The notes beneath the pieces were generated by a model. It was not told where the DNA came from, did no database searches, and was given only the letters and a program-made list of their open reading frames with translations. A stretch of 49,542 nucleotides of DNA from an uncultured Porphyromonadaceae bacterium. GTDB taxonomy: Bacteria > Bacteroidota > Bacteroidia > Bacteroidales > Muribaculaceae. The translations under genes were made by a program, and so were the position numbers. Positions 1 to 49,542 of the stretch are shown here, piece by piece. The DNA is taken from positions 1 to 49,542 of the forward strand of contig CAMWMR010000020.1 in the NCBI GenBank assembly GCA_947175425.1. The letters are read 5' to 3'. Each line of letters begins with the position of its first letter. Position 1 is the stretch's first letter.

Positions 1-107
1 TGTATATAACTCATCTGATAGCGGAACACAAGGCAGTTGTCGTTCTCCTGAAGAATGGGAAACCTCCACTTCTCCAGTACCTGCTTTATAAGTTCTTTAG
101 TCGTCAT
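1..107 (-). CDS. YbjN-like protein, N-terminal part only (runs off window)
   Basis: Reading leftwards from the ATG at 105-107, an open frame of 35 codons runs off the window edge. It begins MTTKELIKQVLEKW and continues with a FPILQENDNCLVFRY stretch, which resembles the first helix and strand of YbjN-fold (type III chaperone-like) domains. The start lies inside the 3' end of the next gene upstream (stop at 97-99), an 11-bp overlap that suggests translational coupling. The next gene is a probable paralogue, so this looks like a tandem pair. The function is unknown, and the fold assignment is my inference from pattern. Confidence 0.55.
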   Translation of the reverse strand, partial: MTTKELIKQVLEKWRFPILQENDNCLVFRYQMSYI

Positions 108-492
108 TGTCGTTGCCGGTTATGATGTTGTGGATTGTGATTGTCGAAATAGCGAGGACATGGATCATGTGTTCGATGAGTTCCTGTGTCACCTCGTTTT
201 CGCCGAGATAGTGCTGATAGTTCAGCCATACCTGATTTTCAAACATGATGTGGGGCTGCACATACTTCATCTTGCCACAGAGTTTTGCCATTGCCTCTAA
301 CACTGCAGTACGGTTGTCATCGGAGATGTCAAAAACATCTGGAGCAGTAAGGGTTATGCATCTGGCTTCTTCATCGTCAACCGTATATATTAAGGTAATC
401 CCCTCATACTCGATTCGGTAGCCGAATCCTTCAATCTCTTTGGGAATGAATCCGAGTGCGCTTAACGCGGTCAGTACATTTTCTTTTATCAT
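97..492 (-). CDS. YbjN-like small acidic protein
   Basis: This encodes a 131 aa soluble, acidic protein with no signal peptide or membrane segment. The layout (helix, then a GYRIEYEGITLIYTVDDEE strand pair, a long central helix, and an ending VWLNYQHYLGE followed by a helix) resembles YbjN-fold proteins, which share the small alpha/beta fold of type III secretion chaperones. Such domains usually bind partner proteins, and no catalytic residues are evident. It overlaps the next gene by 11 bp and follows the pseudokinase-AAA+ gene after 84 bp. It may be a chaperone or adaptor for that ATPase (inference). The family call is moderate; existence of the gene is near certain. Confidence 0.65.
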   Translation of the reverse strand: MIKENVLTALSALGFIPKEIEGFGYRIEYEGITLIYTVDDEEARCITLTAPDVFDISDDNRTAVLEAMAKLCGKMKYVQPHIMFENQVWLNYQHYLGENEVTQELIEHMIHVLAISTITIHNIITGNDNDD

Positions 493-520
493 ATCTGTTG
501 TATTAAGTTGTTATCACCGA

Positions 521-534
521 GCCGGAGTTCCGGC
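521..534. repeat. short GC-rich inverted repeat between AAA+ and YbjN-like genes
   Basis: GCCGG-AGTT-CCGGC forms a 5-bp stem with a tetraloop in an otherwise AT-rich 84-bp gap. No T-run follows on either strand, so it is not a convincing terminator. It could be an mRNA processing or stability hairpin. Confidence 0.35.
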
Positions 535-576
535 CTTTACTTATAGAGATGTTCTATTGTGTGGATTTCTATCTTT

Positions 577-2496
577 TCAGAGTACATATCCCACTCTTTT
601 TCTTTCGTCGGATGACTGTCTGTTCTCCATTTTATTTTTGAGATCAAGATATTCCTTTCGTTGCTTGTCAGATACAGACGGTAGTGTAATTTTTATAACC
701 TCCATCAGACGATTCATTGAGAGTGGTAAAGGCTCGTTGAGTCCTTGGTCAAGCGTTTCTTCAAAACAGAGTCGAGCCGTCTCCTCGACAATAAAAGAAA
801 TGTCGCTACAGGTGAAGTTTTCTGTTACTGAGGCCAGCTCCTCGTAATCGATATTTACGAATGGGCGCTTTTCGATTTCAAGTCTGAAAAGTTCTTTGCG
901 AGCCTCTTTGTCCGGAAGTGAAACGTACACCGTTCTGTCAACGCGACCTTTACGCATAATAGCCGGATCTAATAGACCTGGCCTATTCGTAGTCGCCAGC
1001 ACGTATATTCCTCTTGATGCACAGTTGTTTAACTGAGTCAGCATCTCGTTGACCTCGTTTGCCTGATTGACATTGAGGTCAGCATCACGTTTGGGCACAA
1101 TGGCATCAAACTCATCAAAGATGAGAATCATCGGACCTTTCTTCTCGGCCTCCTCAAACAGTTCAGCTATCTTTTGCTGAGAACCGTGGATATAGATGGA
1201 CCCAAGTTCCGAGGGGTTGATAATCTTGTAATTCAAACCGGATTCCTGTGCCGCTTTCTCGGCAATGAAAGTCTTTCCGCATCCTTGCGGTCCATAGAGC
1301 AGCGTGCAGTTACTTGGCTTTATACCGTAAGCCTGCGCTACCTTTGGGTTACGAACAATCCGGATGAAATCCCGGCGGAAAAGAGCCTTCAGTTCTGACA
1401 TACCGGCCACCTCGTCAAGTCCTTTTATAGATTTTTTTCTTGCTGCATCCTGCGCCTTTGCTCTTATTTCCGCCTCACGGTCAAGACTTTCAAAAAGTTT
1501 CTCATCCTCCTCAGTAATTACAGATCCGTTTCCTCCTGCTGCCAATGTCGCCGCTCTCTCTACATGGGTCTGTGTCGAGATATTTCCCTTTGCCAGTTTA
1601 CCGACAAATGAACGGAAGCGCTCAACAGTCTGAAACCGGACGGACGGATTCGCGTGAGTAGCCTTTTCAAGAATCAGACGCTGTGGCGCCGATAACTTGT
1701 TGCGGTTTCGTTTCATAAACTGTTCGCGAAACTCCATTGAGGATAACATGGAGATCCGTGAGTCAGTAGTAGCGCTTTCTTCCTCTCCGACATCCCCCGA
1801 AATCATCATAGTCATGACCATACCAAGGGCATAAATGTCCGTAAGATGACTGAATACACCATTCGCGGTTTCAGGTGCTCTAAAACGATTATCCTGCGAT
1901 TCCTCTGTAAAAGGTGTAGAGCCATGATATGGATCTCCCATATCCGACAGCCCGATAAGATACACCCCTTTAAGTTCATCGCCATCATAGTCCAGCAGAA
2001 TATTGTCGGTATTGATGTTGTAATGACCGCCGCCATGCGTATATCGTGCCAATTCATTAACAGCAGAAAAGAGCGCATTCATTACTTTGACTACATCTGG
2101 CATACACAGCCCTGTCTGAAGTTTTATCTCATTCGTCAGGCTATTGGCATCTATTTGGGGCTGCAACATCCAACCAAGCCGTCTGTTCCCCACCTTCTCA
2201 ATTCCGCAGTCAATAAGCCTTGGGAAATACTTATCCGAATGCCGACTCCGCAGAAACTTCACCTCCTCAATAAAATCCGGCACCCGTTTCCGCGATGACC
2301 CATCAACCTCATATCGTTTCGATTTGAGGTTAAACACAGTCAGAATAGCGAGATTCTCCGGCGGATCCGCCATACCATCAACAACCGCGTTGCTTTTAGT
2401 CAGATACACTTCCCGCACACCATCGTGTCGCGTACTCAGTTTGCGAACCACCGTCCGCCCCGCAAACTGAGAGTTTATCTTAAGTAACTGTTTCAT
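577..2496 (-). CDS. pseudokinase-AAA+ ATPase fusion
   Basis: This 639 aa protein has two parts. Residues about 50-300 follow a protein-kinase fold: a glutamate in an alphaC-like helix (E78), a catalytic-loop equivalent HYNINTDNILL (158-168), RFRAPET (204-210) as the APE region and DIYALGMVM (220-228). The catalytic Asp of HRD is Asn160, the loop Lys is Asn, and the DFG position reads GLS, so phosphotransfer is unlikely. Residues about 355-600 are a classical Cdc48/FtsH-type AAA+ module: Walker A GPQGCGKT (402-409), Walker B ILIFDEFD (457-464), and second region of homology ATTNRPGLLDPAIMRKGRVD with arginine fingers. The kinase-like domain probably senses or recruits a client that the AAA+ motor remodels (inference). 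It lies 12 bp after the sigma-like gene and is probably cotranscribed with it. Confidence 0.85.
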   Translation of the reverse strand: MKQLLKINSQFAGRTVVRKLSTRHDGVREVYLTKSNAVVDGMADPPENLAILTVFNLKSKRYEVDGSSRKRVPDFIEEVKFLRSRHSDKYFPRLIDCGIEKVGNRRLGWMLQPQIDANSLTNEIKLQTGLCMPDVVKVMNALFSAVNELARYTHGGGHYNINTDNILLDYDGDELKGVYLIGLSDMGDPYHGSTPFTEESQDNRFRAPETANGVFSHLTDIYALGMVMTMMISGDVGEEESATTDSRISMLSSMEFREQFMKRNRNKLSAPQRLILEKATHANPSVRFQTVERFRSFVGKLAKGNISTQTHVERAATLAAGGNGSVITEEDEKLFESLDREAEIRAKAQDAARKKSIKGLDEVAGMSELKALFRRDFIRIVRNPKVAQAYGIKPSNCTLLYGPQGCGKTFIAEKAAQESGLNYKIINPSELGSIYIHGSQQKIAELFEEAEKKGPMILIFDEFDAIVPKRDADLNVNQANEVNEMLTQLNNCASRGIYVLATTNRPGLLDPAIMRKGRVDRTVYVSLPDKEARKELFRLEIEKRPFVNIDYEELASVTENFTCSDISFIVEETARLCFEETLDQGLNEPLPLSMNRLMEVIKITLPSVSDKQRKEYLDLKNKMENRQSSDERKRVGYVL

Positions 2497-2508
2497 TTTT
2501 TGTTCGGT

Positions 2509-3495
2509 TTATAGGTTAAACTTATTCCACCATGTCTTGATGGCAATACGGAATTGTTTGTTGAGGCGGGAAAACACGTTGTCTACCCATGAGTTGCGGA
2601 CGTGATACTTCTCTGCGAGCTCTTTCGACGGGGTTTCGTAGATGAAACGCTGCCTCCATATATCCTCCTGAACTTCTGTCCAGTCGAGCGACTCTATGAT
2701 GACATTTATGAGAGTATGCACATTAGCATCCCAATCCTCGCATTTGAAGAGTTTCATAAGAAGATTTCGGAAATCCTGTTGGTTTTGGCAGATATCACCC
2801 TCGTCAATACGATCGTGCCGGCTTTGGAACTGAATTTCAGGATTGATAGCCTTCTTCGAAGATAGAGCCATCTCCGCATAAGGATTCTCTGTGTTTAGCA
2901 ACTGTTCGATGAGAGTTTTTTCCGCGACTTTAAGTATCTCCTTAGCCCTATATTCGTGTCCAAAGGTCTTAAAAAAATCGTTGTCGGTCATTTTCTCGAC
3001 ATAGTAAAGTTCAAGAGCCTTATGCTGTTCAGGAACAAACACAAGGTCAACGATTGCCTGACGCAAAGAGGTATCGTCAATGCTGCGGATAGTCAGACGA
3101 TAATCGTTGGTCTTAGTGTTCCCAACGCCGTCGATATATCGCTCGTCAACAAGGAACTGGTATGTAGCCTGGGATGCTATCTTGGCCACCCATGCTTGAG
3201 GAGTGGTATCTCCCTTGAAAGCACGGAGTTTTGCCCAATCATTTTCCCAACAGGAGAGATAGGTTGCACCGGCTACATCCTCAGCCTTGATGTCAAGACC
3301 GAAAGATCGGTTGTAACTATCTGCCAACGCCTTCATCTTCGGGAGCATGGTCGTGAAGAAAAATTCCTCTGCGACATGCTCATCAGAAATAATGCTTTTT
3401 ACCAATTGCAGTGCGTTGTTGGTACGCACAACATTCACGTCGGCATTTTTTCTTTTTGTGCCACCCTTTCTTGAATTGTCTTTAGCGTATTTCAT
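2509..3495 (-). CDS. sigma-factor-like DNA-binding regulator
   Basis: This 328 aa protein has no signal peptide. Residues about 60-120 resemble sigma-70 region 2 as in ECF factors (DIKAEDVAGATYLSCWEN, then FKGDTTPQAWVAKIASQA and a short D/R-rich end). Residues about 150-195 and 275-325 each resemble region 4 helix-turn-helix modules; the last reads ETPSKELAEKYHVRNSWVDN followed by a basic helix. An ECF factor is normally about 180-200 aa, so this is large and may carry a duplicated or inserted region 4. It could instead be a sigma-like repressor. The gene follows an inverted repeat overlapping a candidate promoter, suggesting autoregulation, and leads into the pseudokinase-AAA+ gene after 12 bp. 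Confidence 0.65.
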   Translation of the reverse strand: MKYAKDNSRKGGTKRKNADVNVVRTNNALQLVKSIISDEHVAEEFFFTTMLPKMKALADSYNRSFGLDIKAEDVAGATYLSCWENDWAKLRAFKGDTTPQAWVAKIASQATYQFLVDERYIDGVGNTKTNDYRLTIRSIDDTSLRQAIVDLVFVPEQHKALELYYVEKMTDNDFFKTFGHEYRAKEILKVAEKTLIEQLLNTENPYAEMALSSKKAINPEIQFQSRHDRIDEGDICQNQQDFRNLLMKLFKCEDWDANVHTLINVIIESLDWTEVQEDIWRQRFIYETPSKELAEKYHVRNSWVDNVFSRLNKQFRIAIKTWWNKFNL

Positions 3496-3525
3496 AACAG
3501 ATAGTTTTATAGCTTAGATAGAGAA

Positions 3526-3558
3526 AACCTCCACCTTTCGATTACAAAGGTAGAGGTT
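3526..3558. promoter_or_regulatory. 13-bp-arm inverted repeat overlapping a -7 box, upstream of sigma-like gene
   Basis: AACCTCCACCTTT (3526-3538) and AAAGGTAGAGGTT (3546-3558) are complementary at 12 of 13 positions around a 7-base centre. In minus-strand RNA the odd pair is G-U. The right arm contains CAAAGGTA (3545-3552), which read leftwards is TACCTTTG, a match to the Bacteroidota TAnnTTTG box. It sits 31 bp before the start codon at 3495. It is most simply an operator on the promoter of the regulator gene; a 5'UTR hairpin is the alternative. Confidence 0.7.
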
Positions 3559-3625
3559 CCCCAAAATCGGTTTACCGTTGTCGGCTTGCCGATAGATGTA
3601 GTGTGTAACTATCTGATATGTTGGA

Positions 3626-4888
3626 TTATATGAATTTAAAAAATGGCAAATTTCTATCTATCTCTATATTTTGTTGCGGTATCTCCAGGAATTGACCATG
3701 ACCAACTTTAAGAGATATACTATCCGGGCAACCAACAAGTTCATCCATAGTATCGTTTATGTCTTTGATATAATCATCGAATCGACCTTTTCGAACTATG
3801 CCTTTTACGTTGGTTGGTCTATGAATCATCTCTTCACAGAATGAATCAATCTGTTCATAATCCTCATTAAAGATGGAACGGTACAAGCGTTTAAACTCTT
3901 CTTCATTCTCCTTGAACGACAAAGATGTAGCTTCGACACCACGAGAAAACCTATCCAAAACATACATCATGAAAATGCAATACGATGGATTATTTTTAAA
4001 CTTGACAGGTTTCTCATTACCTTTTTCATCAATAATATAGAGACAGAAACGATATTGATCCTTGAAATTCTTTTTTTGGTCGCTACTCCATTGTTTAACC
4101 TTTAAGCCATATTTGGCCGCCATTTTACGTTTTGCATTTTGCAATTTTTGAAGTAGACGTTTATCCGTTTTGGCCGCTTCTACTAAAAGTGCGACTAAGC
4201 TTTGTTGATCTATAACTCCAAGTGAATAACGAACTACTTGTGCTGCATCGGGATTCCGTTTTTCATACAAGTCGGAATATCTATCAGGGAGATTGTCGTA
4301 AACCTCACGTATATCTTTATCCGATATTTTCCTAAAAGCATCTTCTTGCGTCTGAGCCGGCAAATACCCAAGTCTGCCAATCGTTTTTGACGAACTGCGT
4401 CCTTTAAATGAAATTCTTGAATTATAATTATTTGAGCGAGATAACCTGTTGAAAAGAATCTCAACAGCAAATCGATATTCATCAGGCGCACCAAGTGCAA
4501 ACAATGCAATAGTAGATTCTATTGCGTTACGTGTGCGATTTTCAATTTCATTCATTATAGCTACCGCTGCCAAACCCAAGTCTTCTGGTTGTGCGGTTGC
4601 AATAATCATTTCGATTTCTCCGGTTACAAGGTTAGGTAGGGGCGCAATCAAATTACATTCAAGATATTTATCTAAGCCACTGTATTCCTCTTTTATACTT
4701 AAGTCGTATCTATAAAACGTAGCTTTTATATCAATCCCCTGTAATATGTCATTATATAGCCTGTGAGCATAATTACCTAATGCTTTGGGAGAGCCTAATA
4801 TGGTTACCATTCCTTCTTTTCGCAAAGGAGAGGGTATGCCTTCGGATGATATTATGCGAATATTAAAAATTGAGTTTGCAATCTTCAT
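3626..4888 (-). CDS. hypothetical protein (420 aa)
   Basis: I do not recognise this 420 aa protein. It is soluble, with no signal peptide or transmembrane segment. Residues about 1-130 look alpha/beta (beta-rich start, then a TGEIEMIIATAQPEDLG strand-turn). The middle is rich in Lys/Arg helices, and around residue 290 there is a hydrophobic helix (SYCIFMMYVLDRFSRG) of the kind seen in winged-helix C-terminal domains. It starts 2 bp after the stop of the metallopeptidase gene, so the two are surely cotranscribed. An adaptor or regulator role beside the peptidase is possible but only a guess. Confidence 0.75.
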   Translation of the reverse strand: MKIANSIFNIRIISSEGIPSPLRKEGMVTILGSPKALGNYAHRLYNDILQGIDIKATFYRYDLSIKEEYSGLDKYLECNLIAPLPNLVTGEIEMIIATAQPEDLGLAAVAIMNEIENRTRNAIESTIALFALGAPDEYRFAVEILFNRLSRSNNYNSRISFKGRSSSKTIGRLGYLPAQTQEDAFRKISDKDIREVYDNLPDRYSDLYEKRNPDAAQVVRYSLGVIDQQSLVALLVEAAKTDKRLLQKLQNAKRKMAAKYGLKVKQWSSDQKKNFKDQYRFCLYIIDEKGNEKPVKFKNNPSYCIFMMYVLDRFSRGVEATSLSFKENEEEFKRLYRSIFNEDYEQIDSFCEEMIHRPTNVKGIVRKGRFDDYIKDINDTMDELVGCPDSISLKVGHGQFLEIPQQNIEIDRNLPFFKFI

Positions 4889-4890
4889 TT

Positions 4891-5754
4891 TTATTTTCCT
4901 GATTTATACTTCTTTAAGGCCTGCTTGATTAAGTTTGTTTCTTGAAAAGATGATATTTCGATTTTTGTTATTTCTTCATGTAACGGCTCTTCCAGTGATA
5001 GACAGGCATTGTTTATATCTTTTGAATTGGTACAAAGGAAAAAATTCAGCCCCAATAATGAACTTTCTGCATCGGGTTTAATTCCTTTAGAAATCATCCA
5101 ATTGACAAAATCAAATCCTGCAACAACAGCTTTGACTCGCAAACAACCATTCGGATGAGAAAAAGAAGCTCTCATTCTGCTTACGGCATATTTATACTTA
5201 CCCGATGCTCTTAGTTTTGATGCACATCTCACACCCACAAAGAAATCACATCCAAGCTCGACGCTCCATTCCTTATTGATGCAAAAGTTTAATTCCTTAT
5301 TTGCCAAATATTGATGTGTCAACTCATGGCACATAACCGCGTCAAATGCATCTATATTATTTATTCCACACTGTTTTAACATTTCAACATTGAAACGAAT
5401 CTCGCTGCCCAACTCGGAGAACTCCGTAAATGTTATAGATGCTAAATTTTGTGGCTTATCAATAAGAATCGGAAAGGGCAAATCGAAGAAATCTGAAATT
5501 TCAGAGATACGTTCTCTCAGTATATCTTCAGAATAATCTTCTTTATCATAGAAAAGGGCATTAAAAATATTATCTTTGTGTCTACGGATATACTTGTAGA
5601 AATCATTAGATTCAATGCTCACAATAGATGAGTCTAAATTTACAACGGGCACGGTATTGTCACAGAATTCAACCTCTGCAAAAACGTTTTCAATCTGACG
5701 ATTTTCAGGGTCGTAACAATCAATGAAATTACTTTGAGTTTGTTTATCTGTCAT
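4891..5754 (-). CDS. M48-like zinc metallopeptidase
   Basis: This is a 287 aa cytoplasmic-looking protein. The motif MCHELTHQY gives HExxH (H143, E144, H147). A downstream ELGCD (E166 to D170) fits the ExxxD third zinc ligand of gluzincins, and SHPNGCLR (H200-P201, R206) resembles the HPxxxxR motif of family M48. Unlike HtpX or Ste24 it shows no transmembrane helices, so it is a soluble relative. It heads operon B and is followed after 2 bp by the unknown 420 aa gene. Its substrate is unknown; cleavage of a system component or damaged protein is possible. Alternative: another gluzincin family with convergent spacing. Confidence 0.8.
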   Translation of the reverse strand: MTDKQTQSNFIDCYDPENRQIENVFAEVEFCDNTVPVVNLDSSIVSIESNDFYKYIRRHKDNIFNALFYDKEDYSEDILRERISEISDFFDLPFPILIDKPQNLASITFTEFSELGSEIRFNVEMLKQCGINNIDAFDAVMCHELTHQYLANKELNFCINKEWSVELGCDFFVGVRCASKLRASGKYKYAVSRMRASFSHPNGCLRVKAVVAGFDFVNWMISKGIKPDAESSLLGLNFFLCTNSKDINNACLSLEEPLHEEITKIEISSFQETNLIKQALKKYKSGK

Positions 5755-5831
5755 ATATTTGAAAATTCGTTCAATTATAAGGAACAGACAAAAACGGCTT
5801 TTCCATCATTTGATGATTTATAAATATGACA

Positions 5832-5848
5832 AATACTTGAAAAGTATT
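5832..5848. repeat. 7-bp-arm inverted repeat upstream of metallopeptidase gene
   Basis: AATACTT and AAGTATT flank GAA, 84 bp before the peptidase start codon and just beyond the terminator hairpin of operon A. It is a candidate operator for operon B. No convincing TAnnTTTG box was found in this gap. Confidence 0.35.
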
Positions 5849-5856
5849 AAAGAACA

Positions 5857-5879
5857 AAGCACCCTTATATAGAGTGCTT
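5857..5879 (-). terminator. hairpin ending operon A
   Basis: On the minus strand AAGCACTCT pairs with AGGGTGCTT (one G-U) around ATATA, 19 bp past the stop of the Cys-rich miniprotein. A T-rich but interrupted tract (TGTTCTTTAATACTTTT) follows. It separates operon A from operon B. Confidence 0.65.
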
Positions 5880-5898
5880 CGAAAGTTGACGATTTAAG

Positions 5899-6072
5899 TT
5901 AATTAGACAAACCATATCCTCTCATAAAATGGACACAATAGTATCCCCAACCATCCGAACTCCAAGACTTTCCGGAATATCTGCCATTCGGCAGTTGATA
6001 TCCTATATATGACCCACAATTACACCCTCGATGCTCACATGGCGCATTTGCAACATTCACATGCTTATTCAT
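5899..6072 (-). CDS. 57 aa Cys/Trp/Tyr-rich miniprotein
   Basis: This small frame starts at the ATG at 6070-6072 and ends with TAA at 5899-5901. The protein begins MNKHVNVANAPCEHRGCNC and contains four cysteines and two histidines in a CxHxxCxC ... YYCVHF arrangement, with GKSWSSDGWGYY in between. This composition is unlike random translation and suggests a small zinc- or disulfide-stabilised fold. It lies 36 bp after the 452 aa gene and is followed by the hairpin at 5857-5879, so it looks like the last gene of operon A. Function unknown. An antitoxin, a zinc finger or an exported peptide are all possible; there is no clear signal peptide. Confidence 0.7.
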   Translation of the reverse strand: MNKHVNVANAPCEHRGCNCGSYIGYQLPNGRYSGKSWSSDGWGYYCVHFMRGYGLSN

Positions 6073-6108
6073 AATTCCCTAAATCTGAAAAACGTCAATG
6101 AATTATTA

Positions 6109-7467
6109 CTACTGCGTAGATTCAGTAATTGCGGAACCAATCATATCGGAGAGCCCATTTAAAGTAATCCCATCGAGAAACGGATAATTTCTATTGTTAA
6201 TTATCCATTCGGACGTTAACCAAATACTTAAATTGTCTAACATATTTGAATCGTGGATATTATTATAACTCACGTCAAGATGAATTTTATCATCATAGAA
6301 TTCACAGGCTGCAGAGACTAAAGATTTGAGGTCGAACATTTCTTCGGGAAAATATTCATTCCTCATGGCATCAAGACAATTATTGTAGTCAGGGTAATGA
6401 GACATAAATAATTTGTAAAGCAATTTGTCGGGCTCCCATAACGAACAATTTATCTTTTCTGTATAAACAGGTGTACCTAAATAGAGATTGAAGTAACGTT
6501 GTATTGTACTGTAATCGGGATATGGTTGTAATTTCCCAAATATATCTTCAATACTCTTACCTTTGTCAGAGGCATCGGCACACATGGATAAGATTTGGTC
6601 AATTATATGAAAAAGGAAAAGTTTATGGAGCGCTTTATAGGTTGTCAGTAACTCTGAGAACTTGAAGCTACTATAGAGTTGCTCATGCCAGTCGGGATTA
6701 ACAGCACGGGACAAATTATAATTTGGGAAAAGTGTCATATATAGAGGTGTTGAGACTTCTTTTTCGCGTAGTGTTATTTTGCATACGCGAAAAAATCTGC
6801 CACCATTTCGAGCAATTAGGTTCGTTATCTGCGGCAGCCACATATCTTCATTCATATTTTTAAGATGATACCGCATTATCGATGCCCAATATAAAAAACA
6901 TAGATTGGCAATTTCCAGATTTGTAAGTTTTGTTGTCACCAGTTTGCTCTCAACAATTTTATATATAGCCAAAATGCTGAATGTTATTGGACGAACCATA
7001 GATTTGTCGCACAATAGTTGCGAAAGATCCGGATATGTCTTAGACTCAGAAATGTTGTTGCATATATTGAGAATTGACTCGCCAACGTTGAATATTGTCT
7101 CTTGATCTGTGTCCGATTTTGGTTTTGAACCAAACCAGCGGCTAAGACTCTGTACAGTATCTTTAAAATTTTTTCCGAATGAGAAGGAGTAGCTATATTC
7201 CAACACATTTTTAATAATACCCTCTATGCTGTCAGTTGTTTGTATGGCTGTCATTGAGGAAAGCCGGTGTAATAACCGGGTAAGTTCTATAAGTTTATCC
7301 TGACCAATGGAGGCTATAAACTTAGTAGCATAATCAGGGTTATACTGCCAATCGGGACTAAAAATTCGCTCCAAGTAATATACCGGAGGTCGGAGTTCAG
7401 GACAGACGACCTCGACTATTGTGTCGAAATCGTCTGTTACGTTAGTTACTTTTTCGAATATGTCCAT
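6109..7467 (-). CDS. hypothetical helical protein (452 aa)
   Basis: This 452 aa protein appears almost entirely alpha-helical and soluble; I recognise no family. Hydrophobic helices occur around residues 165-215 (MVRPITFSILAIYKIVES, then LEIANLCFLYWASIMRY) but they carry polar residues and do not look like clear membrane spans. It follows the membrane-hairpin protein after 3 bp and precedes the Cys-rich miniprotein, so it belongs to the dynamin operon. A scaffold role is possible (inference only). Confidence 0.75.
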   Translation of the reverse strand: MDIFEKVTNVTDDFDTIVEVVCPELRPPVYYLERIFSPDWQYNPDYATKFIASIGQDKLIELTRLLHRLSSMTAIQTTDSIEGIIKNVLEYSYSFSFGKNFKDTVQSLSRWFGSKPKSDTDQETIFNVGESILNICNNISESKTYPDLSQLLCDKSMVRPITFSILAIYKIVESKLVTTKLTNLEIANLCFLYWASIMRYHLKNMNEDMWLPQITNLIARNGGRFFRVCKITLREKEVSTPLYMTLFPNYNLSRAVNPDWHEQLYSSFKFSELLTTYKALHKLFLFHIIDQILSMCADASDKGKSIEDIFGKLQPYPDYSTIQRYFNLYLGTPVYTEKINCSLWEPDKLLYKLFMSHYPDYNNCLDAMRNEYFPEEMFDLKSLVSAACEFYDDKIHLDVSYNNIHDSNMLDNLSIWLTSEWIINNRNYPFLDGITLNGLSDMIGSAITESTQ

Positions 7468-7470
7468 GCA

Positions 7471-8211
7471 TCAGCTAAGAGTTGCAGAAATCATCCCGTT
7501 GATTTCTTTATAAGCACTGACCTGAGAATTTACCACCCTGTCAATTTCAGCTATTGCACTTTCCGCAACCTCTTTGAACGCTTTCTTCAATTTATCAGGA
7601 GTGGAGGCATCTTCTATAATGTTTCTGTATTCTATCAATGGAAACGATAAGGTTTTAGGCACTCTTATAAAAGACTCTAACTTGAAGCGCTCGTGGGAGG
7701 AAATAATCAATGACTCGTCATTGATTATTTGAACAAGTATTGATTTATTTGACTCGGCGAATTCGAGCCAGAGGTTGGCGATTTTTTTCAGTTCTTCAAT
7801 TAAGACCGAGCTCCGGGCTACAATAAATCCGGGCGAAAGGTAAGTCTCCGTTGATTGTCGTGTCTGATACTGCGACTGGTTTTGGCTCTTGGCAGATTTG
7901 GCATTAAGCAACGAATAGGCTAAACCTGCAAAGCCTCCAACCGTTAACATCTTTGACCATAAGGCTGCCGACCCCAGCCAGCCTATACCTCCAAGTGTGA
8001 GAGCTGCCAGCGATGCGTATTTACACATCTTACTGCCACGTGTGCAAGCTCCTGCAGTGGTAGCAGGCGGAGCTGCAACAGCAACAGCATTTTCTTCTAT
8101 TTTCGATGTAATGGAAGTTTCGAATTTTATTACTGCATCGTTCACCATACCTTTTAGCCTTGATGCAAAAATTTCGGTGGACGATATTCTATCGTTGATT
8201 CTATCTATCAT
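7471..8211 (-). CDS. predicted membrane-hairpin protein downstream of dynamin
   Basis: This 246 aa protein has an N-terminal helix, an Ala/Pro/Thr-rich linker (about 40-58) and a glycine/alanine-rich hydrophobic segment at about 64-104 (SLAALTLGGIGWLGSAALW then LTVGGFAGLAYSLLN), which reads as a two-helix membrane hairpin. A helical C-terminal domain of about 120 aa follows. Its start overlaps the stop of the 787 aa dynamin by ATGA (8208-8211), so the two are translationally coupled and probably act together. It may anchor the GTPase at the membrane, but this is inference. Confidence 0.75.
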   Translation of the reverse strand: MIDRINDRISSTEIFASRLKGMVNDAVIKFETSITSKIEENAVAVAAPPATTAGACTRGSKMCKYASLAALTLGGIGWLGSAALWSKMLTVGGFAGLAYSLLNAKSAKSQNQSQYQTRQSTETYLSPGFIVARSSVLIEELKKIANLWLEFAESNKSILVQIINDESLIISSHERFKLESFIRVPKTLSFPLIEYRNIIEDASTPDKLKKAFKEVAESAIAEIDRVVNSQVSAYKEINGMISATLS

Positions 8212-10571
8212 AACTTTTCGAATTCACCCTTTAGATTCCGGAGGTCTTTGATAAGTTGGTTTCTTTCTTTTTCCGCATTCTCTCTGTCACCGACCAATTT
8301 TTCCTTTTCGACTATGAAGTTGTTTATAACTTCCATAAGTTTTGTGGCGACATCTTCAACGAAAGACTGAAGGCTACTGTTAAGGTCTTCATTTTCTTTG
8401 AGAATCTTATCCTTCAGTCCTTCATAGAAGTCTATGTATCGCGTGTTCATGCCATACTTGAAGAGACTTACTTTTTCGTTTGATTCTTGTTCAATTTTCT
8501 TCTGAGCTTCGTCAGTGCTCAATCGGGTTTCGCTATAGTTGGTAGTAATACTGGTGTGTTCGTTCTTACGTGCATACACGTCAAGCTCGATTTTCTGTTT
8601 GTCAATCCATGATGCTATGTTAAGAATCTCGCGCCCAATAAGCACTTTATCAATCACATTTTCAAGAGCTTTTGTATAGATGGACGCATCAATTCCAATA
8701 GTGTTGTCTTTGTTTGCGATTGTCTGGATACACTGAAGCAGAGACTTTACGAGAGCATCACGCTCTTTAAGAAATTGTTCTTTCCAAAGTCGTTTGAGTT
8801 GCCCGTAGAGTGTATCGATTTGCTGGTGATGTGATGTGACCACGGATTCCGGCTGGACTCTATTTACGAAAACCTTTTCGTTTTTTATGCCTCCTCCGAA
8901 CCAACCTGTATAGGTTCCTTTTCTTTTGTAGGAGACTTCGTTATAGTCGGTAGCGTTGGAATTAAGAGTTAATTTATAGGGTAACAGTTTGTCTGCAAAG
9001 AGATTCTTAATTACGAACGTTCTCAATCTGTTCATAAAGATATTTACACAATCATATAGATCGTGCCGCCCAAGGTCTTTGAGATTTTTAAGAATGCCAA
9101 TCTGCGATCTAAGACCTGGCAAATCAACAGAATCTAAGAGGGCTTGATTATCATTAATCTCTTTGATTTCAGTATCGAACTGGTTGAGAACCTCCTCCCG
9201 CAGCATACTGTTCTGATCTTCGTATCGTTTTGCCACAATACTATCTTTGTTGCGTAGGAATTCCGAAAGCAGGAAATCCTCTTTCAAACGTTGGAAGCCT
9301 CCGAGCAACCTTAGGTTGACTGAAAGTTCCGGGTTATCTTCAGAAAAATCTTCTGGGAACCATTCTTGTAGTTGCTTTAGCGTGGCATCTTCTTCATCAA
9401 GAAGATGAGCGGCATTTACATTGCCACCTGCTTTATCCAGTTTAAAGCGAATATGTTCGGCGTATGGACAGGCATAAGTCCAAAGTATACCGTTTCCATT
9501 GGTAAGCTGAGGCTTAATTTTCTGGTTAAAGGTATTATATAGCTCTCCCATTTCCTTATACACCCCGTCCTCATAACCTACGTAGTCGGCCATAGCTGCT
9601 GAAAAGTCGTCAGGGAGCGTGCCATCACTTGCCTCAACTTCAAACACTAAGTCGAGTTTGTTGAAGGTGAAGAGTATTTTTGACATTCCTCCCTTGATTA
9701 TATGGCCGTTGATGAAGGATATGTCGCTTTGAGTCTGTGACCGGTCGGAGCGAGTCGTCATTATTGCAGCATGTGCTTCACGAAGGAAACTTTTTGCAAC
9801 TCTGTCGCGAGACTCCACAGGATCGTTAATTCCGGGAGTATCTACAATTTTATAAGATTCAATTAAGCCGGTTGAATCGTTTTTGTAGGTAAGCAAGGGG
9901 GAATTGACATAGAGATATACAGCCTTTACGACAGGTGCGTACTTCCCGAGAGAACCCACATATTCGATGAGAGTTCCAGCCACCTCTGACAAATCGGTAA
10001 ATCGTTCAGTGTCATTAGGCTGTCCAATCTTTTGGCCACATTCAGGATGCTCCAACATCTTTGTATAGAGTTCATAGCACGCTATAGAGAATTGATAATC
10101 AAAGTTTTCGTTCTCGCAACATTCCTTGAATTTATTTATAAGGGCTTTCCCGTTTAATTCGGGGTGTTTCAGTTTAATCTCATGCAAGGAGTTGTTAGTC
10201 AGATTATATTCTCCTTTTATGTTTTCCCATTCTTTTTTTGTGTAGTATTCAACTTCAAACCGCTGATCATTAGGATTGTCTACATACTGTATTATGGATA
10301 AACCTGCAGTCATTGGAGTTGAGGCTGTGGGAAGCACTTGAATGCCTTCAAATAATAAAGCATTGAGTAGTGCAGACTTACCTGCTTTCATTTGGCCTAC
10401 AATGGCGATAATAAGCTGATTATTATCATTTGCCTGAGCCTCCATAGCTTCCAGCAGCGTTTGGAGGCGTTTTTTTACGCCGGCAATGGCTTTTTTTCTG
10501 TTTTCTCCTTTTGAGTTGGAGTAATCAGAGTCCAGCTTATTGATAAACTTGACTAATGCCGCTATATTCAT
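8208..10571 (-). CDS. bacterial dynamin-like GTPase (787 aa)
   Basis: This is a 787 aa large GTPase. G1 is GQMKAGKS (59-66), the switch I region TASTPMTAG gives G2, G3 is DTPG (244-247) and G4 is NKLD (304-307). The insert between G1 and G3, the helical middle (about 420-680) and the C-terminal coiled coil (about 700-787) match the dynamin superfamily layout, whose members hydrolyse GTP to bend, tether or fuse membranes. No transmembrane paddle is obvious, so membrane contact may come from the coupled hairpin protein. It is the third of three dynamin-like genes in a row, 15 bp after the ankyrin-bearing one. Confidence 0.9.
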   Translation of the reverse strand: MNIAALVKFINKLDSDYSNSKGENRKKAIAGVKKRLQTLLEAMEAQANDNNQLIIAIVGQMKAGKSALLNALLFEGIQVLPTASTPMTAGLSIIQYVDNPNDQRFEVEYYTKKEWENIKGEYNLTNNSLHEIKLKHPELNGKALINKFKECCENENFDYQFSIACYELYTKMLEHPECGQKIGQPNDTERFTDLSEVAGTLIEYVGSLGKYAPVVKAVYLYVNSPLLTYKNDSTGLIESYKIVDTPGINDPVESRDRVAKSFLREAHAAIMTTRSDRSQTQSDISFINGHIIKGGMSKILFTFNKLDLVFEVEASDGTLPDDFSAAMADYVGYEDGVYKEMGELYNTFNQKIKPQLTNGNGILWTYACPYAEHIRFKLDKAGGNVNAAHLLDEEDATLKQLQEWFPEDFSEDNPELSVNLRLLGGFQRLKEDFLLSEFLRNKDSIVAKRYEDQNSMLREEVLNQFDTEIKEINDNQALLDSVDLPGLRSQIGILKNLKDLGRHDLYDCVNIFMNRLRTFVIKNLFADKLLPYKLTLNSNATDYNEVSYKRKGTYTGWFGGGIKNEKVFVNRVQPESVVTSHHQQIDTLYGQLKRLWKEQFLKERDALVKSLLQCIQTIANKDNTIGIDASIYTKALENVIDKVLIGREILNIASWIDKQKIELDVYARKNEHTSITTNYSETRLSTDEAQKKIEQESNEKVSLFKYGMNTRYIDFYEGLKDKILKENEDLNSSLQSFVEDVATKLMEVINNFIVEKEKLVGDRENAEKERNQLIKDLRNLKGEFEKL

Positions 10572-10586
10572 TTTTTGCTGTTTTTA

Positions 10587-12410
10587 TTATTTTGATCTCG
10601 AATTGAATATTTCTTCCGGAGTTCGATCGTGCTTGTCTTTTTTTTCTATTAAAAAAGGATATCGATCCTTGATATTAAGGAAAAGAGATTCATTGCCTCC
10701 CTCTGCTGCAGCATGAAGGATATTGCGACCTTCCCTGTCGGCAGTACGCACTAACCGGTTTATGCCTTTGCCGAGACTGGAGATTATAAGCGATAATGCA
10801 GGAATATTTCCCCTATAGGCTGCATATGTCATCAGGGAATGACCGGAGTTGCTGTAGGTGTGTAGCACGTTGAAACCATTGCCTGTCGATAGGGTTTCTA
10901 TGAGTTGTTCCAGTTCGTAATCAAACACATCGTCAACGGCATCGAAGGGGGATATGACATTACCGGGCGAAGATGTTGCAAATGAAGTTGCCTTATTCAT
11001 GCCTGAGTTGCCTTGTTGCGACTTACTCCATTCCCATATTGTCCCATAGAGCTTATCAAGCTTGTTTCTTATGTTGGAACACATCTCTATAGCATCTGTA
11101 TACAAGGCGAATAGCTTGGAGTATCTCTGGTCTTTTTCTTCCTCTGATTTAGTGAAATAATTATGTAGGTGGCATACTCTGTCATAAAAATGATCTTCTT
11201 GTAACACTACATACGACCTTGATAAACTTGATATAATGTCGCTCACCTCTTTTGGCAGATATTTATGACGGATATATTCTTTTGAAAGTTTAGACGTTAT
11301 AGAAGCAGTGATGCTTGCACGTTCGCTTTCTAATGATCTTTTGCGAGTTTCTTGAAAGGCTATTTCATTCAATAGCAATTTCCTGATTTCATCGAGAATA
11401 CTATCGACTTCGGTATGTGCCCGTTGTTTGCACACAAGCTCGTTTATAGCTTGCTTTATGCACTTGTGTACATCTCCGGTTTCCTTTCTCGACCGGGAGA
11501 AAAAACCATATTTCTCCGAATCGGTTGAGGATAGACACACGCAATCGATTACATTGTCAAAGCCCTTTATACTGTTACAGATATTTGAAAAATTTTCAAT
11601 CACTTGCTGGCGGGTTTTTAATTTATTATTGCAATTTGCCACCAACAATATGGGCTTATTTATGCGCTGGATAATGTCTATATCCGTCTGGGTCATGCAA
11701 GCGCTTGTATCCAGAAGGAAAAGTACAACATCGGAAGTCTCAAGATTTCTCAAGGCTGAGGCATCGTCGGCGTCGTTGGCATTGAAGCCTGGGGAATCAA
11801 TGAACTCAATGTCGTTGAAATGATCACAGGGACATTCTACAACGAATCTGGACATTGCCGAAGAAATCTGTTCGGCGAGCCCTTTGTCCATAGTTCCGTT
11901 GGAGGATACTGCAGTATGCTGAATTCCACTGATTGCCTTTAGATTTACTGGAATCAAAGCATTGGAATGGTTTACAGCATATGCCTTGGCCAATGTCTTT
12001 CGTTTATTACAGTAGATGTGAGTGGGAATAATGGTTGACGGATCCTTGCTGACCGGTAAAAGGTCGGGCCTCTGTAAAAGGAAATTTATTAGACTGGACT
12101 TACCCGAAGAGGTTATTCCTGTAACCGTTACACGTACGCGCTTATAGTTGCCAAAAAAGTCATTTGATATGGCAAATGCAAGCCTTGCTATCAGCTTAAA
12201 GAGGTTGCTAAAAAAAAGCGGAGTACCTATTTTTGAGGAATTTCCGGCAATCCAATCATTGTCAAAGATGGTTTTAACAATCTCTTCAAGCGACAAGCGA
12301 TGAGTTTCCACGTTTATATCGGGTCTCCCGGAACAGATGTCAGACATCAGTCGTATGGCTCTTCTCGGTGAGACAGCGTAAGGATTAATCAGAATTTGTC
12401 CCTCAGGCAT
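10587..12410 (-). CDS. dynamin-like GTPase with C-terminal ankyrin-like repeats (607 aa)
   Basis: I start this gene at the ATG at 12408-12410 (MPEGQILINPYAV). A longer frame to 12524 exists but would overlap the upstream dynamin by 122 bp; the chosen start overlaps its stop by 8 bp, matching the tight packing of the operon. G1 is GITSSGKS (98-105) and G3 is DSPG (205-208). G4 is degenerate (VANCNNK near 257-263) where NKxD is expected, so nucleotide specificity or rate may be altered. A helical region follows. The last ~95 residues contain two to three ankyrin-like units (GHSLMTYAAYRGN, GRNILHAAAEGGN, DRTPEEIF), which usually mediate protein contacts. The fusion suggests a GTPase that recruits a partner. 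Confidence 0.85.
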   Translation of the reverse strand: MPEGQILINPYAVSPRRAIRLMSDICSGRPDINVETHRLSLEEIVKTIFDNDWIAGNSSKIGTPLFFSNLFKLIARLAFAISNDFFGNYKRVRVTVTGITSSGKSSLINFLLQRPDLLPVSKDPSTIIPTHIYCNKRKTLAKAYAVNHSNALIPVNLKAISGIQHTAVSSNGTMDKGLAEQISSAMSRFVVECPCDHFNDIEFIDSPGFNANDADDASALRNLETSDVVLFLLDTSACMTQTDIDIIQRINKPILLVANCNNKLKTRQQVIENFSNICNSIKGFDNVIDCVCLSSTDSEKYGFFSRSRKETGDVHKCIKQAINELVCKQRAHTEVDSILDEIRKLLLNEIAFQETRKRSLESERASITASITSKLSKEYIRHKYLPKEVSDIISSLSRSYVVLQEDHFYDRVCHLHNYFTKSEEEKDQRYSKLFALYTDAIEMCSNIRNKLDKLYGTIWEWSKSQQGNSGMNKATSFATSSPGNVISPFDAVDDVFDYELEQLIETLSTGNGFNVLHTYSNSGHSLMTYAAYRGNIPALSLIISSLGKGINRLVRTADREGRNILHAAAEGGNESLFLNIKDRYPFLIEKKDKHDRTPEEIFNSRSK

Positions 12411-14106
12411 TGGACTTATCCTTTTTGGTGATTGTATTTCGTATTTTCTCAAGTTGGATAATTGCCTTGGCCAATTCTTCATTTGCTCTACCCACGGCAT
12501 CCTGATCCTGTGCATAGGCTTCACGTAGAGCGTTCAGCTGGGCATAAAGTTGGTCTAAGCGAGATTCAAACTGTTTGCGGGTGGCCTCAAGCACCTGTTT
12601 CTGCATTTGCTTCACTTGCATAAGGATAGCCGGAGAAAGCTCGTGGCAAATTTTCGAGCATACCACTGTTCGAATTTGTTTCTTTAGACCTGCTTTGATT
12701 TCTTCGTCGCTTTTACCAAATAGCCCACGTAGGAAATCAGGCACAAATTCGGCTACAAAAGCCAGAATTTGTCCAAGTATGGCAATGTAAGGGTGACCAT
12801 TGTTCATCATTTTCTCGGCAAAGAATCGTATGCCAAATATGATGCTGTCGGATTGGTTGGCGATTATGTCGGCAAATATCCCTTCGGTGATGGTTGTGTT
12901 GGCGATAAGCCTGTTGGTTAAAGCATCAATATCTGCTCGGAGAGCATCGATATACTGCTGCTGCTCATCACTAAATGCGGCCACGAGTTCCGGACGGAGT
13001 ATCTCGGTAAGAGTTTCACTGACTACATTGATGCGATTACCTTTTTTAGCATCAAGAAATGCCTGCGCTACAACTGAGGCATTGTCCTTTATTGCCGCGT
13101 CAATGCGCTCAAGAATGTCATTGGTTGATTTCTCAGGCGTGTCAGCCGAATTAAGTGCATCTTCGAGCTCACTCTTAATTTGGGAAATGCGTTTTTCTAA
13201 ATCCTTAATTTGCTTTTCCAAATTCGGCGCATTAGGGGAGCTAATAACTTCACTGAGTTCGCGGAGGAGTTGAATTTGAGAATTGATAAAAGCTTCCACT
13301 AACGGGATCACCTGTTTCCTTCCCTTTTCGCGAGCGTCAAGACTCTCGATGAATGAGCAGAATGAGTTGACATTTTCATGTCCTTTATTGGTACATAGTT
13401 CACCGGTATATTTGAGGTTGAGCTTGCCGTCAAGTTGTGATTTTATGTGATTTATTGTCTCATTCAGAGCCTGTTCAGATTTAACAAGGTCTATGCGAGA
13501 AGTAAAAATATACGCCTCAAGCCCATAACGCATAATCTCATCAAGGAAGTTTAGGCTTGTCTTTGAGATAGCTCCATCGGATGCATCTTGCAGGAAGGCG
13601 TACACGGTGCCCTTCTTGATATATTGCATCAGCGCGTCGTTGTGTTGTTTGACGCCTGAGTCGGCTCCCGGCATGTCAACAAGAACTATGCCCTTATCAT
13701 ACCAATGACTGATGATGTCGGCAGAACAGTAATATCGAGCGAAATCGCCCGGTCTTGTGATAACATCACAAAATTTAACAAGAGGCCCATTAAAGATAAT
13801 TTCGTTTTCATGGAATACCTCTACATGTGGCAGCTCTCCTTCTCGAACAGGTAATATCTCGCAAGGAATTGCTGTCATTGGGTCTTTGTTTACAGGTAGT
13901 GTTCCTTCTTCGCCTAAGAGCGTATTAATCAGCGAAGTTTTACCTGTGCTGTATATGCCGACTATGGGGATTCGTATATATTTGCGATCTATTACTATAT
14001 CCGTTATTTCTTTTTGCTGTCGTGTGAAAGCTGAATAGGCTTCTGCCGAAAGCAGAGGTCGCAGTATTTCGTCAACCTCGTTTAGCGCTTTTAGTAAATC
14101 TTCCAT
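12403..14106 (-). CDS. dynamin-like GTPase (567 aa)
   Basis: This is a 567 aa GTPase with G1 GIYSTGKT (50-57), G2 threonine in KDPMTAIP, G3 DMPG (144-147) and a G4-like TSRID (202-206, Lys replaced by Arg). After the G domain comes a coiled coil (about 275-330). A helical stretch at about 430-460 (PYIAILGQILAFVAEFVPDF) could be a membrane-touching paddle or short hairpin. A second coiled coil ends the protein. It is followed directly by the ankyrin-type dynamin (8-bp overlap). Bacterial dynamins often occur as tandem pairs acting as heteromers; three in a row is less usual. Confidence 0.88.
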   Translation of the reverse strand: MEDLLKALNEVDEILRPLLSAEAYSAFTRQQKEITDIVIDRKYIRIPIVGIYSTGKTSLINTLLGEEGTLPVNKDPMTAIPCEILPVREGELPHVEVFHENEIIFNGPLVKFCDVITRPGDFARYYCSADIISHWYDKGIVLVDMPGADSGVKQHNDALMQYIKKGTVYAFLQDASDGAISKTSLNFLDEIMRYGLEAYIFTSRIDLVKSEQALNETINHIKSQLDGKLNLKYTGELCTNKGHENVNSFCSFIESLDAREKGRKQVIPLVEAFINSQIQLLRELSEVISSPNAPNLEKQIKDLEKRISQIKSELEDALNSADTPEKSTNDILERIDAAIKDNASVVAQAFLDAKKGNRINVVSETLTEILRPELVAAFSDEQQQYIDALRADIDALTNRLIANTTITEGIFADIIANQSDSIIFGIRFFAEKMMNNGHPYIAILGQILAFVAEFVPDFLRGLFGKSDEEIKAGLKKQIRTVVCSKICHELSPAILMQVKQMQKQVLEATRKQFESRLDQLYAQLNALREAYAQDQDAVGRANEELAKAIIQLEKIRNTITKKDKSNA

Positions 14107-14153
14107 ATTTTACTTTGAATAAATCTAATGAATTAATATCATTCTATTATAAA

Positions 14154-15515
14154 TCACGAACTCTGCTCAGGAATATCATTTTCTGTTATTTCCATTAATT
14201 GAGAACGTGTGGGATTAGCAATTTTGCTGAGGCGGTTTGCCTGGCGCTGTATCACTTTTTCAAAGAGATTGCGGACATATCGTGCGTTACCGAAGTGGGC
14301 TTCTTTCTTTTGTACTTCACGGTATATGGTTTGAAACGCTTTTCTATGTGCGCCCTCAGTAATATGATATTCCCCCTTTTTAAGATTTCGGAGGAAGATT
14401 TCCATTAACTCAATATGCGAATAATCCTCGAAGTTTATATATCGGTTAAACCTTGATTGTAATCCGGGATTGGAATTAATAAACGTTTTTATCTCGTTAC
14501 TATAACCGGCAACTATTACGACAAGCCTGTCACGGTCATCTTCCATGCGCTTTAGCAGTGTATCGATTGCTTCTTGACCGAAAGAATCGTCTTTGCCTTG
14601 TGCAAGGGTATAGGCCTCGTCAATGAACAGGATGCCGTCGAGAGCTTCGTCTATCTTTGCGTTTACTTTTGGTGCTGTCTGCCCAAGATATTCTGCTACT
14701 AAATCCGCTCGTTGAACCTCAACCAAATGTCCCTTCTTCAATAGACCTATTTCCTTGTATATTGAGGCGACAATTCGTGCAACTGTTGTTTTTCCTGTTC
14801 CCGGGCTCCCGGAAAAGACACAATGATAAGATACAGATGCTTTTTTTAGCCCCTGTCTTTCTCTTTTTTGCTGGACTTCAACAAAGTTTTTTAGAGATCT
14901 AACTTCGTCTTTAACACGTGTTAATCCAATTAAACTATCCAATTCCGACATTGAATCGGTCGCTTGTCGAGTAGGCTTATTATTGAAATCAGATTTTTGC
15001 CCTGAGTTAGAACTAAGTCTGAACCGTTCCCATACCGGAGATTCGCCAAAATTACGTGACGAGTTTATGTTGTTTGCGGGCGAAGATGTGCTTTGAATTT
15101 TACTTAGTATATCAGCTGCCCAAAGATTACCATGAACTGTTGCCATTCTTAAATCTTGAATGGCCTGACCTCTATCCTGTGGCATTCCATATCCCGTATA
15201 CATAGCCTCTGCTAAAATGGTCTTTGCCCACGCATTGCCTTTGTGGGCATAGTCCCTTAGCTGATTGACGGCATCTGTCGAAATTATCGCGTTATGCCGT
15301 ACATTAGACGCCGGGTTAACATGTTGAATACACATTAGCATATCCTTGGCCCATAACACGTTTTGATTTGAGGCCATTTGCAAATAATTTATTCCATTGT
15401 TAGAGTCATTAGGTAAATCAATGCCCTCATACAATAAAACGCCATATGCTGCCAATGCGAACCAATCGCCACCTTGAGCTGCATTGAAAATTTGATTAAC
15501 TGCTTCTTGATTCAT
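14154..15515 (-). CDS. Sel1-like repeats + CbxX/EccA-type AAA+ ATPase
   Basis: This is a 453 aa protein. Residues about 1-140 hold Sel1/TPR-like helix pairs (AKTILAEAMYTGYGMPQDRG is typical). A Ser/Asn-rich linker leads to an AAA+ module of the CbxX/CfqX family: Walker A GSPGTGKTT (236-244), Walker B GILFIDEAYTL (294-304), sensor VVIVAGY (332-338) and an arginine-bearing LQSRFNRYI (352-360). Family members include CbbX (Rubisco activase) and EccA of type VII secretion, so the role is to remodel a protein complex. The N-terminal repeats probably choose the client. It sits between the DnaJ-zinc-finger pair and the dynamins, which suggests it works on one of them (inference). Confidence 0.9.
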   Translation of the reverse strand: MNQEAVNQIFNAAQGGDWFALAAYGVLLYEGIDLPNDSNNGINYLQMASNQNVLWAKDMLMCIQHVNPASNVRHNAIISTDAVNQLRDYAHKGNAWAKTILAEAMYTGYGMPQDRGQAIQDLRMATVHGNLWAADILSKIQSTSSPANNINSSRNFGESPVWERFRLSSNSGQKSDFNNKPTRQATDSMSELDSLIGLTRVKDEVRSLKNFVEVQQKRERQGLKKASVSYHCVFSGSPGTGKTTVARIVASIYKEIGLLKKGHLVEVQRADLVAEYLGQTAPKVNAKIDEALDGILFIDEAYTLAQGKDDSFGQEAIDTLLKRMEDDRDRLVVIVAGYSNEIKTFINSNPGLQSRFNRYINFEDYSHIELMEIFLRNLKKGEYHITEGAHRKAFQTIYREVQKKEAHFGNARYVRNLFEKVIQRQANRLSKIANPTRSQLMEITENDIPEQSS

Positions 15516-15518
15516 ATC

Positions 15519-16235
15519 TTAATTCATATTTTCCAATTGCTCTAACTGGCTCTGTAAGTTTATCATCCGAATATTATACTGATGCAATAATTGATTGTAG
15601 CTCAAATAGACGCTTGAATTAGTTCTATCCATATCTTTCAATTGCATCATTCGCATATCCCATTGAGTCTTCTGAATATTTCCCTGTAAATCGGCTATGC
15701 TTTTACGAAGATTTTCAATTTGTCTTTCTTTTGCAGTTTTGCCTGTAGTACTCGCTATTCCACTTTGAACCGAACCGTTTACATTCCGTTGAGGTATATA
15801 ACATGTTTGGCAAACTCCGTTTCCATGACAAACATCACATTGCTCAATAGTATGTCCGGGCATATTGACAAAACCTTTCCCGGAGCATTTTTTGCATTTA
15901 TGAGTCCCATGACATTCCGGACACTCGCCGGGGGCATACATCTGTAAACTCAATGGCCATTTTTGTTTTATGGAATCGTTTTTTCCTAAAATCACAAACG
16001 TGTCGCCATTGCACCATTGCCAATCTATTGTGTCAAAATTAAACCTTAATGATTGTTTGGCCTTAAGTGTTTGATTTCGCCAAATCATAGGTTGAGAATA
16101 CCCGTTACTACTCATTATGGCACAATCAAAGGTCTCGCTTTGAAATAGATTGTCGCAGTTTAGAGTGAAGGAAATAGCTTTTCGCCCTCCTGCACGAAGT
16201 GAATTATACCATTCAAATTTACCTTTCAGCCCCAT
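15519..16235 (-). CDS. DnaJ-type zinc-finger protein with C-terminal coiled coil
   Basis: This 238 aa protein has a beta-rich N-terminal domain (1-100), then eight cysteines in CxxCxGxG-like repeats: C105, C108, C114, C117, C133, C136, C142 and C145 (for example CPECHGTHKC and CDVCHGNGVCQTC). This is the zinc-binding pattern of DnaJ/Hsp40, but there is no J-domain, so it cannot be a standard co-chaperone. Residues about 175-238 form a coiled coil. It is a paralogue of the preceding gene, sharing the FNLDTIDW-type and APGECP-type segments. It is followed by the AAA+ gene after 3 bp and may feed clients to it (inference). Confidence 0.85.
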   Translation of the reverse strand: MGLKGKFEWYNSLRAGGRKAISFTLNCDNLFQSETFDCAIMSSNGYSQPMIWRNQTLKAKQSLRFNFDTIDWQWCNGDTFVILGKNDSIKQKWPLSLQMYAPGECPECHGTHKCKKCSGKGFVNMPGHTIEQCDVCHGNGVCQTCYIPQRNVNGSVQSGIASTTGKTAKERQIENLRKSIADLQGNIQKTQWDMRMMQLKDMDRTNSSVYLSYNQLLHQYNIRMINLQSQLEQLENMN

Positions 16236-16245
16236 GTTTCAGATT

Positions 16246-16746
16246 TTAGAACGGATTAAGGCCTGTTGGTCCAAGTCCGGGAACCGGCTTGCGGCGATTG
16301 ATGTCGCAAGTATGGCATATCCCTGTTCCACCACAATGTTCACAGGATTTCGCTTCCCATATTTTGCCCGAAGGATAAATCATGCCTTGGCCATGACAAT
16401 ATCGACATTTATGCGTGCCATGACAATCGGGACATTCGCCGGGTTTATACTCTTTGATATGGAATTGCCACTTCTTGAGGATTTTATTCTTGGAATCTAT
16501 GATTGCAGCATAATCATCTTGATACCACTCCCAATCCACAGTGTCTAAATTGAAAGCAAAGGATTGCCCGGCTTTCAATTTTACATTGCGGAAATAGAAC
16601 GGTTTCTGGCCATAGCAGTCACATATCATCACATCGACAGTCTCGCTGAACATCAAATTGGTGTTCTTTAGCACAAACTGCCAAAGCTTGATATGCCCTC
16701 CAAGTCGCTGAGGTGAATACAAACTGAAACTTCCCTTTAAACTCAT
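16246..16746 (-). CDS. DnaJ-type zinc-finger protein, short paralogue
   Basis: This 166 aa protein is closely related to the 238 aa neighbour: the same start (M-x-LKG-F), an FNLDTVDWEWY segment and the cysteine set C105, C108, C114, C117, C135, C138, C144 and C147. It lacks the C-terminal coiled coil and ends soon after the zinc site. It probably arose by tandem duplication. It follows the third amphipathic small gene after 13 bp. No J-domain and no signal peptide. The likely role is zinc-stabilised protein binding. Confidence 0.82.
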   Translation of the reverse strand: MSLKGSFSLYSPQRLGGHIKLWQFVLKNTNLMFSETVDVMICDCYGQKPFYFRNVKLKAGQSFAFNLDTVDWEWYQDDYAAIIDSKNKILKKWQFHIKEYKPGECPDCHGTHKCRYCHGQGMIYPSGKIWEAKSCEHCGGTGICHTCDINRRKPVPGLGPTGLNPF

Positions 16747-16759
16747 GAGTAAAGAAAGC

Positions 16760-17077
16760 CTAATTTTTACCTAATAGGCGAGCAATTGCATCGACTACGT
16801 ATGAGAGTCCTTTTTGTACCCATTCGCCGATGGTTGAAATCATTCGTTCAAAGAACTGAGCTACTTTGGCAAATATATTAGGGAGAACTTCCCTGAGCCA
16901 ATTTTGCGCTCCTATAATAATCTCTTTGATAATGTCAGGGTCATTGGGATCGATGTCGTCTCCGGCGTTCTCGATGACATTGTCGGCCTCCATATTAAGG
17001 CTTAATGCCGTCCAGATTTGTTCATCAGACCAATCCGGATGCTTGGCTTTGATTTCGTTGAATTTAGGATTATCCAT
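16760..17077 (-). CDS. small amphipathic protein, paralogue C (105 aa)
   Basis: This is the third of three tandem paralogues. The N-terminal half carries the shared motif KHPDWSDEQIWTAL and an acidic DIDPNDPDI segment. The C-terminal half (about 55-105) is a run of amphipathic helices with many Trp/Phe/Ile/Val residues (FAKVAQFFERMISTIGEWVQ). The helices are too polar for ordinary transmembrane spans but fit membrane-surface or oligomeric pore-like helices. It lies 4 bp after paralogue B. I know no named family for it. Confidence 0.8.
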   Translation of the reverse strand: MDNPKFNEIKAKHPDWSDEQIWTALSLNMEADNVIENAGDDIDPNDPDIIKEIIIGAQNWLREVLPNIFAKVAQFFERMISTIGEWVQKGLSYVVDAIARLLGKN

Positions 17078-17081
17078 GTTT

Positions 17082-17390
17082 TTAGAAATATTTGGGTTGA
17101 CTTATGAGTTCCATGATATATTCAATTCCTTTACTTACCCAGCTTCCGATATTAGAGAGCAGGTTGCCGAAGAATTGTTTTACCTTTTCGAAGATTATTG
17201 GAAGAACTGCATCGAGCCATTCCATAGCTCCTCTGATGATTGCCTCCATGATATCAGGATCATTTTGATCTATATCAGAACCAGCTTCTTCAATTACTTT
17301 ATCAGCTTGCATATCTACACTGATTGCGGTCCAGATTTGTTCATCTGTCCAATCAGGATGTTTTTGTCTGTATTTTTCGTATTGTTCCAT
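17082..17390 (-). CDS. small amphipathic protein, paralogue B (102 aa)
   Basis: This 102 aa protein aligns end to end with paralogue C: KHPDWTDEQIWTAISVDMQA, GSDIDQNDPDIMEAI, and a C-terminal amphipathic region ending near WVSKGIEYIMELI. The high similarity of adjacent genes indicates a fairly recent duplication. No cysteine, signal peptide or enzyme motif is present. Small paralogues encoded beside GTPases and AAA+ ATPases could be the polymer or membrane-active component the machines act on (inference). Confidence 0.8.
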   Translation of the reverse strand: MEQYEKYRQKHPDWTDEQIWTAISVDMQADKVIEEAGSDIDQNDPDIMEAIIRGAMEWLDAVLPIIFEKVKQFFGNLLSNIGSWVSKGIEYIMELISQPKYF

Positions 17391-17399
17391 TTCAATATT

Positions 17400-17774
17400 T
17401 TATGATGTGAGCCAATCCCAAAATTCGCTAAGTTTATTACCAACGTATTTAACGCCGCACATTACCATATTACCCAAAAGAGATATTGCGCTGTCCAATA
17501 CATCGAAAACGGCATAGATAAAGACTCCGGCTTCGATTAAAACACGTTTCGCTCCTTCCAAGACCTCCTTGAGCATCTTTGGGTCGTTTTCCAGTTCGGT
17601 AGCATCAATAGTGCCTCCTCCTTTCTCTACAGTCTCACCCAATGATTCTCCAATGGCGATTTTTGCCATTATTTGAGCGTGAGACCAATTCGGATGTTTC
17701 TTTTTTTCATAATCGTAGTCCTCTCGTAGAGAGGGTTTAAGATTATTATAGTCTTCTCTTTCTTTATCGGTCAT
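17400..17774 (-). CDS. small amphipathic protein, paralogue A (124 aa)
   Basis: This is the most divergent of the triplet: 124 aa, with the shared motif as KKKHPNWSHAQIMAKIA and a C-terminal hydrophobic helix (about 78-105, GVFIYAVFDVLDSAISLLGN) that is more apolar than in B and C and might insert into a membrane. It ends in Trp-rich SEFWDWLTS. It begins 3 bp after the 274 aa GTPase stop and precedes paralogue B by 9 bp. Confidence 0.78.
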   Translation of the reverse strand: MTDKEREDYNNLKPSLREDYDYEKKKHPNWSHAQIMAKIAIGESLGETVEKGGGTIDATELENDPKMLKEVLEGAKRVLIEAGVFIYAVFDVLDSAISLLGNMVMCGVKYVGNKLSEFWDWLTS

Positions 17775-17777
17775 AAC

Positions 17778-18602
17778 TTATTTTGCAAGTTTAGCATCAC
17801 TCCATTTACCGGCTCTCTCAAGACCGTAAGTTGCGGGCCAGATCCATCCATCCTTTCCCGCTCTTGAAATTGCAAGCATGAAGTCGCGAATATTGTAATT
17901 GAATACAGCTGAGTAGAAAACAACTTGCGTGGGTTTAAGAGAAGACGCATCTCCTATTAAGTTCTCATCGATTAATTTATCGGTGAAATCATTTAACTTA
18001 ATCTTGATAACTTTCTTAAGCTTCTCTGTCGGCAGATTTTCAACAATATCCCATTTTAGCTCCGGGTCATTCGGGTCTTCTGTTTCACCAATGGCATCAA
18101 TCTTGTTAAAAGCAAGAATTATATTATCCTTTATGGAATTTTGATTGCATATTGGAAGAACTATTTCTTTCAATATGCGGCAGTCTTCACCTATATCGCG
18201 GGAATGAGCATTTATGATGTATACTATAACATCGCATTGAGGAAGAATCTGACGATAAAGTTTTTCGTACTCTACATCTTTATCAATGTCATTGTTTAGC
18301 CCGGGCATATCGTATATGGAAAGATTGAATCCGTCACGAACCGGGAAGATTTTTTCTGTTATCTCGGTAGTACCCTCGGCAATATTGGATACATAGTTTG
18401 ATAAACCGAAAACAGAGTTGAGTGTAGTCGATTTGCCCACGCCGGATTGGCCAATCACAGCAACCCTGAAGGGGCGTTCAGTCAGTCTTTTCTCCAACGC
18501 CTGACTCACGGTCTTTCGGTCAGCGTCAGAAACTTTAGCTTGGTCAAAAATCCTTGTTAAGATCTTGCCAATTACAGTTTCTTTGTCAAAGTTGGTACTC
18601 AT
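17778..18602 (-). CDS. small Era/IRG-like GTPase (274 aa)
   Basis: This is a 274 aa P-loop GTPase. G1 is GQSGVGKST (51-59), G2 lies in EGTTEITEK, G3 is DMPG (98-101), G4 is NKID (166-169) and a G5-like YSAVFNYNI follows. A helical ~45 aa N-terminal extension precedes the G domain. The C-terminus (GKDGWIWPATYGLERAGKW) resembles the tail of YfjP/YeeP-type and immunity-related-like GTPases. It overlaps the preceding GTPase gene by ATGA (18599-18602), so the two are coupled. It probably acts as a switch at the membrane for the small proteins encoded next to it (inference). Confidence 0.85.
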   Translation of the reverse strand: MSTNFDKETVIGKILTRIFDQAKVSDADRKTVSQALEKRLTERPFRVAVIGQSGVGKSTTLNSVFGLSNYVSNIAEGTTEITEKIFPVRDGFNLSIYDMPGLNNDIDKDVEYEKLYRQILPQCDVIVYIINAHSRDIGEDCRILKEIVLPICNQNSIKDNIILAFNKIDAIGETEDPNDPELKWDIVENLPTEKLKKVIKIKLNDFTDKLIDENLIGDASSLKPTQVVFYSAVFNYNIRDFMLAISRAGKDGWIWPATYGLERAGKWSDAKLAK

Positions 18603-19207
18603 AGGTTATTAGAAATTATTGTTTGCTTTAGATTTTCAATGCCATATCTACGCAAAGCACAAACTGGTATAATTTCAAATTTGTCAGGGAATTTACCTTC
18701 AAATTTTAATTTTAAAATATCAGTACGTTCTTTGATATTTTTCAAGCACTGTTCTGTTGGTGAATTTTTCTCGTTATTCCAAGGCTCATATGTGTTCTCA
18801 TTGTCGGTAACAACACGTGAGTCTATGTGATTGAGGGCAATAATATATTTTCTTTTCCGTTGACACAAAATATCTTTAAGACTCAGGATTAAACGTTGAG
18901 CCGGAGCATCAGTACGATCGAGCGTCATTACTAATACCACACAGTCCGCTATACTTGCAGCATGCTCATAATATCTGAAATATTTTTCATTGTTAGAAAA
19001 CTCGCCAATTCCCGGAGTGTCAATAGCAGTATATGCTTCAACTTCACTTTCTGCTTTTTCCAGTATAGTGGCAGTATACATTTCCTTTGTCGAGGATATA
19101 TGAGCATTTGTTGGAAAGGCAGTTCCAAACAAAGCATTTATCAATGAGGTCTTGCCATTTCCTGTTCTGCCAAGGAAGCAAATGTTGTGTGATTTGATCG
19201 TTTTCAT
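18599..19207 (-). CDS. small GTPase (202 aa, AIG1/Era-like)
   Basis: This is a minimal 202 aa G domain: G1 GRTGNGKTS (13-21), G2 region AHISSTKEM, G3 DTPG (63-66) and G4 NHID (126-129), in which the usual Lys is His. G5 is VCALRRYG. It carries no extra domains. It overlaps both neighbours by ATGA (19204-19207 and 18599-18602), making a three-gene coupled module with the membrane-anchored protein and the 274 aa GTPase, which may form a heteromer (inference). Confidence 0.85.
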   Translation of the reverse strand: MKTIKSHNICFLGRTGNGKTSLINALFGTAFPTNAHISSTKEMYTATILEKAESEVEAYTAIDTPGIGEFSNNEKYFRYYEHAASIADCVVLVMTLDRTDAPAQRLILSLKDILCQRKRKYIIALNHIDSRVVTDNENTYEPWNNEKNSPTEQCLKNIKERTDILKLKFEGKFPDKFEIIPVCALRRYGIENLKQTIISNNL

Positions 19208-19776
19208 AACTCTTGTGCTTTCCCTTTAAGGATGACCGATTTTATGCTTTTCCCATTTTCATCATAATGAGTGTAAATCCAGCAACGCGAAATTACCTTA
19301 TAGGTTTTGCCCAACTCTAAAGCCTGACCATCTACAGTGTCGTATCTGTTTAGGTGGTAAGATTGGGTCATAAATTGTATTTCATCTTCGCGTCTGATAC
19401 CCCACATGGATAAAATTCTCATTACAGCGTTGGGATTTTTGCTAATTTTTACCCATATATCCATAAGCTCTTGATTGTTAATTTCAATAATAGCATCGTT
19501 AATTACTTCATTGAATTTAACATTATTGTTCAACGAATCGAATAAGGGGTCAAGGTTGGATATATTTCTCAAAAATGCTTCTTTTGCGCTTCCTCCCGGG
19601 TGCTGAATCACAGGAATGGCAGTAGCTTTGTCAATACATTCCTCAATGGGGGACGTCTCTGTGTTATCCTGTTCATCTATAGGCTGCCGCTTCCGCTTAC
19701 CAAACAATTTGGTTACAGCAATAACTCCAACAATTCCTGCGGCGAACCATAATATGTTTTGAATTACCGGACTCAT
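19204..19776 (-). CDS. membrane-anchored protein upstream of GTPase pair (190 aa)
   Basis: This 190 aa protein has an N-terminal transmembrane helix (about 4-24, VIQNILWFAAGIVGVIAV) followed by a basic stop-transfer KRKRQ, so the bulk is probably cytoplasmic. After a linker there is a helical domain (70-130) and a beta-rich end (140-190). No family was recognised. Coupling by ATGA to the 202 aa GTPase suggests that it anchors or receives that GTPase at the inner membrane. A 73-bp gap separates it from the zinc-ribbon genes upstream. Confidence 0.75.
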   Translation of the reverse strand: MSPVIQNILWFAAGIVGVIAVTKLFGKRKRQPIDEQDNTETSPIEECIDKATAIPVIQHPGGSAKEAFLRNISNLDPLFDSLNNNVKFNEVINDAIIEINNQELMDIWVKISKNPNAVMRILSMWGIRREDEIQFMTQSYHLNRYDTVDGQALELGKTYKVISRCWIYTHYDENGKSIKSVILKGKAQEL

Positions 19777-19849
19777 AACAGTTGTATATTTTTATATAGT
19801 CAATTATATAAGTGCCACAATTCCAAAAATATATTACTTTGAAATGACA

Positions 19850-20017
19850 TTACTTCTGAACTTTATGAAGTGACATCGTGTAGCCACATCGTATGCAACG
19901 AGTGCTGTTCAAAGGCTTGGCACCAAGATAGGCCGGTTGGTATAAGAAATGATAGTTATCCCTTAAATAATCATGATTGGGGCATTTCAGTCCTTTTATT
20001 TCCTGTACAGGGTTCAT
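19850..20017 (-). CDS. 55 aa zinc-ribbon-like miniprotein
   Basis: This frame starts at the ATG at 20015-20017 and stops with TAA at 19850-19852. The protein starts MNPVQEIKGLKCPNHDY and later contains RCIRCGYTM, so Cys-Pro-x-His and CxxCG make a plausible zinc ribbon. It lies 6 bp after the stop of another zinc-ribbon gene with similar logic. Function unknown; either nucleic-acid or protein binding is possible. The coding call rests on the motif pair and the tight spacing. Confidence 0.65.
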   Translation of the reverse strand: MNPVQEIKGLKCPNHDYLRDNYHFLYQPAYLGAKPLNSTRCIRCGYTMSLHKVQK

Positions 20018-20023
20018 GGTCGT

Positions 20024-20242
20024 TTATTTTAGATTTCTAATAAATTTATAGGAAGAAGAGTAGAGCATATCATGTCCACAATTGCCACATCGAATAATTT
20101 TTAAAGCGCCTGTGGTAACCATCATTAGTTCATCCATAGATAATTGTCCACGACAAGGTGAATCAGACACTCTGTGAATCATGAAAGTGCCGTAATCATT
20201 GTTACCACACTTCCGGCAATACATGTTATTTTGCGAAAACAT
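20024..20242 (-). CDS. 72 aa zinc-ribbon protein
   Basis: This 72 aa protein has two knuckles, YCRKCGNNDY near residue 8 and IRCGNCGHDM near residue 50, the standard CxxC ... CxxC zinc ribbon. The segment between is polar and contains a further cysteine. No membrane segment. It follows the DUF445 gene by 13 bp. A partner- or RNA-binding role is likely for this fold; the specific function is unknown. Confidence 0.75.
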   Translation of the reverse strand: MFSQNNMYCRKCGNNDYGTFMIHRVSDSPCRGQLSMDELMMVTTGALKIIRCGNCGHDMLYSSSYKFIRNLK

Positions 20243-20255
20243 AAATACGATATTA

Positions 20256-21167
20256 CTAAAATAGCAAGTTTATACATCCCATCAGGAAGCCGAGCAATGC
20301 ACCCAGCCAGACGATGGCTTTAAGTTCTCGATTCATGACCTCAAGGATAAGCTTTTCCGATTCCTTTACATCCATATCGTTAATGCGCGATTCTATAATC
20401 TTGCTTATATTGAGGGTGTCAAGGATTCTTGGGAGTTGCTCGGTCACCAAGGTCTTGTATAAGGATAGAATGGTCAATTCTACCTTTTCTATCTGTTTTT
20501 CTCTTCCTAGGAAGAGATTTTTCATCGGAACTTCCATAAAGTTCTTTATCTGGTCATCAATAAGCGTCCCAACCATCTCCTGAGAGTGGTTGGATAACAT
20601 CTCGTTGATATTCTTCGCAAGCAAGTTCTCAACAGGCGTTGCAATCATGGCGATGAACTGGTCTGCACCAAACATACCAAACACGCCTCCTTTGACTTTC
20701 GCTAAAACATGAGCAACTGCAATATTGGCTATTTTTGTGCCGAGTTGGGCTGATGAAAGAGCACTGTGTATCTGAGCAGATAAATCATTAGATACGCTTT
20801 CGCTCATATACTTTACATCTTCAGCAGAAAGATAGTGGCTAAGGAATTGTTCAACGGGTTCATTATTAGATTTTTGTGTATTGACAAAATCATTAATTCC
20901 ATTTTTTATTTTGTCAATCATCTCATCAGCCAACAAAGTCTTTTCCAGCACATCGCGATTCATGAGGTTCTTACTGATTGCATTTCCAACAGAGGTTGCA
21001 ATCCGAGATTTTTCCTTAGGAATCAGGCCGGGAGTGAAGGGTACTTTGTGCTCAAAGATATATTTTGCAGTCCTTGGACGGAACAACATTCTAATTGCAA
21101 TGTCATTCGTGATATAACCAATCACAGCTCCAACTAAAGGACGAACGATATATGCCAGCTCAATCAT
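20256..21167 (-). CDS. DUF445-family membrane protein
   Basis: This is a 303 aa protein of the DUF445 (YheB/YjiN-like) type. The N-terminal block has the family signature GYITNDIAIRMLFRPR and VPFTPGLIPKEKSRIA. The middle is a long helical region with amphipathic character, and the C-terminus is a hydrophobic helix (IVWLGALLGFLMGCINLLF). The family is membrane-associated with no settled biochemical role. It overlaps the UpxY stop by 8 bp, which puts it in the same transcript, in contrast to its usual place as a stand-alone housekeeping gene. Confidence 0.88.
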   Translation of the reverse strand: MIELAYIVRPLVGAVIGYITNDIAIRMLFRPRTAKYIFEHKVPFTPGLIPKEKSRIATSVGNAISKNLMNRDVLEKTLLADEMIDKIKNGINDFVNTQKSNNEPVEQFLSHYLSAEDVKYMSESVSNDLSAQIHSALSSAQLGTKIANIAVAHVLAKVKGGVFGMFGADQFIAMIATPVENLLAKNINEMLSNHSQEMVGTLIDDQIKNFMEVPMKNLFLGREKQIEKVELTILSLYKTLVTEQLPRILDTLNISKIIESRINDMDVKESEKLILEVMNRELKAIVWLGALLGFLMGCINLLF

Positions 21168-21738
21168 TTATGACTTCTAAGTCAAGAGGGTTTATTGTTA
21201 CGGTTGCGCCACCAAGTATATCTATTGAAACCACAAGTTTTGTTTGCCCGTCATTAGTCCTGACAACTTCGCCTTCCAATCCTGATAAATTTCCTCTAAT
21301 AACCCGAACCTTGTCCAATTGCTTAAAACCGGTTTGTTCAAATACAACAGGTTCATTAGATTCTTTAAGCATGAATTTCAATTGAGAAATCTGTTTTTCG
21401 GGAATACGAGCCGGTTCTTTATGACCGGGGAGTGTTAAAACTTTAATTATTAAAGCGTGGTTCCTGACAAACTGTGCGTCCTCATCGTCAACCTTGACAA
21501 ACACCACCATGGGGATTATCACGCAATCAACTTTTTTCTTCCTGTCAGACCACTGCTTGACAACTGTCTGAATTGGAGCATAGGATTCGATGTTTAAATT
21601 AGCAAGTTCCGAGGCAACCTTCTTCTCACTTCGAGGCCTTGTATATACTGCTATCCAATATTTTGAGCGCGCTTCGCGGTCGTCAGTCCCATTATCTGAC
21701 GAAATGCCTGTCTGAGAAGAAAACCCTTGCGATTCCAT
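21160..21738 (-). CDS. UpxY-type NusG paralogue (transcription antiterminator)
   Basis: This is a 192 aa protein from the ATG at 21736-21738 (MESQGFSS). A GTG at 21795 would extend it but would lie almost at the predicted transcription start. Residues about 30-125 are a NusG N-terminal domain (KYWIAVYTRPRSEKKVASEL, YAPIQ, IIPMVVFVKV). The C-terminus is a KOW domain (DKVRVIRGNLSGLEGEVV). UpxY proteins in Bacteroides load onto RNA polymerase at the 5' end of capsule operons and prevent early termination. Here the downstream genes are GTPases and ATPases, not glycosyltransferases. It is the first gene of operon A and probably lets polymerase read the ~16 kb unit. Confidence 0.9.
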   Translation of the reverse strand: MESQGFSSQTGISSDNGTDDREARSKYWIAVYTRPRSEKKVASELANLNIESYAPIQTVVKQWSDRKKKVDCVIIPMVVFVKVDDEDAQFVRNHALIIKVLTLPGHKEPARIPEKQISQLKFMLKESNEPVVFEQTGFKQLDKVRVIRGNLSGLEGEVVRTNDGQTKLVVSIDILGGATVTINPLDLEVIND

Positions 21739-21806
21739 TGCGGGAGGTTTGTGCGTTATAAAGGTTTTATATAGCTCTCCCTTAAAAGGAGACACTCACT
21801 CGAACG

Positions 21807-21836
21807 CAAATATACAAATAATTTGGGAAATACAAA
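21807..21836 (-). promoter_or_regulatory. promoter of the UpxY operon
   Basis: Read leftwards: TTTG (21836-21833), 18 bp, then TATATTTG (21814-21807), a full match to TAnnTTTG. A start near 21800 gives a ~60-nt leader before the MESQ start codon. Confidence 0.75.
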
Positions 21837-21931
21837 TTGGATTATGCTATATAACATGTATTTTTTTGCCCAAGCCGAAATTCCCGTGCATGAATTTAGA
21901 GAGAAACCCGATAGGCGAGACTTCCGGATAC

Positions 21932-21966
21932 TAAAAAAGCTCGCTGAATTTCAGCGAGCTTTTTTA
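21932..21966 (-). terminator. terminator of tRNA-Ser
   Basis: A perfect stem with arms of about 16 bp (GCTCGCTGA / TCAGCGAGC core flanked by A6 and T6) around ATT. It lies 7 bp past the tRNA 3' end and is symmetric, so it can stop transcription from either side. Confidence 0.9.
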
Positions 21967-21973
21967 GTGTTGT

Positions 21974-22063
21974 TGGCGGAAAGACAGGGATTCGAACCCT
22001 GGGTACCCGCAAGGGTACAACGGTTTTCGAGACCGCCCCGATCGACCACTCCGGCATCTTTCC
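21974..22063 (-). tRNA. tRNA-Ser(CGA)
   Basis: Reading leftwards from 22063: GGAAAGA acceptor strand pairing with TCTTTCC, a long variable arm (TTGTACCCTTGCGGGTACCC) typical of serine tRNA, TTCGAAT T-loop and anticodon loop CTCGAAA, giving anticodon CGA. Discriminator G and CCA are encoded (21974-21976). Its 3' end faces the accessory block. Confidence 0.95.
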
Positions 22064-22089
22064 TTGTTTAGTCGTTGCGTTTGCGAGTG

Positions 22090-22119
22090 CAAAGGTACGC
22101 AATTTTTTTATTCCGACAA
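22090..22119 (-). promoter_or_regulatory. promoter of tRNA-Ser
   Basis: Read leftwards: TTG (22119-22117), 19 bp, TACCTTTG (22097-22090), about 27 bp before the tRNA 5' end. Confidence 0.75.
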
Positions 22120-22163
22120 GTGTTTATGCCAAGTTTTTATTTGATTTTTATGGAATTTTTTGG

Positions 22164-22718
22164 TCAGTAGAGATAACAGTCGGGTTGGTGGGAGTTGTAT
22201 TTTCCAATTGCTTGCAGAAATGCGTGGATTGTTGTTGAGCCTACAAACTTCATACCGCGCTTGCGCAGGTCGGCGAAGATTGCATCCGATATCGGTGAAT
22301 TTGTAGAAGTGTGGTCTCTTATTGGTTCCTGAGGGCAAAATTGCGACAAGTAAGCATTAAAAGAGCCGAATTCTTTCTGTATATCCATGAAAACAATTGT
22401 GTTGGTTATGGCTGCTTTTATTTTTGCTTTGTGGCGGATAATTCCGGGATTAGCCATAAGTTCGTCAATTTTTGCTTCGTTGTAGGCTATTATGCGGTCG
22501 CTTTTGAAACCGTCGAATGCCTCGCGAAAAGCCTCGCGTTTGTTAAGTACGCATTCCCATGAAAGTCCGGCCTGGAAGCATTCCAGAATCAGCAACTCGA
22601 GTAATTGCCCGTCGTCGTGTACGGGACGGCCCCATTCTTCATCGTGGTATTTTATATAGAGTGGATTTTTTGGATTTGCCCAAAAGCATCGTTTTATGTC
22701 CTTATCCTGTCGGTCCAT
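22164..22718 (-). CDS. tag: DNA-3-methyladenine glycosylase I
   Basis: This is a 184 aa Tag family enzyme that removes 3-methyladenine from alkylated DNA as the first step of base excision repair. Family hallmarks include the N-terminal RCFWANPKNPLYIKYHDEEWG, LECFQAGLSW with the helix-hairpin core, and four residues that match the zinc snap (C11, H25, H177 and C181). Length is usual for the family. The start codon overlaps the TAA of the response regulator gene by one base (TAATG), so it is cotranscribed with the two-component system, an uncommon partner for tag. Confidence 0.92.
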   Translation of the reverse strand: MDRQDKDIKRCFWANPKNPLYIKYHDEEWGRPVHDDGQLLELLILECFQAGLSWECVLNKREAFREAFDGFKSDRIIAYNEAKIDELMANPGIIRHKAKIKAAITNTIVFMDIQKEFGSFNAYLSQFCPQEPIRDHTSTNSPISDAIFADLRKRGMKFVGSTTIHAFLQAIGKYNSHQPDCYLY

Positions 22719-23407
22719 TATATTTTATTTGCAAGTTTATAGCCTATGCCACGTATGTTTATAAGTTCGAGATTTGTTGATTTTGCCAGGTATTTGCGCA
22801 GTTTGTATATGAATCCGTGCAGACGGTTAAGATTGTTGTAATCATCGTTTTGCCAAATGCGATACATCAGGGTGCGAGCCTCTACAACTTCGTTGGGGTG
22901 ACGGAATAACTCGTCAATGATTACCGCTTCAATATGCGACAGTTCGATATTGCCAGTTCCTACAGTTAGGCGTTGCGAGGCAAAGTCGAGCGAACAGTCG
23001 CCTATACCGACTTTTGTATTCTCGGCTGCTGAGTTTCGTCTTTTAAGAAGAGCTTTTATGCGTACGACAAGTTCAAGAATCTGAAACGGTTTGCGGATAT
23101 AATCGTTGGCGCCGAGGTCAAAACCTTTAACAACATCCTCGAGCGCCGTGCGGGCGGTGAGGAAGAGGACGGGAACCGCCGGTGCGATGAGGCGTATTTG
23201 CCTAACCATTTCAAAACCGTCCATTTTGGGCATCATAACATCGGCCACAATCACATCAGGCTTCGACTCCTTGAATAGTTTAAGTCCGGCTTCTCCATTC
23301 GAGGCGCACACAACATCGAAGCCTTCCCGAATAAGTGCATCCTCAACGATGAACGAGAGGGTAGAGTCGTCCTCAACCAATAATATTTTAATTTTTGTCG
23401 CTGCCAT
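22718..23407 (-). CDS. OmpR-family response regulator (RprY-like)
   Basis: This is a 229 aa regulator. The receiver domain has the acidic pair E12/D13, phosphoacceptor D56 (VIVADVMMP), T84 and K106. The C-terminal winged helix (about 130-229) ends in a KLRKYL ... NIRGIGYKLANKI segment typical of the OmpR/PhoB class. It overlaps the 3' end of the kinase gene by 20 bp. Its target is probably the divergent barrel-protein gene: a 10-bp tandem repeat, the usual binding pattern of this class, lies between them. It resembles RprY of Bacteroides. Confidence 0.93.
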   Translation of the reverse strand: MAATKIKILLVEDDSTLSFIVEDALIREGFDVVCASNGEAGLKLFKESKPDVIVADVMMPKMDGFEMVRQIRLIAPAVPVLFLTARTALEDVVKGFDLGANDYIRKPFQILELVVRIKALLKRRNSAAENTKVGIGDCSLDFASQRLTVGTGNIELSHIEAVIIDELFRHPNEVVEARTLMYRIWQNDDYNNLNRLHGFIYKLRKYLAKSTNLELINIRGIGYKLANKI

Positions 23408-24713
23408 TGAATTTTATTGTGAATTTTGTTCCTTGTGCGGGTTCACTCGCTACGCTTATTGTCCAGCCGAGCGATTCAACAATTTGCTTTACATAGAAAA
23501 GCCCCAGTCCGTAACCTCCCGCTTCGTATCGGTCGCCCGATGTCACGCGGTAGAACTTGTCAAATATATAAGGCAGATTTTTCTCGTCAATTCCAATTCC
23601 GTTGTCGGCAACCGTAATTGAGTTGCTGTCGGCTCGAATGTCTATTATTGTCGAACCGATGTCTTTATTGCGATATTTCAGCGCATTGTCAATAAGATTG
23701 GATATAATATTGCCGAAATGCAGAGCGTCGGTGCGAATGGTAATATTGTCGGGAATGTCTATGTTTATCGTAGCCGCATTGTCGGCTTTCAGCATCAACA
23801 TGCCGGCCACCTCCTCAACAAGCGGTTTCAGTGCAACGGGTTCTATGTAGAGTTTCATTTTGTTGAATCGTTCCATGCTCATTGACAGAATCTTCTCAAT
23901 CATCCCCGAAAGATAGCTCAGACGCTCAATTATAATTTTAAGAAATCGGCGGTTGCGTGCTTCGTCGCTTTGGTCATAATACCGGAGCATGGAATCGGCT
24001 GCGGAAAAGGCCACTGCTACAGGGGTTTTCAGTTCATGCGTCATGTTGTGGGTGAAATCGTCTTTCATCTGCTCGATAGTTCGTAAACGTCCCACCCAAT
24101 ATAAAAGGTAACGTATCAAAAATGCCGTCAGAACAAGTATTGCGGCCGAAGTGGCTATGATACCCGACATTTGTTTTAATACATCCTTGCCGAGAGCTGA
24201 TACATATACATTATATAAGTGAGTTTGTCCGTTATTGATGGTGAACGCAATTTCCCACAAGCCCGAATTATGAGCAATAATGGAATCGTAAGGAATAATG
24301 AACGCATGTTCGGGATGTATGCCTGCGTTATCAAGCTGTTTCCGGAATACGCTGTCGATGACAGTATAGTTTTTCATGTTCAAAGCTTCGTCCGATTTGG
24401 CTTCGGCGGCGAAGGCCGAAATAAGTTCTTCCACCATTCGCCTGTCTACATCGGGGTAGTCGTACCATTCTGTCTCTGTGGAATCGCCGTTTAGTGTAAG
24501 GTTGAGTGTGAGCGACGAGTCATCCACATCGAAAGTGGAGCGCATCACATTAATCCATGAAATTATGTCGGCCTGCCTGACACAGTTTTCAATCCGCTCA
24601 ATGTATTGTTGTTTATATGAATCATAGAGGCCATGCAAAAACCATATGTTTGCCATAACCAGAAGGGTAATGGCACTCAGGCATATGACTGTAATACTTT
24701 TGAATTTTTTCAT
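23388..24713 (-). CDS. sensor histidine kinase (RprX-like)
   Basis: This is a 441 aa kinase starting at the ATG at 24711-24713 (MKKFKSITVICLSAITLL); a longer frame to 25064 runs into the divergent gene and is not real. It has a TM helix at 7-25, a periplasmic sensor of about 155 aa, and a second TM helix at about 183-205. Phosphoacceptor H226 lies in THNMTHELKTP, the N box is NIISNLIDNALKYR, and ATP-lid motifs are DNGIGID, FDKFYR and GYGLGLFYV. Signal unknown. A TATCTTTG box ends only 3 bp before the ATG, so the mRNA may be nearly leaderless. Confidence 0.92.
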   Translation of the reverse strand: MKKFKSITVICLSAITLLVMANIWFLHGLYDSYKQQYIERIENCVRQADIISWINVMRSTFDVDDSSLTLNLTLNGDSTETEWYDYPDVDRRMVEELISAFAAEAKSDEALNMKNYTVIDSVFRKQLDNAGIHPEHAFIIPYDSIIAHNSGLWEIAFTINNGQTHLYNVYVSALGKDVLKQMSGIIATSAAILVLTAFLIRYLLYWVGRLRTIEQMKDDFTHNMTHELKTPVAVAFSAADSMLRYYDQSDEARNRRFLKIIIERLSYLSGMIEKILSMSMERFNKMKLYIEPVALKPLVEEVAGMLMLKADNAATINIDIPDNITIRTDALHFGNIISNLIDNALKYRNKDIGSTIIDIRADSNSITVADNGIGIDEKNLPYIFDKFYRVTSGDRYEAGGYGLGLFYVKQIVESLGWTISVASEPAQGTKFTIKFNGSDKN

Positions 24714-24753
24714 ATACAAAGATACAAAGGATTTAATTAAAAATCGCTCCCGG

Positions 24754-24773
24754 CTAAGACTAACTAAGACTAA
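24754..24773. promoter_or_regulatory. tandem direct repeat, candidate response-regulator operator
   Basis: CTAAGACTAA occurs twice in a row (24754-24763 and 24764-24773), a one-helical-turn period as bound by OmpR-type dimers. It lies about 53-72 bp before the predicted start of the barrel-protein transcript and about 41 bp from the kinase start codon. Confidence 0.65.
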
Positions 24774-24791
24774 AGGAGCTTCGCCTAAGCA

Positions 24792-24819
24792 TTGTGCGGT
24801 AATATTTGCAATAATTTTG
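24792..24819 (+). promoter_or_regulatory. promoter of outer-membrane barrel gene
   Basis: TTG (24792-24794), 17 bp, TAATTTTG (24812-24819), with the ATG at 24841. The tandem repeat lies just upstream in an activator position. Confidence 0.65.
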
Positions 24820-24840
24820 CTCCACGATAAAATTAGAAAT

Positions 24841-26937
24841 ATGAAAAAGTCAATACTCCTTTTATTAAACATACCATTATTCTTTGCAGCTTCCGCGCAG
24901 CAGTTGGCAGCAGATACCGATTCCATTTGCACCGAAGAGCTTTCCGAACTTGTGGTTGACGCGCGCATGCAAAATACATCGGCTAAAGTGTCGGTATACA
25001 TTCCCGAGGCGAGGCAAAAAAATATGGCCGATAATGGAATTACGTTGTTGAACCTTATGTCCATTCCTCAGCTTTCGGTGGATCCTGTTTCCAATGTTGT
25101 GAAAACTGCGGCAGGAAAGCCTGTAGCTGTTTTTATCGATTACGTGGAAGCATCTCCTCAAGATATCTGCGGCTTAAATCCCGGCGATGTAAAGAGGGTG
25201 GAATACTACCACAGTCCCTCCGACCCGAGATTTTCGGGACAAAAGCATGTCATCAATTTTATTATGCAAAAATACGAATGGGGAGGTTATACAAAAGTAG
25301 ATGCTGCGCAAAGCTTTGGCGTTACAGCTTCCGAAGCATCAGTGTATTCAATGATGAAGTTCAAATCCATGCGTTTCGATATTTATGCCGGCGAGAGGTA
25401 CAATAATGCGAAAAATATCAATAATGAAACTATTGAACATATGCAGTTCCCGAACCTGTTTGGCGCCGGTGCTTCGAGCATAGTACGTTCAAATCATAGC
25501 ACAACGGCAAGTTCGAGCAATAATGCCGGCGATATTTTCTTTCGTGCCATATACGAGAGCGATAAAATGCAGCTCGTTAACAAAGTGGGTTTTAACAGCG
25601 ATACGACTCCGGAAAGTGAAACCGAAAATAGCGTGCAGTACAATGACTTACCTGAAGCAGTGACGACAATCTCAAAATCTTCGGAGCATCGTACGAATAT
25701 TCTCTATACCGGGCAATATCTGCTCATGTTACCGTCGGACCTTAGTCTCGATATTAACGCAAACTTTGAATATGGAAACAATAAGCTGAACTCATCGTAT
25801 AAGGGTTTCAACGGTCTTGCTATAACCAACGATGCGCACGAGAAATCCTGTCTCGGCAATTTTTCGGCAGGACTTAGCCGCATTATTAACGATACTCATT
25901 CCGTTAGAGCATATGTGGACGGTTCGTGGCTGAACAACAGGATAAATTATTACGGAAGCCTGACATCGCAAGAAACTTACAAAATCGACGGGTATAAAGC
26001 CGGCATGTCCTATAATTTTGAAACCGAAAAATGGAGTTCTCAACTGGATTTTGGCTGGAATTGGCAAAAAAACAACATAAGCAATTATATAGCCCGCACT
26101 TCTTATGCGCACATAAATGCCGAAGTCGCTTATTCGCCGTCGCCGAATTCTCAACTGCTTGCTTCGTATGAATACTATGAAACATGTCCCACTGCATCTT
26201 CAACCGCGCCGGTTCTTTTGCGACAGGATGAATTTATGTACTATGCCGGTAATCCAGCTCTCAAAAACTCGCCAACACACGAATTGGGTGTGCAAGGATT
26301 ATGGCTGCCGTCGAATAAATGGCAATTAGTCTTGACCGGTTTCCATTATAATATACAGAACCGTCGAGTTGCTGCCTTTACTCCCGCGGGTCCGGGCGGA
26401 ACAATGCTTCGATATTACGTTAATAACGGAAATTATTTGTGCACTATGGTCGGCTTAAATGCAGTTGCCAAGTTCTTTGGCGGAAAACTTGCGGCAAGTA
26501 TTCATCCTCAGTTATGGTTTAGAGAAACCACCGGTGTTTTTGCAATGCGGCATAATGAATTAACTTGTACCGCCCGGCTAACCGCTTATTTCGGGAATTT
26601 CTATGCTGCAGCCTGGTATGGAACTCCGAGTCATTATCCCGAAGAAAACAGCGGGGTGGAGCAGTGGTCGCCTTCGCAATATCAACTTAGGTTCGGCTGG
26701 GGAAACGGAGCTTGGAATATTGGTATTTCCGCTTCCAATTTCCTGCGCTCGGATTGGTGTTCGACTCGTGAAACACTGTGTTCGGAGTATTATGATATGT
26801 CGTCCCGTGTTTACTCCCCTTCACAGCATATGAAATTCTCGCTGAGTGCTACTTTTACTTTCGGCTACGGAAAGAAAGTGGACCGAAGCAACGAGCTTGA
26901 ACAACACGGAGCATCGGTGTCGGCAATATTAAAATAA
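24841..26937 (+). CDS. TonB-receptor-like outer-membrane beta-barrel protein
   Basis: This is a 698 aa protein from the ATG at 24841, with a signal peptide MKKSILLLLNIPLFFAASAQ. Residues about 35-135 resemble a plug domain (ELVVDARMQNTSAKVSVYIP, GKPVAVFIDY, VKRVEYYHSPSDPRFSG). The rest is amphipathic strands rich in Tyr/Asn/Ser, as in the large barrel family that lacks a carboxypeptidase-like N-terminal domain. No SusD partner is next to it, so it is not a glycan PUL pair. It is divergent from, and probably controlled by, the two-component system. The substrate is unknown. Confidence 0.85.
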   Translation: MKKSILLLLNIPLFFAASAQQLAADTDSICTEELSELVVDARMQNTSAKVSVYIPEARQKNMADNGITLLNLMSIPQLSVDPVSNVVKTAAGKPVAVFIDYVEASPQDICGLNPGDVKRVEYYHSPSDPRFSGQKHVINFIMQKYEWGGYTKVDAAQSFGVTASEASVYSMMKFKSMRFDIYAGERYNNAKNINNETIEHMQFPNLFGAGASSIVRSNHSTTASSSNNAGDIFFRAIYESDKMQLVNKVGFNSDTTPESETENSVQYNDLPEAVTTISKSSEHRTNILYTGQYLLMLPSDLSLDINANFEYGNNKLNSSYKGFNGLAITNDAHEKSCLGNFSAGLSRIINDTHSVRAYVDGSWLNNRINYYGSLTSQETYKIDGYKAGMSYNFETEKWSSQLDFGWNWQKNNISNYIARTSYAHINAEVAYSPSPNSQLLASYEYYETCPTASSTAPVLLRQDEFMYYAGNPALKNSPTHELGVQGLWLPSNKWQLVLTGFHYNIQNRRVAAFTPAGPGGTMLRYYVNNGNYLCTMVGLNAVAKFFGGKLAASIHPQLWFRETTGVFAMRHNELTCTARLTAYFGNFYAAAWYGTPSHYPEENSGVEQWSPSQYQLRFGWGNGAWNIGISASNFLRSDWCSTRETLCSEYYDMSSRVYSPSQHMKFSLSATFTFGYGKKVDRSNELEQHGASVSAILK

Positions 26938-26980
26938 AAATGTAAATAACACTGCAATAATATTTTATGAAGTAGTGGTA

Positions 26981-27007
26981 TAATCGGAATTTGGCAGATT
27001 CCGATTA
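26981..27007 (+). terminator. terminator after barrel gene
   Basis: TAATCGGAAT and ATTCCGATTA pair around a 7-base loop, followed by the T-rich TTTATTTAATTTT, 43 bp past the stop codon. Confidence 0.7.
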
Positions 27008-27013
27008 TTTATT

Positions 27014-27035
27014 TAATTTTGCGTAATCAATTACG
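27014..27035 (+). promoter_or_regulatory. promoter and palindromic operator of MarR-GNAT gene
   Basis: TAATTTTG (27014-27021) is directly followed by CGTAAT-CA-ATTACG (27022-27035), a perfect 6-bp-arm palindrome covering the expected transcription start. This is the layout of MarR autorepression. Confidence 0.7.
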
Positions 27036-27050
27036 AAATTAGATACATTT

Positions 27051-28004
27051 ATGATAGATTTATTTGATAAATCGGGCGTGTTGAGTATTGGAAGTCGTCT
27101 CAGGCGTCTTACCGAAGAACTCACGCGCGATGCCGGCGAAATATATAAAATGTATGGTCTGGACATTAAGCCTAAATGGTTTCCGGTTCTGTATATGTTG
27201 TTTTCCGAGGGAGACAACACAGTTACCGGTATCGCAAAGGCCATTGGGCAGACGCATCCCTCAGTAAGCACAATCGTCAGGGAAATGAAAACCGCAGGAC
27301 TCGTAAGCGAATGTAAGGCCGGAAACGACCGACGCACAACTCTTGTATGCCTTACAGATAAAGCTAAGGCTATTGAACCATCGCTAAAGACGGTATGCCA
27401 TGACGTAAATACCGTAGTTTCCGCAATAGAGGCTCAGGCATCCGATAAGTTGTGGAATGCTATCACAGAATGGGAAAACGCATTGTCGACTGAATCATTT
27501 GCTATGCGCGTTGCTCATGAAAAAGAACGCCGAGCCACCCGTCATGTGGAAATTACGGATTATAAGCCGGAATACGCCGCAGCTTTCAAGCGACTCAATG
27601 TAATGTGGATAAACAGTTTGTGGACACTCGAAGCTCATGACTTCGAAGTTTTGAACGACCCCGAAACGTCCATACTATCCAAAGGGGGATACATATTTGT
27701 CGCCCTTGTCAACGGCGAGCCAATGGGAGTTGTGGCATTGTGCAGGATGCAACACAACGAATACGATTACGAAATAGCCAAACTTGCCGTAGACCCGGCA
27801 GCCCGAGGTACAGGTTTGGGTGATGCTCTTTTTCGTGCGGCCATTGCCAAGGCTAAGTCGCTTGGTGCGAAAAAACTTTTTTTAGAAAGCAACACGCTGC
27901 TAAAACCGGCAATAGGACTCTATCGCAAATTCGGATTCACCGAACTGAAAGATTATCATCCGGCATATGCCCGTGGCGATATTCAAATGGAACTCACACT
28001 CTAA
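27051..28004 (+). CDS. MarR-type regulator fused to GNAT acetyltransferase
   Basis: This is a 317 aa two-domain protein. Residues 1-150 form a MarR winged helix (FSEGDNTVTGIAKAIGQTHP as recognition region, then ECKAGNDRRTTLVCLTDKA as wing). Residues about 165-317 form a GNAT fold with the acetyl-CoA loop LAVDPAARGTGLGDALFRAA and a C-terminal GLYRKFGFTEL. Such fusions are found across Bacteroidota and Proteobacteria; the acetylated substrate is not known. It is cotranscribed with the cupin gene (11 bp gap), and the promoter carries a palindrome that the MarR half may bind. Confidence 0.92.
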   Translation: MIDLFDKSGVLSIGSRLRRLTEELTRDAGEIYKMYGLDIKPKWFPVLYMLFSEGDNTVTGIAKAIGQTHPSVSTIVREMKTAGLVSECKAGNDRRTTLVCLTDKAKAIEPSLKTVCHDVNTVVSAIEAQASDKLWNAITEWENALSTESFAMRVAHEKERRATRHVEITDYKPEYAAAFKRLNVMWINSLWTLEAHDFEVLNDPETSILSKGGYIFVALVNGEPMGVVALCRMQHNEYDYEIAKLAVDPAARGTGLGDALFRAAIAKAKSLGAKKLFLESNTLLKPAIGLYRKFGFTELKDYHPAYARGDIQMELTL

Positions 28005-28015
28005 AAATAAATCTT

Positions 28016-28351
28016 ATGCAAAAAACAGTAGTAAAACGTAATGATGCCGTTAAACGTGTGTTTAAAGGCGTCAGCCTCGATTCGCTCGCTGTCGGCGAAA
28101 AATCTATGGTAACGAAAATGAACTATGTGAAAGGAAATTTCGCTACAATGCATCAGCATCCGCATGAGCAATGTGGATATGTAATATCAGGTCGATATGC
28201 CCTTGTTGTAGACAGTACCCCTCGTATTGAAGTAATTCTTACAGCCGGCGACAGCTACGCAATTCCGGGAAACACCCCGCATTCATTTGAAGTGCTGGAA
28301 GGCGGAGAGGTTGTGGATGTGTTCACTCCTCACCGCGAGGATTATCTCTAA
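28016..28351 (+). CDS. small cupin-domain protein
   Basis: This 111 aa single-domain cupin has metal-site residues in MHQHPHEQCGYVISG and a second motif PGNTPHSFEVLEGGEVVDVF. Small cupins of this type are metal-binding enzymes or sensors of small molecules. It follows the MarR-GNAT gene by 11 bp. Its last 29 bp overlap the convergent HxlR gene. Confidence 0.88.
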   Translation: MQKTVVKRNDAVKRVFKGVSLDSLAVGEKSMVTKMNYVKGNFATMHQHPHEQCGYVISGRYALVVDSTPRIEVILTAGDSYAIPGNTPHSFEVLEGGEVVDVFTPHREDYL

Positions 28352-28712
28352 CAAAAGAATCCCGTGGATACTTGTTCTCAAAAATATAAAAATGCTCTTC
28401 GCCCCATTGTAACATGAGGTCGATAATAGGCAGCAGCGATTTGCCAAGTGCGGTAATGCGGTATTCTGAACGAGGTGGAAGTTCGGCAAACACTGATTTC
28501 TCAACAAGGCCGTCGTCAACCATTTCTTTAAGCTGAATGTCGAGAACACGAGGAGCGGCCTCCGGCAGACATTTGTGAATTTGACTCGGACGCATAGGCT
28601 CTCCCGAACGCAATTCGTCCAATATGCACGATTTCCATTTCGAGCCTATAAGACTAAGTGTAAGGCGAAGAGGGCAGTCGAGGTCTACGGGTATTTTCTT
28701 TTGATATGCCAT
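28323..28712 (-). CDS. HxlR-family transcriptional regulator
   Basis: This 129 aa winged-helix protein has the family features C13-PLRLTLSLIGSKWKSCIL, then RPSQIHKCLPEAAPRVLDIQL and a SEYRITALGKSLLPII wing. The cysteine near the N-terminus matches the position used by redox or electrophile sensors such as YodB, though many HxlR proteins use it structurally. It is divergent from the NTF2-like gene and an operator with three half-sites lies between them. It overlaps the 3' end of the cupin gene by 29 bp. Confidence 0.92.
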   Translation of the reverse strand: MAYQKKIPVDLDCPLRLTLSLIGSKWKSCILDELRSGEPMRPSQIHKCLPEAAPRVLDIQLKEMVDDGLVEKSVFAELPPRSEYRITALGKSLLPIIDLMLQWGEEHFYIFENKYPRDSFVRDNPRGEE

Positions 28713-28728
28713 GTTAAGTGATTTGACG

Positions 28729-28736
28729 CAAAGGTA
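28729..28736 (-). promoter_or_regulatory. -7 box of HxlR gene
   Basis: CAAAGGTA on the plus strand reads TACCTTTG leftwards, 16 bp before the ATG at 28712. It lies close to the half-sites at 28761-28780. Confidence 0.6.
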
Positions 28737-28760
28737 ATAAATATTGCGATAAAATTGCTA

Positions 28761-28799
28761 TACCGAAAAATTTTTCAGTATATGAATAATTTTTCGGTA
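28761..28799. promoter_or_regulatory. three-half-site operator for HxlR
   Basis: TACCGAAAAA (28761-28770) abuts TTTTTCAGTA (28771-28780), an almost perfect 20-bp palindrome. A third copy, TTTTTCGGTA (28790-28799), is the exact inverse of the first. TAC...GTA ends are typical of HxlR/YodB sites. The cluster sits between the two divergent promoters. Confidence 0.75.
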
Positions 28800-28800
28800 C

Positions 28801-28831
28801 TTGTATTTTTAATCCGGGCATATTAATTTTG
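28801..28831 (+). promoter_or_regulatory. promoter of NTF2-like gene
   Basis: TTG (28801-28803), 20 bp, TAATTTTG (28824-28831), with the ATG at 28861. The operator cluster ends at its -33 element, so a bound HxlR could block it. Confidence 0.65.
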
Positions 28832-28860
28832 CTCGCGAAAAAACAAATAATCACTTATAT

Positions 28861-29253
28861 ATGAGAAACAAAATCAGTGAATACGATGCGGTTGCAAAAG
28901 CTGCCGAAAAGTTTGTGAGGAGTGTTGCCGAGGGTAACAGCGAATATGCAAAAACTTTGTTTACCGACGATGCCGTTCTGTTCGGTATTTTGAACGGAAC
29001 TGTAGAGCGAGGCTCAATTCAGCAATTCTACAAAAACGTCGATACTGTCGGCGCCGGCGAAAATTTCAACGCGCGGATTGATGTCCTTGCCGTGGAAGAA
29101 ACCGTTGCTGTAGTTCGGGTACTGGAAGAAGGCTGGGGAGGCTCTATCGACTTTACCGATTTTCTGTTGCTTCTGAAACTTGGCGGAGAATGGAAGTGCG
29201 TTGCAAAAGCATATAATCAGAATTCCAATACAATAGCTCCACAAAACAGTTGA
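28861..29253 (+). CDS. NTF2/SnoaL-like protein
   Basis: This 130 aa protein has the cone-shaped NTF2-like layout: an N-terminal helix (AVAKAAEKFVRSVAEGNSEY), LFTDDAVLFGILNG, then a long curved sheet ending KLGGEWKCVAKAYNQ. It resembles putative lumazine-binding or SnoaL-like proteins in Bacteroidota, which are often induced by stress. There is no signal peptide. It is probably the regulated target of the divergent HxlR protein. Confidence 0.85.
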   Translation: MRNKISEYDAVAKAAEKFVRSVAEGNSEYAKTLFTDDAVLFGILNGTVERGSIQQFYKNVDTVGAGENFNARIDVLAVEETVAVVRVLEEGWGGSIDFTDFLLLLKLGGEWKCVAKAYNQNSNTIAPQNS

Positions 29254-29290
29254 GTTGGATCCGGTAAACGGGATTCATATTGTAGTATTC

Positions 29291-29331
29291 AAAGTTTTAC
29301 ATCTTAATTAATTGCGATGTAAAACTTTTTT
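29291..29331 (+). terminator. terminator after NTF2-like gene
   Basis: AAAGTTTTACATC (29291-29303) pairs with GATGTAAAACTTT (29316-29328), followed by a T run, 38 bp past the stop. Confidence 0.85.
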
Positions 29332-29364
29332 GTGTTTTTAGATTGGATTTTGATGAAAAAACAC

Positions 29365-29372
29365 TAAATTTG
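29365..29372 (+). promoter_or_regulatory. -7 box of the 355 aa gene
   Basis: TAAATTTG matches TAnnTTTG, 36 bp before the ATG at 29408. A TTGG 18 bp upstream could be the -33 element. Confidence 0.5.
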
Positions 29373-29407
29373 CAAAATGATTATATATCGTTTCAATTTT
29401 TAGTACT

Positions 29408-30475
29408 ATGTCAAGATTTCTGTTTATTCTGTTGTTGTTTATTCCACTTGTTGCAAAATCATGGACTTTATCGGTTGTGGACAGTTCGGATGGTACGCCG
29501 CTTGCGGCTGCAACGCTATTAATGCCAAACGGCACAATCGCCGGTCTCACCGACAGCCGCGGCCGCTTCGACGGCACTTCTGCTTCAATGCCCCTGACAG
29601 TCCGTTGTATGGGCTACGAAGAACAATACTTGGCCGCTCCTGTCGATACAGTGTTACTGTCGCCTGCAAATTTCGAACTTTCCGAAATAGTGGTTATACC
29701 GGAGGAACGCCCGGTGCTTAAGCTCCGATGCTACCTGCGCGAGTACACTACGGCTATGTATGGCGGCGATACAATACAGATGGCGGGAGAATACGCAGCC
29801 GACTATTTTCTCACCGAAAAAAAGGTAAAAGGCTTCGGTAAGAAAGTAACGCCATATATTCGTGCCAAAAAGCTGAGGGTAAGGCATAAAAATGCCGAAG
29901 GGCTCGATTCGATTGCAAGACCTACCGAAGACGAAGAATTTTTATCGTGGATTAGTCTTTGTTCTATCAATCCCACCGGTCAAACTGTCCCCGACAGTAT
30001 CTTGAATGGCGCGGTTCAATCGATACAAGGGAAATACGGGCTTTTCGCCACAACGCGAGCTGTAGGGAACAAGCTCGAGACAACATGCGACATACTGGCT
30101 AATCATAAAGATCATCATTGGAGTCCGTTGTTTTTCAAACTTATAGGTTTCACAATCGATACCTCCGAGATGCTTATGAAAACCATTCATCGGGTAGATG
30201 AAAACGGTAAGTGCGGCCCCAACACGCTGCAGATGGCAACATATACAATGGAGATGACCATAAAAAGTAAATTCATAAAACGAGCCCTCCATACAAAAGA
30301 TCCCGTTAAAACATACAGCGTTTTCGAAGTATATCCTATCGAAGCCCGTTATCTCACCGTAAAACAGGCCAAAGAATTGGAATGGGATTATTCCGACCGT
30401 GAAATTATCGTACCTCAATCAGCACCCGAATTACCGGCAAATGTCAAGGAAATGCTTTCAGCTCCAATAAAATAA
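29408..30475 (+). CDS. secreted protein with carboxypeptidase-regulatory-like domain
   Basis: This is a 355 aa protein with a signal peptide (MSRFLFILLLFIPLVAKS). Residues about 20-85 form a CarboxypepD-regulatory-like beta sandwich (LSVVDSSDGTPLAAATLLMP, GLTDSRGRFDG, VRCMGYEEQYL). The rest, about 270 aa, is unrecognised and mostly polar, with no large barrel, so it is not a full TonB receptor. It probably sits in the periplasm or at the outer membrane. It is monocistronic, between two terminators. Confidence 0.8.
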   Translation: MSRFLFILLLFIPLVAKSWTLSVVDSSDGTPLAAATLLMPNGTIAGLTDSRGRFDGTSASMPLTVRCMGYEEQYLAAPVDTVLLSPANFELSEIVVIPEERPVLKLRCYLREYTTAMYGGDTIQMAGEYAADYFLTEKKVKGFGKKVTPYIRAKKLRVRHKNAEGLDSIARPTEDEEFLSWISLCSINPTGQTVPDSILNGAVQSIQGKYGLFATTRAVGNKLETTCDILANHKDHHWSPLFFKLIGFTIDTSEMLMKTIHRVDENGKCGPNTLQMATYTMEMTIKSKFIKRALHTKDPVKTYSVFEVYPIEARYLTVKQAKELEWDYSDREIIVPQSAPELPANVKEMLSAPIK

Positions 30476-30524
30476 AAAACTTGACTAACTAAGAGTGCGT
30501 GAATTCAAACACACATTAAGAAAT

Positions 30525-30558
30525 AAACTCCCGAAACCGCCAAGGTTTCGGGAGTTTT
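30525..30558. terminator. bidirectional terminator
   Basis: AAACTCCCGAAACC (30525-30538) pairs perfectly with GGTTTCGGGAGTTT (30544-30557) around GCCAA. It serves both the plus gene ending at 30475 and the minus gene ending at 30598. Confidence 0.9.
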
Positions 30559-30597
30559 GGTTGGGATTCAAGCCAATAAAGATTTGTCGGCTTGTGT

Positions 30598-31341
30598 TTA
30601 TTTTGTGAACGATACCAGTTCGGTGCTGCTGAATGGTTCGTCTTTTTTGTATGTTACAACCTGGCGTACGAGGCCTATGCCGGGAGCATACCAGTCGGTG
30701 GAAGTCATTTTCTGGCTCTGTCCCATGTCCATTTTTATTTCGTATGTAACTTTTATACAGTTTTCGAAAGTTCCGCAGGGGAGAGTAATGGTTTCATATC
30801 CGAGAACCTTGCCTTTCCAGAGGTTTATGGAAAAGTTTTGAGTTGCAACGCCTATGCGCAGGCTTTTGTTGGGGATCTTGGTGTCGACAGCAGCTCCCTG
30901 AGGGAGAGCGAGCGAAATTTCACCGCGAGCCGAAATACTGTTCATAAGCTCGTCCATTTCGGCGGGAGAGGGGCGTTCGCCGCTTGCTTCGATGCTCTGT
31001 TTGATGTTGGCAATTATTTCTTCTTTTTGTTCTTCGGCAGTGTAGAATACGAGTGTTGTGGTGCTGTCCTTGGGATTGAAGTATGCTTTGGAACTTTGGC
31101 TTTTGCTCATTTCGGGAGCGTCGGCCATGAACTGCTGCTGGTCGACAGTCACGGTGAGAATACCTTTTTTGTCGGTGTCGACGGAAGCAATTTTGTTAGT
31201 CTGCATTATTTCCAAAGGCTTTTCGGCGGCAAAAATGCTGTCGCGATAGCTGAATGTAGCGCCAGGAGTGGTGCATACGTACTGTGCCGATGCGGTTGCA
31301 ACCGATAGGACGGCGAGAGCAAGAGTAAAGAGTTTCTTCAT
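30598..31341 (-). CDS. periplasmic TapB/DUF3108-like protein
   Basis: This is a 247 aa protein with a signal peptide (MKKLFTLALAVLSVATASAQ). It is beta-rich, with the segments GKVLGYETITLPCGTFENC and STDWYAPGIGLVRQ, which are typical of the TapB/DUF3108-like periplasmic family. It lies 22 bp downstream of sprA on the same strand and is probably in the ruvA-sprA transcript. A link to type IX secretion is suggested only by position. Confidence 0.75.
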   Translation of the reverse strand: MKKLFTLALAVLSVATASAQYVCTTPGATFSYRDSIFAAEKPLEIMQTNKIASVDTDKKGILTVTVDQQQFMADAPEMSKSQSSKAYFNPKDSTTTLVFYTAEEQKEEIIANIKQSIEASGERPSPAEMDELMNSISARGEISLALPQGAAVDTKIPNKSLRIGVATQNFSINLWKGKVLGYETITLPCGTFENCIKVTYEIKMDMGQSQKMTSTDWYAPGIGLVRQVVTYKKDEPFSSTELVSFTK

Positions 31342-31363
31342 AATAGGGATATTTTTTAGGTTG

Positions 31364-34300
31364 TTAACGTGCTAATGAAAGGTTCATGGAAATGCCGTAG
31401 GAAGAGTTTGTGGTGGGATAGGCACTGGTGGTGACGATTGGCGAGTTTACCTGGTGGTCGAAATAGGCCGACAGCGTAAGTCGCTTGCTGAGAATATAGG
31501 AAGCGGTGAAGTTGATGTTGAGGGTGTTTGTCCCGCTTGTGGGCTGTGTATAGTTCCCTTCAATTCGGCGAATTAGCGCCTGATTGTTCTGGAATGAGAA
31601 GTCGGCATTCAGAGTAAGGTCGTTGCTCACACCCTGCTGCGAGCCGCGCATTTTAAGGATTGTATTGAAATTCACAATTTTGTAGCCGGCGCCTATTGTT
31701 ATGCCTTTTTGCGAAGCCTCCACCAGCTGGCCGGCAGCCGAGTTAAGAGTGAGCGTGCGTTGGTCGCGATACTCGAGTTTGAACTGAAGCTCGTTTTTGA
31801 GAGTGGCGTTCACGCCGATAAGCGGGGCAAAACGTTCGGTTATTGCAACCGATGAAATATTGAAAGGCGAGGAGGGAATAGGCTGTCCGGAGAGTTCATC
31901 GAGTGTAAACCCGAGGTCGCCGTCGGCCGATACCCAGTTAAGATAGCTTGAGAACGAGCCTACCGAATAGGTACACTGGTAGGCATGCGAGAGCGTGAAC
32001 GACTTGAATATATTGCGCATGTTGCCCATGTTGACAAGGCCATCGTAAGTAATGCGCCAGTTGGGGAGCACCGATGCGAAATCGGGGAAGGGGTTCAGAG
32101 TCTGTTTCTCGGGCGAACGTTTGGTATAAGCGGCCACGAAAGCGGGAATGAGAACATCGGATGATGTCTCACTTATTGTGCCGACTTCCGGGCTGAACGG
32201 TGTTCCTGCCAGAGGGTAGTCGCGGAGGAAGCCTTTGTCGGGATATACAAGTCCGGCATATTGGCTTTCTACGCGTGCACGCATTTCGGGAATATACCGC
32301 AGGAAGGTATTGAAAGCATCGGAGTTGTATCCGTCCTTGGCATTGGAGGAGGTGAGAGCCGTCAGGAGTGCGCAGTGGGTCTTTGTATAAGAGCCCGAAA
32401 GTGAGGTGGGCATATCGTTGTACATGAACTGTACCTGCGATGTGCGGTTGTCGGTGCGGTTGAATGTGAGCTGTACTTTGAAACCTTTGAAGAGCTCGAG
32501 ATTTGCCTCGATGTTAAGCTCGTTGGTTCGTGCCCATACTGCCGGCGATGTCTGTCCGTCATCGGTTATTAGCCAGCCGCGATCCAGCGCTTTCTGAATG
32601 TAGCTTTCGTCGGTAAATCCGAATGCAAAATCCAAGCCGGGCGACATTGGTCCGTAGGAATTGGATTGACCGAATACGTTGCCTATGTTGGGAGCGAACA
32701 GAGGAAGCGACATGGAGCGAGTGTTGCGGTAACGTACAGCAACGTTGCGCGGTGATGAAATGAGTCGCAGCGAGTATTCCCCGATTTCGCGCAGAATGCT
32801 CTTTTCTTCCTTGAGCACTTCCACAATGGTGAATTTAATATTGTCGTCGGCCTTGGTGAGTACTTCAAGACTGTTGTTGTCGATAATTCTTGTCTTTACC
32901 GGGAAAGGCTTGCCGTCGGATGTCGTGGCAGTCAGCTTTATGTTTTTAGCCCTCAGGTTGTGCCTTATGGTGAGCGTTGTGTCGGGCTGTAGCTTGTAGG
33001 TTCGCTCGAACTTGCGCGCCTTTTTGGGCGGTGTATTGGCTTTGCGGGTATTGGCAAAGCGCTTGGTAACGTCTTTGAGAATGGGAATCTTATTGTAGAA
33101 TGTCTCAAAGTTCACGCGTCCGTCGGCAGTCCATGCGGCCTGGTTGGCTATGGAGTTCCCGAGTTTGATTCCGTCGATTGTTGCACCTCTGTCCCAGCGG
33201 TAGGTTGCGTTATAGCTCACCGAACCTGTAAGGAAATCGAGGAATGCTATTTTTGAGAATGGCGCTTTGTACTGGCCGGTAAATGTCTGCGAATAGCTCC
33301 AGGGAGTACCCATAGAGCGGATACTCTGCCAAATAGTGTCTTTCCAATCGCGGTATTTGTCGGGGAACAGTTTGCGGTTGACTGCCCCGACAGTTTCTTC
33401 AATTCGTGCCGAGGTGTTGGAGTTGAAGCTCAGCGACAACGTTTTTGTAATATTCCATGTAAGCGCCAGCTGACGGTCCCACAGCCAGTTCTTGCTTACC
33501 GATACGGGGAGCTGGAACATTACATCCTGTTCGGAACGAGTCTGTTGCTCGTAATAGTTACGAGTCATGGTTGTGAGGAACGATATGTTATTCGGCAGCC
33601 ACTGGAGTTCCCAATCTTTAAGGAAACGGGCATTTTTGCTTTTGCCTTTTATGTTTGCAAAGGGCTTGAAGGGACGAATGAAAGGTGAATAATTATATGC
33701 AAAGGAGCCTCGGTAATCGTTCGTATTCTCGTATTCGGTAGTCGGGTCGTTTTTGGATTGCTTGGTAAAGCTGAAATTTACAGTGAAGTTTGCAGGATCC
33801 CAAGGCATAGGCGTTTTGCTCTGCACATCGAATTTAAGTCCCGAAATAGAGAAATTCTGCACCGATGAGCGTTCCACGGCATAAGCGGTTATGGAATCGC
33901 GTTCCGCTTTGGTCTCGCACTCATCGAGAGCTTCGCTGAGCAGAACGTCCTGGTCGAGCGGATTGTATTTGGGCGATGTGCGTTCGCGTGTTACGGAGTA
34001 ATATATCGGCGCTCTGAGCTTTGCTTTTTCGGGAAAGAAACGACCAAGATCGGCCTGAACGGCGACATTAAACTGCTGGTAATCGTCGAGACGTCGTTCG
34101 TTGAGTGCCTGGTCCACCGAGCCGAAACCGGCAGTTTCCATATGTGCGCCCACGTTTACGGTGGCGACATCGCTCATTTGCAGAGTCGCATTTGCTTTCA
34201 TTGCCCAGCCTCCGCTCTCGTTGAAATCGGTAACTTTAAGTTCGTTTACCCATACAATACCGTCTTTTGTTGCCGATGAATTGTTGCGCACACCAACAAG

Positions 34301-37300
34301 AATTACTCGAATATCACTCAGTGAAGGATTGCCGAGAACCGCTATGCGGTTGCGTTCATTATCGGGGTCGCGTCCTGTATAAAGTGTGGCATATCCCACG
34401 CCGGGTTCTTCGGCGCGTTTGGCACGATTGCGTTCCTGCTTGAGGTTGACGAGCGACTGCAGATTGAAATCGAGATAGTTGGAGCGGGGCCATACTATAT
34501 ATTTGTCGCTTTCAAGATACTGGTTGTATTCTCCGGCAGGTGTAAGTTCCAAAGGCACTTCGTACTCGTAGAAGTTGTTTTTTACATCACTGCCGAGACG
34601 GACGAATACCGAAAGCTGACCCGATTTGAGGTCGGTATTGTTGTCGATGAGCGCTTCGGCGTGTGTCCACATCTGCATGCGTTTGTAGTTACGCAAATCC
34701 AATTGTGTGTTACGGTAAACTGCACGGGCATCGCCGGCGGTAAGGCCGGTAACCTTAAGCGACATGGATTGTTCGTTGAGCTGTGTTATCTGACTCTGCC
34801 CCGGGTCGCTTATACGGGTAACCCCGGGAGGAAGCACGTAATTCACCGGTTCGCGTTCGCTGTTTTCTTCAATATTTACAACCGAAACGTCGAGCTGTCC
34901 TTGAGCGGGCGAATCGCCACGGGTATTGAGGTTGAAATCGTAGGTGCGCCATTCTCCGCGAACGAGTTCAAGGGTGGCAAAACGCAGGTGGGTGGGACGT
35001 TTGAAGCCGGTGAGGAACATACGCGCGAAACGTATGGTGGAGAAATCGGTTATGGAGCCGACAATCTTTTCGTAGCTCTTCAAGGGGATCTTGAATTGAT
35101 ACCATTCAACTTCAAGACGTCCTCCGTCGCGGGTGGGAACAATGGATACCTGCTTGTCGGTAATAAAGTTTTTGCCTACAACAAGATCTTCGGGGCGGAT
35201 GGATACGCGATACTGGAAATAGCGCTCGTACTCGTTGAGTGTGTTGTCCTGATTTATGTCCTCGACATCGGGAACGCTTCGGGCCGATTGGTACAAGGGA
35301 TCGGGAGCGTCCTCAGGGGAAAGAGAGTTGCCTTCCACGCCGTTGTAGCGCTTGTAGCGTTCCAAAATGCCCAAACGTGCCTCATCGTAGTCGTAACCAC
35401 GGTAGAAGTGATAATTGTCGCCTGCGGGGTCGTTGAGCGGAGAGAACGCGTTCATTTGCATGGAGTCTACAGCCTCGGGCGATAGACGGCGTGTAAGACC
35501 TTCGAGATAATTGGCATATGTGGGGAAAACAAATTCCTGGTCGTTGTGGAGTCCGTCCAGACCAACGTCCTGTGCAAGGCGTGACCCGGTATTGTTGTCG
35601 AACGAATATGTAAGTGAGTTTTGTGTGGAAACGCGTCCCCACACAGTTTCGGTAAGATACTGATCGTTGCCGTCGTAGGGAATGCCGTTTTCATAGCTTT
35701 TGAGACCGTCCTTTAGAATGTCTTCCGAAATTTCGCCGAAGTTGAGGTAAAGGTCGCCGCCCTCGTAATTGGGATTTTCGGGGTCAAGGAACGGGTTGAG
35801 CATCCAGAACTGAATGTACTCAATATTGCTTTGCTCGAAGTTGGTGTTGTCCATTCGACGCATTATGCCACCCCAGCGTTTTTCGGGGAAAAGCAAATTG
35901 CCTCTGTCGTCAATGTTTATGTTGTCGAGGTTATAAGGACCGCGTTCTTCGGGATAGTACGAAAGGTTAAGAGTCTGAATTGTCGAAGACTGGCCGTAGG
36001 TGAGGTCGCGTACGGGGAAAATTTCCTGAACGGTCACTTCACGTACATAGGGATTCGAAAGCTGCGCAAGGTCACTTTTAATGTAACCGGGACACATGGA
36101 CGAGTTGCGCTGAGTAAACAGTCGGTCGATATAGTACCAGTTCAGCAGTGCTCGGTTTTTGCCGTACTGAATATCGTTGCTCAGAGCAGCTTCGGGGAAC
36201 AAAGCATCGCCGGAAGGGTCGTAAGGGGTCGATGCAAGGAACCATGAATAGGGCGAGCGGAGGTCGATGCCGGTCTGGGTGGATTCAAAATCATCGATAT
36301 ACGACGAGCCTTTATTGGAACCCGATTTTTGTTTTGTCGGCACAAGGTTGGCATATTCGGCTGTAAGATTGAGTCGCGAAGGCATTGTGGCGTTCACCGT
36401 CGGCAGCTTGTTCAGCAAATTGGTGAGCCACATGAACTCGCCGTTGTAGGCAAGATTGAGACCGAACATTGAATTGTTGACGGTTTCGTCGCCGATATTC
36501 ACTTTCTCAATAAGAGCCTTCTCCGAGAAGTGCATAATCGTACCGCCTATGTTAAGGTTTTTGTTTACCTGATACTGCAAATCGAGGCCGAGAAGCGTTT
36601 TGCGCTGAGTGGAGTAGAGCGATTGGTTTTCGAGTGTGACGCTTATGTTTTGTCCCGAGTCGATTATGCTTTGATTTGTGATTGTAACTATACCCATTGC
36701 GTAGTCCACGGTATAGTCGGAGTTCTCTGTAAGAGTTACGCCGCCTGCAGTTACCACAACAGATCCGCGCGGCACGTTCATGGCGTTGAGTCGTATCTGC
36801 GAGCCTGCAGAGGCCATGTATTCGCCCGAAAGGATGAATTTGTTTTTATCTGCGTACTGACGCGCCACCACAAGAGTGGAGTCGTACAGTTCCTGATATA
36901 CATATTGTTGAGCTATGGCCGGATTTCCTATTTTTTCGGCAAGATGCTTACCGAACGGTTCCACAACGGGGAAAATTACCTTGCCGGTAGAAGCAAGAAT
37001 TGTATATCCGTCGATAAAATCGAAAAATCCGTCGGGATTGCTTTCCTCGTTGCTGTCGATGCGGTCGAGATTCATTACCTGCAGCAGCGACTGGTTGTTG
37101 AGGCCGGGAATAGGAAGATAGTTTATTTGCGTACCGGTAGTATCGGACAGATACTTGATGTTGAGTTTGAACTTGTTCTTTTGAATCTGATATCCGCCGA
37201 GCGAGTACACGTTTTTCATCATCAGGTGCCACATTGGCAAATATGGCGATGTTGTGGTACTTTTGAGCATTTTCAGGTACAGCGACTGGTCGGTAGTGGT

Positions 37301-38803
37301 GATGTCGCCCGAAAATTCACCAACCTGATACACCTGGCCGTTATAGGTATATTCAAAGGCCACTGCGAGTACCTCGTCGGCATTCAAGGCGCTTTTAATT
37401 GATATGTAACCTAATGTTGAGTTAAGAGTATACTCCGAAGACGACAGCAGACGGGCGCTCTCCACCTTTTCATAGTCGCGTCCGCCCTCTATGCCGTAGG
37501 CCGAAAGCGGTTCGAGAGCCTGCGTAACTTGATTGATGTTACGGGCTCCTGGGTACTGTTCTTTAATTACGCTGAGTAGGTTGTTGGATGTATTGCTCGG
37601 ATTAGGGAGGGCAGTGTTGGGTATCCAGTAATTGCTTGCAAGCTTGGAGTTTTCGCCGAGGTCCATGAAGCCTACAAAGTTTCGCGACTGCTCATATTTG
37701 CCGGTTTTATTCGTTATCCATACTTCTATGCGGGTGATTTTAACACCGGAGGATACATATGGCAGATGCGAAGCGAATTTATCGTAATTGTCACGGAAAA
37801 AGTGTGCCAGGAAATAGTGGCGGTTCTGGTCGTACTCATCGGCATTTACGGAGAATTCGGTAGTCTGTGCACCTCCTTTTGTATTCACGGTTTTTGATTC
37901 CGAGTTTTGCTGCGATACGAGAGCCGTTGCGGTGAGTTTGCCGAACTGAAGTTTGGATTTTATACCGAACAGGGCAGTGCTGCCTCGGATTAGGGACGAC
38001 CCGGTAGTCATGGACACATTACCTGCTTCAATACTTTTTACAATATCGTCCTCCTTGCCTTCGTAAGCAAGTTTAAGGTTTTTCGAGTCGAAATCGAATG
38101 TTGCATCGGTGTTGTAGGTCATGTTGAACTTCATTCGGTCGCCCACTCCGGCCTGTATTGTTGCCTGAATTTTCTGGTCGAAATCGAAATAGGTTTTACG
38201 ACGCGCCGAGAGCGACAGCGACGGATTGTCGGTTTTGTTGCTCTTTACGCCCATGCTTATCTGCACTGAACCCTGAGTTTTAAGAGAAACACCACCCGGG
38301 CCGAAAATCTTTTCCAAGGGGCCGAGGGCAAAGTTCATGTCAAAAATATTGAAAGGCTGTTTTTCGCCATCGGTTATAAGAGACATGTTGCGTTCCCGGT
38401 AGTACTGCTGCATTGAACGGCGCAACTGCCAGTTGTTGTACTGCTCGGCGGTTAGCATGAAAGGAGTGGCAATATCCACATTACCCACTCGCGTATGCAC
38501 AATGTAACATCCGCTTATGGGGTCGTAATCGGCCGATGTGACGATGTTCGAGGGCGTGGAAAGGTCGTAAGCCATCTCGTCCCTCATAAGGTCTTCGTAA
38601 CTGCGAGGAACAGTAGGGCCTACGGGAAGAACAAGCGGCATGTGATCTTCCTCGGCCGGCGGAGGCGGATATGCAGGAGGAGCCGGACGATAAAATTCAT
38701 CGCCGTTGTTTTGTGCTGCCGTTCCGGGCGTTGCAAAAAGCAACACTATGGATGCCAGGCACAAACGAATGAATATTATATAATTACTGAAGGTCTTTTC
38801 CAT
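31364..38803 (-). CDS. sprA: SprA/Sov, type IX secretion outer-membrane translocon
   Basis: This is a 2479 aa protein, the usual giant size of SprA (Sov in Porphyromonas), the single-polypeptide 36-strand barrel through which T9SS substrates cross the outer membrane. A signal peptide (about 1-30, ending PGTAAQ) is followed by a Pro-rich segment (YRPAPPAYPPPPAEEDH), then long runs of amphipathic strands and conserved blocks such as GPGGVSLKTQGSVQISMG and IEAGNVSMTTGSSLIRG. The C-terminal strand ends YGISMNLSLAR. It is intact. It starts 19 bp after the ruvA stop. No cargo with a type A C-terminal sorting domain was noticed in the window. Confidence 0.96.
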   Translation of the reverse strand: MEKTFSNYIIFIRLCLASIVLLFATPGTAAQNNGDEFYRPAPPAYPPPPAEEDHMPLVLPVGPTVPRSYEDLMRDEMAYDLSTPSNIVTSADYDPISGCYIVHTRVGNVDIATPFMLTAEQYNNWQLRRSMQQYYRERNMSLITDGEKQPFNIFDMNFALGPLEKIFGPGGVSLKTQGSVQISMGVKSNKTDNPSLSLSARRKTYFDFDQKIQATIQAGVGDRMKFNMTYNTDATFDFDSKNLKLAYEGKEDDIVKSIEAGNVSMTTGSSLIRGSTALFGIKSKLQFGKLTATALVSQQNSESKTVNTKGGAQTTEFSVNADEYDQNRHYFLAHFFRDNYDKFASHLPYVSSGVKITRIEVWITNKTGKYEQSRNFVGFMDLGENSKLASNYWIPNTALPNPSNTSNNLLSVIKEQYPGARNINQVTQALEPLSAYGIEGGRDYEKVESARLLSSSEYTLNSTLGYISIKSALNADEVLAVAFEYTYNGQVYQVGEFSGDITTTDQSLYLKMLKSTTTSPYLPMWHLMMKNVYSLGGYQIQKNKFKLNIKYLSDTTGTQINYLPIPGLNNQSLLQVMNLDRIDSNEESNPDGFFDFIDGYTILASTGKVIFPVVEPFGKHLAEKIGNPAIAQQYVYQELYDSTLVVARQYADKNKFILSGEYMASAGSQIRLNAMNVPRGSVVVTAGGVTLTENSDYTVDYAMGIVTITNQSIIDSGQNISVTLENQSLYSTQRKTLLGLDLQYQVNKNLNIGGTIMHFSEKALIEKVNIGDETVNNSMFGLNLAYNGEFMWLTNLLNKLPTVNATMPSRLNLTAEYANLVPTKQKSGSNKGSSYIDDFESTQTGIDLRSPYSWFLASTPYDPSGDALFPEAALSNDIQYGKNRALLNWYYIDRLFTQRNSSMCPGYIKSDLAQLSNPYVREVTVQEIFPVRDLTYGQSSTIQTLNLSYYPEERGPYNLDNINIDDRGNLLFPEKRWGGIMRRMDNTNFEQSNIEYIQFWMLNPFLDPENPNYEGGDLYLNFGEISEDILKDGLKSYENGIPYDGNDQYLTETVWGRVSTQNSLTYSFDNNTGSRLAQDVGLDGLHNDQEFVFPTYANYLEGLTRRLSPEAVDSMQMNAFSPLNDPAGDNYHFYRGYDYDEARLGILERYKRYNGVEGNSLSPEDAPDPLYQSARSVPDVEDINQDNTLNEYERYFQYRVSIRPEDLVVGKNFITDKQVSIVPTRDGGRLEVEWYQFKIPLKSYEKIVGSITDFSTIRFARMFLTGFKRPTHLRFATLELVRGEWRTYDFNLNTRGDSPAQGQLDVSVVNIEENSEREPVNYVLPPGVTRISDPGQSQITQLNEQSMSLKVTGLTAGDARAVYRNTQLDLRNYKRMQMWTHAEALIDNNTDLKSGQLSVFVRLGSDVKNNFYEYEVPLELTPAGEYNQYLESDKYIVWPRSNYLDFNLQSLVNLKQERNRAKRAEEPGVGYATLYTGRDPDNERNRIAVLGNPSLSDIRVILVGVRNNSSATKDGIVWVNELKVTDFNESGGWAMKANATLQMSDVATVNVGAHMETAGFGSVDQALNERRLDDYQQFNVAVQADLGRFFPEKAKLRAPIYYSVTRERTSPKYNPLDQDVLLSEALDECETKAERDSITAYAVERSSVQNFSISGLKFDVQSKTPMPWDPANFTVNFSFTKQSKNDPTTEYENTNDYRGSFAYNYSPFIRPFKPFANIKGKSKNARFLKDWELQWLPNNISFLTTMTRNYYEQQTRSEQDVMFQLPVSVSKNWLWDRQLALTWNITKTLSLSFNSNTSARIEETVGAVNRKLFPDKYRDWKDTIWQSIRSMGTPWSYSQTFTGQYKAPFSKIAFLDFLTGSVSYNATYRWDRGATIDGIKLGNSIANQAAWTADGRVNFETFYNKIPILKDVTKRFANTRKANTPPKKARKFERTYKLQPDTTLTIRHNLRAKNIKLTATTSDGKPFPVKTRIIDNNSLEVLTKADDNIKFTIVEVLKEEKSILREIGEYSLRLISSPRNVAVRYRNTRSMSLPLFAPNIGNVFGQSNSYGPMSPGLDFAFGFTDESYIQKALDRGWLITDDGQTSPAVWARTNELNIEANLELFKGFKVQLTFNRTDNRTSQVQFMYNDMPTSLSGSYTKTHCALLTALTSSNAKDGYNSDAFNTFLRYIPEMRARVESQYAGLVYPDKGFLRDYPLAGTPFSPEVGTISETSSDVLIPAFVAAYTKRSPEKQTLNPFPDFASVLPNWRITYDGLVNMGNMRNIFKSFTLSHAYQCTYSVGSFSSYLNWVSADGDLGFTLDELSGQPIPSSPFNISSVAITERFAPLIGVNATLKNELQFKLEYRDQRTLTLNSAAGQLVEASQKGITIGAGYKIVNFNTILKMRGSQQGVSNDLTLNADFSFQNNQALIRRIEGNYTQPTSGTNTLNINFTASYILSKRLTLSAYFDHQVNSPIVTTSAYPTTNSSYGISMNLSLAR

Positions 38804-38822
38804 TACAATATAGCCGTTGCCG

Positions 38823-39407
38823 CTACATCATGGAAAGAGCTTTTTTTATGGCAATTTCCACTTTGAGAGTCGGTTCTTCGGCAAAAAGCTTCGACAGCGC
38901 CTTTTCGCTGTGCTTTTTGTCGAAACCGAGCATTTGCAAGGCCGTAAGAGCCTCGTCGAATGCTTCGTTGCGGAGTGTCGGTTGTTGAAATAACGTATCG
39001 GCAGTGCTTTTTATTTTATTGCGGAGGTCCACAATTATTCTTTCGGCAGTTTTTGCGCCTATACCTTTTATGGCTTTGAGCCTTTTATCGTCTCCCGACG
39101 ATATTACAAAGGCGAGTTCGTCGCCCTGCAGAGCCGAGAGAATTATTATTGCGGTTGCAGCCCCGACGCCGGATACCCCGATAAGCGCCTTGAAGAGCTC
39201 GCGCTCGCGCTCGCTCGAAAAACCGTAGAGCGTCCATGCGTCCTCGCTGATTTTTTCGTGAACGTACAGCTTTATTTCTTCCTTGCCTTCTATGGCTGTA
39301 TATGTCGGCAGACTGATATTCAGCAGATATGCCACACCATTGTTTGTCTCAATGGTTACGGCTGCCGGGTTGAGGGTGGCCACGCGGCCTTTAATATATT
39401 CAATCAT
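38823..39407 (-). CDS. ruvA: Holliday junction DNA helicase subunit RuvA
   Basis: This is a 194 aa protein from the ATG at 39405-39407 (MIEYIKGRVATLNPAAV). An upstream ATG at 39476 adds 23 residues with no family match. The OB-fold N-terminal domain is followed by two helix-hairpin-helix motifs (LIGVSGVGAATAIIILSAL and IKGIGAKTAERIIVDL), an acidic linker and the RuvB-binding domain III (EALTALQMLGF to the end). It tetramerises on Holliday junctions and loads RuvB. It is the first gene of the transcript that continues into sprA. Confidence 0.96.
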   Translation of the reverse strand: MIEYIKGRVATLNPAAVTIETNNGVAYLLNISLPTYTAIEGKEEIKLYVHEKISEDAWTLYGFSSERERELFKALIGVSGVGAATAIIILSALQGDELAFVISSGDDKRLKAIKGIGAKTAERIIVDLRNKIKSTADTLFQQPTLRNEAFDEALTALQMLGFDKKHSEKALSKLFAEEPTLKVEIAIKKALSMM

Positions 39408-39414
39408 CGTAATG

Positions 39415-39445
39415 CAAAAGTACGCATTTTCCATGGTTTGCACAA
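39415..39445 (-). promoter_or_regulatory. promoter of ruvA-sprA operon
   Basis: Read leftwards: TTG (39445-39443), 20 bp, TACTTTTG (39422-39415), just 7 bp before the chosen ATG, which implies a very short leader. Confidence 0.55.
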
Positions 39446-39505
39446 CAAATATGCATGTTGCAGGCCTCATAAACATTTTTTATGCCCATATATGCTGCGA
39501 AGTGC

Positions 39506-39535
39506 TTGTAATTTCCGCAATTATTAGTATTTTTG
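39506..39535 (+). promoter_or_regulatory. promoter of zeta-like kinase gene
   Basis: TTG (39506-39508), 19 bp, TATTTTTG (39528-39535), with the ATG at 39595. Confidence 0.65.
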
Positions 39536-39594
39536 CATTTCAATTCGCGGGTGTCTGTGCCCCGGATTCAACTTGTTTGAATAATATCGCGACA

Positions 39595-40170
39595 ATGAAC
39601 CCTACATTATACATAATAGCAGGTTGCAACGGAGCCGGTAAAACAACGGCTTCTTTCTCCGTGTTGCCCGACTTGCTTGAGTGTCGCGAGTTTGTAAACG
39701 CCGACGAAATAGCAAAGGGCCTGTCTCCGTTCAATCCGGAGTCGGTTTCAATAGATGCCGGTCGACTGATGCTCGAACGTATCGGCGTGCTTCTTTCTCA
39801 GAATAAAACTTTTGCGGTTGAGACAACCCTTGCCGCCCGTTCCTATGTCCGCCTCGTACGCAAGGCAAAAAAACAAGGATACATGGTGGTTCTGCTGTTC
39901 TTTTGGTTGTCTTCGCCCGAAATGGCTATAGAACGTGTGGCAAAGCGCGTTCACGAAGGCGGTCACAACATACCGCGAGAAACAGTTATCCGTCGTTATT
40001 GGGTTGGTCTTTGCAACTTCTTCAACATTTTTGCCCCTATTGTGGACAGCTGGATGTTTATCGACAATGTCGACAAACCGGTTGAACTTGCCAATGAGAC
40101 GGAAGTTATTGAACATGAAATTTTCAGCAAAATCAACAAATTATGTCAGAATTGGAAAAACGGAAATTAA
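39595..40170 (+). CDS. zeta-toxin-like P-loop kinase
   Basis: This is a 191 aa protein starting at MNPTLYIIAG (39595). The longer frame from 39283 runs into ruvA and is rejected. Walker A is GCNGAGKTT (10-18), followed by FVNADEIAKGLSPFNPES and FAVETTLAARSY, the arrangement of zeta-toxin/UDP-GlcNAc kinase-like proteins in which an Asp positions the sugar. RVAKRVHEGGHNIPRETVIRRY provides conserved Arg residues. Single-domain versions are common in Bacteroidota and may be toxins or housekeeping kinases. The next gene overlaps it by 28 bp. Confidence 0.85.
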   Translation: MNPTLYIIAGCNGAGKTTASFSVLPDLLECREFVNADEIAKGLSPFNPESVSIDAGRLMLERIGVLLSQNKTFAVETTLAARSYVRLVRKAKKQGYMVVLLFFWLSSPEMAIERVAKRVHEGGHNIPRETVIRRYWVGLCNFFNIFAPIVDSWMFIDNVDKPVELANETEVIEHEIFSKINKLCQNWKNGN

Positions 40171-40340
40171 GGGAGATAATCAGCAAGGGATTGAATGATT
40201 CCTACGAGAATCTTCTTCGCCGCAAGGCATCCCTTGGTCAGGATATGGTTTTCGCCGACGAAAAGGGCATGCCGCGAATTGTTCCCGCCCGCGAAGCTCT
40301 GGCCGACTATCTTCATCAGACTCAGTCGCAACAGGCGTAA
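40143..40340 (+). CDS. small protein overlapping the zeta-like gene (possible antitoxin)
   Basis: This 65 aa charged helical protein begins MSELEKRKLREIISKGLND and contains VFADEKGMPRIVPAREALADY. It starts inside the zeta-like gene (28-bp overlap) and ends before a strong terminator, so the two are one transcript. Small helical partners of zeta toxins act as antitoxins (epsilon), but the order toxin first is reversed here. A conserved accessory protein is the alternative. Confidence 0.7.
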   Translation: MSELEKRKLREIISKGLNDSYENLLRRKASLGQDMVFADEKGMPRIVPAREALADYLHQTQSQQA

Positions 40341-40377
40341 AGTAACACGCCGCACATAGTACCGCTTATCCTATTGC

Positions 40378-40414
40378 CGGACTGCCGTGAATGCACGCAG
40401 TCCGAATTTTTTTT
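40378..40414 (+). terminator. terminator of zeta-like operon
   Basis: CGGACTG-c-CGTG pairs with CACG-CAGTCCG around AATG (one bulged C), followed by AA and eight T, 38 bp past the stop. Confidence 0.9.
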
Positions 40415-40415
40415 G

Positions 40416-40423
40416 TAACTTTG
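40416..40423 (+). promoter_or_regulatory. -7 box for the riboswitch transcript
   Basis: TAACTTTG matches TAnnTTTG directly before the cobalamin riboswitch. No clear -33 element, as that position is occupied by the terminator stem. Confidence 0.55.
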
Positions 40424-40429
40424 CAGCGT

Positions 40430-40622
40430 TATGGTTGCTTTTCGGGGCGGAGGCTCCGTGTATGGCATCAAATGGGAATCCGGTGCGAATCCGGTACAGT
40501 ACCCGCTGCTGTAAATCCTGTAAACGCAGAAGCACTATGTCATTAAAGCCCGGGCTTTGAGAAGGCGCTTGTGCGGGGATGAGTCAGAAGACCTGCCATG
40601 ACGACTCCGAATGTGGTTGTGC
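40430..40622 (+). promoter_or_regulatory. cobalamin (B12) riboswitch
   Basis: The region shows the conserved cobalamin aptamer: a 5' stem near GGGGCGGAGGCTCCG, AATGGGAATCCGGTGCGAA, the ACAGTACCCGCTGCTGTAA core and the B12 box AGTCAGAAGACCTGCC at 40582-40597. It precedes a BtuB-like gene. Bound adenosylcobalamin lowers expression in such elements. Confidence 0.95.
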
Positions 40623-40697
40623 CTGCGGGATTATGGGCCGCTTACTGTGATTGTTGCAGCAGTTATAAATGTGTTTGAACAATACCGTAAATTTCCG

Positions 40698-40737
40698 TTC
40701 CCGTGTGTGCCTCCATGTGTACAAACGGGAATTTTTT
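40698..40737 (+). terminator. riboswitch expression-platform terminator
   Basis: TTCCCGT (40698-40704) pairs with ACGGGAA (40725-40731), followed by six T, 19 bp before the btuB-like start. It probably forms in the B12-bound state. Confidence 0.75.
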
Positions 40738-40755
40738 GTATTCGAACACTGTTAA

Positions 40756-42768
40756 ATGGCTGCTTCTTCAGTAAAATATTTAATTACAGGCCTTTGTGCC
40801 TCTTTTATACTCTCGGTTAACGTATCGGCGCAATCTGCGCCCGATACACTTTCGCGTCGCGAACTCAAGGAAGTCCTTGTAACTGCACGGCGAAATGCCG
40901 TTGAAACCATTCCTGTTCAATCGCTCAGGGGCGAGGAGCTTAAGCGCCTTAACAGCAACAGTGTGGCCGATGCGCTGCGTTATTTTGCCGGAGTTCAGGT
41001 TAAGGATTACGGCGGAGTGGGAGGTATTAAAACCGTGAATATCCGCTCTATGGGTACCAATCATACCGGAGTGGTGTACGATGGCGTGCAGCTTGGCAAT
41101 GCTCAGAACGGACAGATAGACCTCGGACAGTTTTCGCTGGATAATATTGAGGCTCTTTCGCTTCATAACGGACAGAAAAGCGCTCTTTTGCAGCCTGCCC
41201 GCGATTTCGGAAATGCCGGAACCGTGTATTTGCGTACAAAAACTCCGCAGTTCGATGAGGGGGAAAGTTTCCATGCCAAGGCAATGATGCGCTTCGGATC
41301 GTTCGATTTGATTAATCCGTCGGCATTAGTAGAGCTTAAGCTGACCGAGCGTATTAATGCGTCGCTCAGTACCGAGTGGCTTAACTCGAGCGGCAAGTAC
41401 AAATTCCGTTACCGGCGTGTGAATCCTGCCGGTGAAGTGGCGTACGATACTACAGCCGTAAGACAGAACGGAGATATTGATGCTACACGTATAGAACTGA
41501 ATGTCAACGGCACTTTCGCTTCGGGTAACTGGCATTTCAAGGTGTATAACTATACCTCCGAGCGTGGCGTTCCCGGCGCTATTGTGAACAACGTTTGGCG
41601 CCGCGGCGAACGAATTTGGGATAATAATTCATTTGTGCAAGGCTCGGCGACATTCACTTTGGGGCGTTGGACAAGTCTGGAGAATGTGAAATATGCCTTT
41701 TACCGCACGCATTATGTGAATAATGATGACAAGCAGATTAAAATAGACAATCTCTATAAGCAGAAAGAGTTCTATTTTTCATCGGCCAATCAGATCGACA
41801 TTCTGCCCGGCTGGAGTGCATCGGCAAGTTACGATTTTATGTGGAACACGCTGCATGCCGATATGTACGGCTTTGCGAAGCCCGACCGGTTTACGAATCT
41901 GCTCTCTGTGGCCACGTCTTTTGCGTTGAGCCGTTTCAACGTAACTGCAAGCGGTTTGATGACTTTTGTACATGATAATCTTGAAGGGCGTCAGTCGCCC
42001 GATGACAAGCACGTATTCACTCCGGCGGTGTACGCGTCTTTTTATCCGATGCGGAATAAAGATTTGTCGCTGAGGGCATTCTACAAGAAATCATTTCGAA
42101 TGCCCACTTTCAACGATTTGTATTATGCCGATATGGGTAACTCGCAGCTTTCGCCCGAGAGAGTAGAGCAGTATAACTTCGGAATTGTGTACGAACGTAA
42201 CAGACGGGCGCTGCTTTCATCTATGCGTTTCAGTGCTGATGCATACTATAACAAGGTTCACGACAAAATTGTGGCTTATCCCAAAGGACAGCAATTCCGT
42301 TGGACTATGCTTAATCTCGGCGTAGTGGATATAAGGGGTATAGACCTCACCGGCCTTCTTACGTTCAATCCGGCAAAAGACCTGTTTCTTACACTGAGGG
42401 CGCAATATACCTGGCAGCGTGCGATTGATGTTACAAATCCTGCCGATAATTATTACAGGCATCAGATTCCATATATCCCGCACCACTCAGGTTCTGCGGT
42501 TATTAACGCAAGCTGGCGTTCATGGGGCTTGAATTACAGCTATATATATGTTGGCGAGCGTTATAACCAACAGGAGAATATAAGGTATAATTACACCCAA
42601 CCCTGGTATACTTCGGATATTTCGTTAAGCTACGATTTCAAATTCGGCAAGTTCAGCTCCCGTATCCTTGCAGAGGTGAACAATATTTTTTCGCAGGACT
42701 ACGATGTAATTATCAATTACCCAATGCCCAAGCGAAACTATAGATTCACTCTTTCAATCGAAATTTGA
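40756..42768 (+). CDS. btuB: BtuB-like TonB-dependent cobalamin receptor
   Basis: This is a 670 aa outer-membrane receptor. It has a signal peptide to about residue 26 (ILSVNVSAQ), a TonB-box-like ELKEVLVTARR, and a plug domain with ADALRYFAGVQVKDYGGVGG and TVNIRSMGTNHTGVVYDG. A 22-strand-type barrel follows and ends in an aromatic-containing strand. The riboswitch directly upstream makes cobalamin or a related corrinoid the likely ligand. Its last 15 bp overlap the convergent beta-lactamase gene. Confidence 0.9.
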   Translation: MAASSVKYLITGLCASFILSVNVSAQSAPDTLSRRELKEVLVTARRNAVETIPVQSLRGEELKRLNSNSVADALRYFAGVQVKDYGGVGGIKTVNIRSMGTNHTGVVYDGVQLGNAQNGQIDLGQFSLDNIEALSLHNGQKSALLQPARDFGNAGTVYLRTKTPQFDEGESFHAKAMMRFGSFDLINPSALVELKLTERINASLSTEWLNSSGKYKFRYRRVNPAGEVAYDTTAVRQNGDIDATRIELNVNGTFASGNWHFKVYNYTSERGVPGAIVNNVWRRGERIWDNNSFVQGSATFTLGRWTSLENVKYAFYRTHYVNNDDKQIKIDNLYKQKEFYFSSANQIDILPGWSASASYDFMWNTLHADMYGFAKPDRFTNLLSVATSFALSRFNVTASGLMTFVHDNLEGRQSPDDKHVFTPAVYASFYPMRNKDLSLRAFYKKSFRMPTFNDLYYADMGNSQLSPERVEQYNFGIVYERNRRALLSSMRFSADAYYNKVHDKIVAYPKGQQFRWTMLNLGVVDIRGIDLTGLLTFNPAKDLFLTLRAQYTWQRAIDVTNPADNYYRHQIPYIPHHSGSAVINASWRSWGLNYSYIYVGERYNQQENIRYNYTQPWYTSDISLSYDFKFGKFSSRILAEVNNIFSQDYDVIINYPMPKRNYRFTLSIEI

Positions 42769-43806
42769 ATCGGGGTATAATTTGCTGTCGATTATATTCC
42801 AAAGCAGCTCTATAAGAATTTCGCCCAATATTCCGCCGGCAGTTAAGCTGTCGTCAACGATTTGTGCGGTATTCTGTCGCCGTTCAATAGCGGCAGCCCG
42901 GCTTTGCGAGTTGAAGGCGAGGAAATCACTTATAGACATAGCGTCCCAAGTCGCTTCTGAAATATCGGCTATCAGCTTTTCGGCATTTTCCATGCCGCCT
43001 GCCCAATCGGAGATAAATACCGCAAGCGTGTAGCCGCCTATACTGCCGTCGGGGCGTGGATAGGTGATAAAGGCAACATCGTTGACTGCAGAGATCACAT
43101 TGCCCGGTTTGTCGAAGCCGGTTCCAGTTTTATGATATACACCTGTTGAAGAACTCACGCCTGCCGGAATGCGGTTGCGACCGAACTCGCTTTTGCGAAC
43201 CATTACCGCTTTTACAACAGCTCCGGCCATTGTAGTGTCGTTTCTGAAAAAATTATCCATAAATGCTGCGGCACTCCTTGGTGTGCTGTAATTGCAGCGG
43301 CTCAGCGAAGGGTCGGCGTGCATCTCGGCCTCGTTGAAGGCAATCCCGAAATCCGAAAGTCCTTGCAAACGTAAAATACTGTCGGTTTCAATAGGCGTGA
43401 TAAAGCGGTCGAAAAGGACATCGCAGGCGTTATTATCGCTCATCTGCAATGTATAGTTAAGTAATCCGGGAACGCTTATACGGAAATCGTGATCCCTTGC
43501 TTCTGCACGCATCGGACTCCAGGTATCGGAACGCAGCTCCTCGGCTTTCACATCCACTTCCTGTTGTAAGATTGCAGGGTAGCCGAGATACTGCGCGAGT
43601 GCAACGGCTTGATGAAACTTCATCACGCTGCATAGCTCGTATTCTTTGTCAAGATTCAGCCCTATGGTGTCGCGTCCCGTTATAACGCATACGCCTACAT
43701 CGTGTTGTCCTATGATATCGGACAGCCGTTGTTTTAGTCCGTGAATGGAAGAGTGCGCAGCAAGCACGCCGGATAGCAGCAAAAACAGAAAGGATAAACT
43801 TCGCAT
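42754..43806 (-). CDS. class A beta-lactamase (CfxA/PER-like)
   Basis: This is a 350 aa protein from the ATG at 43804-43806, which gives a signal peptide MRSLSFLFLLLSGVLAA. Catalytic motifs are complete: S60-VMK (SxxK), S123-DN, E159 in NEAEMH (the Glu166 equivalent) and K226-TG. The pattern resembles the Bacteroidota subclass A2 enzymes such as CfxA, which hydrolyse many cephalosporins. It is longer at the C-terminus than the typical ~320 aa by roughly 30-50 residues. The activity range cannot be read from sequence. An oadA terminator hairpin lies just upstream of the start. Confidence 0.9.
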   Translation of the reverse strand: MRSLSFLFLLLSGVLAAHSSIHGLKQRLSDIIGQHDVGVCVITGRDTIGLNLDKEYELCSVMKFHQAVALAQYLGYPAILQQEVDVKAEELRSDTWSPMRAEARDHDFRISVPGLLNYTLQMSDNNACDVLFDRFITPIETDSILRLQGLSDFGIAFNEAEMHADPSLSRCNYSTPRSAAAFMDNFFRNDTTMAGAVVKAVMVRKSEFGRNRIPAGVSSSTGVYHKTGTGFDKPGNVISAVNDVAFITYPRPDGSIGGYTLAVFISDWAGGMENAEKLIADISEATWDAMSISDFLAFNSQSRAAAIERRQNTAQIVDDSLTAGGILGEILIELLWNIIDSKLYPDSNFD

Positions 43807-43810
43807 AATG

Positions 43811-43853
43811 GCAGGAAAAAGAAAGGAGGGCATACCTTTCGATTTGCCCTCCT
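43811..43853 (-). terminator. oadA terminator directly before the beta-lactamase start
   Basis: On the minus strand AGGAGGGC (43853-43846) pairs with GCCCTCCT (43831-43824), followed by TTCTTTTT. The beta-lactamase ATG is only 5 bp further on. Confidence 0.8.
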
Positions 43854-43873
43854 CGTGATATGTTTCGGTAAAT

Positions 43874-45742
43874 TTATTCGAATTCGATGAGAACGGCGTC
43901 GGTACCAACAACATCATCGGGCTTGACGAATACACGTTTTACAGTGCAGTCGTTTTCGGCCTGAACGTCGTTTTCCATCTTCATTGCCTCGTATACAAGC
44001 AGGATGTCGCCTTTCTTAACAGCATCGCCGGCTTTTACGTTGACGCATATTACACGGCCGCCCATGGGAGCTTTCAAAGTGGGACCGGTAATGGGTTCTA
44101 CAGGAGCTTCTTCCTTAACCTCGACTTTCTCGGCCTTGGGAGCACTCTGTTCCTTGGCGGCATATTCCTCGGCACGACGTTTGCGAAGGAAGCCGTTGGC
44201 TACCGTAGGAAGAAGTTCGAGCAGAAGTTCTTCCTCGCGGTTGGATGCCAGAGGTACGTTGCCGTATTCGGCAAGAACGGGATTCTCCGGCTTCTTGTAG
44301 GAATTTACGTCATAGGGTTTTTCAACCGGGCTGCCGGTAATCTTTTCGCGGAAAGCGGGATCTACGGGCACGGGAGTGTGACCATATTCGCCTTTTACGA
44401 GCGAAATAAACTGGTTGGACGGGTTGGAGTAGTCGGGATTGCCCTTCTTGCGGTCGAGAGCCACGCTCACGGCCTGGGAACCTACAATCTGGCTTGTAGG
44501 TGTTACAAGAGGCACAAGTCCGGCGTCGCGGCGAACCATGGGTATGAGGCGCATTGCATCCTCAAGCAGGTCTTCGGCACCAAGCGATTTGAGCTGGGCA
44601 ACCATATTTGAGTACATGCCGCCGGGAACTTCGGCGTCCTTAACAATTTCGTTTGGTTTGGGGAATCCGAAGTATTCTTCGATAGCGTGGCATGCTGCGA
44701 GCAGAGTTTCTTCGTCCATTGCCTTGGCGGCTGCGATTGCGCGGTCCACTTCGGCTTCGATGTTGGCGGGAAGTGTGTCCTTGAGGGGATCGAAAGGCTT
44801 GGGCATCTTGCTGAGGTCGAATGCCTTGAGCGATTGACGTGCGGCAAGGAGATGGTCGCGGATTTCACCCACGGCTTCCATGTTCACATCAATTTCAACA
44901 CCGAGTTTCTTGGCAAAGATATAAACAAGTTCAATTGCGGGAGCTGCCGAGCCGCCGCCGAACCACCAGATGTTGGTGTCGAGAATATCAACGCCGTTTA
45001 TAATTGCCATGATGCTGGAGGCAAGGCCGTAGCCGGGAGTGCAGTGGGTGTGGAAATCCACCGGTACTTTAAGAGCTGCTTTGAGTTTGGAAATGATGGC
45101 GGCCGCACGCAGGGGCGATACGAGACCGGCCATATCCTTGAGTGTGATGATTTTGGCACCAAGGCTTTCCATTTCCTTAGCCTTTTCAACAAAGTACTCG
45201 TCGGTGAAAATCTTTTCCGGTTCTTCGGCTTTTTTGCCGAACAGGCGTGCAAAGAAGCCGGGCTTTTGAGCGGCTTCGTTGCTTTTGGGGTCTACCGTAT
45301 AGCATACGGCACCGTCGGCAATGCCGCCGAGTTTGTTGATGAGGCGAATGGACTCGCGTACATTGTCAATATCGTTGAGGGCGTCGAAAATACGCATTAC
45401 ATTAAGACCGTTGGCAATGGCCTCCTTGTAGAAGCCTTCCAGAACGCTGTCGGGGTAAGGTACGTAGCCGAAGAGGTTTCGGCCGCGCGAAAGCGCCGAT
45501 AGCAGCGAACGGCCGCCCATCGCTTTGGAGATGATGCGAAGACGATCCCAGGGAGATTCGTCGAGATAGCGCATGACGCTGTCGGGTACAGCGCCGCCCC
45601 AAACTTCCATAATATAAAAACCGGCATTCTCGTAGTAGGGAAGCAGTTTGTCGATTTCGGCCTGGCTCAGGCGAGTGGCGAAGAGCGATTGCTGACCGTC
45701 GCGCAGCGTAAGGTCGCGGATTTTCAATTTGCGTTCTTCCAT
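43874..45742 (-). CDS. oadA: biotin-dependent carboxyltransferase, OadA/PycB type
   Basis: This is a 622 aa protein with a carboxyltransferase TIM barrel (RDLTLRDGQQSLFATRL at the start; TLKDMAGL; metal site HTHCTPG), a helical PYC_OADA domain, a Pro/Ala/Glu-rich linker (about 520-555) and a C-terminal biotinyl domain with YEAMKMEND, biotinylated at K588. It transfers carboxyl between oxaloacetate and biotin, either as the alpha subunit of a sodium-pumping decarboxylase or as pyruvate carboxylase subunit B. No beta or gamma subunit gene is nearby, so the partner is elsewhere. It is monocistronic with its own terminator. Confidence 0.93.
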   Translation of the reverse strand: MEERKLKIRDLTLRDGQQSLFATRLSQAEIDKLLPYYENAGFYIMEVWGGAVPDSVMRYLDESPWDRLRIISKAMGGRSLLSALSRGRNLFGYVPYPDSVLEGFYKEAIANGLNVMRIFDALNDIDNVRESIRLINKLGGIADGAVCYTVDPKSNEAAQKPGFFARLFGKKAEEPEKIFTDEYFVEKAKEMESLGAKIITLKDMAGLVSPLRAAAIISKLKAALKVPVDFHTHCTPGYGLASSIMAIINGVDILDTNIWWFGGGSAAPAIELVYIFAKKLGVEIDVNMEAVGEIRDHLLAARQSLKAFDLSKMPKPFDPLKDTLPANIEAEVDRAIAAAKAMDEETLLAACHAIEEYFGFPKPNEIVKDAEVPGGMYSNMVAQLKSLGAEDLLEDAMRLIPMVRRDAGLVPLVTPTSQIVGSQAVSVALDRKKGNPDYSNPSNQFISLVKGEYGHTPVPVDPAFREKITGSPVEKPYDVNSYKKPENPVLAEYGNVPLASNREEELLLELLPTVANGFLRKRRAEEYAAKEQSAPKAEKVEVKEEAPVEPITGPTLKAPMGGRVICVNVKAGDAVKKGDILLVYEAMKMENDVQAENDCTVKRVFVKPDDVVGTDAVLIEFE

Positions 45743-45776
45743 TTTAATTTTGGTTTTGGTGCATTTGATTATGCGG

Positions 45777-45784
45777 CAAATTTA
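45777..45784 (-). promoter_or_regulatory. -7 box of oadA
   Basis: Read leftwards TAAATTTG, 34 bp before the ATG at 45742. No clear -33 element. Confidence 0.5.
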
Positions 45785-45858
45785 AAACATTGTTTGCAAT
45801 TAAGGAAATTTTTCCTCAATTATTTTTTACTATTTTTTACAGAAATGCATATCTGTTC

Positions 45859-46983
45859 TCATATACAGAAACTTTCCACCATAAAACTATACCCGCTATG
45901 CGGGGCGGAAAGGTTAATGCTGCCGTCAACCAACTTGCCGTTGACTATGTTCGCCCTTCCTGTTCCGGCAGGAGAATCGCCGGGGACAATAGTATATGTC
46001 CCCTCGAAATCGGGAGCGGCATGCAGTTCAAAAAAATCCATTGCAACATGCCCCATGGTGCGCCTTAGATTAATTTCTATGGCAGGAGCCATGCAGTAGC
46101 TATTGTCGGTAAGCATCATGTCCACGCCAAACGGCCCGGTATATGTATCACCTATTATTTCTTGAAGGGAAGATGGCAGTATGTGTGTTAGCATTTTGAG
46201 TTTTTCGGCAGAGCAAAAGGTTTCTATTTTTCTTTCAAGAACACTCTGCGAGGCAATAAAGTTTCCTTTGTAATTGCCACCTTCGTCGTTGAAGAACAAT
46301 GAAAGACCTTTGTACTCCACGCGTCCGTGCGATGCATTGAACAACATGGCAAAATCCAGCAGAGGAATATGGCGAACTTCGGCCATTACGCTCCCTTGAC
46401 GGCGAATTATTCCATTGAGCATTGGCATGATTCGTTCAATATCTGTTCCTTTACATGGAATTATACCACGTCCCGATGACGACCAAGGCTGTTTGAAAAC
46501 CAGCGACGCATGCTCCTTGGCCATTTGCCTGATTTCGTTCTCGTTACGGAGTTCTACTGCTGCCGGTGCTATTGCGAACGGAAGTCGCTCGGCCAAAATC
46601 CTGTTCAGTTTGGATGCCGTGCGCCTGTGCGACAGTTCCCGCAGTTTCCCGAGCATCGCATCATCGGGTAAAACGTCGGCATTAAAACCTTCAAGTTCAA
46701 AACGCTTACGCGCAGCTTTAGACCAACCCCACGGAGCCGCAGTAAACCCTTGTTCTCCACGAATATATACATCTGTACCTAAATGAAAAGCCGAACACAT
46801 TTCCTTGAACCAGCCTTCCTCGAATCCCTCGCAGAGGCAACGGTCGCCCTCGTTTCCAAACCACAGTGGCAAAATCGCTCCTGCACGTTTAAAGCGGGAT
46901 ACTGCCAGAGAGGGAGTATAATGTACGGCATCAATCCCGAGCACAATATCGTTCTCGGGATTGAAATAATGCAGATATTTCAT
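45859..46983 (-). CDS. ATP-grasp-like protein
   Basis: This is a 374 aa cytoplasmic protein beginning MKYLHYFNPENDIVLGID. The segment VFKQPWSSSGRGI is the ATP-grasp small-domain strand with Lys and a glycine-rich loop, and PAIEINLRRTMGHVA near the C-terminus carries the metal-binding Glu/Asn pair. Such enzymes ligate a carboxylate to an amine using ATP; the substrate is unknown. Its first base overlaps the upstream OMP stop (46983). It is conserved in Bacteroidales as a hypothetical. Confidence 0.8.
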   Translation of the reverse strand: MKYLHYFNPENDIVLGIDAVHYTPSLAVSRFKRAGAILPLWFGNEGDRCLCEGFEEGWFKEMCSAFHLGTDVYIRGEQGFTAAPWGWSKAARKRFELEGFNADVLPDDAMLGKLRELSHRRTASKLNRILAERLPFAIAPAAVELRNENEIRQMAKEHASLVFKQPWSSSGRGIIPCKGTDIERIMPMLNGIIRRQGSVMAEVRHIPLLDFAMLFNASHGRVEYKGLSLFFNDEGGNYKGNFIASQSVLERKIETFCSAEKLKMLTHILPSSLQEIIGDTYTGPFGVDMMLTDNSYCMAPAIEINLRRTMGHVAMDFFELHAAPDFEGTYTIVPGDSPAGTGRANIVNGKLVDGSINLSAPHSGYSFMVESFCI

Positions 46984-47543
46984 TAGAAACTTACTCCAAG
47001 GCGTACCGATGCGTAATGAACCGGTTTAAGATGAATTGTATTATCATCGATATTTATATCGCGGCGGTTGCGGAAGGAATAGCCTATAAGCATATAGGAA
47101 TTGAATTTCCGTCCTTGGGCAAGGTTTATGCCCAAGCCCGTATAACCGGCCAAATTTGTCTGTTGTGAGTTGTGTTGTAAATAATTAAGCGCAACACCGC
47201 ATTTAAGCGCCCAAAAGAACAACGAAGGCTTTTTACGGAAATTTGTGCGGAAATCAAGATACAGAGGATATGCTCGGCAGGAGTTGCTGATAGCAATGTC
47301 GGCTCCCGCTCCTATACCTAAAAAGCGAATCCACGAATAATTCATGCCGAAAGACGCATTGAAATCGATTGCGCTCATTTCCTGCCCTGTGAGGTCGATG
47401 GAAGCACCGGCTTCCGCACCCCATGAAAACTTAACTCTTTCGGCCGAATCCACTGATTCTTGTGCCTTGAGGCTGCTTGCAGTACTTATAATAATTATAA
47501 AGCAAGCGAGCAAGCGCAGGCATTTGCTAACGAGAGCTTTCAT
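46983..47543 (-). CDS. small outer-membrane beta-barrel protein
   Basis: This 186 aa protein has a signal peptide (MKALVSKCLRLLACFIIIIS ... LKAQ) and alternating amphipathic strands ending HYASVRLGVSF, with C-terminal Phe as recognised by BAM. It is probably an 8-stranded barrel. It sits 3 bp after prmA and overlaps the ATP-grasp gene by one base. Function unknown. Confidence 0.8.
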   Translation of the reverse strand: MKALVSKCLRLLACFIIIISTASSLKAQESVDSAERVKFSWGAEAGASIDLTGQEMSAIDFNASFGMNYSWIRFLGIGAGADIAISNSCRAYPLYLDFRTNFRKKPSLFFWALKCGVALNYLQHNSQQTNLAGYTGLGINLAQGRKFNSYMLIGYSFRNRRDINIDDNTIHLKPVHYASVRLGVSF

Positions 47544-47546
47544 TGT

Positions 47547-48449
47547 TTATCCTTTCTTAAAAAACATCGACGACCAGTTGTCTATTTCCTCAGCACCCGT
47601 GCACACGAGGCCAGCTCCTGCGGCGGCAGCCTCTACAATGGGACGGTCGACAACATAAAAGCCGCTGACTGCAAGCATGCCTCCGGGTTTAAGCGCAGCT
47701 GCGTAGGAATGGATGTCAGCAGTAATGATATTACGGTTGATGTTCGCAAGGAAAAAGTCGGCAGGGGCAATATCAGCCAAAGCGGAGGCGTCTCCCTCAA
47801 TAATCTTCACATCCATGCCTTTGTCGCTTAGATTGAGCGCAACATTGTCTACAGCATTTTCGGCCGCAAAATGATCTATTTCAATGCCTGTAACCGGAGC
47901 GGCTCCACGCATTGCGGCAAGAATGGCTAAAATACCGGTGCCCGTGCCCATGTCAATGAGTGATTTCCCTTCAAGATCCAGGCTGAGCAACCATTGCATC
48001 ATCAGAGTGGTTGTGGCATGATGACCTGTGCCGAAAGCCATTCGGGGATCAACCGTTATGTCGTATTCCGCATCGGGAATGTCGGTGTGGAAACTGCTGT
48101 GTACGGCAACACGGCCACCTATAAGAATAGGCTTGAAATAATTCTTTTCCCATTCGGCATTCCAGTCCTGTCCTTTAACGAACTCTGAGGTGAATGTGAT
48201 TGTAGAGTCAAGTTGACCTTCGGCAGCTAATGTGCTCGTGCTTTCTTCCGAGTAGAGCGGAGCGGGAACATATGCTGTAAGAGTCTTGCCCGGCTCGGTT
48301 TCGTCGGCTACAAAACTCTCAAAACCTGTATCGGCAAGTTCGTCGGCAAGTAAATCGCATGCAATCTCGCTTGGAGGAGTAAACGTGAACACCACCTTAT
48401 AATAATCATTCATGCCGGGAGCGGCAGTATCGCAATTTTCTTTTTTCAT
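47547..48449 (-). CDS. prmA: ribosomal protein L11 methyltransferase
   Basis: This is a 300 aa protein from the ATG at 48447-48449. An ATG at 48411-48413 (MNDYYKVVFTF, 288 aa) matches the usual family start better and may be the true one. The N-terminal L11-binding domain (GFESFVADE) precedes a Rossmann methyltransferase with DMGTGTGILAI for SAM and LANINRNI as the catalytic-loop Asn motif. It trimethylates L11. It is the first gene of a three-gene transcript with the OMP and ATP-grasp genes. Confidence 0.93.
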   Translation of the reverse strand: MKKENCDTAAPGMNDYYKVVFTFTPPSEIACDLLADELADTGFESFVADETEPGKTLTAYVPAPLYSEESTSTLAAEGQLDSTITFTSEFVKGQDWNAEWEKNYFKPILIGGRVAVHSSFHTDIPDAEYDITVDPRMAFGTGHHATTTLMMQWLLSLDLEGKSLIDMGTGTGILAILAAMRGAAPVTGIEIDHFAAENAVDNVALNLSDKGMDVKIIEGDASALADIAPADFFLANINRNIITADIHSYAAALKPGGMLAVSGFYVVDRPIVEAAAAGAGLVCTGAEEIDNWSSMFFKKG

Positions 48450-48468
48450 CGTTCGGGTTATTTCTTTG

Positions 48469-48476
48469 CAAAATTA
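48469..48476 (-). promoter_or_regulatory. -7 box of prmA operon
   Basis: Read leftwards TAATTTTG. A transcript from about 48462 leaves 13 nt before the first ATG and 49 nt before the second. Confidence 0.55.
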
Positions 48477-48516
48477 CAAAAAATTGGCAAAAACGTCCCA
48501 TTTTAAATTCATAACC

Positions 48517-48546
48517 TTGTAAAGTCTCCTGCAATGACTATTTTTG
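48517..48546 (+). promoter_or_regulatory. promoter of SDR gene
   Basis: TTG (48517-48519), 19 bp, TATTTTTG (48539-48546), with the ATG at 48565. Confidence 0.7.
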
Positions 48547-48564
48547 CAGAAAATTTTAATAACT

Positions 48565-49308
48565 ATGCGAACAGTACTCATAACAGGCGCAACATCGGGA
48601 ATAGGACGAGCATGCGCAGTAAGTTTTCATAAAGCCGGATACGCTGTTTTAGCTACCGGACGCAACACGGCAGCCTTGGCAGAACTTAAAAATGAACTTG
48701 GCGACAATTGTTATACAATGGCATTTGATGTGTGCGATGAAACTGCCGTAAAACATGCAATAGAATCAATTCCCGACGAGTTTAAAAACATAGATGTGCT
48801 TGTGAACAATGCAGGCCTCGCGCTTGGACTTGAACCCGAATATGAAGGCAATACCCACGACTGGAGCGAGATGATTGATACCAATATAAAGGGACTGCTG
48901 GGCATGACTCGCCTTATTGTACCGAACATGCTTGAACGTGGACAAGGACACATTATTAATATAGGCAGCGTAGCAGGAGATGCCGCATATGCAGGCGGGG
49001 CAGTGTACTGCGCAACCAAAGCTGCCGTTAAAGCAATAACCGATGGCTTGCGTATCGACCTTGTAGACACTCCATTGCGCGTAACACTAATAAAACCGGG
49101 ACTTGTGGAGACCAACTTCAGCAACATCCGCTTTCATGGCGATCGTGACCGTGCAAGCGCCGTATATCGTGGCATTGAAGCACTTACTGCCGAAGATATT
49201 GCCGATACGGTTCTATATGCAGCCCAGGCTCCCGCCCATGTGCAGATAGCCGAAATGCTGATACTTGCAACACGACAGGCAAACGGCTCAATTATTATTC
49301 GACACTAA
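48565..49308 (+). CDS. short-chain dehydrogenase/reductase (YdfG-like)
   Basis: This is a 247 aa classical SDR. The start at 48565 (MRTVLITGATSGIG) is preferred over a TTG at 48544, which lies inside the promoter. Cofactor motif TGATSGIG (7-14), R33 after the second strand suggesting NADP preference, NNAG (81-84), and catalytic N108, S135, Y148 and K152 are all present. It is closest in pattern to YdfG-type 3-hydroxy acid / serine dehydrogenases. It is monocistronic. Confidence 0.92.
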   Translation: MRTVLITGATSGIGRACAVSFHKAGYAVLATGRNTAALAELKNELGDNCYTMAFDVCDETAVKHAIESIPDEFKNIDVLVNNAGLALGLEPEYEGNTHDWSEMIDTNIKGLLGMTRLIVPNMLERGQGHIINIGSVAGDAAYAGGAVYCATKAAVKAITDGLRIDLVDTPLRVTLIKPGLVETNFSNIRFHGDRDRASAVYRGIEALTAEDIADTVLYAAQAPAHVQIAEMLILATRQANGSIIIRH

Positions 49309-49407
49309 ACCAAGAGGCGAAAAAGGCTGTATATGGCTGACACTCCGACAATTGTTTCTTTGTTGATGAAAAAGCCTCAAAAACATGTCAAAAAAATAGG
49401 CAAAACT

Positions 49408-49439
49408 TTTGGTGGTGTCAAAAACATTCACTAATTTTG
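49408..49439 (+). promoter_or_regulatory. promoter of the CAT-anticodon tRNA
   Basis: TTTG (49408-49411), 20 bp, TAATTTTG (49432-49439), 28 bp before the tRNA. Confidence 0.75.
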
Positions 49440-49467
49440 CACTCGCAAAGGACGAAAATCCTATGCC

Positions 49468-49541
49468 GGTCCTATAGCTCAGTTGGTCAGAGCACCTGAC
49501 TCATAATCAGGGAGTCCTTGGTTCAAGCCCAAGTGGGACCA
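49468..49541 (+). tRNA. tRNA with CAT anticodon (elongator Met or Ile2)
   Basis: GGTCCTA pairs with TGGGACC, and the D, anticodon and T arms (GGTTCAAGC) are complete. The anticodon loop CTCATAA gives CAT. The absence of initiator features leaves elongator Met or lysidine-modified Ile2; sequence alone does not settle it. Discriminator A is at 49541; the window ends one base later. Confidence 0.9.
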
Positions 49542-49542
49542 C

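Follow-up and report, generated by a model that had tools for sequence, protein, structure and literature searches.

A one-strand block of GTPases, AAA+ ATPases and chaperone-like proteins: a candidate modular accessory system of gut Bacteroidales

Introduction

What kind of system is encoded by a long run of genes that combines dynamin-like and small GTPases with AAA+ ATPases, zinc proteins and a putative metallopeptidase? We addressed this question for the window analyzed here, an entire contig of 49,542 bases. Our tentative answer is that the block represents an accessory modular system of gut Bacteroidales, in which membrane-GTPase modules that can be swapped join a chaperone/unfoldase/protease core; it would probably serve in conflict or in coping with envelope damage.

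Layout of the block

The first-pass annotation of this DNA had described a one-strand block of about 21 kb with about 22 genes, and the ORF list bears this out: 22 ORFs, all on the minus strand, run from position 21795 down to 97 (Table 1). They encode five GTPases, two AAA+ ATPases, a DnaJ-type zinc pair, an HExxH peptidase and three amphipathic paralogues. The left contig end interrupts the block, which extends for about 3.5 kb on a second contig of the same genome (C49); the two contig ends share an exact 55-base overlap. The C49 portion supplies a second YbjN/TY-type chaperone (caps2), SIR2, PP2C, and a DUF1232 protein. Overlaps between genes are rarer than the frequent 4-11 bp overlaps claimed initially: among the 21 junctions, four overlap by 4-8 bases and one by 122 bases (the start of dyn2 is uncertain), 11 have gaps of 2-15 bases, and five have gaps of 47-354 bases. 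Small Cys-containing ORFs lie inside two long intergenic gaps. The shared promoters that had been assumed found no backing in a scan for sigma-70-type sites, which does not model Bacteroidales promoters and yielded 50 sites versus a shuffle mean of 53.

Table 1. Features of the block in order of transcription; coordinates refer to the window.
Feature	Coordinates	Strand	Basis and remarks
upxy, UpxY-family transcription antiterminator, first gene	21160..21795	-	NF033644; alternative ATG start at 21738
duf445, DUF445 membrane protein	20256..21167	-	PF04286 3e-39; 46% identical relative in same relative place in L032
zr, 72-aa zinc-ribbon-like protein	20024..20242	-	sub-threshold Pfam zinc-ribbon matches
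55-aa Cys-containing small ORF in zr-mem gap	19850..20017	-	ORF only
mem, N-terminal hydrophobic stretch	19204..19776	-	hydropathy; relatives in L032, L033, L042
gtp2, small septin/AIG1-like GTPase	18599..19207	-	PF01926 2e-12; 49-53% identical in three loci
gtp1, small septin/AIG1-like GTPase	17778..18602	-	PF01926 3e-14; 57-61% identical in three loci
amC, amphipathic-helix paralogue	17400..17774	-	homology within trio, helical moment
amB, amphipathic-helix paralogue	17082..17390	-	homology within trio, helical moment
amA, amphipathic-helix paralogue	16760..17077	-	homology within trio, helical moment
znB, Ig-like domain and DnaJ-type zinc region, core	16246..16746	-	family profile, alignment
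znA, znB paralogue with C-terminal coiled-coil-like tail, core	15519..16235	-	alignment
cbx, Sel1-CbxX/SpoVK-type AAA+ ATPase	14154..15515	-	PF00004 1e-19, PF17866 7e-19, TIGR02881 2e-92
dyn3, dynamin-like GTPase	12403..14106	-	PF00350 9e-16
dyn2, dynamin-like GTPase, ankyrin-like C-terminus, start uncertain	10587..12524	-	PF00350 2e-14; Ank below or near cut-off
dyn1, dynamin-like GTPase	8208..10571	-	PF00350 5e-19
p246, window-only among compared loci	7471..8211	-	no Pfam match
p452, window-only among compared loci	6109..7467	-	no Pfam match
57-aa Cys-containing small ORF	5899..6072	-	ORF only
pep, HExxH metallopeptidase-like protein, core	4891..5754	-	invariant H143, E144, H147, E166; ERAP1 profile match 2e-5
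p420, orphan core protein	3626..4888	-	no Pfam match; relatives in 6/12 other genomes
sig, ECF-sigma-like protein	2509..3495	-	TIGR02937 3.5e-8, below cut-off
kinAAA, predicted pseudokinase fused to Cdc48-like AAA+	577..2496	-	PF00004 1e-31, PF00069 7e-8; kinase motifs lost
caps1, TY/YbjN-type chaperone-like protein	97..492	-	family members match YbjN/TY-Chap1
caps2 start	1..107	-	rest on contig C49 with SIR2, PP2C, DUF1232 (L086:3-3525); 55-base overlap

Protein families encoded by the block

The distinction between three dynamin-like and two small GTPases made at the outset agrees with the Pfam analysis: dyn1, dyn2 and dyn3 score 69, 54 and 59 bits against Dynamin_N (PF00350; gathering score, 27), and gtp1 and gtp2 are small MMR_HSR1/AIG1-like proteins. 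All five GTPases possess the G1 and G3 motifs. The G4 motif is clear in gtp1, gtp2 and dyn1 and altered in dyn3; in dyn2, a search around the expected position found none. Hydropathy analysis revealed a single hydrophobic stretch in dyn3, and such stretches are also present in the DUF445 and DUF1232 proteins. The three proteins annotated as amphipathic paralogues are indeed a homologous trio (the other two are 56% and 31% identical to the first), with helical moments of 0.57-0.66 versus shuffle means of 0.44-0.45 (sd 0.07-0.08).

Both a CbxX-type and a Cdc48-like AAA+ ATPase had been proposed, and Pfam and NCBIfam matches uphold these assignments. The cbx protein is recognized by the AAA and AAA_lid_6 families of Pfam and stays below the NCBIfam equivalog cut-offs for CbbX (TIGR02881, 309 vs. 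423 bits), SpoVK (265 vs. 467 bits), and EccA (235 vs. 459 bits). The C-terminus of kinAAA is a Cdc48-like AAA+ domain with Walker A (GPQGCGKT) and Walker B (ILIFDE) motifs and a match to PF17862 (6e-7). In the alignment, its N-terminus lacks the VAxK Lys, the HRD Asp, and the DFG Asp of active Ser/Thr kinases, which makes a clear case for a predicted pseudokinase, decayed from a kinase, on an AAA+ ATPase. Among the aligned kinase-AAA+ fusions of gut Bacteroidales, the DFG Asp is missing in six of six and the HRD Asp in five of six.

The first-pass annotation had described the zinc proteins as DnaJ zinc fingers devoid of a J domain. Both znA and znB, which are 44% identical, contain paired CxxC motifs, and Pfam detects no J domain in either; they are thus not DnaJ proteins in the sense of a J domain combined with a zinc region. 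The match of the zinc region to the DnaJ structure 1exk is weak (E 0.06). In the phylogeny, the znA and znB sequences fall into two distinct clades whose sister pairs (G333/G334, G339/G329, G340/G341) mirror each other, as expected of a pair inherited together; the znA sequence of L036, whose frame is apparently broken, was excluded from the alignment. The metallopeptidase noted initially was recovered as well: pep carries HELTH at residue 143, and the His and Glu residues of this HExxH motif and a downstream Glu are invariant across 15 sequences, so that pep is a metallopeptidase-like protein with putative catalysis. In the caps family, five and four of ten members match the YbjN and TY-Chap1 profiles, respectively, with a best E of about 1e-4; the copy in the window has no match. 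The core proteins p420, the Ig-DnaJ-zinc proteins and the HExxH peptidase have no gathering-level Pfam match.

With 143 bits against NF033644 (cut-off, 100), upxy belongs to the UpxY family, and it is present solely in the window among the compared loci. The sig protein reaches 33 bits against TIGR02937, below the ECF sigma cut-off of 43. The sigma-like protein, the TY/YbjN chaperone, the UpxY antiterminator and the degenerate protein-kinase domain of kinAAA are not among the components named for this block in the first-pass annotation.

Recurrence and modular composition

To follow the block beyond its own genome, contigs of genomes were scanned with a zinc-protein profile. The zinc pair and partner genes were found in 12 further Bacteroidales genomes; the gene order is largely collinear (220 concordant vs. 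53 discordant pairs; 0 of 20,000 shuffles), and the scattering of homologues that would have spoken against a common system was not observed. L044, where two weak zinc matches stand without any partner gene, was excluded before these counts, as was G337b, the other zinc gene in G337. L038 and L043 are one genome, and for multi-copy families the copy nearest the zinc pair was taken. G171 and G329c, which have no zinc protein, and contig G329a stood outside the collinearity test. The host records are mostly contigs of MAGs, and contig ends truncate some of the loci. Among the 295 genomes of the order, a full-length zinc match occurs in two, a strong peptidase match in three, and TY chaperones in 14; dyn1 is matched in 6 of 61 genomes, its own included.

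The recurring core comprises the zinc pair, the peptidase, a Sel1(-CbxX) protein, p420, the sigma-like protein, the AAA+ protein (pseudokinase-fused in the window) and the TY chaperones. Dynamins are present in two and amphipathic proteins in three of the 12 other genomes and therefore resemble modules that can replace one another on the chaperone/AAA+/peptidase core, around which module position varies between loci. Exchange as cassettes is the pattern seen for the dynamins, for the small GTPases together with the amphipathic proteins, and for DUF1232. Several members also occur without the core, namely CbxX-type ATPases, TY chaperones, kinase-AAA+ proteins and dynamin trios. A CbxX protein with 56% identity is encoded on a Bacteroides finegoldii plasmid from which the block is absent, and G171 has several core genes with the zinc pair missing. 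The initial claim that the genes form one machine is not borne out in that form, if a fixed gene set is meant.

Might the GTPase/dynamin genes and the chaperone/AAA+ genes belong to two or more accessory operons that have no relation to each other and came to adjoin in this genome by chance island accretion? The low counts of dynamins and amphipathic proteins, the dynamin trios that plasmids of E. coli and Calditerrivibrio carry by themselves, and the gaps of 247 and 354 bases within the block would fit. However, three loci (L032, L033, L042) repeat the mem-GTPase-amphipathic-zinc-cbx run, and the zinc pair of G334 and of G336 is flanked by dynamins; we consider chance accretion improbable.

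Comparison with known systems

The claim that no named system has this gene set held in our searches of family libraries and the literature, none of which named it. By its composition, the block would vary a known kind, the NTPase- and chaperone-based multi-gene conflict system; named members with this set were not found in these searches. PADLOC matches of the block proteins (IetA, PD-T4-6, LeoA/LeoBC) reflect generic ATPase, kinase and GTPase similarity.

Among the closest known systems are the conflict systems of the GAP1 GTPase-centric and vWA-MoxR types (Kaur et al., 2020, PMC7159879), which are likewise multi-gene and combine GTPase switches, AAA+ chaperones, Hsp70/DnaJ, a kinase paired with PP2C, zinc ribbons and effectors that can be interchanged. 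The block differs from them in that the GAP1, GASH, DO-GTPase and MoxR-vWA families are not recognized by Pfam in its proteins, scanned singly. Pfam includes models for GAP1, GASH and DO-GTPase; none matched at E 0.01 in a set made up of 20 block proteins, the DUF445 protein, three proteins from C49 and 20 neighbours. The ARG-centric ADP-ribose systems with TY chaperones, for which Iyer et al. (2022, PMC9503650) name actinobacteria, planctomycetes and proteobacteria as hosts, share TY-Chap1/YbjN-type proteins with the block, and an ADP-ribosylglycohydrolase with a phosphatase lies near loci G331 and G336. Yet the ADP-ribosylglycohydrolase that defines such systems, with no sirtuin nearby, is absent in the own locus and in 10 of the 12 others, and a sirtuin is encoded on C49.

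Leo dynamin systems are also known as Eleos. They too have neighbouring dynamin-like GTPases, and each of the five GTPases in the window is matched by LeoA/LeoBC models (best E 7e-12 to 7e-7), but the best stretch covers at most about 29% of a model, short of full-length LeoA and LeoBC, and the block has three dynamins plus the chaperone/AAA+/peptidase core. The resemblance to the IetA-type anti-phage ATPase (E 1e-30) is limited to the AAA+ domain (NCBIfam, 98 bits vs. a cut-off of 510).

Matches to kinAAA were found in seven other genomes, and the neighbours were checked in six of these (all except G576): an Hsp70 gene adjoins the relative in G488, G357, G689, G561 and G551, and G727 shows none. 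On Haliscomenobacter pHALHY02, the relative is part of a gene run that includes Hsp70, TerB and a CFI-box protein and directly adjoins BREX genes; no paper with the term CFI-box was found in the literature search. The kinase-AAA+ fusion of this Hsp70-associated run of other Bacteroidota is 30% identical to the window protein. In contrast to the block, the zinc pair, peptidase, p420, dynamin and small GTPase are not recognized beside it, and its kinase motifs are less decayed; the relative in G551 retains all three.

Two further candidates were rejected: a gas-vesicle locus, for which a weak GvpN match of cbx was the sole evidence, and type VII secretion, of which the EccA-like ATPase alone is present.

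Flanking genes and the purpose of the block

Several companions of the block are of conflict type. SIR2 accompanies it in its own genome and in 3 of the 12 others, a TIR+SIR2-like protein is encoded at G336, and G336 and G331 have the ADP-ribosylglycohydrolase with a phosphatase. A tyrosine integrase is present at G333, a relative of it at G334, and a TraG-like protein at G335. Hsp70 lies upstream of the block in G332, and one HSP70 match is among the flank matches listed (25 of 109 Pfam families). In 148 of 151 chosen flanking genes, four PADLOC models were matched at 1e-10, one gene each and without a control set; two of them, RmuC and DNA polymerase, are of housekeeping type, which leaves two candidates. 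Carriage by phage or plasmid is unsupported: znA had no match in 72,556 plasmid records, dyn1 had none in phage records, and the zinc profile gave just four weak partial matches in viral contigs.

Membrane remodelling, repair or anti-phage action had been suggested initially. In our reading, the block would serve in biological conflict, with phage or rivals as the most likely opponents; control of membrane damage is the close alternative. Our preference for conflict is tentative. It draws on collinearity in 12 genomes, zinc-pair clades of the kind expected from co-inheritance, sporadic distribution, moving modules, the conflict-type companions, the kinAAA relative beside BREX, the recurrence of Hsp70 next to kinAAA relatives, and the delay of lysis after phage infection by the bacterial dynamin DynA (PMC8844932). 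The block may have spread by horizontal transfer. Against it count the generic nature of the PADLOC matches, the few defence genes in the flanks, the lack of a plasmid-borne znA, core families that are not exclusive to the block, and the absence of dynamins and amphipathic proteins from most related loci.

A system for envelope stress and membrane repair that is not directed at phage is an unlikely, though serious, alternative. GTPases, dynamins and amphipathic proteins would bind to damaged inner membrane and seal it, and the AAA+/chaperone/peptidase set would clear damaged membrane-associated proteins. The dynamins, the amphipathic helices and the hydrophobic stretches of DUF445 and DUF1232 suit this role, as do the sigma-like gene within the block and flanks poor in known defence genes; moreover, PspA membrane-stress systems are accompanied by CesT-type chaperones and AAA+ ATPases (PMC11237479). 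On the other hand, Pfam recognized no PspA/Snf7 protein among 20 block proteins scanned, and a rare, patchy distribution together with SIR2, TIR and ADP-ribosylglycohydrolase companions would be unusual for housekeeping repair.

UpxY regulators are controllers of capsule operons. This role, the EccA match of cbx (1e-78) and the matches of the chaperone family to TY-Chap1/YbjN could point to a locus that secretes or assembles some surface or extracellular structure, with TY/CesT-type proteins as secretion chaperones and an EccA-like Sel1-CbxX ATPase. We regard this as highly improbable, given that Pfam analysis of the block and its singly scanned neighbours revealed no secretion channel, EccB/C/D or T3SS component.

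Proposed mode of action

In the proposed reading, the core would be a protein-handling apparatus: the Ig-like/DnaJ-zinc pair would bind substrates or partners and work with TY/YbjN chaperones, a pseudokinase-AAA+ unfoldase, a Sel1-CbxX motor and the HExxH peptidase. The ECF-sigma-like protein and, in the window, the UpxY antiterminator may control the long operon. The cassettes (the dynamin trio, the two small GTPases with the three amphipathic-helix proteins, DUF1232, DUF445) would be expected at the inner membrane. We envisage that zinc/TY adaptors bind damage or foreign protein, that AAA+ motors then remodel the bound target or pass it to the peptidase, and that the GTPase/dynamin modules, once assembled on the membrane, seal, constrict or permeabilize it; SIR2 and PP2C may tune or reset the system.

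In a bolder version, which we hold to be quite doubtful, the block would be a conflict machine of a new class: a pseudokinase receptor on a Cdc48-type unfoldase, together with zinc/TY adaptors, would sense foreign or damaged proteins and, via the peptidase, trigger dynamin or amphipathic-helix modules, each able to stand in for the other, to remodel or permeabilize the membrane. If true, its layout would parallel that of eukaryotic immunity, where membrane executioners are gated by pseudokinases and GTPases. The block itself provides a recurring gene set for several bacterial dynamins, AIG1-like GTPases and Pfam-orphan core proteins, and a chaperone/unfoldase core with swappable membrane modules is evident in gut Bacteroidales.

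Gene content and extent of the block

The genome under study comprises 2.5 Mb in 64 contigs, and the window is its complete contig G000:C20. Translation of the block followed by family scans yielded 22 ORFs on one strand, including three proteins with Dynamin_N, two further small GTPases and two AAA+ proteins, one of the Sel1-CbxX type (cbx) and one Cdc48-like and joined to a kinase-like domain (kinAAA); this agrees with the five GTPases and two AAA+ ATPases of the first-pass annotation. The first ORF encodes an UpxY antiterminator scoring above the NCBIfam cut-off. A tRNA-Ser lies directly upstream; after it come a terminator-like hairpin and an element resembling TAnnTTTG, a Bacteroidales promoter motif, both read from the sequence. 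The GC content is 36-45% across the block (2-kb windows) versus 47-52% in the contig beyond 30 kb. Beyond the block lies an ORF of 2,479 aa.

By profile search with the small chaperone, a second copy of the TY/YbjN-type (TY) chaperone was found in two parts, one at the left end of the window and the other at the start of C49, another contig of this genome. Because these contig ends have 55 identical bases in common, they most likely adjoin, and the block most likely extends onto C49. The proposed extent of ~21 kb is present in the window; the split chaperone and the overlap indicate a longer block. The gene order on C49 is second chaperone, 149-aa protein, SIR2, 214-aa protein, PP2C and DUF1232, followed by a small hydrophobic protein, two short ORFs and metabolic genes. 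SIR2 was assigned by Pfam match, PP2C and DUF1232 by similarity to G332 genes (40% and 48%); Pfam matches were obtained for the G332 PP2C and, below cut-off, for a DUF1232 relative of another locus. The 149-aa protein has a sub-threshold FtsZ_C match (E 6e-5).

Coordinates of the block and additional features
Feature	Record	Position
Block, minus strand	window	21795 -> 97
2,479-aa ORF, minus strand	window	31364-38803
149-aa protein	L086	591-1040
Partial locus, reverse complement	L091 (G329:C63)	3911-11735
AAA+ and two TY chaperones	L087 (G247:C33)	17154-19250
RelA/SpoT-like protein (presumed)	extended G332 locus	36316-38181
Tandem dynamins, E. coli plasmid	L016	7264-14852
Three large tandem ORFs	L009 (G005:C11)	11955-17710
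Kinase-AAA+ run, Haliscomenobacter pHALHY02	L105	8539-16064

Related loci in other genomes

A scan of the genome-contig collection that used four zinc proteins as queries gave 14 loci, in which the Ig-like/DnaJ-type zinc pair (znA, znB) occurs with partner genes in 12 genomes, not in L044; a preceding scan with the small GTPase gtp1 gave no match. Record titles name Lentimicrobiaceae, Bacteroidaceae, Alistipes, Prevotella, Paludibacteraceae and unplaced Bacteroidales, with a ruminant host in six, a horse-derived species name in two and RUG numbers, which denote rumen origin, in three. With G329 taken as contigs a and b, the 12 genomes contain the HExxH peptidase (10), CbxX/Sel1 and DUF1232 (9 each), TY chaperone (7), kinAAA-family AAA+ and the orphan p420 (6 each), small GTPases (5), sigma-like protein (4), amphipathic proteins, mem, SIR2 and PP2C (3 each), dynamins and ADP-ribosylglycohydrolase (2 each), DUF445 (1) and UpxY (0); these are lower bounds, since several loci reach contig ends (e.g., G333, G331, G329). 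The Sel1-family proteins of L037, L039 and L043 (169-170 aa) have not kept the AAA+ part.

Among 295 genomes of the order, zinc proteins matched in three (one a short zinc-region match), the peptidase in four (one weak) and TY chaperones in 14. The peptidase is present in both genomes that have a full zinc protein. In the third genome with the peptidase, G171, CbxX, a DUF1232 relative, peptidase, kinAAA and chaperone are consecutive, and no zinc protein is among them.

Co-occurrence in the same order across Bacteroidota, which the first-pass annotation had suggested examining, was for the most part found in the 12 genomes: 220 gene-family pairs were concordant with the window and 53 discordant, and 0 of 20,000 within-locus shuffles, which ignore shared descent of the loci, attained 220. 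The discordant pairs trace to DUF1232 and PP2C, to where the GTPases lie in G339 and G329, and to an AAA-chaperone pair that is upstream in G342. The strand is that of the zinc pair for 114 of 115 labelled genes. A tree built from 25 zinc proteins separates znA from znB, each group with support 93/92; two long branches (L042) are of unsure placement. G333/G334, G339/G329 and G340/G341 are sister pairs in both, the first uniting genomes labelled Bacteroidaceae and Rikenellaceae, and G332, G335 and G337 cluster together in both. On this tree, znA and znB look like a pair travelling together.

Partial arrangements were also observed. The Liminaster genome has a second locus (G329:C63) that lacks the zinc pair and comprises genes for p420, a sigma-like protein, two AAA+ proteins, a chaperone and WG-repeat proteins. 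In G247:C33, two TY chaperones follow an AAA+ protein 76% identical to that of G342; with no other core genes present, this may be a minimal unit. G332 encodes, downstream of its chaperones and in their orientation, a presumed RelA/SpoT-like protein, so judged from its sequence.

Modules and predicted function

A run of mem, GTPase, amphipathic protein, two zinc proteins and cbx is common to the window, L032, L033 and L042. The place of the dynamins varies: they follow cbx in the window, precede the zinc pair in G334 and come behind that pair in G336. A contig of 4.4 kb from G010, a genome of the same genus, likewise has the order dyn3-dyn2-dyn1. Plasmids of E. coli and Calditerrivibrio carry sets of three dynamins, with no block genes recognised beside them; on the E. 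coli plasmid the three are in tandem and a CFI-box-CTERM protein follows. In G005, also of the same genus, three large ORFs matching dynamins stand in tandem, with no core genes recognised alongside.

The block is very probably a conserved modular locus that has so far gone without a name. The first-pass annotation knew of no named system with this set, and searches of the open PubMed Central literature, with PMC9503650, PMC7159879, PMC11237479, PMC8195603 and PMC8844932 among the sources consulted, brought up no such gene set. Its families point to a system that would recognise, unfold and cleave proteins adjacent to a membrane. A role in conflict, which we put a little short of probable, would fit the rarity, the module exchange, the integrase/TraG neighbours and the SIR2, TIR and ADP-ribosylglycohydrolase companions; the flank scan gave it little direct support, and envelope repair follows closely as an alternative.

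The kinase-like AAA+ protein and its relatives

The N-terminus of kinAAA matches the Pfam protein kinase family (7e-8); by alignment, the VAxK lysine and the HRD and DFG aspartates are absent. Gut Bacteroidales fusions lack the DFG aspartate in 6/6 and the HRD aspartate in 5/6 cases; the G171 fusion retains the lysine and HRD aspartate, and that of G332 is short at the N-terminus. One of six relatives from other Bacteroidota (G551) retains all three motifs. At 1e-60, kinAAA matched in 8 of 395 genomes of the phylum, its own included.

Hsp70 adjoins the kinAAA-type gene in five of six other genomes examined and in Haliscomenobacter, and an Hsp70-type protein lies upstream of the G332 block. Most neighbourhoods of kinAAA relatives contain a CFI-box-like protein, a term for which we found no paper in the open PubMed Central literature, and a coiled-coil protein; TerB-like proteins are clear in G488, G357, G689 and Haliscomenobacter. 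The same run, made up of a CFI-box protein, a membrane coiled-coil protein, Hsp70 and kinase-AAA+, in most cases with TerB, was seen in six Bacteroidota records (L105, L116-L120), some cut by contig ends, and in one of these, from Haliscomenobacter, it abuts BREX genes.
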